Assembly: GCA_002840535.1 (NCBI GenBank)
Contig: PHBH01000025.1
Coordinates: forward strand, 1 to 64,000
Reading direction: 5' to 3'
Origin: Deltaproteobacteria bacterium HGW-Deltaproteobacteria-15
GTDB taxonomy: Bacteria; Desulfobacterota; DSM-4660; Desulfatiglandales; HGW-15
Length of the DNA stretch: 64,000 nucleotides
Shown here: positions 1-64,000 of the stretch, piece after piece
Numbering within the stretch: position 1 is the stretch's first letter
Layout: each line of letters starts with the position of its first letter
Made by a program: the position numbers and the translations under genes
The notes under the pieces: model-generated
The model's database searches: none
Seen by the model: only the letters and a program-made list of their open reading frames with translations
What the model was told of the DNA's origin: nothing

Positions 1-17
1 CAAAATTGAGCAGCGGC

Positions 18-83
18 ACTTAACAATTCACTGGTGCCGACCCGGCCAAAAAACGGCCGGGCCGCACAGTTCAATCGTTACAT
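18..83 (+). other. integron attC-like site 1
   Basis: This imperfect palindrome has an integron attC layout. An R''-like core ACTTAAC lies at 18-24 and an R'-like core GTTACAT at 77-83. The arms CTGGTGC (31-37) and GCACAG (64-69) pair, leaving one extrahelical G, and a central stem CCGGCC (42-47)/GGCCGG (55-60) closes the structure. The 66-bp length and the order of boxes resemble the classical 60-bp attC of aadA cassettes, including TAACAATTC next to the first core. The last core has one mismatch to GTTRRRY. No integron integrase is visible; it could lie upstream of the window. Confidence 0.65.
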
Positions 84-97
84 CCCAGGGCATGCGC

Positions 98-204
98 AGA
101 GGGACGCTCTTTAGGAATTTAATTCAATCAATCGAGTCGAGATCAATGAAGAGTCAATTCGCTGAATAGAAAAGTTATTGAATTACGAAAGAGCGTCCCG
201 CTCT
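98..204. repeat. inverted-repeat element (MITE-like), non-coding
   Basis: Two arms of about 28 bp, 98-128 and 177-204, are near-perfect reverse complements sharing GGGACGCTCTTT and AATTCAAT. They enclose about 48 bp with no ORF. The size and arrangement suggest a miniature inverted-repeat element or IS remnant between the first attC-like site and the SDR gene. No target-site duplication was confirmed. Confidence 0.5.
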
Positions 205-312
205 AAGAAGCGCTAATAAGGGAACGGCGATACACCCTTGAGGGAGAGAAAGCATAATCGCATGTACGTCCCGAAAGCGCTATAAGAAGTGCAGGAAATG
301 AAGGAGAATTCT

Positions 313-999
313 TTGACGCAATCCAAGGCAATGCTTGTTGGTAATTCTGACGGCATAGGTTTGGCGACAACAAAGAGGTTGCTTGCCGCCGGGTGGGATA
401 TCGTCGGCGTATCAAGAAGCGAATCGCCAATCACCAACACAGCTTATCATCACTGGGTCGCAGACGTCAGTGAAAGCCGCTATGCAGACCTGATGAATGA
501 ACTGGTACTGATAGGTCCATTAGATCTGTGTATCTACTTCGTGGGGATTGGCGAGCTACTGAACCCCTTGGATATGAGCGGCGAAGCACGAATCATCGAC
601 GTAAACCTGACCGGAATGGTAAGAACCGCAGCAGCGGTCATTCCCCATATGGTGAGAAACGGAAGGGGTCACTTCATTGGGGTGTCCAGTCTGGCAGATG
701 AGTTGCTTTCCTCTGAGGCTCCTTCTTATCACGCTTCCAAGGCTGGTTTTTCAAATTACCTTGGAGGTCTGGCGTTGGCCTTGAAACCCAAGGGTGTGCA
801 TGTCACGAATGTCCGGTTTGGGTTCGTCGACACAAAAATGGCAAAAGGTGATGTGAAGCCGTTTATGATCAACGTCCAGAAGGCAGTTGACCATTTGGAG
901 AACTGCATCAGAAAGAAGCCGGCCTGTTACACCGCACCCAAAATTGTGATTCCGCTCATCAAGTTTCGTAAGCTGATGATGACACTTGGCGGGAAATGA
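313..999 (+). CDS. short-chain dehydrogenase/reductase (SDR)
   Basis: This 228-aa classical SDR is a probable NAD(P)-dependent oxidoreductase of unknown substrate. The nucleotide-binding motif near the N terminus is VGNSDGIG, a variant of TGxxxGIG. The catalytic Ser (GVSS) is followed 13 residues later by the YHASK motif with Tyr and Lys. I prefer the TTG start at 313 because AAGGAG at 301-306 sits 6 nt upstream; a GTG at 289 would add eight residues but has no good ribosome site. The gene lies between attC-like sites at 18-83 and 1022-1082, so it reads as the body of an integron cassette, consistent with its isolation from neighbouring pathways. Confidence 0.85.
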   Translation: MTQSKAMLVGNSDGIGLATTKRLLAAGWDIVGVSRSESPITNTAYHHWVADVSESRYADLMNELVLIGPLDLCIYFVGIGELLNPLDMSGEARIIDVNLTGMVRTAAAVIPHMVRNGRGHFIGVSSLADELLSSEAPSYHASKAGFSNYLGGLALALKPKGVHVTNVRFGFVDTKMAKGDVKPFMINVQKAVDHLENCIRKKPACYTAPKIVIPLIKFRKLMMTLGGK

Positions 1000-1021
1000 C
1001 CATTTGCGACGCAAAAACTGC

Positions 1022-1082
1022 GGCTAACCAAGTTGGTGCAGCGGACCTCGCTGGCGCTCGGACGCTGACCACGCCGTTAGAG
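1022..1082 (+). other. integron attC-like site 2
   Basis: This 61-bp imperfect palindrome starts 22 bp after the SDR stop, the position expected of a cassette's own attC. Cores are GGCTAAC (1022-1028) and GTTAGAG (1076-1082). The inner arms GGTGCAGCG and CGCTGACC pair with one unpaired G, the extrahelical base typical of attC bottom strands. Both cores deviate by a base from the RYYYAAC/GTTRRRY consensus. Confidence 0.6.
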
Positions 1083-1096
1083 ACAAGGCTCGAAAA

Positions 1097-1160
1097 ATCC
1101 AACCTTGCTTCTGAAGTGCGGCACGTGAAGAAGAGCCGTCACTGAGCAGCGGCGTTAGCC
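1097..1160 (+). other. integron attC-like site 3
   Basis: This is a third palindrome of the same size class (64 bp). Cores are ATCCAAC (1097-1103, matching RYYYAAC) and GTTAGCC (1154-1160, one mismatch). Inner arms TGCGGC and GCCGTCA pair with one extrahelical base, and outer arms TTGCT and AGCA also pair. The distance from the previous site leaves a cassette of only about 78 bp with no ORF. The next gene begins 12 bp downstream. Confidence 0.5.
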
Positions 1161-1171
1161 CGGAGTAGGGA

Positions 1172-1984
1172 ATGAAAATAAGAAACAAAGGCCAATTCAT
1201 ACGAAAGTTCCGGGGACGGTTTTCGCTGCGCCTTCACATGTTCGCTATCCTTACCGCGACAGCGTGCTCTGGCGTACTCGCCTCGAAAGTGCTTCTTGAA
1301 CTCGGTGTCAGTAGCCTTCCGATCAGGTACCCACTTGCAGTGCTGCTTGCATATCTTGTCTTCTTCCTGTGCGTGAGACTCTGGCTCATTTACGTCACTC
1401 CCCCCAAAAAAGGCGGAGGTTCACACCTAACCGATTGGCTCGACTTCCCAGATTTTTCAGCGCCGGGTAGTCCTGCCGGCGTGCGTGTGCCCATTCTCCG
1501 CCCTGGTGGAGGTCAGTTCGGCGGAGCGGGTGCTTCGGCTTCGTTCGATGCTTCTACTGCGATACCCTCTGATCTCCACTCCGCTGTAGGCAAAGCTGCC
1601 TCCGGTGCTGCAGACGGTCTTGGCGATGCCGTCGGTGAAGCCGCTGGTGCATTGGGAGAGGAGGGCGGTTTCATCATAGTCGTGGTCGTTGCCGTGCTTT
1701 TAGTGCTGCTCGCGACAATCCTCGGCGCCACCGTTTACGTCGTTTACGAGGCCCCTGTGATCCTGTCAGAAGCTGCATTCGAAACCCTGCTTGCCGCCTC
1801 GCTGATCAGAAAAGCTAAGAAGATGGGCAATGGAGACTGGGTCGGGAGCATCTTTTCTACAACTTGGAAGCCATTCCTGATTACCTTGGTCATGGCTCTG
1901 GTAGCCGGCGGGATTCTGAAATATTACTTCCCTGGAGCAATCCGGGTTGCCGAAATACTATCTGAGGTAGCCACTTCACGGTGA
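1172..1984 (+). CDS. hypothetical multi-pass membrane protein
   Basis: This 270-aa protein belongs to no family I recognise. Hydrophobic segments at about residues 18-40, 48-75, 163-190 and 228-252 look membrane-spanning. The region between the second and third segments is Gly/Ala/Ser/Pro-rich and low in complexity (about residues 90-160). The ATG at 1172 follows GGAG at 1162-1165 with six bases between. It starts immediately after the third attC-like site, so it may be a cassette gene, but no attC follows its stop at 1984; alternatively it is the first resident gene after the array. Confidence 0.7.
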   Translation: MKIRNKGQFIRKFRGRFSLRLHMFAILTATACSGVLASKVLLELGVSSLPIRYPLAVLLAYLVFFLCVRLWLIYVTPPKKGGGSHLTDWLDFPDFSAPGSPAGVRVPILRPGGGQFGGAGASASFDASTAIPSDLHSAVGKAASGAADGLGDAVGEAAGALGEEGGFIIVVVVAVLLVLLATILGATVYVVYEAPVILSEAAFETLLAASLIRKAKKMGNGDWVGSIFSTTWKPFLITLVMALVAGGILKYYFPGAIRVAEILSEVATSR

Positions 1985-2057
1985 TAGCGGTGGGCACGTT
2001 GATGAGGAAGAAGTAGAAACACCGGGGAAACTCTGAAAATGTGCATAAGGAGGTGTC

Positions 2058-2936
2058 ATGGAGAACAGGGATGTTTTGGAAGATCATGATATTGCGACCA
2101 TGGAACTGTCTGATGGATACATATCGCATTATCGCTTGTGGGGCCCGTCATCCGGTAAGGACGTAATCATTATGCTTCATGGTGGAATGAGCCACTCGGA
2201 ATGGCAAGCGCCTTTGGCCCGTGCGATCAGCGGCGCATCGGACATCTCATTTGTGGCTCCGGACCGGAGGGGATGCGGCCTTAACGAGGTGGATCGGGGC
2301 GATCTCAAGTCCCTGGATCAACTTCTCGATGATGTCATCAGGTACGCTGGGCATTTTAAGGAATCCTTTAACAGGGTTCACCTGGCTGGATGGTGCCAGG
2401 GATGCCAGTTCACTGTGCCGGCGGCTCGCATGATAAAGAATCAAAACATTGTGAGCAGCCTTATTCTGATGACACCCGGGTTTTTCTGGAGCGAGCGCTT
2501 CATTACCGTGCAGCAAATTGCCAGGGAATTCTTCATGGCGTTTCTAATGGAATTCAAAATTCAGCCCGATCCTAATAAAGCTTTCATCCCTGTCCCCATG
2601 GTCAAAGAGGATTTTACCTCGATAAAAAAGTGGCTCGACTATATCGAGCAAGATGATCTGAAAACCACACGGGTGTCCTTAAATACCGCGGTGGTTATGG
2701 AATCGGGTCAAAGAAAGTCGACTGACGATATTTTAGAAATCAACATACCCGTTCTCGTTATTCTGGCTGAAAAAGACAAGATAGTCGACAGTATGAAGAT
2801 CAGGGATCATTTGAAAGAGGTTATGAAAAGATGCAAGCAAAGCCGTGTCATTCAGTTTGAAACACAGCATGCCGTTCATTTTGAAAAGGCTGAGGACCTT
2901 GCCGGTGAGATTAAAAAATTCGTTTCAGATTTATGA
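2058..2936 (+). CDS. alpha/beta-hydrolase fold protein with Cys nucleophile elbow
   Basis: This 292-aa alpha/beta-hydrolase has a strong ribosome site, AAGGAGG, just upstream of its ATG. The oxyanion-hole motif HGG is at about residue 35. The nucleophile elbow reads G-W-C-Q-G (residues 111-115), so the predicted nucleophile is Cys113 rather than Ser. An acid loop (EKDKIVD) and a catalytic His (QHAVHF) follow in the usual order near the C terminus. Cys nucleophiles occur in dienelactone-hydrolase-type and some acyl-transferring relatives. The substrate is unknown. The flanking genes are unrelated, and no signal peptide is seen. Confidence 0.85.
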   Translation: MENRDVLEDHDIATMELSDGYISHYRLWGPSSGKDVIIMLHGGMSHSEWQAPLARAISGASDISFVAPDRRGCGLNEVDRGDLKSLDQLLDDVIRYAGHFKESFNRVHLAGWCQGCQFTVPAARMIKNQNIVSSLILMTPGFFWSERFITVQQIAREFFMAFLMEFKIQPDPNKAFIPVPMVKEDFTSIKKWLDYIEQDDLKTTRVSLNTAVVMESGQRKSTDDILEINIPVLVILAEKDKIVDSMKIRDHLKEVMKRCKQSRVIQFETQHAVHFEKAEDLAGEIKKFVSDL

Positions 2937-3064
2937 GGAGTAGAATTTCCTGACGGAAGTCATGCGGCCGGTGGGTTTTCTCCCCGACCCTGTTGCTCTG
3001 GGGTCGTGCCGCGAGACGACACTCCTCACGACGAAACAATGAAGCAAAAGAAAGGAGCGATGCA

Positions 3065-3178
3065 ATGGGAGACAAAGGCGGAAAAAAGGATAAAGACAAG
3101 GGGAAGAAACAGAAGGTGACGAAGAAAGAGAAAGAGGAGAAGAAGAAGCAGGATAAGAAACCGAAGCGTGCCTCCTGA
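3065..3178 (+). CDS. 37-aa lysine-rich small protein
   Basis: A short protein starting MGDKGGKKDKDKGKKQK and made mainly of Lys, Asp, Glu and Gln, with no hydrophobic core. The ATG at 3065 follows AAAGGAG (3051-3057) at a normal spacing; the longer reading from 2993 lacks such a site. Very similar charged mini-proteins are common, unnamed genes in proteobacterial genomes. It is probably disordered; nucleic-acid or polyanion binding is only a guess from composition. Confidence 0.65.
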   Translation: MGDKGGKKDKDKGKKQKVTKKEKEEKKKQDKKPKRAS

Positions 3179-3343
3179 GGGGAATCGGGAGGACGTGAAG
3201 CTGAAGGATCTGCGCGAGTCGGGTAAAAGGGTGAGAGCGAATGAGCGGATTTTTGTAGGATCCGATTAGTCCCCGATGCTATGAGGTTGCCCAGGACCTC
3301 GGCTTTAAAAGACGTGCGATATTGAATCAGGGAGGAAGACCCG

Positions 3344-3700
3344 ATGCCACACTGCATACTCGAGTACTCCGCAAACGTTGTCGACCGGCCGGATATGGCC
3401 CGCCTTCTCAAGGAAATCCACGACGCTCTCATGGCGACAGGGCTGTTTATCCTGACTGACATCAAAAGCAGAGTCCTCCGGCACGAACAATACTTTATAG
3501 GCGACGGCGATCCTGAGCGGGCGTTCGTCACTCTGAACGTCCAGATTCTTCAAGGTCGGAGCGACGAGGTGAAGGCTCAAATCAGCGAGCCGGCCCTGCA
3601 GGTGCTGAAACGCGCTTTCCCGGAAACCCTCCGGCAGCGCAAGTGCAGCCTGACGGTACAGGTAAGTGAAATCCACCGCCCAAGTTACCGTCGCAACTGA
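3344..3700 (+). CDS. 5-carboxymethyl-2-hydroxymuconate isomerase (CHMI) family protein
   Basis: This 118-aa protein opens with MPHCILEYSANV, the signature start of CHMI-family tautomerases. There Pro1, exposed after removal of Met, is the catalytic base. The length matches the family (about 115-130 aa). In aromatic catabolism the enzyme isomerises carboxymethyl-hydroxymuconate, but no other homoprotocatechuate gene is nearby, so its substrate here may differ. A GGGAGG ribosome site precedes the ATG. Confidence 0.8.
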   Translation: MPHCILEYSANVVDRPDMARLLKEIHDALMATGLFILTDIKSRVLRHEQYFIGDGDPERAFVTLNVQILQGRSDEVKAQISEPALQVLKRAFPETLRQRKCSLTVQVSEIHRPSYRRN

Positions 3701-3793
3701 GGCAGGGGCCGGCGCGGTGAAGCCGAAAATTCGTGAATCCATGCAGATTGCCGGTCAACGAAGCAGAAGAAGGCCAAGGAAAAGCGCAAATCC

Positions 3794-4654
3794 ATGTCGC
3801 CTGCCGTATCGATAAAGGGGTTGATCAAGAACTATGGGAGGGTGAAAGCCCTCCGGGGGCTTGACCTGACTATTGAGACGGGTCAGATTTTTTGCCTTTT
3901 GGGGCCGAACGGAGCCGGGAAATCAACCCTGATCAAGGCCATTGTGGGTGCTGTCAGGCCGACCTCGGGGACCGTCGAAGTACTGGGGCATTCCATGCCC
4001 ATGGAAGCCCGGCTCGCAAGAACGCGTCTCGGATATATGCCTCAGGTGCCCGCACTCTATGAAGACTTGTCAGTCCGGGCCAATGTCAAGTTCTTTGGGC
4101 GGTCCCACAGGCTTGAAGATCTAAACAGGAGGATTGACCGTGTCCTTGACTTTGTCGGCCTCCTCTCTCTTTCCGGGCGCCGTACCGGCACCCTTTCAGG
4201 AGGGCTCAAACAGCGCTGCTCCCTCGCCTGCGCCCTGGTGCATGAACCGGAACTCCTGCTCCTCGATGAGCCGACGGCCGGGGTCGATCCCGTGCTCAAG
4301 GAGGGATTCTGGAAGCATTTTCGCTCTCTGACGGAGAAGGGCGTGACGATTGTGATATCCACCCACCTCATGGATGAGCCCCTGATATGCGACCGGATAG
4401 GTCTCCTCAGGGAAGGGTTCATGATCCTCGAGGATACTCCGGAGAACATCGTGGCAATGGGAAAAACGGACGTGCGCTTCGATAGGAACGGGAAATCGTT
4501 CACAGAAAGGGTCGGCGATTACTCCCGGGAACTGCCGGAGATGCTGAAGCGCTACGGCCTTGATCAAGGAATCTCCAGGATATCGCTCCATCAGGAGAAG
4601 CTGGAAGACATTCTCCTCCGGATCATAAGAGAGAGGAAAAGAGATGCTGAATAG
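3794..4654 (+). CDS. ABC-2 type transporter, ATP-binding protein
   Basis: This 286-aa ATPase has Walker A GPNGAGKST, signature LSGGLKQR, Walker B LLLLDEPTAGVD and a switch His (STHLMDE). The C-terminal tail after about residue 220 is typical of ABC-2 exporters (drug, antibiotic or polysaccharide). It overlaps the permease gene by 11 bp, so the two are translationally coupled and likely form a homodimer-plus-permease exporter in the cytoplasmic membrane. The substrate cannot be read from the sequence. Confidence 0.93.
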   Translation: MSPAVSIKGLIKNYGRVKALRGLDLTIETGQIFCLLGPNGAGKSTLIKAIVGAVRPTSGTVEVLGHSMPMEARLARTRLGYMPQVPALYEDLSVRANVKFFGRSHRLEDLNRRIDRVLDFVGLLSLSGRRTGTLSGGLKQRCSLACALVHEPELLLLDEPTAGVDPVLKEGFWKHFRSLTEKGVTIVISTHLMDEPLICDRIGLLREGFMILEDTPENIVAMGKTDVRFDRNGKSFTERVGDYSRELPEMLKRYGLDQGISRISLHQEKLEDILLRIIRERKRDAE

Positions 4655-5390
4655 TATCTTGGCAATCACCTGCCGGATCTACAGTCAGCTTCTTGGGGAC
4701 AAACGCTTTCTCGCTCTGGCCGTTTTTGTGCCCTTGATCATCTTCTATCTTTTCAAGGTGTTCATCCGCGCCCTGCCGGTCGAGCTCTTTACCAATCCCG
4801 AAGAGCTTTACATCCTGATCACGGCGTTTATCATCCATTTCACGTCCTATGTCCTCTGCCTGATTGTCATTGTCCGTGAGCGGAGGGACGAGACGCTGAG
4901 CCGAATGTTCGTAAATAACTTCAACCGTTCGGAGATCGTGATCGGGTATATCCTCGGCTACGCCGGTCTTGCCACACTCCAGGCCGTGCTCATCATGTTG
5001 GAAGTGGCGATCCTGTTCGAACTCTCATACACCATGAGCATGATGCTTTCCCTGTTCGCAGTGATGTGGGTCTTGTCACTGATCTCCATCGCCCTGGGCA
5101 TTATGTTCTCCAACCTGGCCAGAACCGAAGCCCAGATTTTCCCCTTTATCCCGCTGTTCATTCTCCCAACGATTTTTTTATCCGGCCTGCTCCTTCCAAT
5201 GAACAGCCTTCCCTGGAGCGTCCGCTGGCTTGGCTATCTCATCCCATTCACTTACGCTCAAAGGGCCATCAAACCGATGATCGCGGAGATGAGCGGTATT
5301 CCTTCTCATCTGGGTGAGTTCGCCGTCCTGATACTCTATGGTATCCTGCTGCTTGTTCTGTCGAGCATGACATTGAAACAGCGGGAGTAA
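4644..5390 (+). CDS. ABC-2 type transporter permease
   Basis: This 248-aa integral membrane protein has about six predicted transmembrane segments: near residues 20-40, 55-78, 100-130, 135-155, 170-190 and 225-243. It carries the ABC-2 pattern of a hydrophobic block with a PF/P-rich loop (FLSGLLLPMNSLPW) before the last helices. It overlaps the 3' end of the ATPase gene and provides the membrane channel of that exporter. Confidence 0.9.
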   Translation: MLNSILAITCRIYSQLLGDKRFLALAVFVPLIIFYLFKVFIRALPVELFTNPEELYILITAFIIHFTSYVLCLIVIVRERRDETLSRMFVNNFNRSEIVIGYILGYAGLATLQAVLIMLEVAILFELSYTMSMMLSLFAVMWVLSLISIALGIMFSNLARTEAQIFPFIPLFILPTIFLSGLLLPMNSLPWSVRWLGYLIPFTYAQRAIKPMIAEMSGIPSHLGEFAVLILYGILLLVLSSMTLKQRE

Positions 5391-5424
5391 TAGATTTGGG
5401 CGAAACGCCAAGGGGATTCGGTCC

Positions 5425-5904
5425 ATGAATCGAACATACAAGATACAGCGCAAGCTGATGGTACAGATTGCCGAACTCGAGCGGATCGGCATGCAACGGG
5501 ATACATCCCTCAACTGGGAGAGAATACACAGCGTGAGTTGTTCGAGGAGCGGGTATTTTCTCGCGCTGGAGCGGGGAGTCGATGCCGAACTGGCGGCCAT
5601 AGCGTGTTCCGTGCATGACTATGGAAGGATTATAACAGGAAAACAGCTCGGTCACGCTGAAGCAGGTTATGAGCCACTGAGGCGCTTTCTCATGGAGAGC
5701 GGCCATTTAGGCAGGGAAGAGGTCGAGTCGATTGCACAGGCGGCAAGAAACCACAGCAGGAAAGGGGAGACAGGAACTCCGATAGAGGAAATAGTCAAAG
5801 ATGCAGATGTATTGGAGTGCTATTGGTACGGGATTGCCATTGAAAAAGATGAATATAAAAGGCGGCTGGACAGACTGCAAGGGAGGTTCAGGCAAATAGC
5901 GTGA
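5425..5904 (+). CDS. HD-domain protein (putative metal-dependent phosphohydrolase)
   Basis: This 159-aa cytoplasmic protein has HD-superfamily ligands in order: His in ERIHS, the HD pair in VHDYGR (about residue 62), a His in GHAEAG and an Asp in VKDADVLE. Such domains hydrolyse phosphate esters or nucleotides; the substrate is unknown. It lies 34 bp behind the ABC permease and 39 bp before the cupin gene, so it may share their transcript. Confidence 0.8.
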   Translation: MNRTYKIQRKLMVQIAELERIGMQRDTSLNWERIHSVSCSRSGYFLALERGVDAELAAIACSVHDYGRIITGKQLGHAEAGYEPLRRFLMESGHLGREEVESIAQAARNHSRKGETGTPIEEIVKDADVLECYWYGIAIEKDEYKRRLDRLQGRFRQIA

Positions 5905-5943
5905 AACCTTGGGTTTTCTGATGATGTGAAAAGGAGGATGAAT

Positions 5944-6276
5944 ATGATCCGGAAGCACAGCGAAAGCGGGTACGATACGCCGATACCGGGGGTCGAGCAG
6001 AAGACGCTCGTCTACGGCGAAAGAACATTGATGGCCGAGTTTCTGCTCAAGAAGGGCAAACGGGTGCCAAGACACTCCCACTCGCATGAACAGACCGGTT
6101 ACCTCGTGAGGGGCCGCATCCGGATTTCCATCGGCCCGGAACATGGCGATCTGGGCCCAGGCGACAGCTGGTCCATACCAGGCAATGTCGAACATGGGGC
6201 GGAAGCGCTTGAAGACTCTGTCGCCCTGGAGGTCTTTTCTCCTGTGAGAGAGGATTACCTGCCAAAGCAGGCCTGA
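5944..6276 (+). CDS. small cupin-domain protein
   Basis: This 110-aa single-domain cupin has a metal-binding core HSHSHEQ followed by a Gly-rich turn and a second motif ending GNVEHGAEA, giving the usual His/His/Glu...His set. AAGGAGG at about 5930-5936 places the start at ATG 5944; an upstream in-frame GTG (5926) overlaps that site and is unlikely. The 3' end overlaps the convergent gene on the other strand by 22 bp. Function is unassigned; such proteins act as small metal-dependent enzymes or ligand sensors. Confidence 0.8.
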   Translation: MIRKHSESGYDTPIPGVEQKTLVYGERTLMAEFLLKKGKRVPRHSHSHEQTGYLVRGRIRISIGPEHGDLGPGDSWSIPGNVEHGAEALEDSVALEVFSPVREDYLPKQA

Positions 6277-6875
6277 GTCCAGTCCCTTCCGTCTACGAGC
6301 ATCCGGATGGCGCTTCCATCGAAAACCATGGAAATGTCGTGACCCGGCTGCGGGCCGAACAAGGATGAGTATTTTGCGACAACCTGCTCGGGATTGTCGC
6401 TGGCCAGGTACTCCCGTTGAAACTGCAGGTGTTTTGGAATCTCCCACGTGTGACTGCTGATGGCATTGACCGTCTGGAACAGCCGCTTCACTTCGGGGTC
6501 TGCGTTGACGAGCTCCTCGATCCGTTGCGCTTCGGGGAAGTCGCTGTTCGCCCTGATCGAGCCCGTTCTCCCGTCCACTCTGAATTCAATGGGGGGTTGG
6601 GCGGACATCTCTGCATGAGAGAGAAGGTGGGCCAGTTTTGCCGAGAGATCGGCAGATAATTCCTTCACGTTACGTGTGGTGGGCAAGAGCAGGGGGTCGC
6701 TGAGCAATCCGGATGCGGCCGAGAAATCCGCCACGTCGAAACGTTCCACAACGCGCAGTGAAGCACTCGATAACCCTTCCGGGAAACCATCCCCATTGTC
6801 CTGGTCGCCTCTTTTGTTCGGAAGAGAAACTTCGGACATTGTGCCCGCGTGATTGCCTGAGATCGAGGAAAGCAT
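6255..6875 (-). CDS. hypothetical protein, convergent to the cupin gene
   Basis: This 206-aa soluble protein has no recognised domain. It is moderately charged with no signal peptide or membrane segment. The N-terminal about 40 residues are Ser/Gly/Asp-rich and possibly disordered. On the reverse strand GGAGAGAACAAGG precedes its ATG, supporting translation. Its stop overlaps the end of the cupin ORF. The middle has a long helical stretch (SADLSAKLAHLLSHAEM) that could mediate protein contacts. Confidence 0.65.
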   Translation of the reverse strand: MLSSISGNHAGTMSEVSLPNKRGDQDNGDGFPEGLSSASLRVVERFDVADFSAASGLLSDPLLLPTTRNVKELSADLSAKLAHLLSHAEMSAQPPIEFRVDGRTGSIRANSDFPEAQRIEELVNADPEVKRLFQTVNAISSHTWEIPKHLQFQREYLASDNPEQVVAKYSSLFGPQPGHDISMVFDGSAIRMLVDGRDWTQACFGR

Positions 6876-7120
6876 CCTTGTTCTCTCCTTTGTTTGGAAT
6901 TCGATACCCTCCTGAAAAGCAAATCATGTGCCAAACCCTCTCTCCTGCGCTCGGAAAGCATTGCGGTAGTAAGCGGGAATTGCTAGAAGAAGAGACGAGA
7001 CACCGCACCAAGTCAGGATGCAAGGGAGGAATGATCATGAAGATCCTCGGGGTGCATAGGGATCAGGAACGGATCTCTGCCGGAGGTGTATGAATAACAG
7101 GAAAGAGAGGCATTTCTTGA

Positions 7121-7981
7121 ATGGAATTGACCCAGACAAAGTATGAAGTCGAAAAGGGCATAGCAACGGTTACGCTGAACCGTCCTGACCAGTTGAACGC
7201 GTTTACCAAGGTCATGCGAAAAGAGCTGATCGACATCTTCAGCGCGGCCGATCAGGACGATTCGGTGCGCGCGGTAGTGGTGACGGGCGCGGGCAGGGCC
7301 TTCTGCGCCGGCGCGGACTTGTCCTCCGGCGCCGGCGCCTTTGAACGGGCAATGCAGGACGGCCGGAACGTCTCTCTGGCGGAACATCGCGATGGCGGCG
7401 GACAGGTTTCCCTCGCGATCTTCAGGTGCCGGAAACCTGTGATCGGAGCGATCAATGGGCACGCGGTCGGGGTGGGCATTACCATGACCCTGCCAATGGA
7501 TATCCGGATTGTCTCTGAGGATGCAAAGATCGGATTTGTCTTTGCCAGGCGCGGGGTGGTCCCCGAGGCATGCTCGTCGTGGTTTCTCCCCAGAATCGTG
7601 GGGATCTCCAAGGCGGCCGAGTGGATCTATACGGGCCGGGTTTTCCGCGCTTCGGAAGAGGCGAATTCCGGCCTGTTCAATCATGTGCTTCCTACGGACA
7701 AGGTGCTGGAAAAGGCGATGACGATTGCGCGTGAAATTGCCGAGAATACATCCGCCATATCCGTTGCGCTCGGCAAGGCGTTGTTGTGGCATGCCCATGC
7801 GGAAGCGGATCCCCAGTCGGCCCACCTGATCGATTCAAAATGCTTCTACTGGGCAGGCCTCCAGAAGGATTCACGGGAGGGAGTTCAGAGTTTTCTGGAG
7901 AAAAGGAAGCCCCGGTTTACAATGAAGGTCAGTTCCGACATGCCCGATTTCTATCCGTGGTGGAAAGAGCCGAAGGTCTGA
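7121..7981 (+). CDS. enoyl-CoA hydratase/isomerase (crotonase) family protein
   Basis: This 286-aa crotonase-fold enzyme has the first oxyanion-hole segment GRAFCAGADLSSG and the second region with FARRGVVPEACSSW. The Glu in VPEA corresponds to the usual catalytic acid position, followed by LPRIVG. It probably acts on an acyl-CoA in beta-oxidation or a related pathway. It stands alone, without thiolase or acyl-CoA dehydrogenase neighbours. The ATG at 7121 has only a weak GAGAGG upstream. Confidence 0.88.
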   Translation: MELTQTKYEVEKGIATVTLNRPDQLNAFTKVMRKELIDIFSAADQDDSVRAVVVTGAGRAFCAGADLSSGAGAFERAMQDGRNVSLAEHRDGGGQVSLAIFRCRKPVIGAINGHAVGVGITMTLPMDIRIVSEDAKIGFVFARRGVVPEACSSWFLPRIVGISKAAEWIYTGRVFRASEEANSGLFNHVLPTDKVLEKAMTIAREIAENTSAISVALGKALLWHAHAEADPQSAHLIDSKCFYWAGLQKDSREGVQSFLEKRKPRFTMKVSSDMPDFYPWWKEPKV

Positions 7982-8034
7982 ATCAGAGGCCGGCATAGCT
8001 GCTCGCCGATGACGCAGTCTGATGGAGAACTCTT

Positions 8035-8128
8035 TTTCACCGCGGAGGCGCAGAGGTCGCAGAGTGAGTGATTTTTCTTGTCTGCGGGGAGACGGCCGCA
8101 GACAAGAAGGAGCGCTCTCTGCGGTGAA
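8035..8128. repeat. palindromic element with 9-bp-periodic arms and 13-bp hairpin
   Basis: The outer arms read TTCACCGCGGAGGCGCAGAG (left, period about 9) and CTCTGCGGTGAA (right). They enclose a perfect 13-bp stem, TTCTTGTCTGCGG (8075-8087) with CCGCAGACAAGAA (8096-8108). No coding potential is seen. The remainder of the 7982-8276 gap shows nothing else recognisable. Related elements lie at 16669-16790, 19755-19925 and 27305-27500. Confidence 0.6.
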
Positions 8129-8276
8129 GTCAGCCCTTTTGGATAACGTCTCCTACGGAAAGTATCATCTCCATACATGCAGCAAACTTCCCCCCTTCAA
8201 AATACTGCTATTCCCTACTTGAGGGATGAGGTTTGGTTATTATCTTCTTAGCCAGTAGCAGGTAGGAGGTGTTGTC

Positions 8277-8411
8277 ATGCATAAATGTGGTATTTGCGGA
8301 AAAGAAATGGAAAAACGGCCTAGAGTCACCGACGACGGGAAATGCAGCCAGTGCTGTGAGGATCTGAAGATGAAAGAGAAGAAAGAAGAATTCAGCGGAT
8401 TCGAGGTCTAG
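8277..8411 (+). CDS. 44-aa CxxC zinc-ribbon-like small protein
   Basis: A short ORF preceded by AGGAGG (8264-8269) at ideal spacing. The product begins MHKCGICGKEME and has a second cysteine cluster, CSQCC, near residue 26, followed by a Lys/Glu-rich helix and a hydrophobic end (FSGFEV). CxxC plus CxxCC suggests one bound zinc. It is followed by an intrinsic terminator, so it is probably monocistronic. The function is unknown. Confidence 0.7.
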   Translation: MHKCGICGKEMEKRPRVTDDGKCSQCCEDLKMKEKKEEFSGFEV

Positions 8412-8447
8412 ATGACCCGTTCCAGCGCAGGCTGCTCAACTATACGG

Positions 8448-8486
8448 ATGCGGGAGATGGCGAAGCACTCCCGCATATTTTATTTT
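8448..8486 (+). terminator. rho-independent terminator after the zinc-ribbon gene
   Basis: A 9-bp perfect stem, ATGCGGGAG (8448-8456) with CTCCCGCAT (8468-8476), is followed by ATTTTATTTT. It isolates the small upstream gene from the glnA promoter region. Confidence 0.75.
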
Positions 8487-8576
8487 GGACCATGGAGAAC
8501 TCCCACCTAACCGCAGCCGGGCTCCTGCAGTTGACGGACTCTGCCACACCATTTTGTAATTCTTTCCTCCCGAGAT

Positions 8577-8590
8577 CTACAAAAATGTAG
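8577..8590. promoter_or_regulatory. palindrome CTACA-N4-TGTAG, candidate activator site for glnA
   Basis: The perfect 5+4+5 palindrome is centred about 83 bp upstream of the -24 element of the glnA sigma-54 promoter, where enhancer sites for bacterial enhancer-binding proteins usually lie. A related half (TTTTGTAATT) lies about 25 bp upstream. The same box with a T spacer recurs at 47221-47234, upstream of the NifA-like activator gene. Its identity as a binding site is inference. Confidence 0.4.
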
Positions 8591-8666
8591 CTTTCTGCTT
8601 CGACCTAAAACTCCTGTCGTCTCAAAATGGATAGATCTATCCGATGGTTATCCCCGGATCCGGTGA

Positions 8667-8681
8667 TGGCACGTCTCTTGC
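8667..8681 (+). promoter_or_regulatory. sigma-54 (-24/-12) promoter of glnA
   Basis: TGGCAC, five bases, then TTGC: an exact match to the sigma-54 consensus with GG and GC at the invariant positions. It lies 87 bp upstream of the glnA ATG. Sigma-54 control of glnA by an NtrC-type activator is classic, and a sigma-54 activator gene is present at 47272-48813. Confidence 0.88.
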
Positions 8682-8768
8682 CTTTGAAGAACCGCAGCAG
8701 CTCGGCCCGGCTGATTGCCGGAGCCCGACAGATCTCTCAGGCAACGCATCTACAATGAGGAGGAAGCG

Positions 8769-10193
8769 ATGAGTGATAAAATGACGGTCAAGGATGTCCT
8801 CGGCATGATCAAGAGGGAAGGCGTTGAGATCGTGGATCTCCGGTTCATGGACTTTCCCGGCATGTGGCAACACTTTTCCATTCCCGCGCGGGAGGTTGAC
8901 GAGGAAACCTTCGAAGGCGGGCTCGGTTTCGACGGGTCGAGCATCAGGGGATGGCAGGCTATCAATGAATCGGACATGCTGGTCAAGCCTGTAGCAGGAA
9001 CGGCTTTTATCGATCCATTCCTCCAGGCGAAGACGCTGGTCATGATCTGCAACATCGCCGATCCCATCACGGGAGAGGATTACACCCGTGATCCACGAAA
9101 CATCTCCCGAAAGGCTGAACAATATTTAAAGAACTCGGGGATTGCCGAGATACCCTACTTCGGGCCTGAGGCGGAGTTTTTCATCTTCGACGACATCCGC
9201 TTCGACCAGAACGAGCATGAAGGCTACTACCACATCGACAGTGTGGAAGGAAGGTGGAATGCGGGCCGCGTGGAGACCCCGAACCTGGGCTACAAGATTC
9301 GATACAAGGAAGGCTACTTCCCTGTTCCCCCCACCGACAGCCAGCAGGATCTCCGAAGCGAGATGCTGCTCAACCTGGAAAGAATGGGCATTATGATCGA
9401 GGCTCAGCACCACGAGGTGGCCACGGCGGGCCAGGCGGAGATCGATATGCGCTTCGGCCCGCTGGTCGAGATGGCGGACAATGTGTTGAAATACAAATAC
9501 GTCATCAAGAATACGGCCAAGAAATATGGAAAGACCGTAACCTTCATGCCCAAACCTCTCTTCGGCGATAATGGGAGCGGCATGCATGTTCATATTTCTC
9601 TGTGGAAAGGAAGTCAGAATCTCTTTGCAGGGAACGGGTATGCAGGTCTTTCCGAGATGGCGCTTCATGCGATCGGGGGGATTCTGAAGCATGCCCCCTC
9701 TCTGCTGGCATTTACCTCTCCGACCACGAACAGCTACAAAAGGCTGGTCCCGGGGTTCGAGGCCCCTGTGAACCTGGCGTATTCGAGGAGAAACCGAAGC
9801 GCCGCCGTCCGGATACCTCTTTACTCCTCATCTCCCAAGGCAAAGAGGCTCGAGTTCCGTTGCCCGGATCCAAGCTGCAACCCGTACCTGGCCTTCTCTG
9901 CGATATTGATGGCCGCGATAGACGGGATTCAGAAGAAGATCAATCCCGGCGAACCCTTGGACAAGGATATCTATGATCTTCCCCCCGAAGAACTGGAGAA
10001 AGTTCCCCATACGCCAGGGTCTCTCAGGGAAGCATTGAAAGCCTTGGAGGCGGACCATGAATACCTTCTAAAGGGGGATGTCTTCACATCCGATGTGATC
10101 GAGACGTGGATCTCTTACAAGATGGAAAAAGAGGTGATCGCCGTGGATCTCAGGCCCCATCCATGGGAATTCGCCCTGTACTACGATATTTAG
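8769..10193 (+). CDS. glnA: type I glutamine synthetase
   Basis: This 474-aa GSI makes glutamine from glutamate, ammonia and ATP. The length fits the family (about 470). Visible motifs are [11 protein letters not shown] in the N-terminal beta-grasp, the ATP/metal region ([17 protein letters not shown]) and NRSAAVRIP. The conserved adenylylation Tyr402 sits in DIYDLPPEE, the context of E. coli Tyr397, so the enzyme is GSI-beta-like and should respond to the GlnE encoded next door. ATG 8769 follows GAGGAAGC and is preferred over an in-frame start at 8715. It is transcribed from the sigma-54 promoter at 8667. Confidence 0.97.
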
Positions 10194-10245
10194 GTTCGGT
10201 CTGGATCCATTAGATCCATAGAACCTGTTCAGATCGGAAGTAAGT

Positions 10246-10277
10246 GAAGGCGCAAGGGTGACAATCCTTGCGCCTTC
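10246..10277 (+). terminator. intercistronic hairpin between glnA and glnE
   Basis: A 12-bp GC-rich stem (GAAGGCGCAAGG with CCTTGCGCCTTC) lies 50 bp after the glnA stop. No T-run follows, so it is more likely an RNA-stabilising or partial-attenuation hairpin setting a high glnA:glnE ratio than a full terminator. The rest of the 238-bp gap shows no gene. Confidence 0.5.
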
Positions 10278-10430
10278 GCGCCCCATGGCCAGCCCATTCT
10301 CCCATGCCATGCATGAAAAAACGCAAACTGTTTTGTGCTCCCCTCAATAACATAACCGTCTCATGGAGCTATAACGGTTCTTGTAAAAGCACGCTGACTC
10401 GGACATTATGAAAGACAGGAAGACCGCATC

Positions 10431-13400
10431 ATGAAGCCGGACGTAGGTTCATACCGATCAGCTTGGCCGGAGATAGACGAGAGATTCATCCGGGAACATC
10501 TCTCCCGGCTGGGCGATGCTTATTTCGAGACCTTCCGGGAACAGGAGATCTACCGGCATCTCCTCTCCCTCGGCCGCCTCACCCCTGAGCATCCGGTGGA
10601 AGTGCTCTTCAACCGGCTGGAAGAGGAGAGGGTCGAGTGCACGGTTCTCGCGTTCGATTATCCAGCCGAGTTCTCTATGATTACCGGCGTTCTGGCCGGC
10701 ATGGGGATGAGTATTTTTACAGGGGACGTTTTCACTTACGAAAGACCACCGGAAGCGATGCCCAGCGGCAAGGCTGGAAGAACGTCCTACAGACCGACCG
10801 CCGATGACCCCTTCAGGAGGAGGCGGATCATCGATCGCTTTGTCGGGGTTGTGGATACCCCCCTCGCCTATTCGGAATGGGAAGAAAACCTGAAGACGAA
10901 ACTGGAGCAGATCACCGCGCTCCTCGAGCGCGGTGGAGAACAACCCATAACAGAGGCCAAGCAGAAGGTCCAGCAGATGGTCGCCGACAGGTTTGCCCGT
11001 CAGCCGGTCCGGTCCGTGGAAATCCTTTACCCCATGCAGATGGAGATCGACAACAGCGGAAAAAATCGGACACGTCTGAGACTGGTCACAAAAGACACTC
11101 CCGGCTTCCTATACGCATTAAGCACTTCCCTCTCGCTTCACGACATTCTCATCGAACATGTCAGGATAAGAACTGCCGGGGGAAATATCGAGGATCAGAT
11201 AGACCTGGTGGACGGCCGTGGTCGGAAGATCGAAGATCCGGACAAGCTCGACCGGCTGAAGATGTCTGTTCTCATCACCAAACAATTTACTTATTTCCTC
11301 GGCAAGGCCTCGAACCCCATCAGCGCGCTCTCCCGTTTTGAGCACCTTCTCCAGGAGATTTTCCGGCAACCCGGAAATGAAAGATCCATCAACCTTCTCA
11401 CGAGTCCCAATACGCTCCAGTCCCTGGCCCGTCTTCTTGGTGCAAGCGATTTCCTGTGGGAGGACTTCATCCGCCTCCAGTATGAAACCCTCCTCCCGAT
11501 GCTTCATCGGAAATCCGTTCCCGGCGTTGCGTGGAAAAGCGATACCCTGGACAAGAGGATGAGCGAGGCGCTGGATGCGGCTGCTTCGTTCGAGGAAAAG
11601 AAGGAGAGACTGAACGGGTTCAAGGACAGGGAAATCTATCTCATCGACCTGGATCATATCCTGAATCCGGAGGTGGACTTCAGGGTTTTTGCGGAGAGGC
11701 TCACCGTTCTGGCGGAGAAGGTCGTCACGAAAGCCGCTGAGCTCGTCCATGAGGATCTCTGCAAACGCTACGGCCACCCGACCACGGTCGGCGGGCTGGA
11801 GACCAGATACGCCATTCTCGGTCTGGGAAAATTGGGCGGGGCTGCATTGGGGTATGCTTCCGACATCGAACTCCTCTTTGTGTACAGCGACAGCGGGCAA
11901 ACAAACGGCAAAATATCCATCAACAACTCCGAGTTTTTCGACCGGCTGGTCAAAGGGGTCATCGGATTCATCAGGGCGAAAAGGGAAGGCATCTTCCATG
12001 TGGACGTCCGGCTCCGTCCATTCGGAAATGCAGGCCCCCTCGCCAGCAGCCTCGATACATTCTGCAGCTATTACGGGCGAGGGGGGCAAGCCCATTCCTA
12101 CGAGCGGCTGGCCCTGGTGAGAATGCGCGCAATCGGGGGAGACGAGGGACTGGGGAGGAGGCTGGAGCGGCTCAGGGATGAAATGGTCTATTCCGCACAG
12201 GCGATCGATCTCGTGCAACTGAAGGAGCTCAGGGAAAGGCAGTTCATCGAAAATACCCGGGGGGGGAAGCTCAATGCCAAATTCAGTCCCGGCGGGCTGG
12301 TGGATCTGGAATATGGGGTCCAGATCCTGCAAGTCCTCCACGGGTCCGCATTTCACGACCTCCGGACTCCCCGTATTCACGAGGCTCTCAAGGGGCTGAA
12401 TCGTGCGGAGGTCATGTCGCAGCAGGAAATTCTTGTGCTGAGCGGCGCCTATGACTTCCTCCGCAGCCTGATCAACGGGATGCGAATGCTCCGCGGTTCG
12501 GCCAGGGACCTCTTCCTGCCTGCTCCCGAATCAGAGGAGTTCGCACACCTGGCAAGACGAATGGGTTACGAGCAGGGGGGGCCGTTGAGCCCTGCCGAGC
12601 AGCTTCGCATGGATTTCGAAACGCACACGGCAGCCGTGAGAACATTTGTTGAAAGATATTTCGGAAGGGACGTTTTGCCGGGAAAGGAACCCGGTTCGGT
12701 GGCGGATCTTGTTCTCTCCGACCAGCTGGGCGCGGATTCGGCCGCAGGGCTCCTGAAAAGCGGCGGTTTCAATGACCCCGGCCGTGCATACCTGAATTTG
12801 AAGGAACTTGCAGGTGGTGGAAGCCAGAGGAGCACGTTTGCGAGACTCGCCCTGCTCGCATTCGATGTGCTCAAGAGGGTTCCGGATCCCGATATGGCCC
12901 TGAATAACTGGGAACGGTTCATGCGTTCTCTCGGGAGCAGCGAGTTTCACTACAACCTGCTCCTCTCCCAGCCTATGAGGCTGGAGATACTTCTGAACAT
13001 TCTTGCAGGCAGTCAGTTCCTCTCGGATACGCTGATCCGGAACCCGGTTTTTCTGGACTGGGTCACGGTCCCGCGAATCCTTCACCAGGAGAGAACCAGG
13101 GAGGAAATGGAAGAGGACCTGAGGGGCATGAAACGGACCGCCCGTGGTCACCAGGAATGGTTGAACCGGCTCAGGCGCTTCAGGAGAAGGGAAATCCTGA
13201 GAATCGGAACGCGCGACATCTGTCTCAAGGTTTCTCCCCAAGTGGTAATGCGGGAGCTGACCGGCCTGGCAGAGGCGATCGTCGCCGTTGCCCTGGAAGA
13301 GCTGCTTGTGCAGGAGAAGACGAGAGTTCCGGAAATGCAGCCGGCGGAAGCAGACAGACCAAGCCGCTTCTGCGTCATGGCATTCGGAAAGCTTGGAGGC

Positions 13401-14192
13401 CGCGAACTCAACTACAGCTCGGATATCGATCTCCTGGGAGTTATGGATGATGGAGGAGAAAAGAATTTTTTCACCCATGTCATGGAGTCCCTGAGGGCAG
13501 ACCTCTCCGAGCACACGGAGGAGGGCTATGTATATCGGGTGGACCTGCGGTTGAGGCCTTTCGGGAGTTCCGGTGAGCTGGTTCCCTCCTTGTCCAGTCT
13601 GATCGGCTATTACCGAGAACAGGCATCCCTATGGGAGATTCAGGCATTGCTCAAGATCCGGCCCATCGCGGGGAACAAAGCGCTTGGCTACCGTTTCCTG
13701 GATGCCATCCGTCCCTTGCTCCTGACGGGGCGTGAGCGTGGACCGGTTGTGAATTCCATCCAGAAGATGCGCTGCCGGGCAATCACGGCCGCTCAAAAAC
13801 AGGGCGCTCCGACGGATGTCAAAAGGGGAACCGGCGGTCTCCGTGATGTGGAGTTCCTGGTTCAAGGACTGCAGCTCATCCATGCGCCGGAAAACCCTGT
13901 GCTCCTGGAAGGAAACACCCTGGCAGCACTCGGCCTCCTGAGAGAAGCCCGGATTCTCGAGCCCGGTCTTGTGGAACAGTTGCAGCAGGATTACCTGTTC
14001 CTGCGCCGGGTGGAGCATTATCTGCAAATCCTGGACGACCGCCAGATCCATGCTCTCCCCCGGGAACCCGAAGAGATGACGGCCCTCGCAAAAAGAGTCC
14101 TGGGCGTGGAGAGTGGTCCGGAGCGGTTCATGGCAGAACTGGCCGACTGTCTTGCAAGGGTGAGAAGCGCTTATAATGAGGAATTGATTTGA
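10431..14192 (+). CDS. glnE: glutamine-synthetase adenylyltransferase/deadenylase with N-terminal ACT-like region
   Basis: This 1253-aa bifunctional GlnE is about 300 residues longer than the E. coli enzyme. Two nucleotidyltransferase modules are clear: GLGKLGG...SDIE near residue 461 (deadenylase half) and FGKLGGRELNYSSDID near residue 983 (adenylylase half), each with RLRPFG downstream. The extra N terminus holds two ACT-like stretches, about residues 68-103 and 216-270; the second (LVTKDTPGFLYALS) has a typical ACT start. ACT domains bind amino acids and are known in GlnD, so this GlnE may sense glutamine directly. It lies 238 bp after glnA and is probably co-transcribed. Confidence 0.93.
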   Translation: MKPDVGSYRSAWPEIDERFIREHLSRLGDAYFETFREQEIYRHLLSLGRLTPEHPVEVLFNRLEEERVECTVLAFDYPAEFSMITGVLAGMGMSIFTGDVFTYERPPEAMPSGKAGRTSYRPTADDPFRRRRIIDRFVGVVDTPLAYSEWEENLKTKLEQITALLERGGEQPITEAKQKVQQMVADRFARQPVRSVEILYPMQMEIDNSGKNRTRLRLVTKDTPGFLYALSTSLSLHDILIEHVRIRTAGGNIEDQIDLVDGRGRKIEDPDKLDRLKMSVLITKQFTYFLGKASNPISALSRFEHLLQEIFRQPGNERSINLLTSPNTLQSLARLLGASDFLWEDFIRLQYETLLPMLHRKSVPGVAWKSDTLDKRMSEALDAAASFEEKKERLNGFKDREIYLIDLDHILNPEVDFRVFAERLTVLAEKVVTKAAELVHEDLCKRYGHPTTVGGLETRYAILGLGKLGGAALGYASDIELLFVYSDSGQTNGKISINNSEFFDRLVKGVIGFIRAKREGIFHVDVRLRPFGNAGPLASSLDTFCSYYGRGGQAHSYERLALVRMRAIGGDEGLGRRLERLRDEMVYSAQAIDLVQLKELRERQFIENTRGGKLNAKFSPGGLVDLEYGVQILQVLHGSAFHDLRTPRIHEALKGLNRAEVMSQQEILVLSGAYDFLRSLINGMRMLRGSARDLFLPAPESEEFAHLARRMGYEQGGPLSPAEQLRMDFETHTAAVRTFVERYFGRDVLPGKEPGSVADLVLSDQLGADSAAGLLKSGGFNDPGRAYLNLKELAGGGSQRSTFARLALLAFDVLKRVPDPDMALNNWERFMRSLGSSEFHYNLLLSQPMRLEILLNILAGSQFLSDTLIRNPVFLDWVTVPRILHQERTREEMEEDLRGMKRTARGHQEWLNRLRRFRRREILRIGTRDICLKVSPQVVMRELTGLAEAIVAVALEELLVQEKTRVPEMQPAEADRPSRFCVMAFGKLGGRELNYSSDIDLLGVMDDGGEKNFFTHVMESLRADLSEHTEEGYVYRVDLRLRPFGSSGELVPSLSSLIGYYREQASLWEIQALLKIRPIAGNKALGYRFLDAIRPLLLTGRERGPVVNSIQKMRCRAITAAQKQGAPTDVKRGTGGLRDVEFLVQGLQLIHAPENPVLLEGNTLAALGLLREARILEPGLVEQLQQDYLFLRRVEHYLQILDDRQIHALPREPEEMTALAKRVLGVESGPERFMAELADCLARVRSAYNEELI

Positions 14193-14328
14193 GGAGTTGA
14201 TTTCACACTGATTGTTCATTCACGGGCGGTGGGTTGCCGGTACCCCTTTGTATGGACTTCATGAAAGTATCATGGTCCAGTGCAGTGAGCGGCAAATGAA
14301 AATGTTGGGATGAAAATGATAATGGGGC

Positions 14329-14356
14329 TTGACAAAGAGTCAAAATGGGATAATCT
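14329..14356 (+). promoter_or_regulatory. sigma-70-type promoter of operon 1
   Basis: TTGACA (14329-14334), 16 bp, TAATCT (14351-14356). The conserved CCGCACAA block follows about 12 bp later and is shared with the leader of operon 2, which also has a 16-bp spacer. The transcript start would lie near 14363, leaving a leader of about 170 nt. Confidence 0.65.
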
Positions 14357-14362
14357 ACTTTA

Positions 14363-14462
14363 CACTCCGCACAACGTCGTTCGGAAAAATTTCACATATT
14401 TCAAAGAAGAGATTACGACACAGACGTCTTACTTCCTAAAGGAAGAAGACGTTTTTATTTTG
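14363..14462 (+). ncRNA. leader RNA of operon 1 ending in an intrinsic terminator (candidate attenuator)
   Basis: The terminal hairpin pairs ACGTCTTACTTCC (14424-14436) with GGAAGAAGACGT (14441-14452), one bulged A, then TTTTTATTTT. It lies 70 bp upstream of the first gene. The operon 2 leader has the same order (CCGCACAA near the start, about 60 nt, hairpin core CGTCTT-CTTCC/GGAAG-AGACG, T-run). A terminator inside a 5' leader implies regulated read-through, by riboswitch, protein or small RNA. The ligand is unknown. A 72-codon ORF across it (14310-14528) is probably spurious. Confidence 0.6.
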
Positions 14463-14531
14463 GCGCATCTCCCGGGACAGTTTCTCGAGTCTGCGAACAA
14501 GAGTGCGTCAGATGAGAGGTTTGATTGAGGC

Positions 14532-15038
14532 ATGAGGCGAAAACAGGAGTTCACGCTAGCTTTGTTTTACTGCCGGAATATCCCGGGAAGCACGGAGAAG
14601 GAGAGACAATCCCTGGAAAAGGAATACGGCGGAGCGCTTCGTCTTTTCCCCCTTCCCTGCAGCGGCAGAATGGAACCGCTCCATCTGATGAAGTCCCTCG
14701 AGGAGTTCGCCGATGCGGCTTACCTGATCACCTGTCCTGAAGGAGGTTGCAGGTATTCCGAGGGCAATACCAGGGCATCGAAGAGGGTGGCCAGGGCAGG
14801 TCTGATCCTGGCGGACATCGGCCTGGAGAAGGAGCGGATCGGAATCATAGCAAATACCCTGGGGAATCCCAGGCCTCTCGCCGCGCTTGCGAAAGAGATC
14901 ATGGAAAAGGCGGCGCGGCTCGGGCCTTCACCGGTATTTCATCCGGGGGTTCGTGGGAAAAAGGCGAGGGTTCGGAAGAGCCGGGATGCCGGCCCCATCA
15001 GGCAGGCGCTGAATGCACCCCTTGATGGGCTGAGATGA
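14532..15038 (+). CDS. MvhD-family [2Fe-2S] electron-transfer subunit, copy 1 (divergent)
   Basis: This 168-aa protein of the MvhD (F420-nonreducing hydrogenase iron-sulfur subunit) family carries electrons to HdrA in soluble complexes. It keeps LPCSGRM, CPEGGCRYSEGN and the downstream basic helix. The N-terminal CxxC is reduced to a single Cys (FYCRNIPG), so one of five family cysteines is missing. The C terminus has an extra Lys/Arg-rich tail of about 40 residues. It is the first gene of operon 1, 30 bp before metV. Reduced cysteines suggest a modified cluster or a structural role. Confidence 0.85.
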   Translation: MRRKQEFTLALFYCRNIPGSTEKERQSLEKEYGGALRLFPLPCSGRMEPLHLMKSLEEFADAAYLITCPEGGCRYSEGNTRASKRVARAGLILADIGLEKERIGIIANTLGNPRPLAALAKEIMEKAARLGPSPVFHPGVRGKKARVRKSRDAGPIRQALNAPLDGLR

Positions 15039-15067
15039 AACGCTAGAAAGGCACCAACGGAGTAGAG

Positions 15068-15736
15068 ATGATCACTGCAGAACAAAAGCCTATGGAAGAG
15101 ATCAGGGAGTCGATTGCTCCCTTTAAACGGGTTCTCGTGCTGGGATGCAATTCCTGTGTGGCCGAATGCGCGGCAGGAGGAGAAAAGGAGGCGGGGATGC
15201 TCGCGTCGGCTCTCCGATTGGCCGCAAGGATGGGCGGGAAAGATACGCTCATTCATGAAAAAAGTCTCGACCGCCAGTGTGTCAAGGAGTTCGTGATCCA
15301 GGTCGATGAGTTCGTGAATGAATATGACGTCATCCTTTCCATGGCCTGTGGTGCGGGTGTGCAGGCGGTCGGAGACATGTACCCGGAGATCCCGGTCATT
15401 CCGGCATTGAACACAGAATTCCTGGGCGAGACCAGAGACCAGGGTCTTTGGGTGGAAAACTGCCTGGGCTGCGGGGATTGCATGCTGGCTCAGTTCGGCG
15501 GCGTTTGCCCCCTGGCCCGATGCTCCAAGCAGCTCCTGAACGGGCCCTGCGGCGGCTCCAGGAACGGGATCTGTGAAATCAGGCCGGACGTGCCGTGCGC
15601 CTGGCAGGAGATCATCAACAGGCTGGAGAAATTCGGCGGTTTGGACCGGCTGGAACGGATCGTGCCCCCCAAGAACTGGTCCAGGAAGAATGGGGGAGGA
15701 CCGAGGAGCATCGTGCGGGAGGATCAGAAGAGGTGA
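15068..15736 (+). CDS. metV: MetV-like methylenetetrahydrofolate reductase C-terminal domain protein, copy 1
   Basis: This 222-aa protein of the MTHFR_C family is the partner of short MetF in acetogens. It shows a P-loop-like N terminus with Cys pairs (LGCNSCVAECAAGGEKE) and a central FxAxGxG-like segment (SMACGAGVQAVGD). A C-terminal Cys cluster (CLGCGDCM, CPLARCSK, GPCGGS, GICE) can bind Fe-S or zinc. In Moorella-type systems MetFV docks on HdrABC-MvhD. The stop lies 6 bp before the metF start, and the ATG at 15068 is preceded by an AACGGAGTAG ribosome site. Confidence 0.9.
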   Translation: MITAEQKPMEEIRESIAPFKRVLVLGCNSCVAECAAGGEKEAGMLASALRLAARMGGKDTLIHEKSLDRQCVKEFVIQVDEFVNEYDVILSMACGAGVQAVGDMYPEIPVIPALNTEFLGETRDQGLWVENCLGCGDCMLAQFGGVCPLARCSKQLLNGPCGGSRNGICEIRPDVPCAWQEIINRLEKFGGLDRLERIVPPKNWSRKNGGGPRSIVREDQKR

Positions 15737-15741
15737 AAGAG

Positions 15742-16653
15742 ATGAGTCGGTTGAAAGCAGTACTCGAAAAAGGCGGTTTTGCGGTCACCGCGGAATGCGG
15801 GCCACCGAAGGGCGCGGATCCGGATACGGTGCTTCGAAAAGGCCAACTGTTAAATGGAAAGGTGGATGCGGTCAATGTGACGGACAACCAGACCGCAATC
15901 GTCCGGATGTCGAGTCTGGCTGCCTGCACCCTCCTGAAGTCAGCCGGCATGGACCCGGTTCTTCAGGTGGTGGTGAGGGACAGGAACAGGATTGCCCTTC
16001 AATCGGACATCCTGGGTGCATCGGCCCTGGGGATCAGGAACGTGCTCTGTCTTTCAGGAGACCATCAGAGCTTCGGAAACCAGCCGCAGGCCATGGGTGT
16101 CTTTGACCTGGACTCGATCCAGTTCGTTCAGACGGTCAGGTCCATGAGGGACCAGGGCCTGGTCCTCGGAGGAGACAAACTGAGCAGGGGGCCGGATGTG
16201 TTCATCGGCGCGGCCGCGAATCCTTTTGCGGACCCCATGGCGTTCCGGGCCGTCCGGCTCGCCAAGAAGATTGCCGCAGGTGCAGAGTTCATCCAGACAC
16301 AATGCATCTACAATCTGGAGAGATTCGAAACCTGGATGGGACTGGTCAGAGATCGGGGCCTGCATGAGAAGGCGTTTATCCTGGGCGGGGTGACCCCGCT
16401 CAAATCCGCCAAAATGGCCAAGTACATGAGAGACAAGGTCTCGGGCATGGATATCCCGGATCAGGTCATCGAGCGGATGGAAAAGGTTCCTCCCGGAAAA
16501 CAGAGGGAGGAGGGAATCAGGATTTGTGTGGAGACGGTCGAGAGGCTGAAGGAGATGCCCGGGGTGAAAGGGGTGCACATCATGGCCATCGAGTGGGAAG
16601 ATGCGGTAGGGGAGATCGTAGAAAAGGCAGGGCTGCTGCCGAGACCGTCATGA
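15742..16653 (+). CDS. metF: 5,10-methylenetetrahydrofolate reductase, MetF family, copy 1
   Basis: This 303-aa TIM-barrel flavoprotein interconverts methylene-H4F and methyl-H4F, the last step of the methyl branch of the Wood-Ljungdahl pathway. The catalytic-Glu region reads TAECGPPKGAD, followed by NVTDNQTA, VVRDRNRIALQSD and LCLSGDHQ, all typical. ATG 15742 follows GAGGTGAAAGAG and gives the family length; an upstream in-frame extension to 15595 overlaps metV and is rejected. With MetV and MvhD it forms the core of operon 1. The electron donor cannot be read from MetF itself. Confidence 0.93.
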   Translation: MSRLKAVLEKGGFAVTAECGPPKGADPDTVLRKGQLLNGKVDAVNVTDNQTAIVRMSSLAACTLLKSAGMDPVLQVVVRDRNRIALQSDILGASALGIRNVLCLSGDHQSFGNQPQAMGVFDLDSIQFVQTVRSMRDQGLVLGGDKLSRGPDVFIGAAANPFADPMAFRAVRLAKKIAAGAEFIQTQCIYNLERFETWMGLVRDRGLHEKAFILGGVTPLKSAKMAKYMRDKVSGMDIPDQVIERMEKVPPGKQREEGIRICVETVERLKEMPGVKGVHIMAIEWEDAVGEIVEKAGLLPRPS

Positions 16654-16668
16654 TGAACATTGAATTGA

Positions 16669-16790
16669 TTGAACCGCGAAGACGCGAAGAGCGCAAGGAA
16701 GAACGAGAGAATTTGTTTTTCAGCTGCCGGGAGCAGCTCCGGCAGCTGAAAAAATCTATTCTTGGCGTACTTGGCGTCTTGGCGGTTGAA
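16669..16790. repeat. palindromic element with 9-bp-periodic arms and 15-bp hairpin
   Basis: The left arm TTGAACCGCGAAGACGCGAA and the right arm ending TTGGCGTCTTGGCGGTTGAA are reverse complements with a 9-bp internal rhythm. They flank a perfect 15-bp stem, TTTTTCAGCTGCCGG (16716-16730) with CCGGCAGCTGAAAAA (16739-16753). The element fills the gap between metF and the next gene of the operon. Confidence 0.65.
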
Positions 16791-16825
16791 GCCGAATCCT
16801 ATTTTGAATCAGTCGGGAAACCGCT

Positions 16826-18208
16826 ATGCAGTCTAAATACGTAATCCATACCAGACCCGTCGCGGCTCGGATGAAGCCCATCACCAAAACAGGCATCATC
16901 GCCTGGGAGGAAGGATGCCTGAAATGCGCCGTGTGCGTGAAGAAACGCTGCGTGTACAAGGTTTATGACAGGCGAGGCCTCGACGCCAGACAGATGCTCG
17001 ACTCCATTGACAATGAATGCATGAATTGCCTGAGGTGTGTTCAGGGGTGTCCAAGGGAGTTGATCCACAAATCCATCAGCCCGGAATTCTCGGAAATGGG
17101 CGATGGTTACTGGACCCCGGAGATCATCTCCAAACTCTGGTACCAGGCGGAGACGGGCAAGATCCCGGTGTCGGGCGCAGGCTATCCGGGCCGTTTCAGC
17201 GGACCCGGCTTCGATACCATGTGGACGGACATGTCCGAAATCGTCCGACCCACGCGAGACGGCATCCACGGGCGTGAATACATCAGCACAGCCATAGACC
17301 TGGGGAAAACCCCTAGTCACCTGGACGCCCGCAGGATGGAGCAGGCGGATCTTCCTTTACTGATCGATATCCCTCTCCCGATCCTGTTGAGGGTTCCCTC
17401 CTTCGGCGCATACGGCAGGAATACCCTGAAGGGCTGGGCCATGGCTGCGAAGCATCTCGGAACCTTCCTGGCCCTGGGAAACACGGATTCGCAGGAGGGG
17501 TTGAGCGGATACCGGTCCTGGTTGATCCCCCAGTCGAGCGTGGAATCCCTGGAGTCCGGCAAAGGCCGGATGAGAAGCAGGATCATGGAGGCGCCGTGGA
17601 CACCGGGAATCACGGAAAAGGATGCGCTGTGCAAAACCAAGTCCCTGGTCTCGATCCGTCTGCCCGTGGCTGATGGAGTGGAGGAAAAGGTAACTTCTTT
17701 AGCGAGGATGGGCATCCCCATCATACACCTGGCTGCAGGCGAGAATGGAGAGTCCGCAGACCGGACGCCGGTCTTTGTGAAGGACGCGGTCCGCAGGTCC
17801 CATCTGGCCCTTCTGGATGCGGGGATGCGGGATGAAGTGACGCTCCTTGCGAGCGGGGGTCTGTCCATGGCGGAGCATGTGGCAAAGACGATCATCTGCG
17901 GCGCCGACGGAGTTTTCGTGGACCTGCCCCTTTTGATTTCCCTTGGCTGCAAAATGTGCCGGCGCTGTACCCGGGGGCTGCCCTGCCCGGCGGATATAGA
18001 AGGCGCGCCTTCTTCGTGGGTGGCGGGGAGAGCGATCAACATGATGGCGGCATGGCACAATCAACTCCTGGAGATGATGGGCGCAATGGGGATTCGGGAT
18101 GTCCGCCGATTGCGCGGAGAGACAGGCAGGGCCATGTTTTTCGAGGACCTGGATGAGGCCACTTTCGGCGATCTGGGAAAGGTGGAGGAGGGGTGTGAGC
18201 TTGAATAG
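16826..18208 (+). CDS. glutamate-synthase-like FMN/Fe-S subunit, alpha-type (divergent), copy 1
   Basis: This 460-aa paralogue of the GltB FMN-binding synthase domain has an N-terminal double ferredoxin region (CLKCAVCVKKRCVY, CMNCLRCVQGCP) at about residues 32-75. The barrel start follows (VSGAGYPGRFSGPGFD, MSEIVRPTRDGIHG) and it ends with a Cys cluster, GCKMCRRCTRGLPCP (about residue 375). The central part is much less conserved than in the following beta subunit, so it may be a non-catalytic or electron-relay partner. It overlaps the beta gene, implying a stoichiometric complex. Confidence 0.85.
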   Translation: MQSKYVIHTRPVAARMKPITKTGIIAWEEGCLKCAVCVKKRCVYKVYDRRGLDARQMLDSIDNECMNCLRCVQGCPRELIHKSISPEFSEMGDGYWTPEIISKLWYQAETGKIPVSGAGYPGRFSGPGFDTMWTDMSEIVRPTRDGIHGREYISTAIDLGKTPSHLDARRMEQADLPLLIDIPLPILLRVPSFGAYGRNTLKGWAMAAKHLGTFLALGNTDSQEGLSGYRSWLIPQSSVESLESGKGRMRSRIMEAPWTPGITEKDALCKTKSLVSIRLPVADGVEEKVTSLARMGIPIIHLAAGENGESADRTPVFVKDAVRRSHLALLDAGMRDEVTLLASGGLSMAEHVAKTIICGADGVFVDLPLLISLGCKMCRRCTRGLPCPADIEGAPSSWVAGRAINMMAAWHNQLLEMMGAMGIRDVRRLRGETGRAMFFEDLDEATFGDLGKVEEGCELE

Positions 18209-19685
18209 GGAGTTAAAAAGGAAGAAAGCCCCGGAAGTCGTCCGTACCCCGTCCCGTTTCCGGAACCCGATTGCCAAGTACCGGATCCACCGCTCGAATG
18301 CCTGCACGGCCTGCGGCAAATGCGTGGAGGTATGCCCTTATGGGGTCCACGAGATCCGAAGAGGGAAAGTATTGACCCGGAATTCCTACCGCTGCGTGGG
18401 ACCCGATTGCCCGACGCCTTGCCACCAGAACTGCCCGGTTCAGGCCCTGGTGCTCAAACCCAATCCGACCTTTCAGACAATGGGTGATTCTCGATGGACC
18501 CCGGACTTGCTGGCCAGTGCCTGGTACATGGCGGAATACGGAAAGACTCCTCCCGGCGGTCTCGAACACAGAATCGGAGGATCGGGAGGAGGTTTCGACA
18601 AGCTGCGAATCATCATGCCGCCGAGGAGAGATGATCTCCCCCACCGGGAAGAGGATGTGGATGTGGGTGTCGAGCTGAACCGGCGGCAGGACCATGCTCA
18701 TCAGGTGAGAATCCAGGTTCCGTTCTACGGCGGCGGCATGTCCTACGGATCGGTGAGCATCACCACCATGCTGAGCAGGATCAAGGCTGCTGCATTGCTC
18801 GGGACCTTCTGCTGCACGGGGGAGGGCGGATACCCGGATGAACTGAAGCCTTACAACGATCATGTGATCACGCAAGTCGCCACTGGATTGTTCGGGGTGC
18901 GGGAGGAGACGATCCAGAGGGTCAGGATCGTGGAGTTCAAATATGCCCAGGGCGCCAAGCCTGGACTCGGAGGCCACCTGCTGGGGGATAAAGTCACGCC
19001 CGGGGTGGCGAGAATGCGCGAGGCTGTGGTGGGCTATCCGCTCTTCTCTCCCTTTCCCTTCCACAGCGTCTACAGCGTGGAGGATCACAAGAAACACGTG
19101 GACTGGATCAAGTCCATCAACCCCAGGGCACTGGTTTCCGTAAAAGTTTCCACACCCACGGATGTGGATATGGTCGCCGTGGGGAGTTACTATGCCGGGG
19201 CCCATATCATCCACCTCGACGGGAGCTACGGCGGGACCGGCGCTGCCCCGGACATTGCCAAGAAGAACATCGCCATGCCGATCGAGTATGCGGTGCCCAA
19301 GGTTCATCGCTTTCTCCAGCAGGAAGGGGTAAGGGACAAGATCACGGTGATTGCCAGCGGAGGGCTCAGGACCCCCCATGACGTGGCCAAGATCATCGCC
19401 CTTGGAGCCGACGGGGTCTGCACGGGGACCGCGGATCTGGTCGCCCTGGAATGCATCCGGTGTCACAATTGCGAGAGCGGCAGGGGATGCGCCAGGGGTA
19501 TAGCCACAACGGATCCGGAACTGTCGAATCTGATCGATCTGGAATGGGGTACCCAAAGGATCGTGAATCTTTTCCTCGGCTGGCGGGCCGAGCTGGTCCG
19601 CATCCTGAAGCGGCTCGGGATGAAGAGCATTCAGGAACTGGTGGGCCGCAGGGATTGCCTGGTGCATTTGGACTACATGAAATGA
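18195..19685 (+). CDS. glutamate-synthase-like FMN/Fe-S subunit, beta-type (canonical), copy 1
   Basis: This protein of about 496 aa has the canonical GltS synthase barrel. It has an N-terminal [4Fe-4S] region (CTACGKCVEVCPYGVH plus CVGPDCPTPC) and FMN/2-oxoglutarate motifs CTGEGGYPDE, QGAKPGLGGHL, VSTPTDVDMVAVG and DGSYGGTGAAP. The Fe-S loop is CIRCHNCESGRGCARG. This is the split, ferredoxin-fused archaeal-type arrangement. The start is a GTG at 18195 or TTG at 18201, both inside the alpha gene behind GGAGGAGGG; an ATG at 18099 is unlikely. It should convert ammonia plus 2-oxoglutarate to glutamate if active in the classic way. Confidence 0.88.
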   Translation: MSLNRELKRKKAPEVVRTPSRFRNPIAKYRIHRSNACTACGKCVEVCPYGVHEIRRGKVLTRNSYRCVGPDCPTPCHQNCPVQALVLKPNPTFQTMGDSRWTPDLLASAWYMAEYGKTPPGGLEHRIGGSGGGFDKLRIIMPPRRDDLPHREEDVDVGVELNRRQDHAHQVRIQVPFYGGGMSYGSVSITTMLSRIKAAALLGTFCCTGEGGYPDELKPYNDHVITQVATGLFGVREETIQRVRIVEFKYAQGAKPGLGGHLLGDKVTPGVARMREAVVGYPLFSPFPFHSVYSVEDHKKHVDWIKSINPRALVSVKVSTPTDVDMVAVGSYYAGAHIIHLDGSYGGTGAAPDIAKKNIAMPIEYAVPKVHRFLQQEGVRDKITVIASGGLRTPHDVAKIIALGADGVCTGTADLVALECIRCHNCESGRGCARGIATTDPELSNLIDLEWGTQRIVNLFLGWRAELVRILKRLGMKSIQELVGRRDCLVHLDYMK

Positions 19686-19691
19686 CGATTC

Positions 19692-19740
19692 AGGATGCAT
19701 GATGCTAGAGCCAGGATTAAGGATGCAAGATTGCAGGGTG
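19692..19740 (+). repeat. degenerate 7-bp tandem array (AGGATGC family)
   Basis: Units read AGGATGC, ATGATGC, TAGAGCC, AGGATTA, AGGATGC, AAGATTG in 7-bp register, starting 7 bp after the stop of the beta-subunit gene. It is one of a set of heptamer arrays in this window. Confidence 0.55.
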
Positions 19741-19754
19741 CCGAATATGAAGAC

Positions 19755-19925
19755 TCTCTCGCAGACTTCGCAGAGATGCCAGGCATTGCTGAAGACATCC
19801 ACAACATGCCGATAGGTGGATCGTGCTCCAAAGGAGCTGAACCTGTCCTGTTTTTTGGCACAAAAAACAGGACAAACATGCCCTCTCTCTTCTGAACTCT
19901 GCGAGCTCGAGCGAAGCGGGCGAGA
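19755..19925. repeat. palindromic element upstream of gamma subunit 1, with 14-bp hairpin
   Basis: A perfect 14-bp stem, TGTCCTGTTTTTTG (19844-19857) with CAAAAAACAGGACA (19861-19874), is nested in arms containing CTCTCTCGCAGACTTCGCAG (left) and a CTCTGCGAGCTC...GCGAGAGG complement (right). A nearly identical hairpin lies at 27375-27408, in the same position upstream of the paralogous gamma gene. Confidence 0.6.
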
Positions 19926-19955
19926 GGCATTCTTCTTCTGAATGTGAAATGAGCT

Positions 19956-22616
19956 ATGAAAACAGATCTGATTAAGAGAGTCATTGAGTCGAGAAGACCG
20001 CTCGTGGAGGATCTCCGTGGGAGACCTACCGCGTCGACAGAGGGAGAAGGGGGATGCGGCGTTACGGGATTTGCCTGCAGCATCCCGGTCAGGGGCAAGC
20101 ACATATTCGAACCTTCACGGCAGATGCATAACCGGGGAAACGGGCGCGGGGGCGGCATTGCGGCAATGGGATTCGATCACCGCATGCTGGGCGTATCCAA
20201 GGATGCGCTGGAGGAGGATTACTGCCTCCAGGTAGCTGTCCTGCAAGAAGGGATCATCGATGAAGTGAAGAACCAGTTCATCACCCCTTTTCTCCAGGTA
20301 GACTTCTCGGAGGAGATCCCCCACATCGACGATTACAGGGACATCCATGGGCTTGAGGTAAGGCCTCCTGACGTGCACCGTTATTTTGTCAGGGTCAAGC
20401 CGGACATCCTGGAGTCCTTCACACGCAGGAATGGTCTGTCCGGCCTCACTCAGCGACAGGCCGAAGACGAGTTCATCTATCAGAACACCTACAAGCTCAA
20501 TAAAACCTTCTACGACGCCTACGGCAGCCAGAGGGCGTTTGTGCTCTCCCACGGCAGGAACTTCTTTATCCTGAAGATTGTGGGGTATGCTGAACAGGTG
20601 GTGCAGTACTACCAGCTGGACGACTTCAAGGCCCACATCTGGATCGCACACCAGCGCTACCCGACCAAGGGAAGGGTCTGGCATCCGGCAGGGGCCCATC
20701 CGTTCATCGGCCTCAATGAGGCCCTGGTGCACAACGGCGATTTCGCCAACTATCACACAGTGGCGGAATACCTGAGACAGAGGAACATCCACCCCCTCTT
20801 TCTTACGGACACCGAGGTGTCTGCCCTTCTTTTCGATCTCTACAGCCGGACCTACGGCTACCCGCTCGAGCATGTGATCGAGGCCCTGGCGCCAACCATG
20901 GAGAGGGACTTCAACCGGCTCCCTTCTGAAAAGCAGAAACTCTACCGGGCTATCCAGGCCACCCATATTCATGGTTCTCCTGACGGTCCCTGGTTCTTTA
21001 TCATTGCCAGGAACGATACGGAAAATGGGAAACTCCAGCTCATCGGCATCACCGATACGGCCATGCTGCGGCCCCAGGTTTTCGCGCTTCACGAGGGCCA
21101 GGTGCAACTGGGTCTCATCTGCTCGGAAAAACAGGCCATCGATGCGACTCTCAGAAGCCTCTCGGATGAGGATCCCAGGTTCGGGACCGTGGCGGACCGC
21201 TACTGGAACGCACGGGGCGGGAGCCATACGGACGGGGGAGCATTCATCTTCAACCTGGAGGAGAAAGAAAAGGGAGGGCTCGAGAGAACCCTTTCCTGCA
21301 CGGACAAGTTCGGCAAGGAGATTCGGGTAAGAGGCGACCAGGCCGCCTACCTCCCCGGCAGCGTGTATTATCGATTGGAGAATGAAGGAAAAGCACGGTT
21401 CGATATCTCGGGAATATTCGAGCTGCAGCGCTCGGACCTCCTCTTTGAATACGTGAAGGAAAGACTCAAAGAATGGGACTATTCGGATCTTATGGACTGC
21501 ATGAGGGATGTTCGAAGGTATGCATTGAGGGGAGATGCCGATTTCGAAGTGGCGCTCTCGGCCCTTACCCGACTCCTGGATCTCCGCTACCCGACATTTG
21601 ACAAAAAGAGGCGGTCCATCCTGCAGATCCTCTCCCGGACCCTGGATACCATATTCCGCCATTTCGCCACGCTCGAAAACGATTCCGGAAAGGGGTCCTA
21701 CAGGCTCATCGATTGGGAGAGCAGGCAGTTTTTCAGGGGGCCTTCTTATCAGGAAAAGGTTTTGGTCATAGACGCCTCACTGTTCCCTCCGGAAGGGGAC
21801 AATTGTGACAGCCGGCTCATGGCCGAGGCATTTCTCAGGGGGTGGCGGCGGTTTATTGTTTTCGGATTGAAAGGGCAGCGGTTTCATGGATGCGGTCTGG
21901 GCCCGGATACTGCCGGCGTGAAGATCGATATCTATGGGAGCTCGGGCGACTACCTCGCATCCGGCATCGACGGCCTTTCCATCACCGTCCACGGAAACGC
22001 ACAGGACCAGCTCGGCCAGGTTATGAAATCGGGAAAGCTCGTGGTGTATGGTGACGTGGGCCAGACCTTCCTCTACGGCGCAAAGGGTGGTGAGGTCTAT
22101 GTCATGGGCAATGGAGCGGGGAGACCGCTCATCAATGCAGTGGGGAGGCCTCGGGTAATCATCAACGGCACCTGCCTGGACTATCTTGCCGAGTCATTCA
22201 TGGCCGGAGATCCTCTCAATGGGGGCGGGTTCGTGATCCTGAACGGCCTTCAGTTCGATGAGGATGGAAAAGCGATTCCTCAGACAACTCCCTACCCCGG
22301 ATCCAATCTCTTCTCGCTCGCATCCGGAGGCGCCATCTACGTCCGCGATCCTTTCAAACAGGTAGAGGAGGAGCAGCTCAACGGCGGAGAAATCGTTCCG
22401 CTTTCTGAAAAGGACTGGGACCTGATCCGGCCATATCTTGAGGAAAACGAGAGGCTGTTCGGAATTTCAATTGAAAAGGATCTCCTGACCGTGGATTGCC
22501 TTCAAAAGAGCCCGCTTGAGGTCTACGTCAAAGTGAAGCCCGGCGCCAAGGCGCATCTCACCGAAGAGAGTCTGGAAGAGTGGATTGAGAGAGAGTCTGT
22601 GGCAGGGAGGGGCTGA
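19956..22616 (+). CDS. glutamate-synthase-like gamma subunit: class II glutamine amidotransferase fused to GXGXG domain, copy 1
   Basis: An 886-aa fusion. The amidotransferase half (about residues 33-430) starts at GGCGVTGFAC, with Cys34 where mature GltB has Cys1. It keeps RYPTKGRVWHPAG and NEALVHNGDFANY for glutamine binding and HGSPDGPWFFI. The GXGXG beta-helix (about residues 645-770) contains GSSGDYLASG, VHGNAQDQLG and YGAKGGEVYVMG. In GltS the N-terminal Cys must be free, so cleavage of the 33-residue leader would be needed for glutaminase activity. With alpha and beta it supplies all GltB functions, split over three chains. Confidence 0.9.
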   Translation: MKTDLIKRVIESRRPLVEDLRGRPTASTEGEGGCGVTGFACSIPVRGKHIFEPSRQMHNRGNGRGGGIAAMGFDHRMLGVSKDALEEDYCLQVAVLQEGIIDEVKNQFITPFLQVDFSEEIPHIDDYRDIHGLEVRPPDVHRYFVRVKPDILESFTRRNGLSGLTQRQAEDEFIYQNTYKLNKTFYDAYGSQRAFVLSHGRNFFILKIVGYAEQVVQYYQLDDFKAHIWIAHQRYPTKGRVWHPAGAHPFIGLNEALVHNGDFANYHTVAEYLRQRNIHPLFLTDTEVSALLFDLYSRTYGYPLEHVIEALAPTMERDFNRLPSEKQKLYRAIQATHIHGSPDGPWFFIIARNDTENGKLQLIGITDTAMLRPQVFALHEGQVQLGLICSEKQAIDATLRSLSDEDPRFGTVADRYWNARGGSHTDGGAFIFNLEEKEKGGLERTLSCTDKFGKEIRVRGDQAAYLPGSVYYRLENEGKARFDISGIFELQRSDLLFEYVKERLKEWDYSDLMDCMRDVRRYALRGDADFEVALSALTRLLDLRYPTFDKKRRSILQILSRTLDTIFRHFATLENDSGKGSYRLIDWESRQFFRGPSYQEKVLVIDASLFPPEGDNCDSRLMAEAFLRGWRRFIVFGLKGQRFHGCGLGPDTAGVKIDIYGSSGDYLASGIDGLSITVHGNAQDQLGQVMKSGKLVVYGDVGQTFLYGAKGGEVYVMGNGAGRPLINAVGRPRVIINGTCLDYLAESFMAGDPLNGGGFVILNGLQFDEDGKAIPQTTPYPGSNLFSLASGGAIYVRDPFKQVEEEQLNGGEIVPLSEKDWDLIRPYLEENERLFGISIEKDLLTVDCLQKSPLEVYVKVKPGAKAHLTEESLEEWIERESVAGRG

Positions 22617-22694
22617 GGTCCTGTTAGTGCTGCTAATCATATACAAATTAGTGCAGTTTCACTATAAAGGCCTAGAAAAAGATAAGAAAATGGC

Positions 22695-22722
22695 TTGACA
22701 AGGAAGTGGAAGCGCGTATTCT
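22695..22722 (+). promoter_or_regulatory. sigma-70-type promoter of operon 2
   Basis: TTGACA (22695-22700), 16 bp, TATTCT (22717-22722). The spacer length and the downstream CCGCACAA match the operon 1 promoter. It also places the operon start after the end of operon 1, so the two are separate transcription units. Confidence 0.65.
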
Positions 22723-22728
22723 GCTTTC

Positions 22729-22825
22729 ATCCGCACAATGAAGCGCGGATACCTTCTTAGATCTACAACTAAGTAGAAACCGACAAAGGCGTCTTTCTTC
22801 CCTCAGGAAGGAGACGCCTTTTTTT
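22729..22825 (+). ncRNA. leader RNA of operon 2 ending in an intrinsic terminator (candidate attenuator)
   Basis: It starts near CCGCACAA with a small TCCGC/GCGGA stem and a CTTAG/CTAAG stem. It ends in a strong hairpin pairing AAGGCGTCTTTCTTCC with GGAAGGAGACGCCTT, then seven T. The first gene begins about 100 bp later. The hairpin core and its position match the operon 1 leader, although most of the intervening sequence has diverged. The conservation across paralogous operons argues for a regulatory terminator. The rest of the 22617-22927 gap shows no gene. Confidence 0.65.
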
Positions 22826-22927
22826 CATGCCCGATATCCTTATTTTCAACGAAGAAAACAAGGTAAGGGCGCCTCTCACATTTGATCGGAAATGGATTTC
22901 TATCCCCAGTGAATGAGGGAAGGCCCA

Positions 22928-23386
22928 ATGAACGAATCCTCTCCACGTATTTCGGTCTATGTTTGCCATCGGTGCATCCCTCAGGGGTCCCATTTGCCGC
23001 GCCAGTGGACCCAGGATGGCATCCGAGTTCATGTGACCGTGTTGCCCTGCAGCGGCAAAACGGATGGTCAATATCTTTTTCATGCAATCGAAGCGGGAGC
23101 CCAGGGGCTGCTCGTAGTGACTTGTCCCAGCGGGGAATGCCATTTGTCCCAGGGCAACTACCGTGCGGAGATCCGCATCCGAACGCTACGGCGGCTTCTT
23201 GCGGAGATCGGGTTGGAACCCGAACGGGCCGAACTTGTGCGCTGCGCTCAAAACGATGATCTCAAAAGGTTGATCCTCGATGCGGTAAACAGGTTCTGCG
23301 CTTTGGGTAAGAGTCCGGTGCTGCAGAGTCCCGCTCCCTACCATAGCGATGTCAGGACAAGCCGTGAAGCGGCTGCCAAGTCTTAA
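22928..23386 (+). CDS. MvhD-family [2Fe-2S] electron-transfer subunit, copy 2
   Basis: A 152-aa MvhD-like protein with all five usual cysteines: VCHRC near residue 12, LPCSGK, and CPSGECHLSQGNYRA. It should carry a [2Fe-2S] cluster and pass electrons between an oxidoreductase and HdrA or MetFV. ATG 22928 follows GAGGGAAGG; an ATG at 22913 is the alternative. It is separated from metF 2 by 12 bp, with no metV in between, unlike operon 1. Confidence 0.87.
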   Translation: MNESSPRISVYVCHRCIPQGSHLPRQWTQDGIRVHVTVLPCSGKTDGQYLFHAIEAGAQGLLVVTCPSGECHLSQGNYRAEIRIRTLRRLLAEIGLEPERAELVRCAQNDDLKRLILDAVNRFCALGKSPVLQSPAPYHSDVRTSREAAAKS

Positions 23387-23398
23387 GAGGAAGAAGCC

Positions 23399-24316
23399 AT
23401 GACAGAAAAGGAAACGGGGTTTCAGGCAAGACTGCGCTCAAGGGAGCAGGTCCTGGTCGTCGAAGTTGCCCCGCCAAAAGGGGGCGACCCGATCCCGCTG
23501 CGCTCCGCTGCGAAACGGTATCAAGGCAAAGTCCATGCAATCAGCGTGAGTGATAATCGCCATGGGATTTGCATGGCGTCAATCGCGGCAGGGGCCATCC
23601 TCGCTTCGGAGGGCATGGAGCCCATTGTGCACGTGCTCACCCGTGACCGGAACCGTATCGCGCTGATCGCAGACTGCCTCGGCGCACAGGCCCTCGGGGT
23701 GCGAAATATCCTGTGCACCAGCGGCACTCATCAGACGTTGCCAGGTTGTTCCCAGGCCAGGAATGTATTCGACATGGATTCGACCCAACTGATCGAAGCG
23801 ATCGCTCACCTGGGAAACAACGGATCCATGTTCTTTGGGGAGCGATTTGAACCCGCAGGGCCTTTCTGCCTGGGCGCGGTTGCCGCTCCCTTTGCCGATC
23901 CGGCGGAGCTTCAACTGATACGGCTTGCCAAAAAGGTGAACGCAGGGGCGGAGTTCCTCATCACACAGCCAGTCTATGACCTCGATCGTTTCCGCACCTG
24001 GTGGGGGCAAGTCACAAAAAGGTCCATTCATGAGAAATCCGCCATTCTGGCCTCCATTCAGCCGCTGCTCCATGCCGGAAGTGCGAAGGCCTACGCCGAA
24101 AGCCGCCCGACCCCCGGGGTTCCCCGGAGTTTGTTGGACAGGCTGTCTTCTGCGGGTAATGCAGAGGCTGAGCGTGCCGCAGGCATTGATATCGCCGTCG
24201 AGACCATCAAACAGGTCTCCGCCTTGAAGGGTCTGGCCGGATTTCAAATCTGTGCGGATGGGGATGAAGGCGCCGTCCTCGAGATTCTTGAACGCTCCGG
24301 ATTGGAGGTCCGTTAG
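23399..24316 (+). CDS. 5,10-methylenetetrahydrofolate reductase, MetF family, copy 2
   Basis: A 305-aa MetF paralogue. Motifs match copy 1: VEVAPPKGGD (catalytic Glu region), SVSDNRHG, VLTRDRNRIALIAD, CTSGTHQ and ITQPVYDLDRF. AGAGGAAG precedes ATG 23399. The gene is flanked by mvhD 2 and the alpha-type GltS subunit and has no adjacent metV; the likely MetV partner is at the far end of this operon (37273). Two MetF enzymes with separate MetV partners suggest opposite directions or different electron donors. Confidence 0.92.
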   Translation: MTEKETGFQARLRSREQVLVVEVAPPKGGDPIPLRSAAKRYQGKVHAISVSDNRHGICMASIAAGAILASEGMEPIVHVLTRDRNRIALIADCLGAQALGVRNILCTSGTHQTLPGCSQARNVFDMDSTQLIEAIAHLGNNGSMFFGERFEPAGPFCLGAVAAPFADPAELQLIRLAKKVNAGAEFLITQPVYDLDRFRTWWGQVTKRSIHEKSAILASIQPLLHAGSAKAYAESRPTPGVPRSLLDRLSSAGNAEAERAAGIDIAVETIKQVSALKGLAGFQICADGDEGAVLEILERSGLEVR

Positions 24317-24318
24317 CC

Positions 24319-25719
24319 GTGCCTGCAAAGTACCATATCGATACGAATCCCGCTCCTCCTCGTCAACGGCCCATCGGCAAACTCGGGATTGTGGACTGGC
24401 GCGAGGATTGTTCGAATTGTCATAACTGCGTGAAGCGCGACTGCGTGTACGGATTTTATCGGGAAGAAGCGGACGGTCTGCACAAGGAAAGAGGGTACCT
24501 GGATTATGTCTATCAGTGCAAAGGGTGTCTGATCTGTGTCCAGAACTGCACCAAGGGTATTCTGACGCGAGTCGTCAATCCGGAGTACAACCTCCTGGGC
24601 GACGAGTATTACACCCCTGAGAGTATTTTATCCAACTGGTATCAGGCCGAGACAGGTTCCATCCCCGTTTCCGGGGCCGGTTATGGGGGGCCGTTTTCCG
24701 GCCCCGGCTTCGATTCGATGTGGACGGACATGTCGGAAATCGTGAGGCCCACACGCGACGGCATCCATGGGCGGGAATACATCAACACGAGCGTGGACAT
24801 CGGCAGGAAGCTCAACGCCCTTTCCTTTGAACAGGGAAAACCCACTCTGACCCCGCCGCCCCTCCTGGAGATACCGCTTCCCATCATCTTCGAAACCGTT
24901 CCTGCTCATTTTCAAAGGGGCGTGGTGGTCCGTTCCATAGCCAAGGCGGCAGCCAGGATCGGCACCCTGTTCATCTCTCAAGGAAAAGAAGCGCATGGTT
25001 CCGCTGCGATGGACGGCGGGTGTGCCGTTCCGTTGATCCGGCCGGAAGACATCGGCCGCTTTCCAATGACCGCACCACTGGTCATGGTGGCTTACAGTGA
25101 ACAGGCCGCCGGCCACCGGGCGCGGATCAAGGAAGAAAGCCCGAATACGATCGTGGCCGTGCGAGTCCACGCCGAAGCGAACGTTGCCCCGCGAATCTGC
25201 GAAATGACCCGGGACGGCATTGAAGTGATCGAACTCGTATTCGATGCTCATGGCCGTGAAGGCGGTTCCACGAACCCACGGCACATGCGTGATGTGCTCC
25301 GGGATGTCCACAAGGCGCTGACCAAGGCGGGCACACGCGATCTCGTAACGATCATTGCGTCGGGGGGCATTGCCCAGGCCGAACATGTGGCCAAGGCGAT
25401 TATCTGCGGCGCGGATCTCGTGGCGATTGACCTCCCCCTGATGATTGCCCTCGAGTGCCGGTTGTGCGGGGAATGCGAACGCGGCGAGATGTGTCCCATT
25501 CACCTGGAGGAAATCGGAGAGGAATTCGCCGTGCAACGGATCGTGAATTTGATGGCTGCATGGCGGAACCAGCTGCTTGAACTGCTCGGGGCCATGGGGA
25601 TCCGCGAGGCGCGCCGGTTGCGCGGAGAAACCGGACGCTGCATGTTTTTCGAGGATCTTGAGGCCGCTACCTTTGGCAGGATGTTCGGGAAGCGGAAAAA
25701 CGGGGGTCCCATGGTATGA
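24319..25719 (+). CDS. glutamate-synthase-like FMN/Fe-S subunit, alpha-type (divergent), copy 2
   Basis: A 466-aa paralogue of the protein at 16826, with the same layout. N-terminal Fe-S motifs are CSNCHNCVKRDCVY and CKGCLICVQNC. The conserved VSGAGYGGPFSGPGFD and MWTDMSEIVRPTRDGIHG follow, then a divergent barrel and the Cys loop CRLCGECERGEMCP near residue 382. The GTG start at 24319 sits 10 bp after GGAGG. It overlaps the beta-type gene by 4 bp. Conservation of the N-terminal block in both copies shows selection on that interface. Confidence 0.85.
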   Translation: MPAKYHIDTNPAPPRQRPIGKLGIVDWREDCSNCHNCVKRDCVYGFYREEADGLHKERGYLDYVYQCKGCLICVQNCTKGILTRVVNPEYNLLGDEYYTPESILSNWYQAETGSIPVSGAGYGGPFSGPGFDSMWTDMSEIVRPTRDGIHGREYINTSVDIGRKLNALSFEQGKPTLTPPPLLEIPLPIIFETVPAHFQRGVVVRSIAKAAARIGTLFISQGKEAHGSAAMDGGCAVPLIRPEDIGRFPMTAPLVMVAYSEQAAGHRARIKEESPNTIVAVRVHAEANVAPRICEMTRDGIEVIELVFDAHGREGGSTNPRHMRDVLRDVHKALTKAGTRDLVTIIASGGIAQAEHVAKAIICGADLVAIDLPLMIALECRLCGECERGEMCPIHLEEIGEEFAVQRIVNLMAAWRNQLLELLGAMGIREARRLRGETGRCMFFEDLEAATFGRMFGKRKNGGPMV

Positions 25720-27272
25720 GCACAATGACACGAGAGTTGCATGCAATATTGACGGAATCGTTGCTCGAGCCAATGGAGATTCCAGGCCGGCCGGACCCCC
25801 GGCGTGAAGCGCAGGTTGCGCCTTCGCAGTACCGGAACGCCATCGGCAAGTTCCGGATCCACCGTGACTCCAACTGCTCGGCCTGCGGCAAGTGCGTGAC
25901 TTTATGCCCGCATGGAGTCCATAAGCGTCCCAAGGGCTACCGCCTTCCCATTCGTCCCCTGGACTATCGCTGCATCGGGTTCGATTGCAGCAGGACGGAT
26001 CATTATTGCGTTGGAGCGTGTCCCTCCGGGTCGCTCTCGCTTTCGATGAATCCGGTGTTCGAGACCATGGGAGACTGCCGCTGGACCCCGGACCTGATCG
26101 CCAGCCAGTGGGCCATGGCGGAGACGGGCCACCGCCCTCCTCCTCATCTCGAGTGCGAGACAGGAGGTTCGGGGGGCGGCTTTGACAAACTGCGATTTCG
26201 GTTTCCGCAGTCGGTTCCGAAGGGGCTTCGAAGGCAAGACATTTCAACGGAGTTGCTTCTGAACCGTCGAAACGACTCGAGGCCAAAGGTGAAGATCGAC
26301 ATTCCCTGGTACGGAGGGGGCATGTCGTTCGGTTCCACCAATATCCGCGTGCTGCTTGGAAAAGTACGCGCGGCCGAGGTCTGGAACACCTTCAGTTGTA
26401 CAGGGGAAGGCGGATATCCCGAGCGTTTCATTCCCCATGCAGACCACATGATTACCCAGGTCGCCACAGGGCTTTTCGGCGTCCGCGAAGAAACCATCCA
26501 GCGCGCAAGAATCGTCGAATTCAAGTATGCCCAGGGCGCCAAGCCCGGTCTGGGAGGGCACCTTCTCGGTGATAAGAACACCCCGGAAGTGGCCTCCATG
26601 CGCGAAGCGGTGGTGGGGACCTCGTTGTTCTCCCCCTTTCCGTTCCACAGCGTGTACTCGATTGAAGATCATAAGAAGCACCTTGACTGGATCGCGCACG
26701 TGAACCCTCGCGCCCTGCTGTCCGCAAAGGTCTCCACCCCCGCCGATGTGGACATGGTTGCCGTGGGCGTATATTGCGCGGGCGCTCACATCGTGCACAT
26801 CGACGGAAGCTACGGCGGCACCGGCGCCGCGCCCAACATCGCCAAGAAAAACATCGCGATGCCGATCGAGTATGCCATCAATCAGTGTCATCAGTTCCTG
26901 GCGGCCGAAGGAGTCCGCGACGAGATTACGCTCATGGCGAGCGGGGGGATTCGAACGCCCGCCGACGTCGCAAAGGCCATTGCTCTGGGAGCCGACGGGG
27001 TGGTCATCGGCACTGCGGAACTGGTTGCACTTGAATGTATCCGATGCGGGGCGTGCGAGAGCGGACGCGGTTGTGCTCGGGGCATCTGCACCACGGACAA
27101 TGAGCTGCTGGAGCGCGTCGAGATCGGCTGGTGTACACAACGGCTCGTGAACATGCACAATGCGTGGCGGGAAATGGTCGTGGACATCCTCTACCGCCTC
27201 GGGCTGGAATCGGTGGCGGCGTTGCGAGGACGCACCGATCTGCTGATGCATCTGGATTACATGGAGCAGTGA
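25716..27272 (+). CDS. glutamate-synthase-like FMN/Fe-S subunit, beta-type (canonical), copy 2
   Basis: A 518-aa synthase-domain protein, paralogous to 18195-19685. It has Fe-S motifs CSACGKCVTLCPHGVH and CSRTDHYCVGACP. Barrel motifs are CTGEGGYPER, QGAKPGLGGHL, STPADVDMVAVG and DGSYGGTGAAP, followed by CIRCGACESGRGCARG. It has about 35 extra N-terminal residues relative to copy 1. ATG 25716 overlaps the stop of the alpha gene (ATGA-type coupling). Predicted to be the FMN-dependent catalytic subunit. Confidence 0.9.
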   Translation: MSTMTRELHAILTESLLEPMEIPGRPDPRREAQVAPSQYRNAIGKFRIHRDSNCSACGKCVTLCPHGVHKRPKGYRLPIRPLDYRCIGFDCSRTDHYCVGACPSGSLSLSMNPVFETMGDCRWTPDLIASQWAMAETGHRPPPHLECETGGSGGGFDKLRFRFPQSVPKGLRRQDISTELLLNRRNDSRPKVKIDIPWYGGGMSFGSTNIRVLLGKVRAAEVWNTFSCTGEGGYPERFIPHADHMITQVATGLFGVREETIQRARIVEFKYAQGAKPGLGGHLLGDKNTPEVASMREAVVGTSLFSPFPFHSVYSIEDHKKHLDWIAHVNPRALLSAKVSTPADVDMVAVGVYCAGAHIVHIDGSYGGTGAAPNIAKKNIAMPIEYAINQCHQFLAAEGVRDEITLMASGGIRTPADVAKAIALGADGVVIGTAELVALECIRCGACESGRGCARGICTTDNELLERVEIGWCTQRLVNMHNAWREMVVDILYRLGLESVAALRGRTDLLMHLDYMEQ

Positions 27273-27304
27273 TCATTGTCGCACAGTCCAAATAGAAAGC
27301 GTCT

Positions 27305-27500
27305 CTCGCCCGCTTGTCCCGCCTCTGGCGGGGCTTCGCTAGAGACCGCAGAGTTCACAGGGAAAGAGCTACCTTTGTCCTGTTTTTTGGATCAAAAAAA
27401 CAGGACAAGCTCCAGCTCCGACGGAGCAAGAGCAAGCTACTGGTACCGTCGGGTTTGGACTTAACGACCCTGCGCCTCTGTGTGCTCTGTGAGAGAAAAC
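27305..27500. repeat. palindromic element upstream of gamma subunit 2, with 14-bp hairpin
   Basis: The core stem TTGTCCTGTTTTTT (27375-27388) pairs with AAAAAACAGGACAA (27395-27408). Flanks contain CTCTCGCCCGC, AGACCGCAGAGTTCACAGG and a right arm CTCTGTGTGCTCTGTGAGAG. It is the counterpart of the element at 19755-19925. No coding sequence is seen between 27273 and 27521. Confidence 0.6.
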
Positions 27501-27521
27501 TCATTTGTTTCCTGTTGATGA

Positions 27522-30167
27522 ATGCCGGGAATAACCATGAATATAATGAATCATCACACTTCGAATCTGGATCGTGCGGAGATCATGAATCGCGCGCGCG
27601 CCCATCTCCGCCCCGAAGGGGAGTGGTTCCGGAAATCGCCTGAAGCGGAAGGCGGGTGCGGCGTAACCGGGTTTGCGTGCACGGTTCCGGTCAGAGGCAA
27701 ACATATCTACGAGCCTTCCATCCAGATGCGCAACCGGGGCAACGGCAAAGGAGGCGGTATTGCCGCCTGCGGCCTCGCTCCCGAAGACATAGGCGTATCG
27801 CGGGAGGTGCTCGAGGAAAGCTACATCCTGCAGGTCGCGCTGCTGGATCCTGACGCGCGCATTCAAATCGAGAAGAAGTACGTCGAGCCCTGCTTCGATG
27901 TCGCTCAGGGCGGCTTGATCCCTACAGTGGACGACTACCGTGAAGTGGATCTGCTCGAGGTACGCCCTCCCGACGTTGCCCGGTATTTTGTGAGGGTCAA
28001 GAAGCCGGTGCTGGACCGATTCGCGGCCGAGAAAGGTCTTTCGACCCTCGGCGAACGGGAAATCGAAGACGAGTTCATCTTCCAGAACTCCGTGAAGCTG
28101 AACGACGAGTTCTACGCTTCGCTCGGAGAAAAACGCGCGTTTGTCATGTCCCACGCGAGAAACCTTATTATCATCAAGATCGTAGGTTACGCCGAGGCCG
28201 CCGTTCAGTACTACAAAATGGAAGACGTTCGCGCACACGTCTGGATTGCCCATCAGCGTTACCCCACGCGCGGCCGCGTCTGGCATCCGGGCGGCGCCCA
28301 TCCGTTTATCGGCATGAATGAAGCCCTTGTCCACAATGGGGACTTTGCCAATTACCATTCCGTCTGCGAGTACCTCGCCCAGCGCAACCTCTTCCCGCGG
28401 TTCCTGACGGACACCGAGGTATCGGTCATGCTGTTCGACCTGATGCACCGTGTGTACAAGTACCCTATTGAGGTCATCATCGAAGCGCTTGCGCCCACCA
28501 TGGAACTGGACTTTGACCGGCTCGGCCTCGGGAGGCAGCGCGTTTACAGGCAGATCCAGGCCTCGCATGTGCACGGGTCGCCGGACGGACCATGGTTTTT
28601 CATCATTGCCAGGAATCTGACCGAGGCCAAGGGGTTTCAACTCCTGGGAATCACGGATACCGCCATGCTGAGACCCCAGGTCTTCGCCCTGCAGGAGGGA
28701 AAGGAAGTTTCCATCGGCCTGATCTGCTCGGAAAAGCAGGCTATCGACGCCACCCTCGCCAGTCTGAATCGCGAGGACCCGCGGATCATGCCGGTGGCGG
28801 ACCAGTATTGGAACGCACGCGGGGGAAGCTTTACCGACGGGGGGGCCTTTCTCTTCAACGTCATGCCCGAGGGCGGCGGTTCCGGAAACGGCCATGAACC
28901 GCGATATCATCTGCAAACCACGGATAAGTTCGGAGCGCCGGTATCCACCTGGCGCGACCAGGTCCACTGCAATCTCTCCGTCCCCGCAAGCGTTTCCGCA
29001 CCCGTCTCTGAGGATGCCGAGGCCATAGAGAAGAATATACGCGACAATAACCCGGATGACCTTTTCCAATATTTGAGGAGATCCATCGCCGGCATGGAAT
29101 TTGACCGGTTGCGCAATGCGGCGGCCGAAATTGCGGCCAGGACCGGTTCCAGCGGTCCTCGCCTGGGGATCGAGGTTTTGACACTCGCTCTCGACCGGCG
29201 CTATCCCACCGGGTCCAAGAAGAGAAGCGCGGTGCTGACCATCCTTCGCGACGCGCTCGAGAAGATTTTCGAGCAGCAGCCGCTGTTCGATGACGCGCGG
29301 GAAAGCTCATGCCGGAGAATCACGCGGGATACGCGCGGACGGCTTCGCTCACCGCAGAAAGAGGAGCGGACACTGCTCATCGATGCGCGCGGGTTCGAGC
29401 CGCAGGGCGCTGACTGCGATGCCCGTCTGGCCGTAGAGGCATACAACAGGGGCTGGCGCCACCTGATCCACTACAACTCACGCGGAACGCGTTTTCATGC
29501 AGCGGGCTTCGGTCCATCGACGGACGGCTTGAGGATCGACTGCTACGACAACCCGGGCGATTACCTCGGCTCCGGCATGGACGGCCTGGAGGTCCACGTG
29601 CACGGCAACGCCCAGGACCAGCTCGGGCAGATCACGAAACGGGGGAAGATGGTGATCCACGGCGATGCGGGCCAGACCTTCCTGTACGGGGCCAAAGGCG
29701 GCGATGTCTTTGTCATGGGCAATGCCGCAGGACGTCCCTTGATCAACGCTGTCGGCCGGCCCCGGGTCGTCATCAACGGCACTGCGCTGGATTACCTGGC
29801 TGAGTCGTTCATGGCCGGAGACCCCCTGAACGGAGGCGGGTTCGCAATCGTGAACGGAATCCGCTTTGACAAGGATGGGAACGTAGTCCCCCTGGATCTG
29901 CCCTATCCCGGCGGGAATCTCCTCTCGCTGGCCTCCGGCGGCGCCATCTACGTACGCGACCCCCATCGCACCCTTGTGGAAGACCAGTTGAACGGCGGGA
30001 TGTACGCACAGCTCACGGATGAAGACTGGAAGCTGATTCTGCCCTATCTCCGGGAGAATGAGCGGCTCTTCGGGATTGAGGTCGAGAGGGATCTCCTGAC
30101 CGTGGACGGGGAGATGAAGAGTCCGGAACAGGTCTACCAAAAGGTATGTCCACGGAAGAAGAAGTAG
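27522..30167 (+). CDS. glutamate-synthase-like gamma subunit: class II glutamine amidotransferase fused to GXGXG domain, copy 2
   Basis: An 881-aa paralogue of 19956-22616 with the same fusion. The amidotransferase block starts at GGCGVTGFAC with the candidate catalytic Cys at residue 46 from this start (41 from ATG 27537). RYPTRGRVWHPGG and NEALVHNGDFANY are kept. The GXGXG block contains GSGMDGLEVHVHGNAQDQLG and GAKGGDVFVMG. The region between the two domains (about residues 445-600) differs most from copy 1. It is followed, after a repeat-rich gap, by hdrC. Confidence 0.9.
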   Translation: MPGITMNIMNHHTSNLDRAEIMNRARAHLRPEGEWFRKSPEAEGGCGVTGFACTVPVRGKHIYEPSIQMRNRGNGKGGGIAACGLAPEDIGVSREVLEESYILQVALLDPDARIQIEKKYVEPCFDVAQGGLIPTVDDYREVDLLEVRPPDVARYFVRVKKPVLDRFAAEKGLSTLGEREIEDEFIFQNSVKLNDEFYASLGEKRAFVMSHARNLIIIKIVGYAEAAVQYYKMEDVRAHVWIAHQRYPTRGRVWHPGGAHPFIGMNEALVHNGDFANYHSVCEYLAQRNLFPRFLTDTEVSVMLFDLMHRVYKYPIEVIIEALAPTMELDFDRLGLGRQRVYRQIQASHVHGSPDGPWFFIIARNLTEAKGFQLLGITDTAMLRPQVFALQEGKEVSIGLICSEKQAIDATLASLNREDPRIMPVADQYWNARGGSFTDGGAFLFNVMPEGGGSGNGHEPRYHLQTTDKFGAPVSTWRDQVHCNLSVPASVSAPVSEDAEAIEKNIRDNNPDDLFQYLRRSIAGMEFDRLRNAAAEIAARTGSSGPRLGIEVLTLALDRRYPTGSKKRSAVLTILRDALEKIFEQQPLFDDARESSCRRITRDTRGRLRSPQKEERTLLIDARGFEPQGADCDARLAVEAYNRGWRHLIHYNSRGTRFHAAGFGPSTDGLRIDCYDNPGDYLGSGMDGLEVHVHGNAQDQLGQITKRGKMVIHGDAGQTFLYGAKGGDVFVMGNAAGRPLINAVGRPRVVINGTALDYLAESFMAGDPLNGGGFAIVNGIRFDKDGNVVPLDLPYPGGNLLSLASGGAIYVRDPHRTLVEDQLNGGMYAQLTDEDWKLILPYLRENERLFGIEVERDLLTVDGEMKSPEQVYQKVCPRKKK

Positions 30168-30176
30168 GAGAAGAAA

Positions 30177-30204
30177 GTGTTCAGTGTTCAGTGTTCAGGG
30201 TTCA
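30177..30204 (+). repeat. 7-bp tandem array (GTGTTCA x4)
   Basis: Three perfect GTGTTCA units and one GGGTTCA begin 10 bp after the stop of the gamma subunit gene. The inverted counterpart lies at 30489-30516, so the pair brackets a 340-bp intergenic block. Confidence 0.75.
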
Positions 30205-30217
30205 AAACCGAAGCTCG

Positions 30218-30330
30218 GTAGGATGGGTAGACCCCGGCAGGTTTTGAGCCGGGGGAAACCCATCGATTCGGTGCATCGAAGAGGCGCAAACTTTAACCGA
30301 TGGGTTTCGCTTCGCTCTAACCCATCCTAC
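30218..30330. repeat. dispersed palindromic repeat (GTAGGATGGGTAG ends)
   Basis: Terminal inverted repeats GTAGGATGGGTAG (30218-30230) and CTAACCCATCCTAC (30317-30330) enclose a 113-bp element. Its first 47 bp recur, inverted and with two mismatches, at 44505-44551. The following 30335-30480 contains other common intergenic motifs (ATTCCGTGCAAACCGGAAT and CCCACGCTGGAGCGTGGG) and no gene. Confidence 0.65.
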
Positions 30331-30488
30331 GCGCTCCGCCCTTCCGTCATTCCGTGCAAACCGGAATCCAGGGTTTTGGTTTTTGGGGTGTGGGCATAGA
30401 CGGAGCTGGAGAGACGCTGGAGCGTCCAGGCCATGCATTCCCACGCTGGAGCGTGGGAACGATGAGAAAAAGTTTGAGTCTTCTTTCC

Positions 30489-30516
30489 TGAACACTGAAC
30501 GCTGAACCCTGAACAC
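30489..30516 (+). repeat. 7-bp tandem array (TGAACAC x4), inverted partner
   Basis: The units TGAACAC, TGAACGC, TGAACCC, TGAACAC are the reverse complement of the GTGTTCA array at 30177-30204. It ends 19 bp before the hdrC start. Confidence 0.75.
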
Positions 30517-30535
30517 TTCCATACGAAGGATGGTC

Positions 30536-31096
30536 ATGAACAACACGCTTGAATGGAACCACGACACTCTGCTTCGTGATGTGGAACGTCGAAGCGGGTC
30601 CCCTGTGAGCGCATGTTTGCAGTGCCACAAATGCTCGTCCGGGTGCCCTGTCGCTCCAGACATGGACCTGCTGCCGAGCCAGGTGATGCGGCTGATTCAT
30701 CTGGGTGCGGAAGATGAGGTGCTGGGATCCAAGGCCATTTGGGCCTGCGCCTCCTGTGAGGCGTGCACCTCCCGCTGTCCCATGGGAATCGACGTTGCCG
30801 CGGTTATGGATAGTTTGAGAATGACGGCAGTTGAACGAAAGGCCGCCCTCGGGGACTCTCGCGGCAACTGTTTCAACAAGGCCCTGCTGACCAGCGTCCG
30901 CTGGCACGGCCGGGTCTTCGAACTGGGCCTCATGGCCATGTACAAGATCGCATCCCGCGACCTGTTCGCCGACATGGACAAGATGCCCAGAATGCTCTCG
31001 AAGCATAAGCTGTCCTTCCTGCCCCACTTCTCGCGGAGCGTCAAGGACGTGAGAAAGATATTCAGGAGAGCCGAAGAGGAGGAAGAGAAACGATGA
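30536..31096 (+). CDS. hdrC: heterodisulfide reductase subunit C-like protein
   Basis: A 186-aa HdrC with two [4Fe-4S] motifs, CLQCHKCSSGCPV (about residue 25) and CASCEACTSRCPM (about residue 70). A helical, basic C terminus (FRRAEEEEEKR) follows. HdrC relays electrons between HdrA and HdrB in a soluble complex. Start is ATG 30536 (GAAGG upstream) or ATG 30530 two codons earlier. It overlaps hdrB by 4 bp. The gene is in operon 2 only; operon 1 has no HdrABC. Confidence 0.92.
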   Translation: MNNTLEWNHDTLLRDVERRSGSPVSACLQCHKCSSGCPVAPDMDLLPSQVMRLIHLGAEDEVLGSKAIWACASCEACTSRCPMGIDVAAVMDSLRMTAVERKAALGDSRGNCFNKALLTSVRWHGRVFELGLMAMYKIASRDLFADMDKMPRMLSKHKLSFLPHFSRSVKDVRKIFRRAEEEEEKR

Positions 31097-31989
31097 ATTA
31101 TGCCTTCTTTCCCGGGTGCAGTCTCGAGTCCACCGCATGGGACTACGACCGGTCTACCCGTGGGGTGTGCGAGGCCCTGGATATCGAGCTGACGGATATC
31201 CCCGACTGGGTGTGCTGCGGCTCCACCCCGGCTCACGCCAGCAACGGCTCCCTGGCCGTGGCCTTGCCCGTGCTCAATCTTCAGAAGGCCCGGGCCGCCG
31301 GTTTCCCGGAGGTGCTTGCGGCCTGTGCATCGTGCTATGCACGACTGCGTTCGGCCAATCACAAGGTATGCAACGACCCCATGGAGCGGGAACGTGCCCG
31401 ACGAGTCACCGAGAATACCTACGACGGGGACGTGAGGGTGCGCCACATTCTGGACGTGCTCTTCAATGATGTGGGCGTGAAAGAAATCCGGAAACGGATC
31501 CGGTCTCCCTTGGAGGGTTTGCGGGTCGCTTCCTATTATGGCTGCCTTCTCTCCCGGCCGCGGGAGGTTGTGGCCTTTGACGATGCCGAACACCCCACGT
31601 GCATGGATGAACTGGTGAAGGCAACAGGCGCGATGGCGGTCGACTGGCCTTACAAGACCGAGTGTTGCGGCGCGAGTCTTTCCATCAGCAGGACGGCGGT
31701 CGTGAACCGGCTGGGCTACCGGCTTTTGTCCATGGCCCATAGGGCCGGCGCAGAGTGCATCGTGGTCGCCTGTTCCCTCTGCCAGCTGAACCTGGACTTC
31801 CGCCAGCCGGAGGCCAGGAAAAACCAGAACCCCATCCCCGACCTGCCGGTGCTCTATATCACTCAGCTCTTGGGGTTGGCCCTGGGACTTCCGTCGAAAG
31901 AGCTCGGTCTGGACGGACTGACCGTCAGTGCGGAGCCCGTGTCGGCCAGACGCGCGGCGGCAGGTTCGATCAGGGGCGGAAGGCAATGA
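31093..31989 (+). CDS. hdrB: heterodisulfide reductase subunit B-like protein
   Basis: A 298-aa HdrB with two cysteine-rich CCG domains. The first has PGCSLES, VCCGSTPAH and ACASCYARL; the second has YYGCLLSRP, ECCGASLSI and ACSLCQLN. In methanogens these bind two non-cubane [4Fe-4S] clusters that reduce a disulfide; in bacteria without CoM-S-S-CoB the partner may be another acceptor such as MetFV. It overlaps hdrC and hdrA by 4 bp each. Confidence 0.93.
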   Translation: MNYAFFPGCSLESTAWDYDRSTRGVCEALDIELTDIPDWVCCGSTPAHASNGSLAVALPVLNLQKARAAGFPEVLAACASCYARLRSANHKVCNDPMERERARRVTENTYDGDVRVRHILDVLFNDVGVKEIRKRIRSPLEGLRVASYYGCLLSRPREVVAFDDAEHPTCMDELVKATGAMAVDWPYKTECCGASLSISRTAVVNRLGYRLLSMAHRAGAECIVVACSLCQLNLDFRQPEARKNQNPIPDLPVLYITQLLGLALGLPSKELGLDGLTVSAEPVSARRAAAGSIRGGRQ

Positions 31990-34900
31990 AAATGGAAACC
32001 AAAACCCCGTTACTTCACCGGTCCGATACTCAACCCGAGAGCCCCTGCGGCGCTGTCCTCGTTTGCGGGGCGGGCGTTGCAGGTATTCAGGCATCCATCG
32101 ATCTTTCCTCCGCCGGCTTTCGCGTTTACCTGGTCGAAGGGAAAGCGGCCATAGGCGGCGGGATGGCCCGCCTGGACAAGACCTTCCCCACCGGCGACTG
32201 CGCCACCTGCATCCTTTCGCCCAAGCTGGTCGAGTGCATGCGCGACCCCAATATCGATGTGTACACCCTGGCCGATGTCGTCAAGCTCGAAGGGGTGCCC
32301 GGCCATTTCAAGGCTACGATTCTCCAACGGCCCAGGTATGTCGAGCTCGAGAAATGTACGGCCTGCGGCGACTGTTCCGCGGCATGTCCCATCGAAGTCC
32401 CGAGTGCATTCGACGCGCAGCTTGGGACCCGCAAGGCCATCGACCGGGTTTACGCCCAGGCCGCTCCGAACGCACCGGTGATTCAGAAGCGCGGCCGTGC
32501 GGAGTGCAGCTCCGGGTGTCCCATCGACACGAGCGTGCAGGCTTACGTAGCCCTTATCGCGGCAGGGAGGTTCGAGGAAGCCGCCGAAGTCATCAGGCGC
32601 GAGAACCCGCTTCCTTCCGTGTGCGGCCGCGTCTGCTTTCATCCATGCGAACGCAGGTGCAATCGGGGGGTCCTGGACGAGCCGATCAACATTCGCGGGC
32701 TCAAACGGTTTGCAATCGACCGGTTCCCCACACTTCCCCCGCATGAGGAGGTCCCGCCCACGGGAAAACCGGTCGCCGTCATCGGCTCCGGGCCTGCGGG
32801 GCTGAGCGCAGCCCACTTCCTTGCCCTTGCGGGCCACGCAGTGCGCGTCTTCGAGTCCCTGCCCGTGCTCGGCGGGATGCTCTCCGTCGGGATCCCCGAC
32901 TACCGCCTCCCTCCGGAAATCCTGGAACGGGACCTGGCCGGCATACGTGCGCTGGGCGTGGATTTCAGGACGGGCACGGCTGTCGGCAGGGATATTTCAG
33001 CGGAAGAGATTGGAGACGGATTTGACGCCGTGTTCATTGCGGTTGGCGCCCATATGGGCCGAAAACTCGGAATCCCCGGAGAGGAAAGCCGGGGCGTGAT
33101 CCATGGAATCGACTTCCTCCGCAAGCACAGCCTTGGGCAGGAGACAGGGCTCGGGAAGCGCGTCGTCATCGTGGGGGGCGGCAATACGGCGATCGACGCC
33201 GCGAGAACCGCGCTTCGCCTGGGGGCATCGAAAGTCATGATCCTCTACCGGCGCACCCGCGAAGAAATGCCGGCGGATTTTTCAGAAGTCGAGGCTGCCC
33301 TTGAGGAGGGCGTCGAAATCCAGTTCCTGGCAGCGCCCCTCAATGTCTTGGCCCGGAACGGATCCATGACCGGTATCGAGTGCATCCGCATGGGGCTGGG
33401 AGAGCCCGACTCGAGCGGGCGTCCGCGTCCCGTACCGGTCGACGGATCGGAGTTCACCTTGGCGGCCGACACCCTGATCCCCGCGGTCAGCCAATCGGCC
33501 GATCTCAGGCTGGCCGAACAACTCGGGCTCGAAACCACCCGCTGGTCCACCATCGTTGCAGACGAACTGACCCTGGCCACTTCCCGGCCGGGCGTATTCG
33601 CGGGAGGAGATGTGGTGCTCGGCCCCTCGAGTGTCATCGACGCCATCGCACAAGGCAAGCGAGCCGCAAGGGGAATCGACAATTATCTCGCGGGCAGGCC
33701 GCTCGATCTCGGCCTGGAAAAGCCTGAAAAGCGCGACAATCCCCTTTCAGAACCGGAGCTCAAGAAACTGAGGGAGAAGACGCAACCCGCTCGACGTTTG
33801 CCGCAGGCGGAACAGCCGGTAATGCAGCGGTTGAAGGATTTTCGTGAGGTCGAACAAACCTATTCGTCTGAAGAAGCCCGTCAGGAAGCGCAACGGTGCC
33901 TGAATTGCGGGCTGTGCTCCGAATGCATGTGCTGCGTCAAGGCCTGCAAGGCAGGGGCCGTTCAGCACAATCAGGCGACGAAGACGATCGATCTGGAGAT
34001 AGGGGCCGTGGTGCTCACCCCCGGTTTTGAAGCATTCGATGCGGCCCGACGCGGCGAATTCGGCTTTTGTCATGCCCGGAATGTGGTCACCAATGTTCAA
34101 TTCGAGCGGATTCTCTCGGCGTCCGGTCCTACCAGGGGCCGCATTGTCCGGCCTTCGGACGGAAAGACCCCCAGGCGCATCGCTTTCATCCAGTGCGTGG
34201 GGTCTCGAGACACCGGCTGCGGAAACGATTATTGTTCCTCCGTGTGCTGCATGGCCGCAACCAAGGAAGCCGTTCTCGCCAAGGAACACGAACCCGGGCT
34301 GGAGATCTCCATTTTCTTCCTGGATATTCGCGCTTTCGGCAAGGACTTCGATCGTTACTATGAACGGGCGAAAAACGAGAAAGACATACGCTATGTACGA
34401 TCGTTTATTTCACGCACGTACGAGATGCCCGATACGAAGAACCTCCTGCTGAAATACCTGGGTCCGGACCTCAAGCAGGTTGAAGAAGAGTTCGACATGG
34501 TCGTCCTGTCGTTGGGCCTTGAACCGAGCCCTGCTCTGCTGGACCAGGCGGAGCACATCGGGGTCGACCTCAATCCATGGGGCTTTGCAAAGACGTCGGA
34601 ATTGCATCCTCTGGACACGTCGAGACCCGGCGTCTTCGTCGGTGGGGTGTTCCAGGAACCCAAGGATATTCCCGATACCGTGATGCAGGCCAGCGGTGCT
34701 GCTGCCAGAGCGATGGCGCTCCTCGCACCCGCCCGGTCCACACAGATCCGGATCAAGCAATATCCCCCGCAGCGCGATATTACGGATGAGCTTCCTCGCA
34801 TCGGGGTTTTCGTATGTCATTGCGGGAGCAACATCGCTTCGGTCGTCGACGTCGAGCGCGTCGTAGAGCGTGTGAAAGACCTCCCGGGCGTGGTCCATGC

Positions 34901-36536
34901 CGAACACACGGTGTACACCTGCGCCGACGACAGCCAGGCCAGGATAAAGGAAAATATCGCCAAACACCGGCTCAACCGTGTGGTCGTGGCATCGTGCACG
35001 CCTCGCAGCCACGAGCCCATCTTCCGCGATACCCTTCGAGAAGCGGGACTGAACCCCTATCTGCTTGAGATGGCCAATATCCGCGAGCAATGCTCCTGGG
35101 TTCACGCCGGCAACCCCGAACTCGCGACCCAAAAGGCGTTTGAGCTTGCGCGCATGATCGTGGCCCGGGTCGCTGAGTCGCTTCCCCTCAAGGAAGAAAC
35201 GGTGCCTGTTCACAAGGCCGCTCTCGTCGTAGGGGGAGGGATCGCCGGCATGACGGCCGCGCTGGCCCTTGCGGATCAGAGCTTCCCCGTTCATCTGGTG
35301 GAGAAATCACGCTCGTTAGGAGGCACAGCCCGCCGAATCTACCGCACACTGGACGGCGCAGATGTCCAATCGTTTCTGGACAGGACCATGGAGAGGGTTG
35401 TTTCCAATCCCCTCATCTCCGTCCACCTGAATGCCAAAGCCTCGCAAGTGGAAGGGCACATCGGCGCCTTTTCAACGGAGATCGCATCCGGCGAGGAATC
35501 GCTCAAGATCAGGCACGGGGTTATCGTTGTGGCCACCGGCGCCGGCGAACACATACCCCGGACCTATGGCTACGGCCGGAACGAGAAGGTTCTGACACAG
35601 CTGGAATTGTCCGAACGTTTGGGCATGGGCTCGATCGAACTGCCGGACAAGGCAACGGTTGTCATGATTCAGTGCGTGGAGCAGCGCAATGAAGAGCGTC
35701 CTTATTGCAGCAGGGTCTGCTGCACCACAGCGGTAAAGAATGCCCTCCAATTGCGCGAGCGCTACCCCCTTGCACGGATCCTGGTCCTGTATCGTGATAT
35801 GCGGACCTATGGCTTCCGCGAAGCCGCCTTTCGCAAGGCCCGTGAAAAAGGTGTTCTGTTCCTCCGCTATGAGCCCGAACGGCCGCCCGAGCTCGGCACT
35901 GACGGCCGGTTGCGCGTTCACGAGCCGACCCTCGGCAGGCCCATGGAAGTAGTCCCGGACATGCTTGTATTGGCCTCCCCCATGGTGCCCAGGGCCGACA
36001 GGAAAGAACTCTCTGATCTGCTTCGCGTTCCCCTCAATGGGGACGGATTCTTCCTGGAAGCCCATGTGAAGCTGCGGCCCGTCGATTTCGCCAGCGAAGG
36101 TCTCTTCCTGTGCGGCACGGCACACGCTCCAAAAAGCATTGGGGAGACGATCTCTCAGGCCAATGCGGTTGCAGGACGCGCCGCCTCGATTCTTTCCCGC
36201 AAGGCCATCCCCATCAGCGGACAGGTCGCATGGGTCGATCCGGATAAATGCATATCCTGCATGACCTGCGTCCACGTCTGCCCTTATCATGCACCCATGA
36301 TCGGGCGCAACAACAAGGCGGAGATCCAGGCGGCTGTCTGCATGGGATGCGGAAGCTGTACCGCTGAATGTCCCGCCAAGGCTATCCAGCTCAGACATTA
36401 TCTGGACAACCAGATCCTCCGGGCGCTCGATTCCCTCCTTACTGGAATTTCAGCCGAGGAAGTCGTGGAAAGCGAGTATCCCGAGCACGTTGGAATAGCG
36501 CTGCCTCGCTGGCACAAAGGATTGATAACGCTTTAG
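31986..36536 (+). CDS. hdrA: giant HdrA fusion: HdrA / GltD-like NAD(P)H oxidoreductase / second HdrA
   Basis: A 1516-aa flavo-iron-sulfur protein. Order: HdrA FAD motif CGAGVAGIQAS (about residue 24); ferredoxin CTACGDCSAACP (about 124); a GltD-type Cys region and dinucleotide sites VIGSGPAGLSA (about 263) and VVIVGGGNTAIDAA (about 393); resumed HdrA with CLNCGLCSECMCCVKAC (about 638) and IQCVGSRD (about 735). A second HdrA follows with VCHCGSNIASVVDVE (about 941), VVGGGIAGMTA (about 1079) and a C-terminal 2[4Fe-4S] (CISCMTCVHVCP, CMGCGSCTAECP). Bifurcating HdrA usually has about 650 residues. The GltD insert suggests NAD(P)H as donor. ATG 31986; the reading from 31755 overlaps hdrB. Confidence 0.92.
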   Translation: MKMETKTPLLHRSDTQPESPCGAVLVCGAGVAGIQASIDLSSAGFRVYLVEGKAAIGGGMARLDKTFPTGDCATCILSPKLVECMRDPNIDVYTLADVVKLEGVPGHFKATILQRPRYVELEKCTACGDCSAACPIEVPSAFDAQLGTRKAIDRVYAQAAPNAPVIQKRGRAECSSGCPIDTSVQAYVALIAAGRFEEAAEVIRRENPLPSVCGRVCFHPCERRCNRGVLDEPINIRGLKRFAIDRFPTLPPHEEVPPTGKPVAVIGSGPAGLSAAHFLALAGHAVRVFESLPVLGGMLSVGIPDYRLPPEILERDLAGIRALGVDFRTGTAVGRDISAEEIGDGFDAVFIAVGAHMGRKLGIPGEESRGVIHGIDFLRKHSLGQETGLGKRVVIVGGGNTAIDAARTALRLGASKVMILYRRTREEMPADFSEVEAALEEGVEIQFLAAPLNVLARNGSMTGIECIRMGLGEPDSSGRPRPVPVDGSEFTLAADTLIPAVSQSADLRLAEQLGLETTRWSTIVADELTLATSRPGVFAGGDVVLGPSSVIDAIAQGKRAARGIDNYLAGRPLDLGLEKPEKRDNPLSEPELKKLREKTQPARRLPQAEQPVMQRLKDFREVEQTYSSEEARQEAQRCLNCGLCSECMCCVKACKAGAVQHNQATKTIDLEIGAVVLTPGFEAFDAARRGEFGFCHARNVVTNVQFERILSASGPTRGRIVRPSDGKTPRRIAFIQCVGSRDTGCGNDYCSSVCCMAATKEAVLAKEHEPGLEISIFFLDIRAFGKDFDRYYERAKNEKDIRYVRSFISRTYEMPDTKNLLLKYLGPDLKQVEEEFDMVVLSLGLEPSPALLDQAEHIGVDLNPWGFAKTSELHPLDTSRPGVFVGGVFQEPKDIPDTVMQASGAAARAMALLAPARSTQIRIKQYPPQRDITDELPRIGVFVCHCGSNIASVVDVERVVERVKDLPGVVHAEHTVYTCADDSQARIKENIAKHRLNRVVVASCTPRSHEPIFRDTLREAGLNPYLLEMANIREQCSWVHAGNPELATQKAFELARMIVARVAESLPLKEETVPVHKAALVVGGGIAGMTAALALADQSFPVHLVEKSRSLGGTARRIYRTLDGADVQSFLDRTMERVVSNPLISVHLNAKASQVEGHIGAFSTEIASGEESLKIRHGVIVVATGAGEHIPRTYGYGRNEKVLTQLELSERLGMGSIELPDKATVVMIQCVEQRNEERPYCSRVCCTTAVKNALQLRERYPLARILVLYRDMRTYGFREAAFRKAREKGVLFLRYEPERPPELGTDGRLRVHEPTLGRPMEVVPDMLVLASPMVPRADRKELSDLLRVPLNGDGFFLEAHVKLRPVDFASEGLFLCGTAHAPKSIGETISQANAVAGRAASILSRKAIPISGQVAWVDPDKCISCMTCVHVCPYHAPMIGRNNKAEIQAAVCMGCGSCTAECPAKAIQLRHYLDNQILRALDSLLTGISAEEVVESEYPEHVGIALPRWHKGLITL

Positions 36537-36647
36537 CACAGTTGATGAGGTCGGCCATGGGGGTCTTTTTTCAAAAGCGAAAAACTCGGTGGACAGTGTC
36601 TGGCGAAAGTGAAAGTGGCAAAGTCTTACAAGGATTGGAGCTGCATC

Positions 36648-37127
36648 GTGGAGAATAAGCCGGTGATCGTTGCATTCTGTTGCCACTATTGTGCCTATGC
36701 CGCGGCGGATCTCGCCGGGACTATGCGGCTTCAGTATCCTGATTCCGTGCGCATATTGCGGTTGCCCTGCACAGGCAAGATTGAAGTCAATTACCTGCTG
36801 GCCGCCTTCGAGCGCGGGGTGGACGGCGTGATCGTGGCCGGCTGCCTCGAAGGCGGGTGCCATTACCAGGAAGGCAACCTCCGCGCGCGCCGCCGCGTCG
36901 AACGCGCGAAGCAGATGCTCAAGGAAATCGGCCTCGAACCCGAACGCGTCGAGATGTTCAACCTTTCCTCTGCGGAAGGGACCCGCTTCGCCGCAATTGT
37001 TGCGGAGATGAACGAACGAATCGCGCAATTGGGTCCGAGTCCCCTGCGGCGATCCGATGCGGTGAGCTCAGGAGTCACCGCACCAAAATCCCCCCCGACC
37101 CCCCTTTACGAAAGGGGGGAGCTATGA
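36648..37127 (+). CDS. mvhD: MvhD-family [2Fe-2S] electron-transfer subunit, copy 3 (canonical)
   Basis: A 159-aa protein, the most canonical MvhD in the window: FCCHYCAYAAADLAG, LPCTGKIEVNYL and GCLEGGCHYQEGNLRARRR. The start is a GTG at 36648 behind GGAG (36637-36640); a GTG at 36609 is less likely. It follows hdrA as in hydrogenase-Hdr operons and should be the electron entry or exit port of HdrA. Its last about 15 residues (PKSPPTPLYERGEL) are encoded by the first half of a C/G-tract repeat that runs over the stop codon. Confidence 0.9.
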   Translation: MENKPVIVAFCCHYCAYAAADLAGTMRLQYPDSVRILRLPCTGKIEVNYLLAAFERGVDGVIVAGCLEGGCHYQEGNLRARRRVERAKQMLKEIGLEPERVEMFNLSSAEGTRFAAIVAEMNERIAQLGPSPLRRSDAVSSGVTAPKSPPTPLYERGEL

Positions 37128-37194
37128 GACTCCTCTTTACGAAAGGGGGAGCTTTGAAAGTCCCCCTTTGAAAAGGGGGATTCAGGGGGATTTT
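37085..37194. repeat. C/G-tract palindromic repeat over the mvhD 3 stop codon
   Basis: The element opens with AAAATCCCCCCCGACC and closes with its complement GGGGGATTCAGGGGGATTTT. It contains internal hairpins of the CCCCCCTTTACGAAAGGGGGG type. It overlaps the mvhD 3 3' end and lies upstream of metV 2. Such TCCCCC/GGGGGA repeats are familiar dispersed elements in proteobacterial intergenic DNA. Confidence 0.65.
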
Positions 37195-37272
37195 TTCAAG
37201 TTGCCGGCGTGCAGTGAACGTTCCATGGAAGAGCTTCGCGCAGAAGCAGAAAAGTGTCCCGGGAGAAACATC

Positions 37273-37965
37273 ATGATAGTTGCCGATCGAAAAAGCGTGC
37301 CTGAAATCCTTGACATGGTCAAAGACCACCAGCGGGTCCTTCTCGTCGGGTGCGGCACCTGTGTCACTGTCTGTCTGGCCGGCGGCGAGCGCGAGACGGG
37401 TATTCTCGGTTCCGCCCTCCGAATGTCCCTCAAGCTCATCGGACGAGGGTCGGTGACCGTGGACGAGTGCACCATTGAACGCCAGTGCGAAGACGCCTTC
37501 ATCGACGGACTCGCACTTCGTATTAAGGAGCATGACGCCATTTGCTCTTTCGGCTGCGGAGCAGGTGTTCAGGCCCTTGCCGAACGTTTCCCCGGCACGC
37601 CGGTCTATCCGGGGCTCAACACTCAGTTCATCGGCATCCTTGAATCACAAGGAGTCTGGGTTGAGAAATGCGCCGGCTGCGGGGCCTGCCGCCTCGGCGA
37701 ATTCGCCGGCATTTGTCCGCTCACCCGGTGCGCCAAACGGCTTCTCAACGGTCCGTGCGCCGGTTCCCGCGACGGCAAATGTGAAGTCAGTGAAGACATT
37801 GACTGTTGCTGGCAGCTCATCTATGATCGTGCGGCCGCACTCGGTGTTCTCGACCGCTTCGAAGCACTTGCCCGGCCACAGGACTGGTCCACCAGCCTCA
37901 ACGGCGGGCCCCGAAAAGTCGTGCGTGAAGACCAATGCATTGCGGGGCTCGGCCCCAAAGCCTGA
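37273..37965 (+). CDS. metV: MetV-like methylenetetrahydrofolate reductase C-terminal domain protein, copy 2
   Basis: A 230-aa MTHFR_C protein like 15068-15736: VGCGTCVTVCLAGGERE at the start, then SFGCGAGVQALAE and the Cys cluster CAGCGACR, CPLTRCAK, GPCAGS, GKCE. ATG 37273 follows GGGAG with seven bases between; an ATG at 37225 and one at 37168 inside the repeat are alternatives. It closes operon 2 and is the likely partner of MetF 2 (23399), although nine genes apart. Confidence 0.88.
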   Translation: MIVADRKSVPEILDMVKDHQRVLLVGCGTCVTVCLAGGERETGILGSALRMSLKLIGRGSVTVDECTIERQCEDAFIDGLALRIKEHDAICSFGCGAGVQALAERFPGTPVYPGLNTQFIGILESQGVWVEKCAGCGACRLGEFAGICPLTRCAKRLLNGPCAGSRDGKCEVSEDIDCCWQLIYDRAAALGVLDRFEALARPQDWSTSLNGGPRKVVREDQCIAGLGPKA

Positions 37966-38143
<178 letters not shown>

Positions 38144-38303
38144 ATAGGAGTCAGAGAGCCGCTTCCAGGTTGACGCGACAGGAAACTCCGAGCGGCTGAT
38201 TCGGAATTCCGTTCATGGTTCGATAACTCACCACGAACGGAATTCGTTCGCCCTGCTGTCCCGAGGTATCCAAGGCCGGACTGGGGCCAAGATTACATCT
38301 TCA

Positions 38304-38331
38304 TTCGAGGTTGGACGTTCGACGTTCATCC
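38304..38331 (+). repeat. 7-bp tandem array (TTCGACG family)
   Basis: Units TTCGAGG, TTGGACG, TTCGACG, TTCATCC end directly at the carA start region. The reverse-complement family CGAACGT lies at 44614-44655. Confidence 0.6.
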
Positions 38332-38341
38332 TTTGGAGAAT

Positions 38342-39502
38342 ATGAAAGACCTCCTCAACAAGGATCGCCTGCCTGCCGTACTCGCCCTCGAGGACGGGAC
38401 CGTCTTTCACGGGCTCTCTTTCACCGGTGAAGGAGAGACTACGGGAGAAGTAGTCTTCAACACCAGCATGTCCGGGTACCAGGAGATCCTGACCGATCCT
38501 TCCTACTGCGGCCAAATGGTCACGATGACCTATCCTCTCATCGGGAATTACGGCATCAATGATTCGGATGTGGAGTCTGAAAGGATCCAGGTAAAATCCC
38601 TTCTGCTCAAGGAGTATCAGGAGTACCCCAGCAACTGGCGTTCCCAGAAGAGCCTGGCCCAATATCTGAAGGCCGGCGGTGTGCTCGGCATCGAAGGCAT
38701 AGACACCAGGGCGTTGACCAGACACATCCGTCTGGCGGGCGCCATGAGGGCGGTTGTCTCCACGCTGGATCCTGATCGGGACTCCCTCGTGCACAAGGCG
38801 AACCGTTCTCCCTCGATGGCCGGCAGGGACCTGGTCATGGAGGTGACCTGCAGGAAACCGATGTTGTGGAAGGACGGAAAACCGCTCCCGTTGGAAACAG
38901 TCGATCTGTTCAGATGGAGTGATCATCCGGGTCGATGGAGGGTGGTGGCCATGGATTTCGGTGTGAAGTACAACATCCTTCGCTCCCTGGAGCAAAGGAA
39001 CTGCACCATCCTGATACTGCCCGCAGATACGGATTCCGCAACAGTCGAGCGACTCCGGCCTCACGGCCTCTTCCTGAGCAATGGACCGGGTGACCCCTCA
39101 GCAGTAGGCTATGCTGTCGATACCATCCGTTCCCAGATGGGAAGAAGGCCGATTTTCGGTATATGTCTGGGCCACCAGTTGATCGGATTGGCGCTTGGCG
39201 GCAAGACATTCAAGCTGAAATTCGGCCACCGGGGCGCCAACCAGCCTGTCATGGATCTAACGACCCAGAAGGTGGAGATCACTTCCCAGAACCATGGGTT
39301 TTGCGTGGGGTTCGATTCTATCAAGGATCCAGACGTGCAGATCAGCCATCTCAACCTGAACGACCGGACCGTGGAAGGATTGGCACATAAGAGTATCCCG
39401 CTGTTTTCCGTGCAATACCACCCGGAAGCCTCCCCTGGTCCCCACGATGCAGGGTATCTGTTCGACCGGTTCGTCGGGATGATGGAAAAGCAATGGGGCT
39501 GA
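38342..39502 (+). CDS. carA: carbamoyl-phosphate synthase small subunit
   Basis: A 386-aa glutaminase subunit feeding ammonia to CarB for carbamoyl phosphate (pyrimidines and arginine). The N-terminal domain has EDGTVFHG, VVFNTSMSGYQEI and DPSY. The class I amidotransferase has the nucleophile Cys in GICLGHQL and the catalytic His/Glu in QYHPEASPG. The start is uncertain: ATG 38342 sits very close to GGAG (38335-38338), and TTG 38333 overlaps it. The heptamer array ending at 38331 occupies the place of an upstream ribosome site. Confidence 0.95.
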   Translation: MKDLLNKDRLPAVLALEDGTVFHGLSFTGEGETTGEVVFNTSMSGYQEILTDPSYCGQMVTMTYPLIGNYGINDSDVESERIQVKSLLLKEYQEYPSNWRSQKSLAQYLKAGGVLGIEGIDTRALTRHIRLAGAMRAVVSTLDPDRDSLVHKANRSPSMAGRDLVMEVTCRKPMLWKDGKPLPLETVDLFRWSDHPGRWRVVAMDFGVKYNILRSLEQRNCTILILPADTDSATVERLRPHGLFLSNGPGDPSAVGYAVDTIRSQMGRRPIFGICLGHQLIGLALGGKTFKLKFGHRGANQPVMDLTTQKVEITSQNHGFCVGFDSIKDPDVQISHLNLNDRTVEGLAHKSIPLFSVQYHPEASPGPHDAGYLFDRFVGMMEKQWG

Positions 39503-39511
39503 CGATTACTC

Positions 39512-42500
39512 ATGCCTAAACGCAAAGACATCCATAAAATCCTCATCATCGGATCGGGTCCCATCGTGATCGGCCAGGCGTGCGAATTCGACTATTCCGG
39601 AACCCAGGCCTGCAAGGCCCTGATGGAAGAAGGATATGAGGTGGTGCTGGTCAACAGCAACCCTGCCACCATCATGACCGACCCGGATATGGCGCACCGG
39701 ACCTACATCGAACCCATCACCCCTGAATTCGTGGCCAGGATCATCGAACGGGAAAGGGTGCAGGCCGTACTCCCTACCCTCGGCGGGCAGACGGGCCTCA
39801 ACACGGCCGTGAAGGTCGCCGAAAGCGGTATTCTGGAGCGGCTTGGGGTGGAGATGATCGGCGCCTCGCTTCCCGTGATCAAGAAGGCGGAAGATCGGGA
39901 ACTCTTCAGGGATGCCATGGTGCGCATAGGCCTGAGCGTTCCCCGCAGCGGGATAGCGAGAACCATGGGCGAGGCCAGGGAGATCGCGGACCGTATCGGA
40001 TACCCCGTCATCATCAGGGCCAGCTTCACGCTGGGGGGGATAGGGGGCGGCATCGCATACAACAGGGAGGAGATGGAGACGCTTGCCGGCGAAGGGCTCG
40101 AGGCGAGCATGATCTCCGAGATCATCATGGAGGAGTCCCTCATCGGCTGGAAGGAGTATGAGCTGGAGGTGATGAGGGATTTCAAGGACAATGTGGTCAT
40201 CATCTGCTCCATCGAAAACTTCGATCCCATGGGCATCCACACCGGAGACAGCATCACCGTGGCCCCGGCGCAGACCCTTACGGACCGTGAATATCAGAAG
40301 ATGAGGGACGGCGCGATTGCCATCATCAGGGAGATAGGTGTCGAGACCGGGGGTTCCAACATCCAGTTTGCCGTTCATCCTGAAAACGGGGAGATGATGG
40401 TCGTCGAGATGAACCCAAGGGTGTCGAGGAGCTCGGCCCTTGCATCCAAGGCGACCGGCTTCCCCATTGCGAAGATTGCCGCCAAGCTGGCGGTCGGATA
40501 TACCCTGGATGAGATTTCAAACGACATCACCAGGGAAACCCTCGCCTCCTTTGAACCCACCATCGATTACTGCGTGGTGAAGATACCGAGGTGGACCTTC
40601 GAGAAGTTTCCGGGCGCCGAGGACCGGCTGACTACTGCCATGAAGTCCGTGGGGGAGACCATGGCCATCGGCAGGACCTTCAAGGAGGCCCTGCAAAAGG
40701 CGGTGAGATCCCTGGAGATCGGCCGTTTCTGCCTGGGGTCGGCACTGGGACGGAACCCTTCCGGGCCCGCGGACATGCAGGAGATCGAAAAGAACCTTCT
40801 GGAGCCCAATTCAAAGAGACTTTTCTACCTACGCGATGCGCTGCAAAGCGGTATGTCTCTGGACAGGATCCATGAGCTCACCCGCATCGATCGCTGGTTC
40901 CTGCACCAGCTCCAGCAGATCCATGAGGCCGAAAATCAGTTGATGGAAATGTCCAAAAAGTCCGTTGCCCCGGATCTGTGGGAGCCTGAGTTCCTGAAGA
41001 GGGTAAAGGAATACGGGTTCTCGGATGTGCGGCTGGCCGAGCTTTTCCAGATCCAGGAAGAAAAGGTCAGGCTCATTAGAAAGGAAAAGGGCGTATCCCC
41101 TGTTTACAAACTCGTGGATACCTGCGCCGGTGAGTTCGAGGCGTATACCCCCTATTACTATTCCACTTATGAACAGGAAAACGAGATCCGAAGCAATCCC
41201 GGGAGAAAGGTGATCATCCTGGGGGGCGGCCCCAACCGGATCGGCCAGGGGATCGAGTTCGATTACTGCTGCGTGCAGGCCTCCTATGCCCTTCGTGAGA
41301 TGGGCATCCAAAGCATCATGGTCAACAGCAACCCCGAGACGGTGAGCACGGATTACGACACCTCGGACAGGCTTTATTTCGAGCCCCTTACCAGAGAGGA
41401 CGTGCTCCACATTGTGGAGCAGGAAAGTCCTGAGGGGGTGATCGTTCAATTCGGGGGGCAGACCCCGCTGAACCTGTCCGTGCCGTTGGCCGAGGCCGGG
41501 GTTCCTATCCTGGGCACCAGTCCTGAAAACATTTACAGGGCCGAGGACCGCGACCATTTTCAGAAAATGCTCAAGAAGCTGAACATCCTTCAGCCTCCGA
41601 ACGGAATCGCCACGAACGAAGAAGAAGCCCTGAATATCGCGGCTGAGATCGGGTACCCCGTCGTGGTAAGGCCTTCTTTCGTGCTGGGCGGCCGCGCCAT
41701 GGAGATCGTCTATGATCGTGCGGATCTGGAATTCTACATCCGGAACGCGGTCCAGGTCTCTCCGGGCAAGCCGGTCCTCATCGATCGTTTTCTGGACCAC
41801 GCCGTGGAAATCGATGTGGATGCGATTTCAGACGGAGAGCTCACGGTGATCGGCGGGATCATGGAGCACATCGAGGAGGCCGGGATTCACAGCGGGGACA
41901 GCGCATGTGTGCTCCCCCCCATTTCCCTGAAGTCCCGCATCATCGAGGAGGTCAAGGTCCATACAAAGGCCATGGCCCGTGAACTGAATGTGATCGGTCT
42001 CATGAACGTGCAGTATGCCGTCAAGGACGGCCGCATATACGTCCTGGAGGTGAATCCCCGGGCATCCAGAACAGTCCCTTTTGTGAGCAAGGCCACAGGG
42101 GTTCCCCTGGCGAGGCTTGCCACAAAGGTCATGATGGGGAACCGTTTGAAAGACCTGGGACTCCCGGAAGAGGTAACCCCCTCGTACGTTTCCGTCAAGG
42201 AATCGGTATTCCCGTTTGCGCGTTTTCCCGGAGTGGACACGCTTCTCGGACCTGAAATGAAGTCAACTGGCGAGGTCATGGGCATTGACCAGAGTTTCGG
42301 GCTCGCCTTTGCAAAATCCCAGTTGGCTGCCGGGCAGAAGCTGCCCCTGTCGGGCACCGTGTTCATCAGTGTCAAGGACGGGGATAAACCGGCTATTCTG
42401 AAAACTGCGGCACTCTTTCGGGACATGGGGTTCGGAATTGCGGCCACAAAGGGCACCTCAGCCTATCTGGTAAGCCATGGGGTTCACGCCCAGGAAGTCA

Positions 42501-42775
42501 AGAAGGTGGGGCAAGGAAGGCCTCACGTTGTTGATATGATGAAAAACGGTGAGATCCAGCTCGTCATCAATACGACAGGGCACAAGAAGGCTGTCTCCGA
42601 ATCCTCCGTGATCAGAAGGACCGCACTGACTCTCTGCATTCCATACACCACCACGCTTGCCGGTGCGCAGGCAACGGTTCTGGGCATCCAGTCCCTTCGG
42701 GAGGGGCAGGTCCAGGTAAAGACGCTTCAGGAATTCCACCGGATGGATTCCTTTATCCACAAGTTCAGGGAATGA
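39512..42775 (+). CDS. carB: carbamoyl-phosphate synthase large subunit
   Basis: A 1087-aa two-lobed ATP-grasp enzyme, full length for CarB (about 1070). Each lobe has its start motif: [20 protein letters not shown] near residue 12 and [20 protein letters not shown] near residue 567. Glycine-rich ATP loops ([18 protein letters not shown]) and metal ligands [19 protein letters not shown] are present. The C-terminal MGS-like allosteric domain is about residues 945-1087. It is 9 bp after carA. A heptamer array begins 8 bp after the stop. Confidence 0.97.
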
Positions 42776-42783
42776 GGAAGAAA

Positions 42784-42873
42784 GGCGGAAGGCGGAAGTC
42801 GGAAGGTGGAAGGCGGAAGGTGGAAGGTGGAAGGTGGAAAGAAAATCGGAACGCGGAATGGGGAATCCGGAGT
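42784..42873 (+). repeat. 7-bp tandem array (GGCGGAA/GGTGGAA, 8 units plus degenerate units)
   Basis: Eight consecutive units run 42784-42839, then degenerate units ATCGGAA, CGCGGAA, TGGGGAA at about 42846-42866. It is the longest heptamer array in the window. Its inverted partner TTCCGCC/TTCCGAA lies at 43035-43066, inside the purF reading frame. Confidence 0.8.
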
Positions 42874-42957
42874 GAAAAGCGGATTGGAAGATGCTTAGCT
42901 AAAGATACGATAGAAACATCGGGAGGCTTTACAGCTTCCTGTTAGAGGGGCTGATAA

Positions 42958-44457
42958 TTGAGAAATCAAGACGAGCAATATGGAAACTGCGGACCTGGTG
43001 CAATGCGAAAGCCGTGTTCAATGGCTGCTGCTCCTTCCGCCTTCCGCCTTCCGAATTCCGAATTCCATGAGGATCGTCCCCGCGAGGAATGCGGGATCTT
43101 CGGGGTCTTTGGCAATGAGGATGCCGCGAAGCTCACCTATTTCGGCCTCTATGCTCTCCAGCACAGGGGGCAGGAGAGCGCCGGCATTGTGGTCTCCGAC
43201 GGCAAGAGTGTGATGGAGCACAAGGCTATGGGGCTTGTGCCGGAAGTTTTCAATGAGACGATTCTCAAAGGTTTGAAAGGAAACATGGCGCTCGGACATG
43301 TCCGGTATTCCACCACCGGATCGAGCCTGCTGGTGAATGCCCAGCCTCTCCGGGTTCAACACTCCGGAAAGAGCCTGGCCGTCGCGCACAACGGAAATCT
43401 CGTAAATGCCCGCAGCATCAGGACCCAACTTGAAGAAGAGGGGTCGATCTTTCAGACCACCATGGACAGCGAAGTCGTTCTCCATGTCATTACAAAGGCC
43501 ATTCGGAAGGGTCTGGAGCATGCCATGCTTGAGACCATAGCCCGCGTCAAGGGGGCCTACTCCATGGTCGTGATGACCGAAGATTCGCTGATTGCCATCC
43601 GCGACATACATGGATTCCGCCCACTCTGCCTGGGCCGTCTGAATCAGGGCTATGTCATCGCCTCTGAAACCTGTGCGCTCGATCTCGTGGAAGCGGAATA
43701 CGTGAGGGACGTGGAGCCTGGAGAAGTTCTGATCATCAATCGGCATGGGCTGCAGTCCATCCGGTCCGAGGAGAAGAGCAACCGGAAGGCTCAGTGCGTC
43801 TTCGAGCTCATCTACTTTGCCAGGCCGGACAGCGACGTCTTCGGTGAGAATGTATACCTCTTCCGCAAGCGACAGGGCCGGATTCTGGCGGAGCACTTCC
43901 CCGTGGATGTGGATTTCGTCATGCCTTTTCCAGACTCGGGAAACTACGCGGCAATCGGGTATTCGCACGCCTCAGGCATCCCTCTGGAGATGGGGGTGAT
44001 CCGAAATCACTACGTGGGCCGTACCTTCATACAGCCTTCCCAGAGCATGAGGGATTTCGGGGTAAAGGTGAAGCTCAATCCCGTAAAACAGGTTTTGAAG
44101 GACAAAAGGGTGCTGGTAATCGAAGACTCCATTATCCGGGGTACGACTGCCCGCACGAGGATCAAGAGTCTGCGAAAGATAGGCGCCCGTGAGATCCACA
44201 TGCTTGTCAGTTGTCCTCCTCACCGCTTCCCATGCCATTATGGAATCGACTTCTCAACGCGGGGAGAGCTTATTGCCAGCCATAAGAGCGTGGAGGAGAT
44301 CAGGGAGTTCATCGGCCTGGACAGTCTCGCCTATCTCGGGATCGAACAACTCGTGAAAGCTTCTCATATCCCAAGGGAGGAGCTCTGCCTTGCCTGCTTT
44401 GACGGGCATTATCCCGTCCCGGTCGACGAAAGCTTCTCCAAGGGTTGTTTTGAATAG
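42958..44457 (+). CDS. purF: amidophosphoribosyltransferase
   Basis: Converts PRPP and glutamine to phosphoribosylamine, the first step of purine synthesis. The class II amidotransferase starts at ECGIFGVFGNEDAA, with the Cys expected to become residue 1 after propeptide removal, as in B. subtilis PurF. The PRPP loop is VIEDSIIRGTTART. A C-terminal C-x2-C (LCLACFDGHYPV) and an RPDSDVFG context suggest the [4Fe-4S]-type enzyme. The start is unresolved: TTG 42958 (after AGAGGGG), ATG 43003 or ATG 43021. About 11 propeptide residues (PSAFRLPNSEF) are encoded by a heptamer array. Confidence 0.95.
   Translation: MRNQDEQYGNCGPGAMRKPCSMAAAPSAFRLPNSEFHEDRPREECGIFGVFGNEDAAKLTYFGLYALQHRGQESAGIVVSDGKSVMEHKAMGLVPEVFNETILKGLKGNMALGHVRYSTTGSSLLVNAQPLRVQHSGKSLAVAHNGNLVNARSIRTQLEEEGSIFQTTMDSEVVLHVITKAIRKGLEHAMLETIARVKGAYSMVVMTEDSLIAIRDIHGFRPLCLGRLNQGYVIASETCALDLVEAEYVRDVEPGEVLIINRHGLQSIRSEEKSNRKAQCVFELIYFARPDSDVFGENVYLFRKRQGRILAEHFPVDVDFVMPFPDSGNYAAIGYSHASGIPLEMGVIRNHYVGRTFIQPSQSMRDFGVKVKLNPVKQVLKDKRVLVIEDSIIRGTTARTRIKSLRKIGAREIHMLVSCPPHRFPCHYGIDFSTRGELIASHKSVEEIREFIGLDSLAYLGIEQLVKASHIPREELCLACFDGHYPVPVDESFSKGCFE
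43035..43066 (+). repeat. 7-bp tandem array inside the purF propeptide (TTCCGCC/TTCCGAA)
   Basis: TTCCGCC x2, TTCCGAA x2 and TTCC, translated in the purF frame. It is the reverse complement of the GGCGGAA array at 42784, together bracketing about 200 bp. Confidence 0.75.
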
Positions 44458-44504
44458 TTCCATCCCGATTCTCCGCTGCACTGCTTCACTTGCTTGTGTG
44501 CATT

Positions 44505-44551
44505 GATGGGTTTCCCCCGGCTTAGAACCTGCCGGGGTCTACCCATCCTAC
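44505..44551 (-). repeat. dispersed 47-bp repeat, inverted copy
   Basis: Read on the minus strand it begins GTAGGATGGGTAGACCCC and matches 30218-30264 at 45 of 47 positions. It is the left half only; the right terminal repeat of the 30-kb copy is absent. Confidence 0.7.
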
Positions 44552-44554
44552 TCA

Positions 44555-44589
44555 CTGTCATCTGTCCTCTGTCTTCTGACTTCTGACTT
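44555..44589 (+). repeat. 7-bp tandem array (CTGTCNT/CTGACTT)
   Basis: CTGTCAT, CTGTCCT, CTGTCTT, CTGACTT, CTGACTT. The orientation is opposite to the AGAAGAC array at 38110. Confidence 0.7.
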
Positions 44590-44613
44590 CTCGTACGAAT
44601 AAGCCTTCAGAGA

Positions 44614-44655
44614 CGAACGTCGAACATCGAACGTCCAACGTCCAACATCGAATGA
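44614..44655 (+). repeat. 7-bp tandem array (CGAACGT family)
   Basis: CGAACGT, CGAACAT, CGAACGT, CCAACGT, CCAACAT, CGAATGA. The orientation is opposite to the TTCGACG array at 38304. Confidence 0.7.
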
Positions 44656-44702
44656 AAAGAAAAAGAAGAAGTGTAAGTGTCTGCGGGGGGAGGCTGGTCT
44701 GT

Positions 44703-44730
44703 CTGCTTACTGCTTACTGCTTGCTGAATT
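44703..44730 (+). repeat. 7-bp tandem array (CTGCTTA) over the 3' end of the DUF4388 gene
   Basis: CTGCTTA x2, CTGCTTG, CTGAATT. On the minus strand it encodes the final S-K-Q and the TAA stop of the gene at 44714-45904, exactly as a related array does for glnD. Confidence 0.7.
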
Positions 44731-45904
44731 CTCTTTTCTCGTGAAGATCGTAGAGGATGCCGGTGGTATGGTAAATGGAGAGACCCAGGACGTGTATAAG
44801 GTTCCTGAATGCGGGGGGGAGTTGATTGTATTCCTTGTACAGGGCTTCCACATCGAGCGCCCTGGTTCGCAGATCCTTTGTCCCGGTCACATAAGCGAAG
44901 CGGGGTTCGTGGCCCATATCCACGAATGGAATGGATCCGAAGACCGATTCCCTTCCCATCGACAGCAAGGGCAGCCGGCCGGTCCGGTTTTTTCCGACCA
45001 CCATCGCCTCTCCATCAAGGATCACGGATAGCTCCTCGCTTGTCGATCCTTCTTCAAGAAGTCTGGTTGCGAACCTGGAGTCGTCAGGCAGGCGGTCATG
45101 AGATGTGAAGACCTCCGCCGCCCTGTCTGTAATTTTCGACAATCTGCGGTCCAACTCAAGGAGAACCATTTGAAAATCGACGGTGAGGGAGGTGAAGATC
45201 CTGCTCAACCGTTCCGTATCGAGCAATCCCAGCCGGACGTCTTCCAGGGCGCGGACATGCGCCGTTCTGGTCTGGTCATGAAAAAGCAGGGACCTGAACG
45301 ACCCGATGAAGCAGCCCGCCTGCAAGGTGGCGACCGTGAACGTTCCGAAGGATGTCTCTCTGTTCACGCTCACCGCACCCTCCAGGATTACCCAGATCCA
45401 CTTGCCGTGCGCCCCTTGCCTGAGGATCTTTTCGCCTTTCCGGAATTCCTCCTCTTCAATCACGAAAGAAAAATCGATCGGCGGCCCCTGGATCGTCCCG
45501 AACGACCCTTCTTGCACGCAGTTTTCCACGTTTTCTCCCGTGTCATGAAAAAACGGACGGGGTCCGAGTTTCCTTATATCCCCATTATCCAGCAGACGCA
45601 GGGCATCCAGGACAATCTGCATGCCGGACTTTTTGATCAGCCGGGCCGTATGTACTTCTCCTTCTTCGAATTCGAATCTCCCTTCCGCCCAGCCAAAAAG
45701 GGGGTTTATGGCTTCCAGGCCGCTCAGATCTCCGCACGTGGCATGTATCGGATTGCCTTCTACAAAATGAATAAAGCCTGGGTAGGGATAGTAGGGGGTG
45801 GTGATACGAAGGATCCCGGTGCTGCTGTTTCCACCTAGAATCTGGAATATATCGGCAAGGCAGGTGAAGCCCAGGTTTCCTTCCAAAGTCGGCTTTTCCG
45901 CCAT
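44714..45904 (-). CDS. DUF4388 (PATAN-like) protein with two cyclic-nucleotide-binding-type domains
   Basis: A 396-aa protein. The N terminus (about residues 1-110; LEGNLGFTCLADIFQILGGNSSTGILRI) is DUF4388, common in bacterial motility and signalling proteins. Two cNMP-binding-like beta-rolls follow (about 155-260 with GEKILRQGAHGKWIWVILEG, and 275-370). No HTH is seen, so it is not a CRP-type regulator. ATG 45904 lies 10 bp after the mglA stop. With MglA and PilZ it suggests a second-messenger-tuned polarity or surface-motility unit. The C-terminal SKQ-stop is repeat-encoded. Confidence 0.8.
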   Translation of the reverse strand: MAEKPTLEGNLGFTCLADIFQILGGNSSTGILRITTPYYPYPGFIHFVEGNPIHATCGDLSGLEAINPLFGWAEGRFEFEEGEVHTARLIKKSGMQIVLDALRLLDNGDIRKLGPRPFFHDTGENVENCVQEGSFGTIQGPPIDFSFVIEEEEFRKGEKILRQGAHGKWIWVILEGAVSVNRETSFGTFTVATLQAGCFIGSFRSLLFHDQTRTAHVRALEDVRLGLLDTERLSRIFTSLTVDFQMVLLELDRRLSKITDRAAEVFTSHDRLPDDSRFATRLLEEGSTSEELSVILDGEAMVVGKNRTGRLPLLSMGRESVFGSIPFVDMGHEPRFAYVTGTKDLRTRALDVEALYKEYNQLPPAFRNLIHVLGLSIYHTTGILYDLHEKREFSKQ

Positions 45905-45914
45905 GGTTCTGTTC

Positions 45915-46529
45915 CTACTGAGACCACTTGAGCTCTTGTTCAAGGTGTCGAAGAGTCAGCGTCAGGATCTTTTTAAGGGTATCGGCGACACCCTTGCCTT
46001 TAAGGGCGCTGGCCTGGAATGTCGGCACTTTCAGCTTACTGTTCAGATCCTTCTCCATAAGCTCCAGGGGCATGATCGGAATGGACTGTTCTGCCAGATC
46101 TCTCTTGTTGAACTGCAGAACCAGGGGGATTTTGAAAATGCTCATGTTCTGTCCCTTAAGATTCTGCTGGAGGTCCTGGAGGGAGACGGCATTCGCCTTT
46201 CTCCTCACTTCCAGGGAATCGGCCACAAACACGACGCCATCCACATTCTTGAGCACCAGTTTTCTGGTAGAACTGTACTTCGCTTGCCCGGGCACCGTGT
46301 AGAGCTGAACCTTGACATCGCAGCCCTTGATCTTTCCCAGACCGATAGGCAGGAAATCGAAATAGAGCGTGCGGTCGCCCTTGGTATCGATGGAGATCAT
46401 TTCACCGGTGGTGAATTTCTTGCCCGCCCTGTAAATGTACTGAAGATTGGTCGTCTTTCCTCCCCGGCCCGGGCCATAGTAGACGATCTTGCATTCGATC
46501 ACCCTGTCTTTTGCATTGAAAACGGCCAT
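45915..46529 (-). CDS. mglA: MglA-type small Ras-like GTPase
   Basis: A 204-aa GTPase with P-loop YYGPGRGGKTT (about residue 17), the VPGQ segment (LYTVPGQAKYSSTRK) and NKRDL for guanine specificity. MglA sets cell polarity and controls motility in Myxococcus and relatives, with the MglB activator and response regulators. No MglB (roadblock) gene is next to it here. It is the middle gene of a reverse-strand PilZ-MglA-DUF4388 unit. Confidence 0.92.
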   Translation of the reverse strand: MAVFNAKDRVIECKIVYYGPGRGGKTTNLQYIYRAGKKFTTGEMISIDTKGDRTLYFDFLPIGLGKIKGCDVKVQLYTVPGQAKYSSTRKLVLKNVDGVVFVADSLEVRRKANAVSLQDLQQNLKGQNMSIFKIPLVLQFNKRDLAEQSIPIMPLELMEKDLNSKLKVPTFQASALKGKGVADTLKKILTLTLRHLEQELKWSQ

Positions 46530-46630
46530 ACTTCAAGTTCCGTTCCCCGGTATTCCCGGATTAGTATTCACTTCTCAATTATCGTTGCGGCACATCAACC
46601 GGATCGCAGTGAAGGAACAGCGGCAAAACC

Positions 46631-46987
46631 TTATTCGGGGCTATGGAGTTCTCCGCCATAGATGGTGATGAACTGTCTCAAGAAGCGGATCTTCTTTTCT
46701 TCGATGCCAAGGAACTGAATGCCCGTCTCGTAGTTACCGTTCGGTCTCTTCTTCGAAAAGATGACCCTTCCCTGAATATCCATCAGTTCATCTTCAAGGG
46801 CAACCGTCATGGAAACCGAATACGAAGTATCCACTGCGTCGCGGGTTTCCAACAGTATGCCCCCCTCGCTCACATTCAAAGTCCTGCCCATTCCTTCGCC
46901 AACGACGCGGTTCTTGTCGTCATGGCAAACGTACGATACGAGGTTATGAGATCCGGTTCTGGGATATTGCCTTTTTTCCCCTTCCAT
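46631..46987 (-). CDS. PilZ-domain protein
   Basis: A single-domain protein of 118 aa. It has the R-x3-R c-di-GMP motif (KRQYPRTG) at its N terminus and the second motif NVSEGGI around residue 38, with beta-barrel strands to the end. It probably binds c-di-GMP. It is divergent from the NifA-like gene and about 100 bp upstream of mglA. Confidence 0.88.
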
Positions 46988-47220
46988 TTAGACTTCCCCT
47001 TCCGATGAACGCTTTTTTGGGATTATCCTCATTGCCGGACACAGACAATCGCCTGAACTATAGATCATTGCGAGAATTGAATCAACATCTTATCATTTCT
47101 CATTCGACATTGAGCACTTACCACTTGACGGGGATTCCATACACCCCTCACAGGGAACTCGTACGATGCAAGAGGCTTCGTGGGAGAAATGACTGGTGCT
47201 TAATATTGTTGCGGTATCGT

Positions 47221-47234
47221 CTACATTTTTGTAA
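47221..47234. promoter_or_regulatory. CTACA-N4-TGTAA box upstream of the NifA-like gene
   Basis: It shares 13 bases (CTACATTTTTGTA on one strand) with the palindrome upstream of glnA at 8577-8590. It lies 38 bp before the ATG of the sigma-54 activator, a position fitting autoregulation. The remaining divergent gap 46988-47271 shows no gene and no convincing -24/-12 promoter. Confidence 0.35.
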
Positions 47235-47271
47235 TTTTGGAATCGGTGAGAGACAGGAAGGAGCAGAATCG

Positions 47272-48813
47272 ATGGCAACAAAGCGAAGCGGAAACGAGCC
47301 CGACAGGATCTCATGCCTTTACGAGATTACGAAAGCGATCCATAGCACATTTGACCTGAGAAAAGCTCTTTATGAGGTGCTCGATCTCCTGTCGGGCCAT
47401 ATGGAGATGAACAGGGGGTCCATCACCCTCCTGGATTCTGAAACAAAGGAGATCCGCATCACGGTAGCCCACGGCATCTCCCCTGCTGCGAAAACCCGAG
47501 GGAAGTACAAGCTTGGGGAAGGGATCACCGGCAGGGTTATCGAATCGGGCCGTCCCATGGCAGTCCCCCATCTGGACGAAGAACCCCTCTTTCTGGACAG
47601 GACAGGGGCGCGAAGTCAGATCGACAAGTCCAAAATCTCCTTCTTCTGTGTCCCGATCAAGGAGGGGCAAAAGGTGATCGGCGCGCTGAGTGTGGACCGG
47701 CTCTTCAAGGCGCCTGCAACGATGGATGACGATCTCCGTTTTCTTACCATTATCAGCAGCCTCATCGCACAGAAGGTCCTTCTGCTTCACCAGATAGAAA
47801 AAGAGAGGGAGCTGCTCAACGCGGAGAATCTGAGGCTCAGACAGGAATTGGGCAAGAAATACAGCTTCAGCAATATCGTTGGGAACAGCAGAAAAATGCA
47901 GGAGGTCTTCTATCTTATCACTCAGGTGGCCAAGAGCAATGCGACCGTCCTTCTGCTGGGGGAGAGCGGAACCGGCAAGGAACTGGTCGCCAATGCCATA
48001 CACTACAACAGCCTTCGCGCGGGAAAACCCCTCGTCAAGGTCAATTGCGCCGCCATTCCCGCTAATCTCGTGGAGGCAGAGCTCTTCGGCTATGAAAAAG
48101 GGGCTTTCACCGGGGCGAATCGGCAAAAGGAAGGCAGATTTGAACTCGCCAACGGCGGCACCATCTTCCTGGATGAAATCGGCTCTCTTGCGCTGGAGAG
48201 CCAGGGGAAGCTGCTGAGGGTGTTGCAGGAGAGGGAACTGGAAAGGCTGGGCGGGACAAGAACAATCAAGGTCAACGTACGCTTGGTCGCTGCTACGAAC
48301 AAAAATCTGGCAAATGCAGTCGAGACAGGAACCTTCAGAGAAGATCTCTTTTACCGCCTCAATGTCTATCCCATCTTCATGCCTCCCCTGAGGGACCGCG
48401 AAGCGGATATTCTGCTGCTGTCGGACTATTTTCTGGTGAAGTACGCGAGAGAATACGGAAAGGACATCAAGCGGATTTCAACGCCTGCCATCGACGCCCT
48501 GGTTCAGTATCACTGGCCGGGGAACGTCCGGGAACTCGAGAACTGTATAGAGAGGGCCGTGCTTCTTTGTGACGACCAGGTGGTCCACGGCTATCATCTG
48601 CCTCCCACACTCCAGACAGCGGAACAGACGGGCACGCAGCAGTCGCAATCCCTGGAAGAGGCCATGGAAAGATATGAGAAGGAACTGCTGATCGATGCAC
48701 TGAAGACCAGCCGGGGGAACATCAGGCAGGCTTCCAAGTCGCTTCACACCACAGAGCGGATCTTCGGATATAAGGTCAAGAAGTACGACATCAATCCAAG
48801 GCAATATCGTTGA
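47272..48813 (+). CDS. NifA-like sigma-54-dependent transcriptional activator (GAF-AAA+-HTH)
   Basis: A 513-aa enhancer-binding protein. An N-terminal GAF domain covers about residues 10-165. The AAA+ domain has Walker A GESGTGKE, the sigma-54 contact loop GAFTGA and Walker B FLDEIG. The C-terminal HTH has the NifA-like ending [29 protein letters not shown] (about 47258-47263) fixes ATG 47272; an extension to 47005 runs through intergenic DNA. It is the only sigma-54 activator in the window and the obvious candidate regulator of the glnA promoter at 8667. No response-regulator receiver domain is present. Confidence 0.92.
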
Positions 48814-49043
48814 AGCCGGGTTTAACCAGGAAGGACACGAAGAACACGAAGAGCTATCCGCCAGGAGCATGATGTTGCTTGTACTCGAAACCCTCCCGCC
48901 TATGTCACTCAAGCCGCTTCAACCCTTAAGTTGACTCCGGTCGTGAGGTCCTCTATAAAGGCTTTCAATACAGGACAATTCAATAGAGAGATATTTTCTG
49001 TGCCGCGGGCGCAGCAGCCAAATTCAAGGGGAGAGATACGGCA

Positions 49044-50522
49044 ATGGATGGAATCGTAGGGGTGTACGGGGCCAAAGACAAGAACCTGGTCAGCAAGGCA
49101 TATTTGGCGACTGGTGCATGTCAGCACAGGGGCAAGGCGAGCACCGGGCTGGCGGTAGGCACAAGAAAAGGAATATATATTCATAAAGGACTAGGCAGGA
49201 TTGCCGAGGTGATCGAGCAGAATCTGATCAAGGTCTTTCAGGATCTCGAGCCTGTGGCGGCCATCGGCAACATCGGCTATACCAAAAGAAAAACCGCCGA
49301 AAAGGTGAATGTCGAGCCGATAGAAATCCACGCCAGGAAGCCATCCAAATACAAGGTTGTTCTGACCATGGATGGATACCTCCTGAAGGAGGAGGATTTG
49401 AGGGCGGAGCTGGAGCCCGATTATGTGCTGGATACCGATAACAAAACCGAAATCCTGGGGGCTCTGCTTCACAAGTATATCATGGAGGAGGGAATCACCT
49501 TCGATGCTGGGCGAAAGCTCGTGGACAAGCTGCATGGGAGGGCCACCTTTGCCCTGGTCGCCCTGATCTATGATGGAAAAGAGACCCACCTCCTTTGCCT
49601 CAACGACGACCTGGCGTTCGAACCCTTCTGCTTCGCAACGATCGACGGCGTCTTCGTTGCAAGTTCAGAGTCATGCTCCCACAGGAGACTGAACGGGAAT
49701 ACCCAGAAGGAGTACGAAGGCGCGGAGATGACCGTCTGCTCGTCAAAGGGGTGCGAAACGAGGAGGTTGAAGAACGGCGGCGGCTTGCCGGATGTCTTCC
49801 AGGGCGTTTATTTCGGCAGCGTGGGCTCGATCTTCAAAGGGAAGGAGATCTTTCAACTGAGAAGGGAACTCGGCCTCGCTCTGGTGGACTACTACAAGAG
49901 CTCGAAAGCCGACATTGTGATCCCCAACCCGGAGTCAGGATGGGGTGTCACCGTCGGGGTTGCGGAGGGGTTGAAAAAGCAGCTTTTTCCCGCGCTGATC
50001 AAGCTCCCCCAGGCCGTGAGGACCTTTCAGGAAGGCGTGCGAAAGACGCGTCATCAGGAGGTAGGTCTCAAGTTCGGCGGGGGCGACTCGCTCCTTCGGG
50101 GCAGGAATGTGGCCATGGGGGACGACAGCATCGTGAGGGGGAGTGTGAGCGAAGGCGGGTCTGTCTGGGTGGTGTATAACGCAGGCGCGACCTACATAGA
50201 AATGTGGGTTTCCTACGGTCCGATGTTCTTCCCGTCTTTTAAGGAATGGCACCGGGGCAGGGAGTGTTTGAACGAACTGGCTGTGCAGAGGGCTTTCAAG
50301 GGCGGAAACCCCTATGACAAGTCCCAGGAGGAGGTCAATCGCGCCGTTGCCAAGCTCATCGGGGTCGATGAAGTGAAATACAATGACAGGCCCGGCATCG
50401 AGCGGGTGACCGGGAGCGGTTCATTCCAGGCCCTGGACGCGAGCTATCCTATCGATGAGAAATATTGGCCCGACTGGCTGAGGGCCGAAGTGGAGAAGTT
50501 CAGCCGGTATCGGAGTCGTTGA
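49044..50522 (+). CDS. PurF-like class II amidotransferase paralogue lacking the catalytic Cys
   Basis: A 492-aa PurF-family protein. It starts MDGIVGVYG where active enzymes have Met-Cys-Gly-Ile, so residue 2 is Asp and the glutaminase nucleophile is absent. The phosphoribosyltransferase loop is altered (MGDDSIVRGSVSEGGS instead of IEDSIIRGTTART). Other landmarks (CQHRGKASTG, NGNTQKEYEG, GGGDSLLRG) remain. It is probably a non-glutaminolytic, perhaps regulatory or ammonia-using homologue. True purF is at 42958. The ATG follows AAGGGGAGAG. Confidence 0.85.
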   Translation: MDGIVGVYGAKDKNLVSKAYLATGACQHRGKASTGLAVGTRKGIYIHKGLGRIAEVIEQNLIKVFQDLEPVAAIGNIGYTKRKTAEKVNVEPIEIHARKPSKYKVVLTMDGYLLKEEDLRAELEPDYVLDTDNKTEILGALLHKYIMEEGITFDAGRKLVDKLHGRATFALVALIYDGKETHLLCLNDDLAFEPFCFATIDGVFVASSESCSHRRLNGNTQKEYEGAEMTVCSSKGCETRRLKNGGGLPDVFQGVYFGSVGSIFKGKEIFQLRRELGLALVDYYKSSKADIVIPNPESGWGVTVGVAEGLKKQLFPALIKLPQAVRTFQEGVRKTRHQEVGLKFGGGDSLLRGRNVAMGDDSIVRGSVSEGGSVWVVYNAGATYIEMWVSYGPMFFPSFKEWHRGRECLNELAVQRAFKGGNPYDKSQEEVNRAVAKLIGVDEVKYNDRPGIERVTGSGSFQALDASYPIDEKYWPDWLRAEVEKFSRYRSR

Positions 50523-50638
50523 AGCAAACCGCCAGGTGTCAGCTTCAGCGTGTTTCTCCAGCCGGCAACGAAAGCAGACAAGGATTTCCATTTTTCTGAT
50601 GAGCACCGGAAGGTGCATTCGACCGAGAGGAGGAAGAG

Positions 50639-51073
50639 ATGATGGCCGACTATATCACAGTGGAAGAGGTGAAGAGGGTCTGCAAGGATCTCAAGATCAG
50701 AGACTGGACAAAGCTGAAGAAGGCCGAAGTTCTCCCCAGGGAGGGAAAGGCCATCCTCGCGAAGGTGAATACCTCGGGAATGAAGATTCGCCTTTCGGAT
50801 TTTTGCACCGGCCTCGAGGTGGAACTGGAGCACGGGTTGCGTTTTGAGGATGCCAATGTGACCAACAATCATCCTATAGTGACAGGAAAGATCGTGATCG
50901 CCCATTTGAAGGAGTCCCTGGACTACTACCAGCGTTTGGAGGTGGCGGAACTTGAAGGGGATTTGTTCAAGGCGGTCTCTGCCGGCGACATGAAAAAGGC
51001 GAAAGGGTACTACAAGCGGCTGGCAAAGGCCAGAATGGCCCTTGGAAAGGTCGAATCCGATCAATTGAAGTAG
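50639..51073 (+). CDS. conserved hypothetical protein
   Basis: A 144-aa cytoplasmic protein rich in Lys and Glu, in two parts: an N-terminal alpha/beta segment (EEVKRVCKDLKIRDW) and a helical C terminus (YYQRLEVAELEGDLFKAV; MKKAKGYYKRLAKARM). No signal or membrane segment and no known domain recognised. GAGGAGGAAG precedes tandem ATGs at 50639/50642. Only 7 bp separate it from the dehydratase gene, so they are probably co-transcribed with the PurF-like gene. Confidence 0.7.
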   Translation: MMADYITVEEVKRVCKDLKIRDWTKLKKAEVLPREGKAILAKVNTSGMKIRLSDFCTGLEVELEHGLRFEDANVTNNHPIVTGKIVIAHLKESLDYYQRLEVAELEGDLFKAVSAGDMKKAKGYYKRLAKARMALGKVESDQLK

Positions 51074-51080
51074 CAAGACC

Positions 51081-52034
51081 ATGAAAACAGCGCCGGTGTT
51101 CGAAGATATCCTCAAGGCCCGTGAAAGGGTGAGCAGCCGCATCTACAAAACCCCTGTCCTCACGTGCCGCGCCGTCGATGACCTTTGCGGCGCAAACCTC
51201 TTCTTCAAGTGCGAAAATTTCCAGAAGGCGGGCGCCTTCAAGATACGAGGGGCGTGCAACGCCGTCTTTTCCCTGACGGACGAAGATGCGGCGAAAGGCG
51301 TTGCCACGCACTCTTCGGGCAACCATGCTGCGGCCCTTGCCCTGGCCGCTTCGTGGAGATCCATTCAAAGCCATGTGGTCATGCCCGAGAATGCCCCGGA
51401 GGTCAAAGTAAAAGCCGTTGCCGGATACGGCGCCCGGATCACCTTCTGCAAGCCCACACTCGAGGCGCGTGAACAGGGTTTGAAAGAAGTGATCGAAGCC
51501 ACCGGGGCAACATTTATTCATCCTTACAACGATTATCGGGTCGTATGCGGCCAGGGGACGGCCGGACTGGAGTTCTGTGAAGAGATCTCAGGGCTGGATG
51601 CGGTTGTTGCGCCGGTCGGCGGCGGCGGGCTGTTGAGCGGGACCGCGATTGCCGTGTCTTCCGCGTCTCCATCCACCCTGGTCTTCGGCGCGGAGCCAAA
51701 AGGGGCCGACGATGCTTTCCGGTCCTTTCATGCCGGAAGAATTATCCCTGTCCATGACCCCAACACGATTGCCGACGGCCTCAGAACCTCTCTCGGGGAT
51801 CTCACTTTTCCTATCATCAGCAGACTGGTGAAGGAGATATTCACGGTTTCCGAAAGAGGCATTATCGATGCCATGCGGACGATCTGGGAGAGAATGAAGA
51901 TCATCGTCGAGCCGTCCTCGGCTGTGCCCCTGGCTGCGGTTCTTGAGCATAGATCCGGGATCTCCGGCAAACGGATCGGCATCATTCTCTCCGGAGGGAA
52001 CGTGGATCTGGAAAAGCTCCCCTGGTGCAAGTAG
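51081..52034 (+). CDS. threonine/serine dehydratase-like PLP enzyme
   Basis: A 317-aa fold-type II PLP enzyme without an ACT domain, like catabolic threonine dehydratases and serine racemases. The Schiff-base Lys is in GAFKIRGA (about residue 54), the substrate loop is SSGNHAAALA, and the phosphate-binding glycine loop is VGGGGLLSG. The final region has LSGGNVD. It deaminates Thr or Ser to a 2-oxoacid and ammonia; the exact substrate is open. It would release ammonia next to nitrogen-assimilation genes. Confidence 0.9.
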   Translation: MKTAPVFEDILKARERVSSRIYKTPVLTCRAVDDLCGANLFFKCENFQKAGAFKIRGACNAVFSLTDEDAAKGVATHSSGNHAAALALAASWRSIQSHVVMPENAPEVKVKAVAGYGARITFCKPTLEAREQGLKEVIEATGATFIHPYNDYRVVCGQGTAGLEFCEEISGLDAVVAPVGGGGLLSGTAIAVSSASPSTLVFGAEPKGADDAFRSFHAGRIIPVHDPNTIADGLRTSLGDLTFPIISRLVKEIFTVSERGIIDAMRTIWERMKIIVEPSSAVPLAAVLEHRSGISGKRIGIILSGGNVDLEKLPWCK

Positions 52035-52164
52035 GTTTTCCGGTCTCTTTGGTTTTTAGGGTTTGTCCGGTTCTTGCTTTGAGGTGCCGGGAGCGTGGTG
52101 GAACTCCGGGATTGGATATGATGCGGGCAGGTTCCCGCATTGAAGGAAAAGAAAGGGATCCGTC

Positions 52165-52497
52165 ATGGATTTCGTGCTGAAGTTGCTCCTCAGCAACGCC
52201 GTCATCATCCTCTCGGTTCAACTTGGGAAAAAGATCCCTGCACTTGCAGGTCTTATCGCCACGATGCCTCTTGCAGGGCTGATTGTGCTGATCTGGCTGT
52301 ATACGGAGAAAAAGGGCGATTTCGGTTTCATGATGCTCTATACACAAGGCGCATTGTGGGGGATCATCCCAAGCATCGCTTTTTACCTGACAGCCCTTTT
52401 CTGCTTCAGCAGACACCTCTCGCTGCCGGTCGTTCTTTCCGCAAGTTTCGCTGTGTGGTTTGTGGGCGCCTTGATTCATCAGCGATTGCTCCATTGA
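52165..52497 (+). CDS. small DUF3147-like membrane protein
   Basis: A 110-aa hydrophobic protein with about four transmembrane helices (residues 3-20, 25-46, 55-78, 84-104). Its length and pattern resemble the DUF3147 family (AGLIATMPLAGLIVLIW). The function is unknown. An ATGCGGG/CCCGCAT hairpin (52121-52140) lies just upstream, and AAAGGGAT precedes the ATG. Confidence 0.75.
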   Translation: MDFVLKLLLSNAVIILSVQLGKKIPALAGLIATMPLAGLIVLIWLYTEKKGDFGFMMLYTQGALWGIIPSIAFYLTALFCFSRHLSLPVVLSASFAVWFVGALIHQRLLH

Positions 52498-52883
52498 GTT
52501 TTCCAGCTTTGTTTGGCCTACCCTTTTGGGGCTGCTTCTCGGAGATCCCGTGCGGTTTCTCGCGGGGCGCTCCGCTCGATATCGAGAAGGAGCATGAGGA
52601 TTACAAGAGATCCTCAGTAGGAACGTGGCCTTTTCTCCGAAGACCACCCTGTGCCCGGCGCTGGCCCCCACTCCACCCGCTGTGTCAAGTGTGTGCAAAG
52701 GTCCCAGACCTGAGGCAGCGGTTGGCTCGTTGACAGCCACCGGCCCCTGTGGTAGACCAAGTCATCGAAATATTAATGGCTTTTCCCGATGCAAATTGAG
52801 AGCGAGGACAGCGCGCACCGGGCCTGAGCTGGGTTCCGATTGTCCGGAGAACTTACTTCCCTTCAATAGAAAGGAGATCAGCT
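52498..52883. other. intergenic region before the TRAP operon
   Basis: There is no convincing gene in these 386 bp. A possible promoter is TTGACA (52730-52735), 17 bp, TAGACC (52753-52758), leaving a leader of about 120 nt before dctP. An ORF in another frame through the region (52625-53119) runs into dctP and is rejected. Confidence 0.35.
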
Positions 52884-53933
52884 ATGAGAAGATTCGGATG
52901 GGTTTCTGTATCAATTGCAATGGCATTTCTTTTTCTCTCTGCCGGTCCTGTTTCGGCACAAAAGATCACCTGGAAAATGGCAACGGCCTGGCCCGCGGGC
53001 ACTCAGATTCAGTGGGCTGCCGATTTCTTTGCCGAGACCGTGAACCAGATGAGCGGCGGAAGGCTGGAGATCAAAAGCTACCCGGCCGGGAAACTGGTGG
53101 GAGCCATGGAGGTGTTTGACGCAGCGAGAATGGGAACCATCGACGTTGCCCATGCATCGCCCGCGTACTGGATAGGCAAAATGCCGGCCGGCGCCCTTTT
53201 CGGTTATCAGCCCTTCGGCATGGAGGTGCTCCCCTATTTGACCTGGCTCTACGAAACAGAAGGGATGGGGCTCTACTCGGAGCTCTATGCGCCCTATGGG
53301 TTCGGATTCGTGGCGCCCTGTGGGATTATCCCTCCGGAGGATCTTGCCTGGTCGAATAAGCCGATCAAGACCCTGGAAGATTTCAAGGGGCTCAAATTCC
53401 GGACTTCCGGATATTGGGGGGAGATTCTGACAGAGGCCGGCGCCTCTGTGGTGATGCTCCCTGCGGGTCAGATTTATGAGGCGCTCCAGCGAAACGTGAT
53501 CGATGCCGGAGAATTCAGCATCCCGAGCATGGACAAGACGCTCTCGTTTCACGAAATCGCGAAGTACCTTCTTGTTCCCGGCATTCATCAGCCTTCCACC
53601 CTTCTGGATATCCTGATCAGCAAAAAAGCCTGGTCCGGTCTGCCCAAAGATCTCCAGGAACTGGTCAAGGGTGCTGCCCAAGCCGCAACCATGCGTATGC
53701 TGACCAACAGCCTTCTGAAGGACATGGCTGCCCTGGAATTTTTCAAGTCCAAAGGGATCACCATCAATTACGTGGACCCGAAGGTCCAAAAGGAGCTCTA
53801 CGCCAAGGCCGTGGCTCTGATGGATTCCAAGGCGGCGAAGGACCCGTTCTTTGCAAAGGTATGGCAATCCCAGCAGAAGTTCAGGCAGGAGTACAAGAAG
53901 TACGATGCCATGATGAAGCTGCAGTTTGAATAA
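52884..53933 (+). CDS. dctP: TRAP transporter periplasmic solute-binding protein (DctP family)
   Basis: A 349-aa protein with an N-terminal signal peptide (MRRFGWVSVS, hydrophobic core, cleavage about residue 24 after VSA). Mature TRAP motifs include KMATAWPAGT and a conserved Arg region GLKFRTSGYWGEIL that holds the substrate carboxylate. It captures an organic acid in the periplasm. AAAGGAG precedes the ATG. The oxidative genes downstream point to a 2-hydroxycarboxylate or similar acid, but this is inference. Confidence 0.92.
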   Translation: MRRFGWVSVSIAMAFLFLSAGPVSAQKITWKMATAWPAGTQIQWAADFFAETVNQMSGGRLEIKSYPAGKLVGAMEVFDAARMGTIDVAHASPAYWIGKMPAGALFGYQPFGMEVLPYLTWLYETEGMGLYSELYAPYGFGFVAPCGIIPPEDLAWSNKPIKTLEDFKGLKFRTSGYWGEILTEAGASVVMLPAGQIYEALQRNVIDAGEFSIPSMDKTLSFHEIAKYLLVPGIHQPSTLLDILISKKAWSGLPKDLQELVKGAAQAATMRMLTNSLLKDMAALEFFKSKGITINYVDPKVQKELYAKAVALMDSKAAKDPFFAKVWQSQQKFRQEYKKYDAMMKLQFE

Positions 53934-53974
53934 TTTCCGAGAAAAATATTGCCGCAAAGGCATGGAGTGCCCCG

Positions 53975-53995
53975 GGGCGGGAGCCTTTCCCGCCC
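53975..53995 (+). terminator. intercistronic hairpin between dctP and dctQ
   Basis: An 8-bp perfect GC stem (GGGCGGGA with TCCCGCCC, 5-nt loop) in the 134-bp dctP-dctQ gap. No full T-run follows. It probably helps keep binding protein in excess over the membrane subunits. Confidence 0.45.
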
Positions 53996-54067
53996 TCGGA
54001 TTTCTGCTTCTTCAGAGCGCATAGTTCTTCTGCACCGGACAGGACGGAGCCGGGGTCTCGAAGAGGT

Positions 54068-54604
54068 ATGCCTGGATCGAGAAAACGTATGGGAGCAATC
54101 GAGAAAATCATAGGGGTGATCGACCGGGTCAGTGAATGGACCGGCAGGATGGTCTCCTGGCTGGTCGTGGTGTTCACCTTCGTGCTCGGCTATGAGGTGG
54201 TGATGCGCTACGCATTCAATGCGCCCACAAAATGGGCGTTCGACATGAGCTACATGCTCGGAGGCTCCTATTTCCTCCTGGGCACCGGCTATACCCTTCT
54301 CAAGAAAAAGCACGTGAGGATAGACATATTCTACGCTCTGTTCTCCACCCGGAAAAAAGCCCTGGTGGATATGATTTTCGATATCGTCTTCTTCTTTCCT
54401 CTCTGGGGGGTGCTTCTCTATTCCCTCATCCCCTATGTCTACATTTCCTGGATCATGGACGAGCGTTCCATGCAGGGCTACTGGATGCCCATCCTTTATC
54501 CGTTCAAGACCGTCATGCCGGTGGGAGTCTTTCTGCTGCTGATCCAGGGGGTCGCGGAGTTCCTGAAATCAGCCCTGGTTCTTGCAAGAGGGGGTAAGTC
54601 GTGA
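54068..54604 (+). CDS. dctQ: TRAP transporter small permease (DctQ family)
   Basis: A 178-aa membrane protein with four predicted helices (about residues 28-48, 62-82, 100-125, 148-168), the DctQ pattern. YEVVMRYAFNAPTKWAFDMS is the typical first loop. It overlaps dctM by 4 bp and forms the membrane complex with it. The ATG at 54068 is followed by a second ATG at residue 8 that could also serve. Confidence 0.9.
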   Translation: MPGSRKRMGAIEKIIGVIDRVSEWTGRMVSWLVVVFTFVLGYEVVMRYAFNAPTKWAFDMSYMLGGSYFLLGTGYTLLKKKHVRIDIFYALFSTRKKALVDMIFDIVFFFPLWGVLLYSLIPYVYISWIMDERSMQGYWMPILYPFKTVMPVGVFLLLIQGVAEFLKSALVLARGGKS

Positions 54605-55920
54605 GTCCCGAGCTCATTGTGCTCTTGATGTTTGGCGGGCTGTTTGTCGGTATCTTCTTCGGATATCCCACCGCCTTCGTGCTGGGCGGCCTGTCCATGA
54701 TTTTCGGGGTCCTTTTCCTCGGTCCGGAGGTCCTCGGGTTCTTCATCGTGCGGTTGGAGGGCGTCATGAAGAACTATGATCTCCTGGCGGTCCCCCTGTT
54801 CCTCTTCATGGGCGTGTACATGGAGAAATCGGGTGTGGCCGAGAAGCTCTTCAGCGCACTCTATCTTCTGCTCGGTGGAACCCGGGGCGGGCTGGGAATT
54901 GCGACCATCGTGATATGCACCACGTTCGCCGCTGCAACAGGGGTTGTGGGGGCTTCGGAGATCACCATCGGCCTCATGGCTTTGCCGGCCATGCTCAGCC
55001 GGGGGTACAATATCCCCCTTGCCTGCGGGGCAATCTGTGCCGGAGGAACCCTCGGCATCCTCATCCCGCCGAGTGTCCTGATCGTCATCTACGGCCCCAT
55101 TGCGGGAGTATCAGTGGGAAAACTTTTCCTGGCGGCAGTCTTTCCGGGCCTGCTCCTCTCTTTCCTGTACATGCTCTACATCGCCGTGAGGTGCTATCTC
55201 CGGCCTGAAGACGGCCCACCGCTTCCGGAAGCGGACAGGATGGCCTCCTGGCGGGAGAAGCTCAGTCTCCTTATCACCTCCGTCATTCCCACTGCGGTAT
55301 TGATAATGGCGGTACTGGGAAGTATATTCTTTGGGATTGCGGCTGTCACCGAAGCGGCTGCAGTGGGAGCGCTTGCGAGCATACTGCTGGCAGCTATCTA
55401 TCGTAAGCTGACGTTTTCCCTCGTCAGGGAAGCGTGCATAGGGACCCTGCAAATCACCAGCATGATCATGCTGATCGCCGTTGCGGCAGCCTTTTTTTCG
55501 ACCGTTTTTGTGGCGGTGGGAGGGGATGAGGTCATCAGCAGGCTCTTCCTGAACCTGCCCCTCGGGAGATGGGGGATCCTTATCTCCATCATGATTCTTC
55601 TCGTCATCCTCGGCATGCTGATAGACTGGATCAGCATTGTCTTCATCCTTGTGCCGTTGATCACACCCATCGGTGAAGCCCTGGGCTTTGATCCTGTCTG
55701 GTTTGCTATGCTGATCATCGTGAACCTTCAGATTTCCTTTCTGACCCCTCCGTTTGCCTATTCCATCTTCTACTTGAAAGGGATCGTGCCTCCTGAGGTG
55801 AAAACCACGGACATCTACCGGGGAGTGATTCCGTTTGTGGGGCTTCAGGCCGTGGGTCTCTTGATATGCGTGTTCTATCCCCCCTTCATCACCTATTTGC
55901 CCAGTCTGATGATCAGGTAA
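54601..55920 (+). CDS. dctM: TRAP transporter large permease (DctM family)
   Basis: A 439-aa DctM with about 12 hydrophobic segments and family motifs LFLFMGVYMEKSG and GTLGILIPPSVLIVIYG. A C-terminal FLTPPFAYSIFYLKG is present. It drives cation-coupled uptake of the acid bound by DctP. The start is GTG 54601, overlapping dctQ. Confidence 0.95.
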   Translation: MSPELIVLLMFGGLFVGIFFGYPTAFVLGGLSMIFGVLFLGPEVLGFFIVRLEGVMKNYDLLAVPLFLFMGVYMEKSGVAEKLFSALYLLLGGTRGGLGIATIVICTTFAAATGVVGASEITIGLMALPAMLSRGYNIPLACGAICAGGTLGILIPPSVLIVIYGPIAGVSVGKLFLAAVFPGLLLSFLYMLYIAVRCYLRPEDGPPLPEADRMASWREKLSLLITSVIPTAVLIMAVLGSIFFGIAAVTEAAAVGALASILLAAIYRKLTFSLVREACIGTLQITSMIMLIAVAAAFFSTVFVAVGGDEVISRLFLNLPLGRWGILISIMILLVILGMLIDWISIVFILVPLITPIGEALGFDPVWFAMLIIVNLQISFLTPPFAYSIFYLKGIVPPEVKTTDIYRGVIPFVGLQAVGLLICVFYPPFITYLPSLMIR

Positions 55921-55952
55921 AAAGTACTGTTGGTATCCGGAGGTAAAAGAAA

Positions 55953-57203
55953 TTGAGTTATCCCGAAATGATCCGAATCCGCCAGGTCCTTGATGTCCCG
56001 AGGGTGGAGAACATCGAGGAGACGGTTGATCGCGAGCTGCGCTCGTTGAACGGGCTCGGCATAAAACGGGGCGACAGGATCGCCGTGACCGCCGGGAGCC
56101 GGGGGGTCGCCAACATTGTGCGTATTCTCCGCCGTGTCGTTCAAAAGATCAGGGAAGCCGGCGGCGAGCCTTTTCTCATCCCCACCATGGGAAGCCACGG
56201 AGGCGGTACGGCCGAGGGCCAGATCGATGTGCTCCGGAGCCTCGGTGTCACAGAGGAATCGACAGGCGCGCCCATCCGCTCTTCCATGGAGGTTGTGGAG
56301 ATCGGGAAATCCCGCTTCGGGTTTCCGGTCCTGGTGGACAGGTACGCGGCCGGAGCAGACGGGATTGTGGTGCTCAACAGGATCAAGCCGCACACGGAGT
56401 TCGAGGGACCGATCGAAAGCGGCCTGATGAAGATGATGGCCATCGGCATGGGAAAACACAAAGGTTGTTTCGAAGTCCACAGGCAGACCGTGCAATTCGG
56501 GTACAGGGAAGTCATACCGGAAATAGGTTCCATCATCCTTGGAAAACTCCCGGTCCTTTTCGGGCTCGCTATTGTGGAGAACGTCTATGACGAGACGGCC
56601 CTCATCCGGGCAGTTCCCGCGTCGAAAATCCTGGAGACGGAAAAGGAATTGCTCGTCCTGGCCAAGAATCTGATGGCGAGACTTCCCTTTGAGAAGATAG
56701 ATGTGCTCGTTGTCGACGAAATGGGAAAGAACGTGAGCGGGACCGGAATGGACACCAATGTGATCGGCAGGATCATGTTTATCGGAGAAAAGGAGCCGGA
56801 GCGGCCCAGGATTACCAGGATCGTCGTTCTGGACCTTACGGAGGCGACCCACGGCAACGGGGTCGGAATCGGCCTTGCCGACTATACCACCAGAAGGCTC
56901 GTCGAAAAACTGGATCTCTCCGTAACGGCCACCAACGCCATCACGGCCATGACCCCTGAGAAGGGACGAATACCGCTCGCCATGGCGACGGATCAGGAGG
57001 CTGTGAACGCCGCTTTTCAAACCATCGGCGCCGTTCAGCCCGAGGAGGCCAAGGTGGTGCATATCCGGAACACCCTGGAACTCGGCGAAATGGAGATCTC
57101 CCGTGCGCTGATGAAGGAGTCCCGGGGAAAAGCGGAGATTCAACCATTGCGCGAGATAGGGCCGCTGCGCTTCGATGCTTCCGGCAGGATTCAAAAAGTA
57201 TGA
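55953..57203 (+). CDS. LarA-like (DUF2088) protein
   Basis: A 416-aa protein of the nickel-pincer lactate-racemase superfamily. It has GSHGGGTAEGQ (LarA-type GSHR/GxxG area) and RIKPHTEFEGPIESGLMKM, followed by GMGKHKG. True LarA needs a specific Lys/His set for the pincer cofactor, which I cannot confirm, and no LarBCE genes are here. It might racemise or epimerise the 2-hydroxyacid before oxidation by GlcDF. The start is TTG 55953, nine bases after GGAGG. Confidence 0.8.
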   Translation: MSYPEMIRIRQVLDVPRVENIEETVDRELRSLNGLGIKRGDRIAVTAGSRGVANIVRILRRVVQKIREAGGEPFLIPTMGSHGGGTAEGQIDVLRSLGVTEESTGAPIRSSMEVVEIGKSRFGFPVLVDRYAAGADGIVVLNRIKPHTEFEGPIESGLMKMMAIGMGKHKGCFEVHRQTVQFGYREVIPEIGSIILGKLPVLFGLAIVENVYDETALIRAVPASKILETEKELLVLAKNLMARLPFEKIDVLVVDEMGKNVSGTGMDTNVIGRIMFIGEKEPERPRITRIVVLDLTEATHGNGVGIGLADYTTRRLVEKLDLSVTATNAITAMTPEKGRIPLAMATDQEAVNAAFQTIGAVQPEEAKVVHIRNTLELGEMEISRALMKESRGKAEIQPLREIGPLRFDASGRIQKV

Positions 57204-57286
57204 TCCCGCGCAGCACTGTACCTCTATGAAAACGCGCACCGCTTTGTGCTAAACTATCAGCATCGGGCTGCATGGAAGGAGAAATT

Positions 57287-58663
57287 ATGTTTTCTAAAAC
57301 CGTAAGACAGGAGCTCTGCTCCATTGTGGGTGAAGACTGGTTCCTGGACACCCCCGAGGACCTGGCGACTTATTCCTATGACGCATTTCTACCCGAGTTC
57401 ACTCCGGATGGGGTGATCCTTCCTGCAAAGACCGAGCAGGTCTCCAGGATCATGCAGGTGGCCACACGGGAAAAGATTCCGGTTACCCCGAGGGGAGCAG
57501 GGACGAACATCTGTGGGGGGTCCGTGGCAAAGCAGGGGGGACTCATTATGGCCTTCAACCGCATGAACGAAATCGTGGAAGTGGACGCTGAGAACAGGTG
57601 TGCCACGGTTCAACCCGGTGTGGTGAACGCGGACCTCCAGAAGCTTGTTGCAGGCTACGGCCTGATGTATCCGCCCGACCCTGCAAGCATGTTCGTGTCC
57701 ACTATCGGCGGAAATGTGGCGCTGAACGCGGGTGGTCCGAGAGGCGTGAAATACGGGGTTACCCGGGACTATGTTCTGGGGTTGGAGGTGGTCCTTCCCA
57801 GCGGCGCGGTAATCCGGACGGGAGGGAAATCCCTCAAGAACGTGAGCGGGTTTGATCTGACCCGGCTCATATGCGGTTCGGAAGGAACGCTCGGAATCAT
57901 CACCGAAATCATCGTGAAACTGGTGGTTCTCCCCCCTGCCAAGGCGACCTTGCAGGCCATCTTCTCAGATCTCAACGACGCGGCGAAAACCGTGTCCGCC
58001 ATTATCGGCAGCGGAATCGTCCCCACGACCCTGGAACTGATGGACAAGGTCGTGCTGGACGTGATCGGGAGCTACGGCGGCGCCACTTTCCGGAAGGATG
58101 CCGAGGCCCTTCTTCTCATCGAGGTGGACGGAGATGCGTCCCTCTTGGATGCGCAGGGGAGACGGATAGAGGAATTCTGCCGGGCAAGAGGCGCAGTGGA
58201 AGTGCAGAGGGCGAGCACGCAGGCAGAGGCGGATAAACTCTGGCAGGCGAGAAGGAGTGCATTCGGCGCCGTGGCAAGTCGTCGCCCCAACTGCATCGTC
58301 GAGGATGCAACCGTGCCGGTAAAGCGGCTTCCGGAGATCATCCGGAAGATCGTGGATCTCTCCCAAAAATACCGGTTGAAGATAGGGGTGCTGGCCCATG
58401 CGGGCGACGGAAATCTTCACCCCCTGATCATGACGGATCTCCGGGACAAGGACGAAATGGAGCGAATCGAGCGTGCCCTGGAAGAGATGTATGAGACGGC
58501 CATAGAAATGGGGGGCACTCTTTCGGGAGAGCATGGAATCGGCATTGCCAAGAAGCGCTTCCTGAAAATGGAATTCAGCGACAGCGCGATGGAAATCATG
58601 AAGGGAATAAAGCGGGTTTTCGACCCCGACAACATACTCAACCCGGGAAGTTTTCTGATGTGA
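57287..58663 (+). CDS. glcD: FAD-linked 2-hydroxyacid dehydrogenase (GlcD/D-lactate dehydrogenase type)
   Basis: A 458-aa VAO-family flavoprotein. The FAD pyrophosphate loop is PRGAGTNICGGSVA, followed by MFVSTIGGNVALNAGGPRG and the C-terminal FAD-oxidase domain with HAGDGNLHP and GEHGIG, typical of glycolate/D-lactate oxidases. It passes electrons to the Fe-S protein encoded 9 bp downstream. ATG 57287 follows AAGGAG; the ATG at 57272 lies in front of that site. Confidence 0.92.
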   Translation: MFSKTVRQELCSIVGEDWFLDTPEDLATYSYDAFLPEFTPDGVILPAKTEQVSRIMQVATREKIPVTPRGAGTNICGGSVAKQGGLIMAFNRMNEIVEVDAENRCATVQPGVVNADLQKLVAGYGLMYPPDPASMFVSTIGGNVALNAGGPRGVKYGVTRDYVLGLEVVLPSGAVIRTGGKSLKNVSGFDLTRLICGSEGTLGIITEIIVKLVVLPPAKATLQAIFSDLNDAAKTVSAIIGSGIVPTTLELMDKVVLDVIGSYGGATFRKDAEALLLIEVDGDASLLDAQGRRIEEFCRARGAVEVQRASTQAEADKLWQARRSAFGAVASRRPNCIVEDATVPVKRLPEIIRKIVDLSQKYRLKIGVLAHAGDGNLHPLIMTDLRDKDEMERIERALEEMYETAIEMGGTLSGEHGIGIAKKRFLKMEFSDSAMEIMKGIKRVFDPDNILNPGSFLM

Positions 58664-58672
58664 GGTGATAAT

Positions 58673-59812
58673 ATGAAGTCCGACGAACTGGCCCATGAAT
58701 TCAATCAATGTATCAAGTGCGGTCTGTGCATGGCGACCTGTCCGGCATGCAAGGAGCTGCTGCTCGAAAAATACTCGCCACGGGGGAAAGTCCAGTTGGC
58801 GAGATACTATGCCCGCGGCGAGCTGGAGCTCAGCGAGCGCTACCGGGACATTTTTGCAAAATGTCTGCTCTGCGGCGCCTGCGGGGCAACGTGCCCCAGC
58901 GGAGTCGATCTGAAGAAGATTTTTCTGGGCATGCGCGAGGAGATCGCGGGGAAGAAGGGTGCGCATCCTTTGACTCTTGGGGCGGTGCAGTCCCTTGCCC
59001 GCAACCGGAATATCTCAGGGGAGGACAATGAGGAGAGGTGGGATTGGAAGGAGTCCCTGAAGGGAGTCCCGGAAGAGGTGTTTCACAAGAAAAAGGCTGA
59101 AGTGGTTTATTTCGTCGGCTGCGTCTCCTCTTTCTTCCCCATGGTCCAATCCATTCCCCAGAACTTCGTCAGGATCCTGAGCGAGACCAAATCCGACTTT
59201 GCCGTCCTGGGGGGGGAGGAGTGGTGCTGTGGATTTCCACTGATCGGCGCCGGGCTGACCAGGGAGGTGGAGGAGCTGAAAGCCCATAATCTGGAAAAGA
59301 TTCGGGCCCTCGGCGCCGGCAAGGTCGTCTTCTCGTGTCCGTCCTGCTTTCGAATGTGGAAGGAGTATTATGGGACGGATGTGGAGATGCTCCATGCCAC
59401 CCAGTTCATCCATGAAATGGTCCGGAACAAGACAATCCGGTTCAGGCGGACAGACATGACCGTGACCTACCATGACCCTTGCGATCTGGGCAGAAATACG
59501 GGCGTCTTTGATGCCCCCAGGGAGATCCTGAAGGCCGTTCCAGGGCTCACCCTGGTTGAGCTCGAGAACAACCGCATGAAGAGCGTCTGCTGCGGGGGCG
59601 GAGGAAACGTGGAGATGGTCGCCCCCGATCTTTCAGGGGCGGTGGCACAAAAGAAGATCGAGGAGATCCGGAGAACCGGAGCGAAGACGGTGCTCACATC
59701 CTGCCAGCAATGTGTCCGGACCATCAAGGGGAGAGCAAGGAGGCAGAAGGTCGATCTTCAGGTAATGGACATCAACGAGTTCGTGTACCAGATGATGGAA
59801 AGGAAAAAGTAA
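58673..59812 (+). CDS. glcF: GlcF-like iron-sulfur subunit with two CCG domains
   Basis: A 379-aa protein with two N-terminal [4Fe-4S] motifs (CIKCGLCMATCPAC, CLLCGACGATCPSGV). Two CCG domains of the HdrD/GlcF type follow (EWCCGFPLIGAG and VCCGGGGNVEM, with YHDPCDLGRN). It accepts electrons from GlcD and passes them to quinones or other carriers. The TAA stop is the first triplet of a TAAGCAG heptamer array. Confidence 0.92.
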   Translation: MKSDELAHEFNQCIKCGLCMATCPACKELLLEKYSPRGKVQLARYYARGELELSERYRDIFAKCLLCGACGATCPSGVDLKKIFLGMREEIAGKKGAHPLTLGAVQSLARNRNISGEDNEERWDWKESLKGVPEEVFHKKKAEVVYFVGCVSSFFPMVQSIPQNFVRILSETKSDFAVLGGEEWCCGFPLIGAGLTREVEELKAHNLEKIRALGAGKVVFSCPSCFRMWKEYYGTDVEMLHATQFIHEMVRNKTIRFRRTDMTVTYHDPCDLGRNTGVFDAPREILKAVPGLTLVELENNRMKSVCCGGGGNVEMVAPDLSGAVAQKKIEEIRRTGAKTVLTSCQQCVRTIKGRARRQKVDLQVMDINEFVYQMMERKK

Positions 59813-59850
59813 GCAGTAAGCAGAAAAAGAAGAAAGCAGGAAGCAGACAG
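59810..59850 (+). repeat. 7-bp tandem array (TAAGCAG) starting on the glcF stop codon
   Basis: TAAGCAG x2 and AAAGCAG, GAAGCAG after an A-rich interruption. The first three bases are the glcF stop. The inverted partner is at 59942-59976. Confidence 0.7.
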
Positions 59851-59941
59851 AATAAAACAAAGAAATTTGGATTCAACAGCCGAGAGAGCAGGCACCAGGG
59901 CAATTGCATCTGCAAGATTCTGATCCTCTCTCTTCATCTTG

Positions 59942-59976
59942 CTGCTTACTGCCTACTGCCTACTGCTTGCTGTTCT
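59942..59976 (+). repeat. 7-bp tandem array (CTGCYTA) over the glnD 3' end
   Basis: CTGCTTA, CTGCCTA x2, CTGCTTG, CTGTTCT. On the minus strand it supplies the last S-K-Q codons and the TAG stop of glnD. With 59810-59850 it forms an inverted pair around about 90 bp. Confidence 0.75.
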
Positions 59977-62566
59977 CGACCAGGTTCTTCCTGATTTCCT
60001 CCACCCGGCCCGGATCGAGAACCTTCTGTCCTTCCAGATCCCTCACGTAAAAAATGTCGGCGATTTGATCCCCCCGAGTCGCAATCTTCGCAATCCGGAT
60101 ATCGAGCCCCTGATGAAAAAGCGCGTGGGTGATTCGATAGAGAAGACCCACGTGGTCGTCGGCGAAGACCTCCACCAGCGTAAAGAAATCGGAAGACTCG
60201 TTGTCGATCTTCACCTCTGGTGAACGGGTCTTTTTCCTCTTCCCCTGGGCTCCGGTTCTCGACTTTTCCTCCAAACGCTCGGGAATGGAAAATGTCCCTG
60301 CCAGAACCTTTTTAAGATCTTCCCGGGCCTTGCTCCAGAGTTGATCGGGAAAGATAGGGTCCAGAGGACCATCGACTTTGAAGAGATCCACTGCGGTCCC
60401 GTCCAGCCAGGTATAGATATGAGCGGAGAGGATGTTGATGTTGTTCAGGGCAAACACGCCTGCAATGTCTGAGAAGAGCCCGGGTCTGTCTCTTGCCAGG
60501 AAAAGAATCTCCCAGGTTGTTTCAGAGGGCTGTTTCTGCGCGTTGAAAGCAAATGCGGCGGGGGAAGGCTGCCCCAACGGGGGGAAGATTTCTCTGTACG
60601 ACTCAATGTGACGGATCATTTCCCTTGGCTCGGTCTCCAGGAGATAACGGGGAGACATGACCTCAAAGACTCCATCCATTTCCTCTTCATCCATCCGCCC
60701 GGCGATCGCTTTTTTCACCTGCTGCAGATTTCTTCTGATTCGCTTGGAGGCGTCGGGGGTTGCCAGTTCCTGTCGCTCCAACATGTGCAGAATCTTGAAA
60801 AACAGCTCTGTCACCAGGTTCTCAATCCACTCATTCCATGCCCGCGGACCGGTAGCCTTTGAATCCGCCCAGGTTAGAAGATGCAGCATCTTGAGTCGCT
60901 CGACCGTCCCGATGATTCTTGCGCACTGCACCACGGCCTTCTCGTCATTGAGGTCTCTTCGGGTGGCTGTCTCGGCCAGCAGGAGATGGTGGGAGATCAG
61001 AAATAGAACATGCTCGGCCGCGGTTTTTCCATAGCCGATCCGCTCCAGGATCTTGTGGGCGAGCACGACACCCCTTCGGGCGTGGCCCCTCCCCACCTTG
61101 CCGATGTCGTGAAGGAGGCTCGCCAGCAGGAGGGGCTCAGGGTCGGACAGATCGGACAGGATGTCGGGAAGGAAGATGTTTCTCTCTCTGCCGACGGATT
61201 TGATATTTTTCACCGTCTGGAGCAGATGGGCGCCTACCGGGTGGAGATGATAACTGTCGAAGTGCACTCTTCCTCTCACATGCTCGAACTCGGGGAGGAA
61301 ACCGCCGAGGAGACCCACCTCGTCCATCTGCTCCAGCGCATCAAACGCCCAGGGGCCCTTCAGGATCGTAAGGAAGGCATCGACAATCTCAGGAGAGCTT
61401 CTGAAATCCTCATCCACGAGATAAAGAAATTCCCGGATGAGTCTCTTGGTTTCCAGGGCAAGGGAATATCCTGAGGCGGCGATCCAGCCGAACACCTCCA
61501 TGAGCACGAGGGGCTTGTCAGGGATGGAGGTCGGAGTGGTGAATCGGATTTCTCCATGCAGGGCATTGACCGACGGGGAGAGGTTTTCGGGTTTTGATTT
61601 TGCCCTCTCGGGGAGGCTGCCCGGCATGTGGGTGCGAACGAAGGAACGGTGGATCGATTTGATGGAAGCCATGGCCGCGTGCAGACTCGATAGAAACTGC
61701 TCCACGGGCAGCAATTCGTCCTTATGCTCGAACCCCAGTACCGCCGCAATCCCTTCCTGGAATTCGAAGGAGAGACGGTCGTTCTTTCTTCCGGACATCC
61801 GGTGCAGGTGATTTCGCACCAGCCCTATGAAATCCAGATTCTCCCTGAGAACGGCATACTCCCGGTGGGAAAGGATGCCGGTATACTCGAGATCCCGCGG
61901 TACGATCAGGTGAAAAAAGATCTTCGAGAGCCAGAGGATTTGATGGTAGTCCCTGAGTCCCCCAATGCCGTCCTTCAGGTTCGGCTCCAGCAGATCGCTT
62001 GCATCGCCGAATGATGCCATGCGACGCTTTTCGCTTTCCTGGAGCCATAGGCCGAACCGGTTCGCTTTCCCTGAGATGACCTTTCGCTGGAGCGATTCCA
62101 TGAGAGAAAAGAAAAGATCCGGATCTCCGCAAATGAAACGCCCATCCAGAAGGGAGGTGAGCACTTCGAAATCCCGCCTTGCCAGATCTACGCAATCCTT
62201 GATGGTCCGAATACCGTGGCCGAGGTCGAATCCAACGTCCCACAGCGGGTAGAATACGCTTTCCACGAGCCTTCTCGCATCAGCAGGGATCCTGGAGCGA
62301 AAAAGGATGATGACATCGATGTCCGAGTGGAAAGAAAGATCCTTCCGGCCGTACCCCCCGGCGGCAATGAATGTGAACGGCTTCCGCTGCCGGAAAAATA
62401 TACGTCCGGCGCCGCTCTCTTCCAGGCTCCGCCGGAAATACTGGTCCACGATCTCTGTGTAGATTTCCTGGAAAGCGGCGGTCTCCTCACCCCTTGAGAA
62501 TCTCTCGAATAAATCACCTCTGGACGCCTTCAGCTCTTCTATGGCGGAGAACCTGTCGGAACCCAT
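59960..62566 (-). CDS. glnD: [protein-PII] uridylyltransferase/uridylyl-removing enzyme
   Basis: An 868-aa glutamine sensor that modifies PII. The nucleotidyltransferase has GGYGRKDLSFHSDIDV. The HD uridylyl-removal domain has LLHDIGKVGRGHARRG. Two C-terminal ACT domains start at LARDRPGLFSD and VFADDHVGLLYRI. I choose ATG 62566 (GAGAG upstream) because the longer reading to 62731 overlaps glnK. It is 82 bp behind glnK in an amtB-glnK-glnD unit. The extreme C terminus (SKQ-stop) is encoded by a heptamer repeat. Confidence 0.94.
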   Translation of the reverse strand: MGSDRFSAIEELKASRGDLFERFSRGEETAAFQEIYTEIVDQYFRRSLEESGAGRIFFRQRKPFTFIAAGGYGRKDLSFHSDIDVIILFRSRIPADARRLVESVFYPLWDVGFDLGHGIRTIKDCVDLARRDFEVLTSLLDGRFICGDPDLFFSLMESLQRKVISGKANRFGLWLQESEKRRMASFGDASDLLEPNLKDGIGGLRDYHQILWLSKIFFHLIVPRDLEYTGILSHREYAVLRENLDFIGLVRNHLHRMSGRKNDRLSFEFQEGIAAVLGFEHKDELLPVEQFLSSLHAAMASIKSIHRSFVRTHMPGSLPERAKSKPENLSPSVNALHGEIRFTTPTSIPDKPLVLMEVFGWIAASGYSLALETKRLIREFLYLVDEDFRSSPEIVDAFLTILKGPWAFDALEQMDEVGLLGGFLPEFEHVRGRVHFDSYHLHPVGAHLLQTVKNIKSVGRERNIFLPDILSDLSDPEPLLLASLLHDIGKVGRGHARRGVVLAHKILERIGYGKTAAEHVLFLISHHLLLAETATRRDLNDEKAVVQCARIIGTVERLKMLHLLTWADSKATGPRAWNEWIENLVTELFFKILHMLERQELATPDASKRIRRNLQQVKKAIAGRMDEEEMDGVFEVMSPRYLLETEPREMIRHIESYREIFPPLGQPSPAAFAFNAQKQPSETTWEILFLARDRPGLFSDIAGVFALNNINILSAHIYTWLDGTAVDLFKVDGPLDPIFPDQLWSKAREDLKKVLAGTFSIPERLEEKSRTGAQGKRKKTRSPEVKIDNESSDFFTLVEVFADDHVGLLYRITHALFHQGLDIRIAKIATRGDQIADIFYVRDLEGQKVLDPGRVEEIRKNLVENSKQ

Positions 62567-62648
62567 AGACGTTTTCTCTCGGGCAATCGGCGTATTTGTC
62601 ACGCCGCTGATATGATGATCCGCTATCCTGTTCACGCTGAACCCATGG

Positions 62649-62990
<342 letters not shown>

Positions 62991-63018
62991 CTAACTCCTT
63001 TGAAATGCATTTTCCGAG

Positions 63019-64000
63019 TCATGCAACTTGTGGTTTGTTCGCGGCGTACAGATCGCTGGTAACCCTTTTCCCCGGAAGCGCCCCGGTCTGCTCAAAAAAG
63101 CCGCCGTATCCCTTTTCGTTGTGGAGGCTGATATCCAGGCCGCGTTCCTCATCTTCCGAGTGTACACGGATTCCTACCAGAAGGTCCACCACCTTGAGAA
63201 GGACAAGGCTCATGACAAAAGCGAACACCATGGTTGCGACCACGGAGACAACCTGGATGAGGAGTTGAGTCGGGTTCCCGAAGAAAAGCCCCTCCGCCCC
63301 CGCAGGGTTTACGGCCTTGCTGGCGAAAAGGCCGGTGGCTATTGCTCCCCATGTGCCACCGCAGCCGTGAATTCCCACCACATCAAGAGAGTCGTCGTAT
63401 CCCAGCCTTCCTTTCAGAAGCACTCCGCCGTAGCAGATGAAACCGGCCAGGGAGCCGATGATCACAGCCGACAAAGGACCCACATATCCGGATGCGGGAG
63501 TGATGGCCACAAGACCGGCGACCGCACCGCTGGCAGCACCAAGGGTCGTCGGTTTTCCCCTGTGGAGCGCCTCCACCAGGAGCCATGCCAGGGCCGCAAC
63601 GGCAGCGGCTACGTGGGTCACAACAAATGCGTTCGCTGCCAACCCGTTTGCAGCCAGTGCGCTTCCGGCATTGAAGCCGAACCACCCGAACCAGAGAAGA
63701 CCCGCTCCGGTGATAGTCATAGGGAGGTTGTGCGGGATGAAGGCCGTGTGTCCAAATCCGAGTCTCCGGCCCACAACCAGTGCGGCGGCCAGTGCGGAAA
63801 TGCCTGAACTGATGTGAACAACAGTGCCGCCGGCAAAATCCAGAGCTCCCATTTTGGCCATCCACCCGCCGCTCCCCCAGACCCAGTGGGCGAGAGGGTT
63901 GTACACGAATGTCGTCCAAAGCAGTGTGAAGAGCAGAAATGCACTGAACTTCACCCTTTCGGCAAAAGCGCCGGTGATGAGGGCCGGGGTGATGACTGCG
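63019..64000 (-). CDS. amtB: ammonium transporter, 3' part (5' end beyond the window)
   Basis: The visible about 326 residues are the central and C-terminal part of an Amt channel; the frame stays open to the window edge ([16 protein letters not shown] in the last bases). Both pore histidine regions are seen: [11 protein letters not shown] and [13 protein letters not shown]. The cytoplasmic tail with [15 protein letters not shown] is the GlnK docking region. A GTG at 63954 is an internal codon, not the start. The promoter, probably nitrogen-controlled, lies outside. Confidence 0.95.

Follow-up and report, generated by a model that had tools for sequence, protein, structure and literature searches.

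The first 1160 bp of the DNA analysed here pose a simple question: are the palindromes flanking an SDR-oxidoreductase gene the recombination sites of an integron and, if so, what kind of integron is it and which integrase serves it? The stretch as a whole (the window) comprises the first 64 kb of contig C36, position 1 being the left contig end, in a genome assembly of 6.98 Mb in 106 contigs with an estimated contamination of 7.89%. Because the window starts at a contig end, any array at this position is cut by the assembly.

attC sites and the SDR cassette

The features of the left end of the window are as follows.

18..83 (66 bp), + strand: attC site 1; R'' ACTTAAC at 18-24, R' GTTACAT at 77-83, crossover between 77 and 78
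78..1076, + strand: gene cassette of 999 bp between the G^TT crossovers that the R' boxes of sites 1 and 2 define
93..205, no strand assigned: 113-bp repeat with inverted ends (arms 98-123 and 177-202) in the 5' leader of the SDR cassette
313..999, + strand: SDR gene, the cassette cargo (PF00106, E 2.1e-27); ORF open from GTG 289
1022..1082 (61 bp), + strand: attC site 2; R'' GGCTAAC at 1022-1028, R' GTTAGAG at 1076-1082
1097..1160 (64 bp), + strand: doubtful or degenerate third attC-like site; R'' ATCCAAC at 1097-1103, R' GTTAGCC at 1154-1160
1172..1984, + strand: orphan membrane-protein-like ORF, beginning 12 bp past site 3, its middle part rich in glycine and alanine

The initial annotation had read 18-83, 1022-1082 and 1097-1160 as three attC sites, and all three core-bounded segments are indeed present at these positions. 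We scored them with two covariance models. The 14 seeds of R1 were three sites of the class 1 integron on plasmid R46 and 11 from intI-bearing loci of relatives, with none from the genome under study; covariation among the seed sites exceeds that of shuffles. R2 was built from 56 sites (37 from the own genome and 19 from relatives), none of them in the window. Site 1 scores 25.8 bits with R1 and 29.0 bits with R2, and site 2 scores 28.9 and 29.0 bits, respectively. At E≤5, R1 returned 24 matches in 178.6 kb (the window plus nine own-genome loci), and within the window it picked sites 1 and 2 only. A whole-genome R1 scan that scored 150 of its 2018 candidates lists site 2 and omits site 1; we count the latter against our preferred reading. 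R2 revealed no further attC above 6.9 bits within positions 1-5000, and an Rfam scan of the window gave no match at the gathering level.

Folding of the bottom strand as single-stranded DNA distinguishes the sites further. Site 1 reaches -18.7 kcal/mol (z -5.45; none of 200 shuffles as good). Site 2 adopts the nested attC shape with a stability that is not unusual (z -0.67; 44 of 200 shuffles), and the best fold of site 3 leaves the outer cores unpaired (z -1.32; 17 of 200 shuffles). Sites 1 and 2 have the RYYYAAC...GTTRRRY cores, the imperfect hairpin with an extrahelical base and the covariance score of an attC. The likeness of site 1 to the aadA attC, also proposed earlier, was borne out by AACAATTC and GCCGAC occurring in both. 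A core-plus-hairpin screen of the 64 kb passes sites 1 and 3 and fails site 2, against a mean of 0.1 passes in 30 first-order simulations; it carries little weight, because its thresholds were chosen post hoc and site 2 failed it.

The cores of site 3 fit with one mismatch between them. R1 run without filters gives 4.9 bits on the + strand and 3.7 on the - strand, and R2 gives 9.9 bits (E 0.56 in 5 kb). With scores this low in both models, the attC status of site 3 and the existence of a 78-bp cassette are unproven. Of the three sites initially annotated, two therefore stand, and the ORF-less 78-bp cassette that had been placed between sites 2 and 3 is unsupported.

The SDR gene was correctly placed between sites 1 and 2. 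Judging from the sequence, its likelier start is TTG 313, which is preceded by AAGGAG. One of 60 relatives (G012) has a homologue, at a contig end, with 61% identity over residues 3-172; no attC was found beside this closest homologue, which again counts against our preferred reading. A collection of plasmids yielded 30 records for the SDR, all below 60% identity and none with a link to a cassette. The ORF at 1172-1984 matches no Pfam or NCBIfam family and has no homologue among the 60 relatives searched; it is either the last cassette, having lost its attC, or the first gene outside the array. Ordinary genes take over from position 2058 (hydrolase, isomerase, ABC transporter, enoyl-CoA hydratase).

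The 113-bp repeat in the cassette leader has a 96% copy at C42:3654-3767 (L015:3654-3767 in locus coordinates) and is matched over shorter lengths in C18, C2 and C75; longer relatives occur in C2 (two), C43, C75 and C96. Copies of 113-130 bp, with ends GGGACGCTCTT.../...AAAGAGCGTCCC, are seen at window 93-205, L015:3654-3767, L017:1931-2060 and 5388-5516, L097:770-901, L018:9941-10043 and L217:858-979, mostly in cassette 5' leaders closely behind an attC. The C96 copy (L217) lies ~80 bp from a contig end, with an attC-like match of 22.2 bits ~0.7 kb off. We considered the repeat as part of the recombination machinery and dropped the idea, since its distance to the nearest attC varies.

Arrays, integrase and decayed heads in the genome

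The genome contains many attC arrays outside the window. At E≤0.5, R2 finds 58 attC matches in 17 own-genome sources on 15 contigs, a count that is not independent because 37 of the genome's own sites trained the model. The independent model R1 gives 47 matches at E≤3 on a comparable set; the lowest-scoring few are partial. Within every array the R2 matches lie on a single strand, and the attC strand also carries 48 of the 53 non-overlapping ORFs of at least 80 aa in 11 array spans. Among 31 genomes scanned with R2 at E≤0.05, the own genome leads with 39 matches, the runner-up (G006) having 19. The arrays are mostly near contig ends; those of C37 and the second array in C19 are interior. An intI gene or remnant is near only some of them.

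An intact intI is present on contig C9 (18704-19642, 434.8 bits, cut-off 265; frame L014:18125-19648). The ORF of 507 aa has an extended N-terminus, with two SAM-like stretches recognised by Pfam, and contains what we take to be the IntI-specific patch. An IS3-family element starts just past the stop codon, and the contig ends 89 bp past the match, within sequence that shares 78 identical bp with the end of an IS3-family element in C51. Scans with both R1 and R2 detected no attC on C9, another point against our preferred reading. The ORFs upstream of the gene include a VapBC-like pair (L014:16664-17269). The array had been described as lacking a visible integrase, which is true of the window stretch and not of the genome.

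The long form of IntI is also found in relatives, with open frames of at least 414 aa in 17 of 35 rows (own genome included). In the tree, the rows nearest to the C9 IntI are a Scalindua, a Fibrobacteres and a same-family (G008) IntI. On this tree, at least two changes are needed to account for the long form, which measures about 410-510 aa and has an additional SAM-like stretch at its N-terminus. An IntI group that is ~120 aa longer has already been reported (PMC2426708), together with numerous intI pseudogenes; according to the same paper, 20% of bacteria have more than one integrase.

Four other contigs carry remnants of the 3' end of intI.

C71: intI 3' remnant, 99 aa, 92%
C6: intI 3' remnant, 49 aa, 100%
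C19: intI 3' remnant, 32 aa, 97%
C37: intI 3' remnant, 52 aa, 62%

Weaker fragments from the middle of intI are present in C43. C6 and C71 retain the sequence upstream of intI as well as its 3' end, the middle being deleted. In all four remnant loci a same-strand array follows 3' of the remnant, which is the reverse layout. C71, C19 and C6 have a common segment that runs from the intI stop up to the GTT core. In C19, an IS91-family transposase and an adjoining second tyrosine recombinase (L020:7865-9043 and 9086-9889) are situated between remnant and array. C6 contains one cassette start twice, once after a putative attI and once after the attC at 192-287, with 97% identity over 175 bp from the GTT. 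These copies show the crossover point and a past cassette movement or duplication: the cassette stands next to both the putative attI and an attC, and the position of the crossover can be read exactly. The genome also illustrates the loss of integrases from reverse-layout heads whose arrays persist. The idea that the reverse layout is common to relatives with a long IntI was not supported: where both intI and an attC match were found (14 of 30 loci, several matches being weak and orientation being judged from coordinates), the layout is canonical in 13 loci, uncertain in one (L050) and reversed in none.

What, then, are the sites in the window? Chance palindromes around an ordinary SDR gene, with no integron involved, would be conceivable insofar as the core consensus is short and degenerate and the stability of site 2 is not unusual; with a model trained on other genomes picking just sites 1 and 2 in 64 kb, and with a genome rich in attC arrays and an intact intI, this reading is largely refuted and we consider it extremely improbable. 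The covariance scan suggested at the outset, taken as far as possible, did not leave all three sites below threshold, and the integron-type reading of the initial annotation (a CALIN or the terminal part of a chromosomal integron) is upheld, two of the three sites scoring well. That site 3 is a real attC, making 1077-1154 a minimal ORF-less cassette of 78 bp, we regard as unlikely. Its two cores, a spacing within range and its passing the post hoc screen speak for it; its scores and the outer stem missing from its best fold speak against it, and 78 bp leave little space beyond the site itself. Nor could 1077-1154 be tied to the genome's ~170-bp miniature element (see below): as a remnant of that element it scored 18, a value reached by 56 of 500 shuffles, and the candidate was rejected.

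A harder alternative is a true CALIN, a cluster of attC sites lacking an integrase (the term follows the available text of PMC7923331). Here the cassettes would have been left behind or seeded off-platform, with no integrase within several kb on the real chromosome. The first 64 kb of C36 contain no intI, so that none is physically linked to the window array; the array is short and gives way to ordinary metabolic genes, and the genome has many separate arrays with an integrase or remnant near only some. However, the window array is truncated by the contig end and its upstream sequence is missing. We hold a true CALIN to be a possibility of somewhat less than even weight. What the data support is a chromosomal integron seen at its distal end or, if C36 alone is considered, a CALIN. 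We are highly confident of the following composite reading: positions 1-1160 are the distal (downstream) end of a chromosomal-integron cassette array that lost its left side at the contig break; two of the sites, 1 and 2, are attC sites whose crossovers enclose a single 999-bp SDR-oxidoreductase cassette; at the array edge, site 3 is an attC-like hairpin that has decayed or arisen by chance; and the genome has one intact IntI that could act in trans along with at least four decayed reverse-layout heads. Besides the points already named, the low scores of site 3, the unremarkable stability of site 2, the lack of an intI linked to the array and the estimated contamination of the genome weigh against this reading. 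The left end of the window holds the last one or two cassettes of an integron broken by the assembly, and the integron is of an ordinary kind; the window itself adds one more chromosomal cassette, with an SDR gene, to a known type of system.

In such a system an IntI-type tyrosine recombinase would act at the G^TT of sites 1 and 2, using their bottom strand in folded form, and recombination at these points would excise the cassette 78-1076 or re-insert it. The intact IntI encoded on C9 could serve the array in trans. We infer that it does so or has done so in the past, and that the array is still mobile.

Miniature elements at attC crossovers

A repeat of ~170 bp with the ends GAGRCTGTCGAAAAA occurs in C71, C42, C43, C51 and C19. 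Copies of this inverted-repeat element sit at the GTT crossover of attC sites at L019:2490-2670, L015:2434-2604 and 4285-4450, L097:589-760, L096:11157-11329 (C51:73156-73328), L020:4-78 and 4629-4736, and L218:4905-5073 and 7109-7278. Searching the own genome for the end pattern with at most one mismatch gave 20 matches, 17 in array loci and three elsewhere, compared to three for a reversed-pattern control. An outer GTT flanks 16 of the 17 array ends (9/9 on the attC side and 7/8 on the other side).

Across the order, 28 of 85 genomes, the own one among them, have these ends, whereas the control pattern is seen in two of 85. An IS1182-family transposase (NF033551; 270.4 and 301.8 bits, cut-off 270) lies between a pair of ends ~1.8-1.9 kb apart in G006 and G054, respectively. 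All exactly read ends in G006, G008, G015, G067 and G076 are GTT-flanked, in one orientation or the other, as are two of six in G012. Many genomes have other flanks, for example AGC in several members of family f4, and the element of G054 itself is not at a GTT. R2 placed an attC exactly at the element end in six of 20 such loci (L161, L176, L181, L188, L199 and L211), a figure to be read with the provisos that L199 and L211 are apparently the same site in two genomes and that R2 includes sites with such ends, a mild bias. The plasmid collection contained no match to the element.

We also considered the ~170-bp element as a cassette mobilised by IntI. This is disfavoured, because the same terminal repeats enclose an IS1182-family transposase in relatives and the same termini occur outside GTT elsewhere in the order. 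On balance, we lean towards viewing the genome as the seat of an attC-specific transposon group besides IS1111-attC. IS1182-family elements and their ~170-bp miniatures would enter attC sites precisely at the crossover and in a single orientation, flanked by GTT on either side; a usable R' box would remain, and the next cassette moved by IntI would take them along. The reverse-layout heads with deleted integrases, served in trans by the one intact IntI, would carry the elements across many arrays. At the level of titles and abstracts, in a literature covered mostly outside subscription journals, we recognised no description of an IS1182-type attC element, and the available text of PMC9137128 merely lists IS1182 among detected elements. 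If the proposal is true, IS1182-type attC targeting gives transposons a second way of exploiting the recombination sites of integrons, and the miniature forms would be useful for studying how a transposase reads the attC core. The miniature elements lie outside the window; they are the newest side result of this analysis and the one most worth following up.

Comparison with known systems

The attC architecture of the window is like that of class 1 integron cassettes, as exemplified by plasmid R46 and the aadA attC with which site 1 has the two motifs in common; the window cassette differs in its unrelated cargo and its chromosomal setting. It resembles a CALIN in having two good attC sites without an intI on the C36 stretch, and differs in that the array ends at a contig break on its left side and integrase genes exist elsewhere in the genome.

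A close parallel for the arrays as a whole is the sedentary chromosomal integron of Treponema denticola, which likewise consists of attC-separated cassettes. According to the available text of PMC3607928, the reverse layout is known from Treponema, whose intI is tied to those of Kuenenia, Chlorobium, Synechococcus and Blastopirellula. As in T. denticola, intI in the remnant loci described here reads toward attI, in the direction of the cassettes. Unlike the single locus of T. denticola, the present genome has several decayed heads on different contigs, and its IntI is of the long type.

The ~170-bp element can be compared to the IS1111-attC insertion sequences (Tetu & Holmes 2008; Post & Hall 2009, as cited in the available text of PMC11187229). 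Both are mobile elements located at one end of attC sites. The element found here differs in being associated with an IS1182-family transposase in relatives (NF033551) and in having terminal inverted repeats that are flanked by GTT on both sides.

Follow-up and report, generated by a model that had tools for sequence, protein, structure and literature searches.

Two adjacent gene clusters in the genome of Deltaproteobacteria bacterium HGW-Deltaproteobacteria-15 join genes for the methylene-tetrahydrofolate (methylene-H4F) reductase MetF, its Fe-S partner MetV and the electron-transfer protein MvhD with genes for three subunits that resemble parts of glutamate synthase (GltS), referred to here as alpha, beta and gamma. 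This arrangement raises the question whether one-carbon (C1) chemistry and glutamate synthesis are coupled and, if so, where the electrons for glutamate come from. The clusters were analyzed within a window of 64,000 nucleotides (PHBH01000025.1:1-64000), in its source genome and in related loci.

Gene content and active sites

Open reading frames of the window were checked and identified with Pfam. Both clusters lie on the plus strand, and all genes are found in the order given by the original prediction. Operon 1 (14532-22616) has the order mvhD-metV-metF-alpha-beta-gamma. Operon 2 has the order mvhD-metF-alpha-beta-gamma-hdrC-hdrB-hdrA-mvhD-metV and spans 22913-37965, its start being 22913 and not 22928 as first proposed.

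Operon 1 begins with mvhD-1 (14532-15038; FlpD, E = 1.8e-20), coding for an MvhD-like [2Fe-2S] electron-transfer subunit, metV-1 (15068-15736; PF12225, E = 5e-36) and metF-1 (15733-16653; PF02219, E = 8e-39), the gene of the reductase flavoprotein. These are followed by alpha-1 (16826-18208), beta-1 (18195-19685; PF01645, E = 8.7e-92; the start codon is approximate, the listed ORF beginning at 18099), which combines a ferredoxin domain with the catalytic GltS FMN domain, and gamma-1 (19956-22616), in which a class II glutamine amidotransferase domain (GATase_6) is fused to a GXGXG domain (PF01493). In operon 2, mvhD-2 (22913-23386; FlpD, E = 3.5e-20) and a diverged metF-2 (23399-24316; PF02219, E = 8.8e-26) precede alpha-2 (24319-25719; identified by Pfam and by comparison with alpha-1), beta-2 (25716-27272; PF01645, E = 4.8e-85) and gamma-2 (27522-30167), which contains the same two domains as gamma-1. 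Further downstream are hdrC (30530-31096), hdrB with CCG domains (31093-31989), hdrA (about 31986-36536; the listed ORF, P0014, starts further upstream, at 31755), mvhD-3 (36609-37127; FlpD, E = 5.2e-51, with matches to MvhD structures in the PDB), a typical Hdr-associated MvhD, and metV-2 (37168-37965; PF12225, E = 1.5e-33). The HdrA protein (about 1516 amino acids) is interrupted, like HdrL or type III HdrA, by a GltD-like NAD(P)H domain (Fer4_20 and Pyr_redox_2; roughly residues 248 to 634, counted in the listed ORF). A separate gltD gene is absent from operon 1, which speaks against a plain NADPH-dependent glutamate synthase (GOGAT).

The surroundings of both operons form a nitrogen-assimilation cluster. 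According to Pfam, glnA (8715-10193) and glnE (10431-14192) lie upstream on the plus strand; carA (from 38333) and carB (from 39512, the pair ending at 42775), also on the plus strand, two class II amidotransferases, glnD (59960-62731) and amt (63019) follow operon 2. These surroundings, the GltD-like domain of HdrA and the loss of an active-site Asp from MetF-2 described below are points on which the original prediction was silent. The source genome as a whole has eight metV, nine MetF-family, one CdhC and three glutamate-dehydrogenase-family matches. Its only two full-strength GltS FMN domains are those of the window.

Over the FMN domain beta could be aligned to Azospirillum GltS (2vdc); the QGAKPG motif and the three cluster cysteines are present, with one additional (fourth) cysteine beside them. 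The nucleophile of gamma, Cys34, is found in 96% of 112 homologues, and R234, N260, G261 and D262 are kept. With these hallmark residues retained, beta and gamma look catalytic, and the suggestion that the GltS-like subunits had been repurposed as mere electron modules fails for them; it does fit alpha. The alpha subunit is not an ordinary glutamate-synthase subunit: an 8-Cys ferredoxin domain is followed in it by a second FMN barrel, a copy that has diverged. The eight ferredoxin cysteines of alpha and a CxxCxxCx5C motif are kept, the sequence match to the GltS barrel covers only its second half, and the QGAKPG motif of beta was not seen in it. In its AlphaFold2 model (pLDDT 79) the fold is similar to TIM barrels of the FMN type, with a low TM score of about 0.4. 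Alpha is best read as an electron relay, perhaps a flavin-bearing one. Fusions of alpha and beta occur in nine loci.

On the C1 side, 13 cysteines of MetV are nearly invariant in 104 homologues and four of MvhD are invariant in 121. The folate active site (E21, D110, Q190) is intact in MetF-1 and kept in operon-1-type MetF; in MetF-2 the catalytic Asp is replaced by Thr. The Glu/Asp/Gln triad is complete in 67 of the 68 MetFs from GltS operons in which Hdr genes were not detected, the sole exception (L181) having weak Hdr matches nearby, and in 7 of 12 MetFs from GltS operons flagged as Hdr-linked, a loose flag, since L065, L096 and L115 probably have a separate GltD-like gene and not HdrA. 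The link between Asp loss and Hdr is not strict, because Syntrophorhabdaceae-type loci (L095, L112, L152) combine an intact MetF with Hdr genes. With caution as to the flag, it appears that selection maintains folate chemistry in operons that encode no electron input other than MetVF, and that this selection is relaxed in operon-2-type and Desulfofervidaceae-type operons.

Conservation of gene order and of the donor position

In ten of ten genomes of the same family whose alpha locus was examined, metF lies directly upstream of alpha. Nine of these loci are of the operon 1 type, with the order metV-metF-alpha, mvhD before and beta and gamma after wherever the contig extends so far, and several adjoin glnA-glnE or carAB. 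One locus (L063; PHBD01000061, HGW-Deltaproteobacteria-19) is 100% identical to the one studied here and probably comes from the same organism. In an even sample of Desulfobacterota, alpha is present in 59 of 247 genomes and 42 of 172 genera. Among the 54 Desulfobacterota loci with at least 2.6 kb of upstream sequence, same-family loci included, mvhD-metV-metF directly precedes alpha on one strand in 33; mvhD-metV does so in six, mvhD in nine and mvhD-metF in one, and five have none of these genes. The most constant neighbor of alpha is therefore mvhD (49/54). In the 15 loci with mvhD-metV or mvhD only, metF does not adjoin alpha, so the core must work with another donor too.

A collection-wide scan yielded at least 548 alpha relatives. 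Among the best 80 are contigs with the labels Nitrospirota, Spirochaetota, Chloroflexota, Latescibacterota, Poribacteria and Abyssobacteria. The gene order of operon 1 is repeated in many of them, including contigs labelled Nitrospirota, Spirochaetota, Chloroflexota and Abyssobacteria; most are metagenome bins, whose phylum labels carry a risk of contamination. The gene order of operon 2 was found in genome G149, and related content in G010. The original prediction had named confinement of the pairing to this genome as an observation against a joint system; the pairing recurs in other genomes. Since gene order recurs across genomes and phyla, the pairing goes beyond chance, and an artefact of a single genome is ruled out. 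CdhC is more frequent in alpha-positive genomes (50/59) than in alpha-negative ones (106/188; Fisher p = 5e-5, relatedness ignored). A tie of the GltS-metVF arrangement to the Wood-Ljungdahl pathway alone was rejected, as some of its carriers have no CdhC.

Separate transcription of metF and the GltS-like genes had been named as an observation that would speak against a joint system. Judged by gene distances, metV, metF and alpha are spaced as in an operon: metV runs into metF or abuts it in each of the 93 pairs, and the gap between metF and alpha has a median of 13 bp and does not exceed 30 bp in 53 of 89 cases (distances are approximate, being measured to the first HMM-matched residue, and some loci are counted twice). 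Close spacing holds for most relatives and not for the window, where metF-1 and alpha-1 are 173 bp apart and a palindromic hairpin with a 16-bp stem (16716-16753, plus strand) lies between them. The hairpin belongs to a genome-wide family of 13, and with 12 further members in the genome its interpretation as a unique terminator was rejected.

Phylogenetic analysis placed 61 GltS-linked MetFs in one clade (SH-aLRT 95), apart from Hdr-linked MetFs, with which the other MetF copies of the source genome fall. Smaller GltS-linked lineages are located elsewhere in the tree: a seven-member clade of Abyssobacteria and Chloroflexota entries, the operon 2 type, that of Desulfofervidaceae, and L097/L101, in which metVF is placed after gamma. 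This suggests that MetF was recruited to GltS repeatedly, although several branches are long and their placement is unsure. In the alpha tree, alpha-2 falls together with the alpha of the operon 2 type from G149 (SH-aLRT 99), a member of another family with the same gene order. Operon 2 is therefore an old variant; a recent local tandem duplication as the source of the two operons was discarded on the basis of this grouping and of the low identity (45%) between alpha-1 and alpha-2.

In each of the five loci devoid of MvhD-MetVF, the gene directly upstream of alpha codes for a protein of 617-650 amino acids in which a GlcD-like FAD oxidase is joined to a ferredoxin domain with two clusters. The presence of this protein in place of MvhD-MetVF points to swappable electron-donor modules. 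Taken together, cross-phylum synteny, tight spacing, a dedicated MetF clade, active sites kept in both halves and donor swaps make a joint MetFV/MvhD-glutamate synthase system well supported at the genome level. To this extent the original prediction is supported; a physical super-complex coupling C1 to glutamate chemistry is what we propose.

Proposed electron transfer and its alternatives

We infer that alpha, beta and gamma constitute a split, anaerobic-type glutamate synthase whose electrons enter through an MvhD-MetVF unit of its own, with 5-methyl-H4F as their most likely source, and assign this reading a probability of about one half. Gamma would free ammonia from glutamine and beta, with its FMN and Fe-S cluster, would reduce 2-iminoglutarate to glutamate, while the Fe-S-rich alpha with its diverged barrel would probably pass electrons into beta. 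MetF would trade electrons with the methyl-H4F/methylene-H4F couple, and the path would lead from MetF through the MetV clusters and the [2Fe-2S] cluster of MvhD to the ferredoxin domains of alpha and beta and on to the FMN of beta. The net reaction of operon 1 would most likely be 5-methyl-H4F + 2-oxoglutarate + glutamine → 5,10-methylene-H4F + 2 glutamate. The methylene-/methyl-H4F couple has a potential of about -200 mV and that of GOGAT is more positive; because of these potentials, transfer in the direction from methyl-H4F to glutamate should be feasible. The neighboring glnA, amt, glnD and carAB support this reading. Counted against it are the 15 of 54 loci in which metF does not adjoin alpha, the metVF-arrangement carriers without CdhC as a source of methyl-H4F, the hairpin between metF-1 and alpha-1 and the glutamate-dehydrogenase-family genes of the source genome. 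In PMC9430772, the Sporomusa MetVF is described as oxidizing methyl-H4F with viologen and interacting with MvhD and HdrA.

More broadly, we tentatively suggest a modular glutamate synthase family, in which an alpha-beta-gamma core would be combined with interchangeable donors, usually plugged in via MvhD, and C1 oxidation would directly power nitrogen assimilation in anaerobes. MetVF would bring in electrons from methyl-H4F and HdrA-GltD those of NAD(P)H, possibly with bifurcation to ferredoxin, while a hydroxy-acid-type dehydrogenase would act as donor without MvhD.

Operon 2 probably encodes a variant of the glutamate synthase to which HdrCBA with its GltD-like domain would most likely deliver NAD(P)H electrons, and in which MetF-2 could be a non-canonical relay or a structural subunit. 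For this operon only, and in a way compatible with the main model, HdrA may split NAD(P)H electrons, sending one pair to glutamate and the other to ferredoxin or an HdrB disulfide. Such an electron-bifurcating glutamate synthase is a doubtful but plausible candidate, consistent with the joint presence of HdrA with the GltD-like domain, HdrBC and MvhD, with the Asp loss in MetF-2, and with the recurrence of this gene order in G149 and of related gene content in G010.

The main rival to methyl-H4F as donor is ferredoxin. According to PMC9430772, MetVF-type reductases can take electrons from reduced ferredoxin, so this carrier, or another one of low potential docking on MetV or MvhD, could drive the synthase, MetVF being an entry scaffold or a second outlet that reduces methylene-H4F. 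Ferredoxin domains in alpha and beta and the occurrence of metV-only and mvhD-only operons agree with such a role. Alone, however, it does not account for folate residues kept in 67 of the 68 MetFs from operons without detected Hdr, and we consider it unlikely.

Co-regulation without electron exchange, with MetVF making the methyl-H4F that methionine synthesis or C1 balance requires during nitrogen assimilation, would agree with the 173-bp gap and hairpin and with the breadth of the nitrogen cluster, which contains unlinked enzymes such as carAB. Yet the most constant neighbor of alpha is an electron-transfer protein, folate or methionine genes were not seen among the neighbors, and a redox protein holds the donor position where MvhD-MetVF is absent; this explanation is improbable.

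An N-methylglutamate-synthase-like enzyme acting on methylamine, also raised by the original prediction, would agree with the division into amidotransferase, GXGXG and FMN units and with the C1-folate genes nearby, but is very improbable, since the amidotransferase and GXGXG domains are fused in gamma and not separate small subunits as in MgsABC, the neighbors serve ammonium assimilation, N-methylglutamate dehydrogenase or methylamine genes were not seen among the scanned window ORFs, and beta is closer in pairwise comparison to GltB (about 33-38%) than to plasmid-borne "FMN-binding glutamate synthase family" proteins (about 28%).

Comparison with known systems

If the methyl-H4F-driven synthase is real, many anaerobes would make glutamate with folate-bound C1 electrons and not with NADPH or ferredoxin, the core being present in about a quarter of sampled Desulfobacterota and in members labelled as other phyla. 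The C1 pathway would be tied directly to nitrogen assimilation, for which C1 units may pay; the electrons released by methyl-H4F oxidation, whose potential is awkwardly positive, would gain an outlet, and MetVF a partner beyond Rnf and Hdr. Annotations that list these genes as ordinary glutamate synthase, as MetF or as subunits of a hydrogenase could be mended.

The original prediction knew of no described system of such composition, and in the open-access literature descriptions of GltS paired with MetF, MetV, MvhD or Hdr were likewise not found. NADPH- and ferredoxin-dependent glutamate synthases (GltBD and Fd-GltS) have the same class II amidotransferase, FMN/Fe-S synthase and GXGXG domains with matching motifs, whereas here the subunits are split, a second, diverged FMN barrel is present, operon 1 is devoid of GltD and MvhD-MetVF stands at the donor position. 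The MetVF-HdrCBA-MvhD methylene-H4F reductase of Moorella and Sporomusa, as outlined in PMC9430772, shares the grouping of metF, metV and mvhD with both operons and HdrCBA with operon 2; it differs in that operon 1 has no Hdr, a glutamate synthase is added and MetF-2 has no catalytic Asp. The same source describes MetVF-RnfC2 and acetogen MetVF-type reductases, in which the MetVF core pairs with varied electron partners; here its neighbors are MvhD and glutamate synthase. The HdrL protein of Desulfobacterium autotrophicum (PMC2702500) and type III HdrA (PMC12054007) resemble operon 2 in the inserted GltD-like domain and adjacent mvhD, but in operon 2 these are accompanied by metF, metV and all parts of a split glutamate synthase. 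In ANME archaea, the putative F420-dependent glutamate synthases presented in PMC9012536 likewise have synthase subunits clustered with an alternative donor subunit. That donor is FrhB-like (F420H2), whereas MvhD-MetVF, HdrA-L or the GlcD-like protein is found here, and Pfam detected no FrhB domain among the scanned window ORFs. The enzymes of the two operons are of known kinds; what appears to be new, within the open-access literature, is the way they are combined, together with donor modules that can be swapped.

Gene order and subunit variants at loci carrying alpha

At homologous loci L191-L195, the gene immediately 5′ of alpha encodes a fusion protein in which a GlcD-like FAD oxidase is joined to a ferredoxin domain with two clusters. 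It occupies the position of mvhD-metVF, the proposed electron-donor module of the split glutamate synthase. The substrate of this oxidase is perhaps a 2-hydroxy acid. At loci L097, L099 and L101, metV was found 3′ of gamma and not 5′ of alpha, and so was metF at those loci whose contig extends far enough. The MetF tree placed the MetF proteins of this after-gamma group in another lineage. The synthase subunits also vary: alpha and beta form a single protein of ~975-1046 aa at nine loci (including L183, L184, L185, L186, L189 and L196), and an additional Glu_synthase-like protein of 540 aa is encoded 5′ of mvhD-alpha-beta-gamma at L100 (7601-9220).

Paralogues and palindromes in the genome

The genome holding the window yielded 8 metV and 9 MetF-family matches, an unusually big set of C1 redox paralogues for one genome. 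The operon 1 hairpin (16716-16753) is of the CACCTGCCGG-N8-CCGGCAGGTG type, and 13 palindromes of this type were found genome-wide.

Other genes of the window

Two class II glutamine amidotransferase proteins are predicted, at 42958-44457, a place beside carAB conserved in several relatives, and at 49044-50522. The TRAP transporter, LarA-like and GlcD/GlcF-like genes (52884-59812) probably serve hydroxy acid uptake and oxidation.
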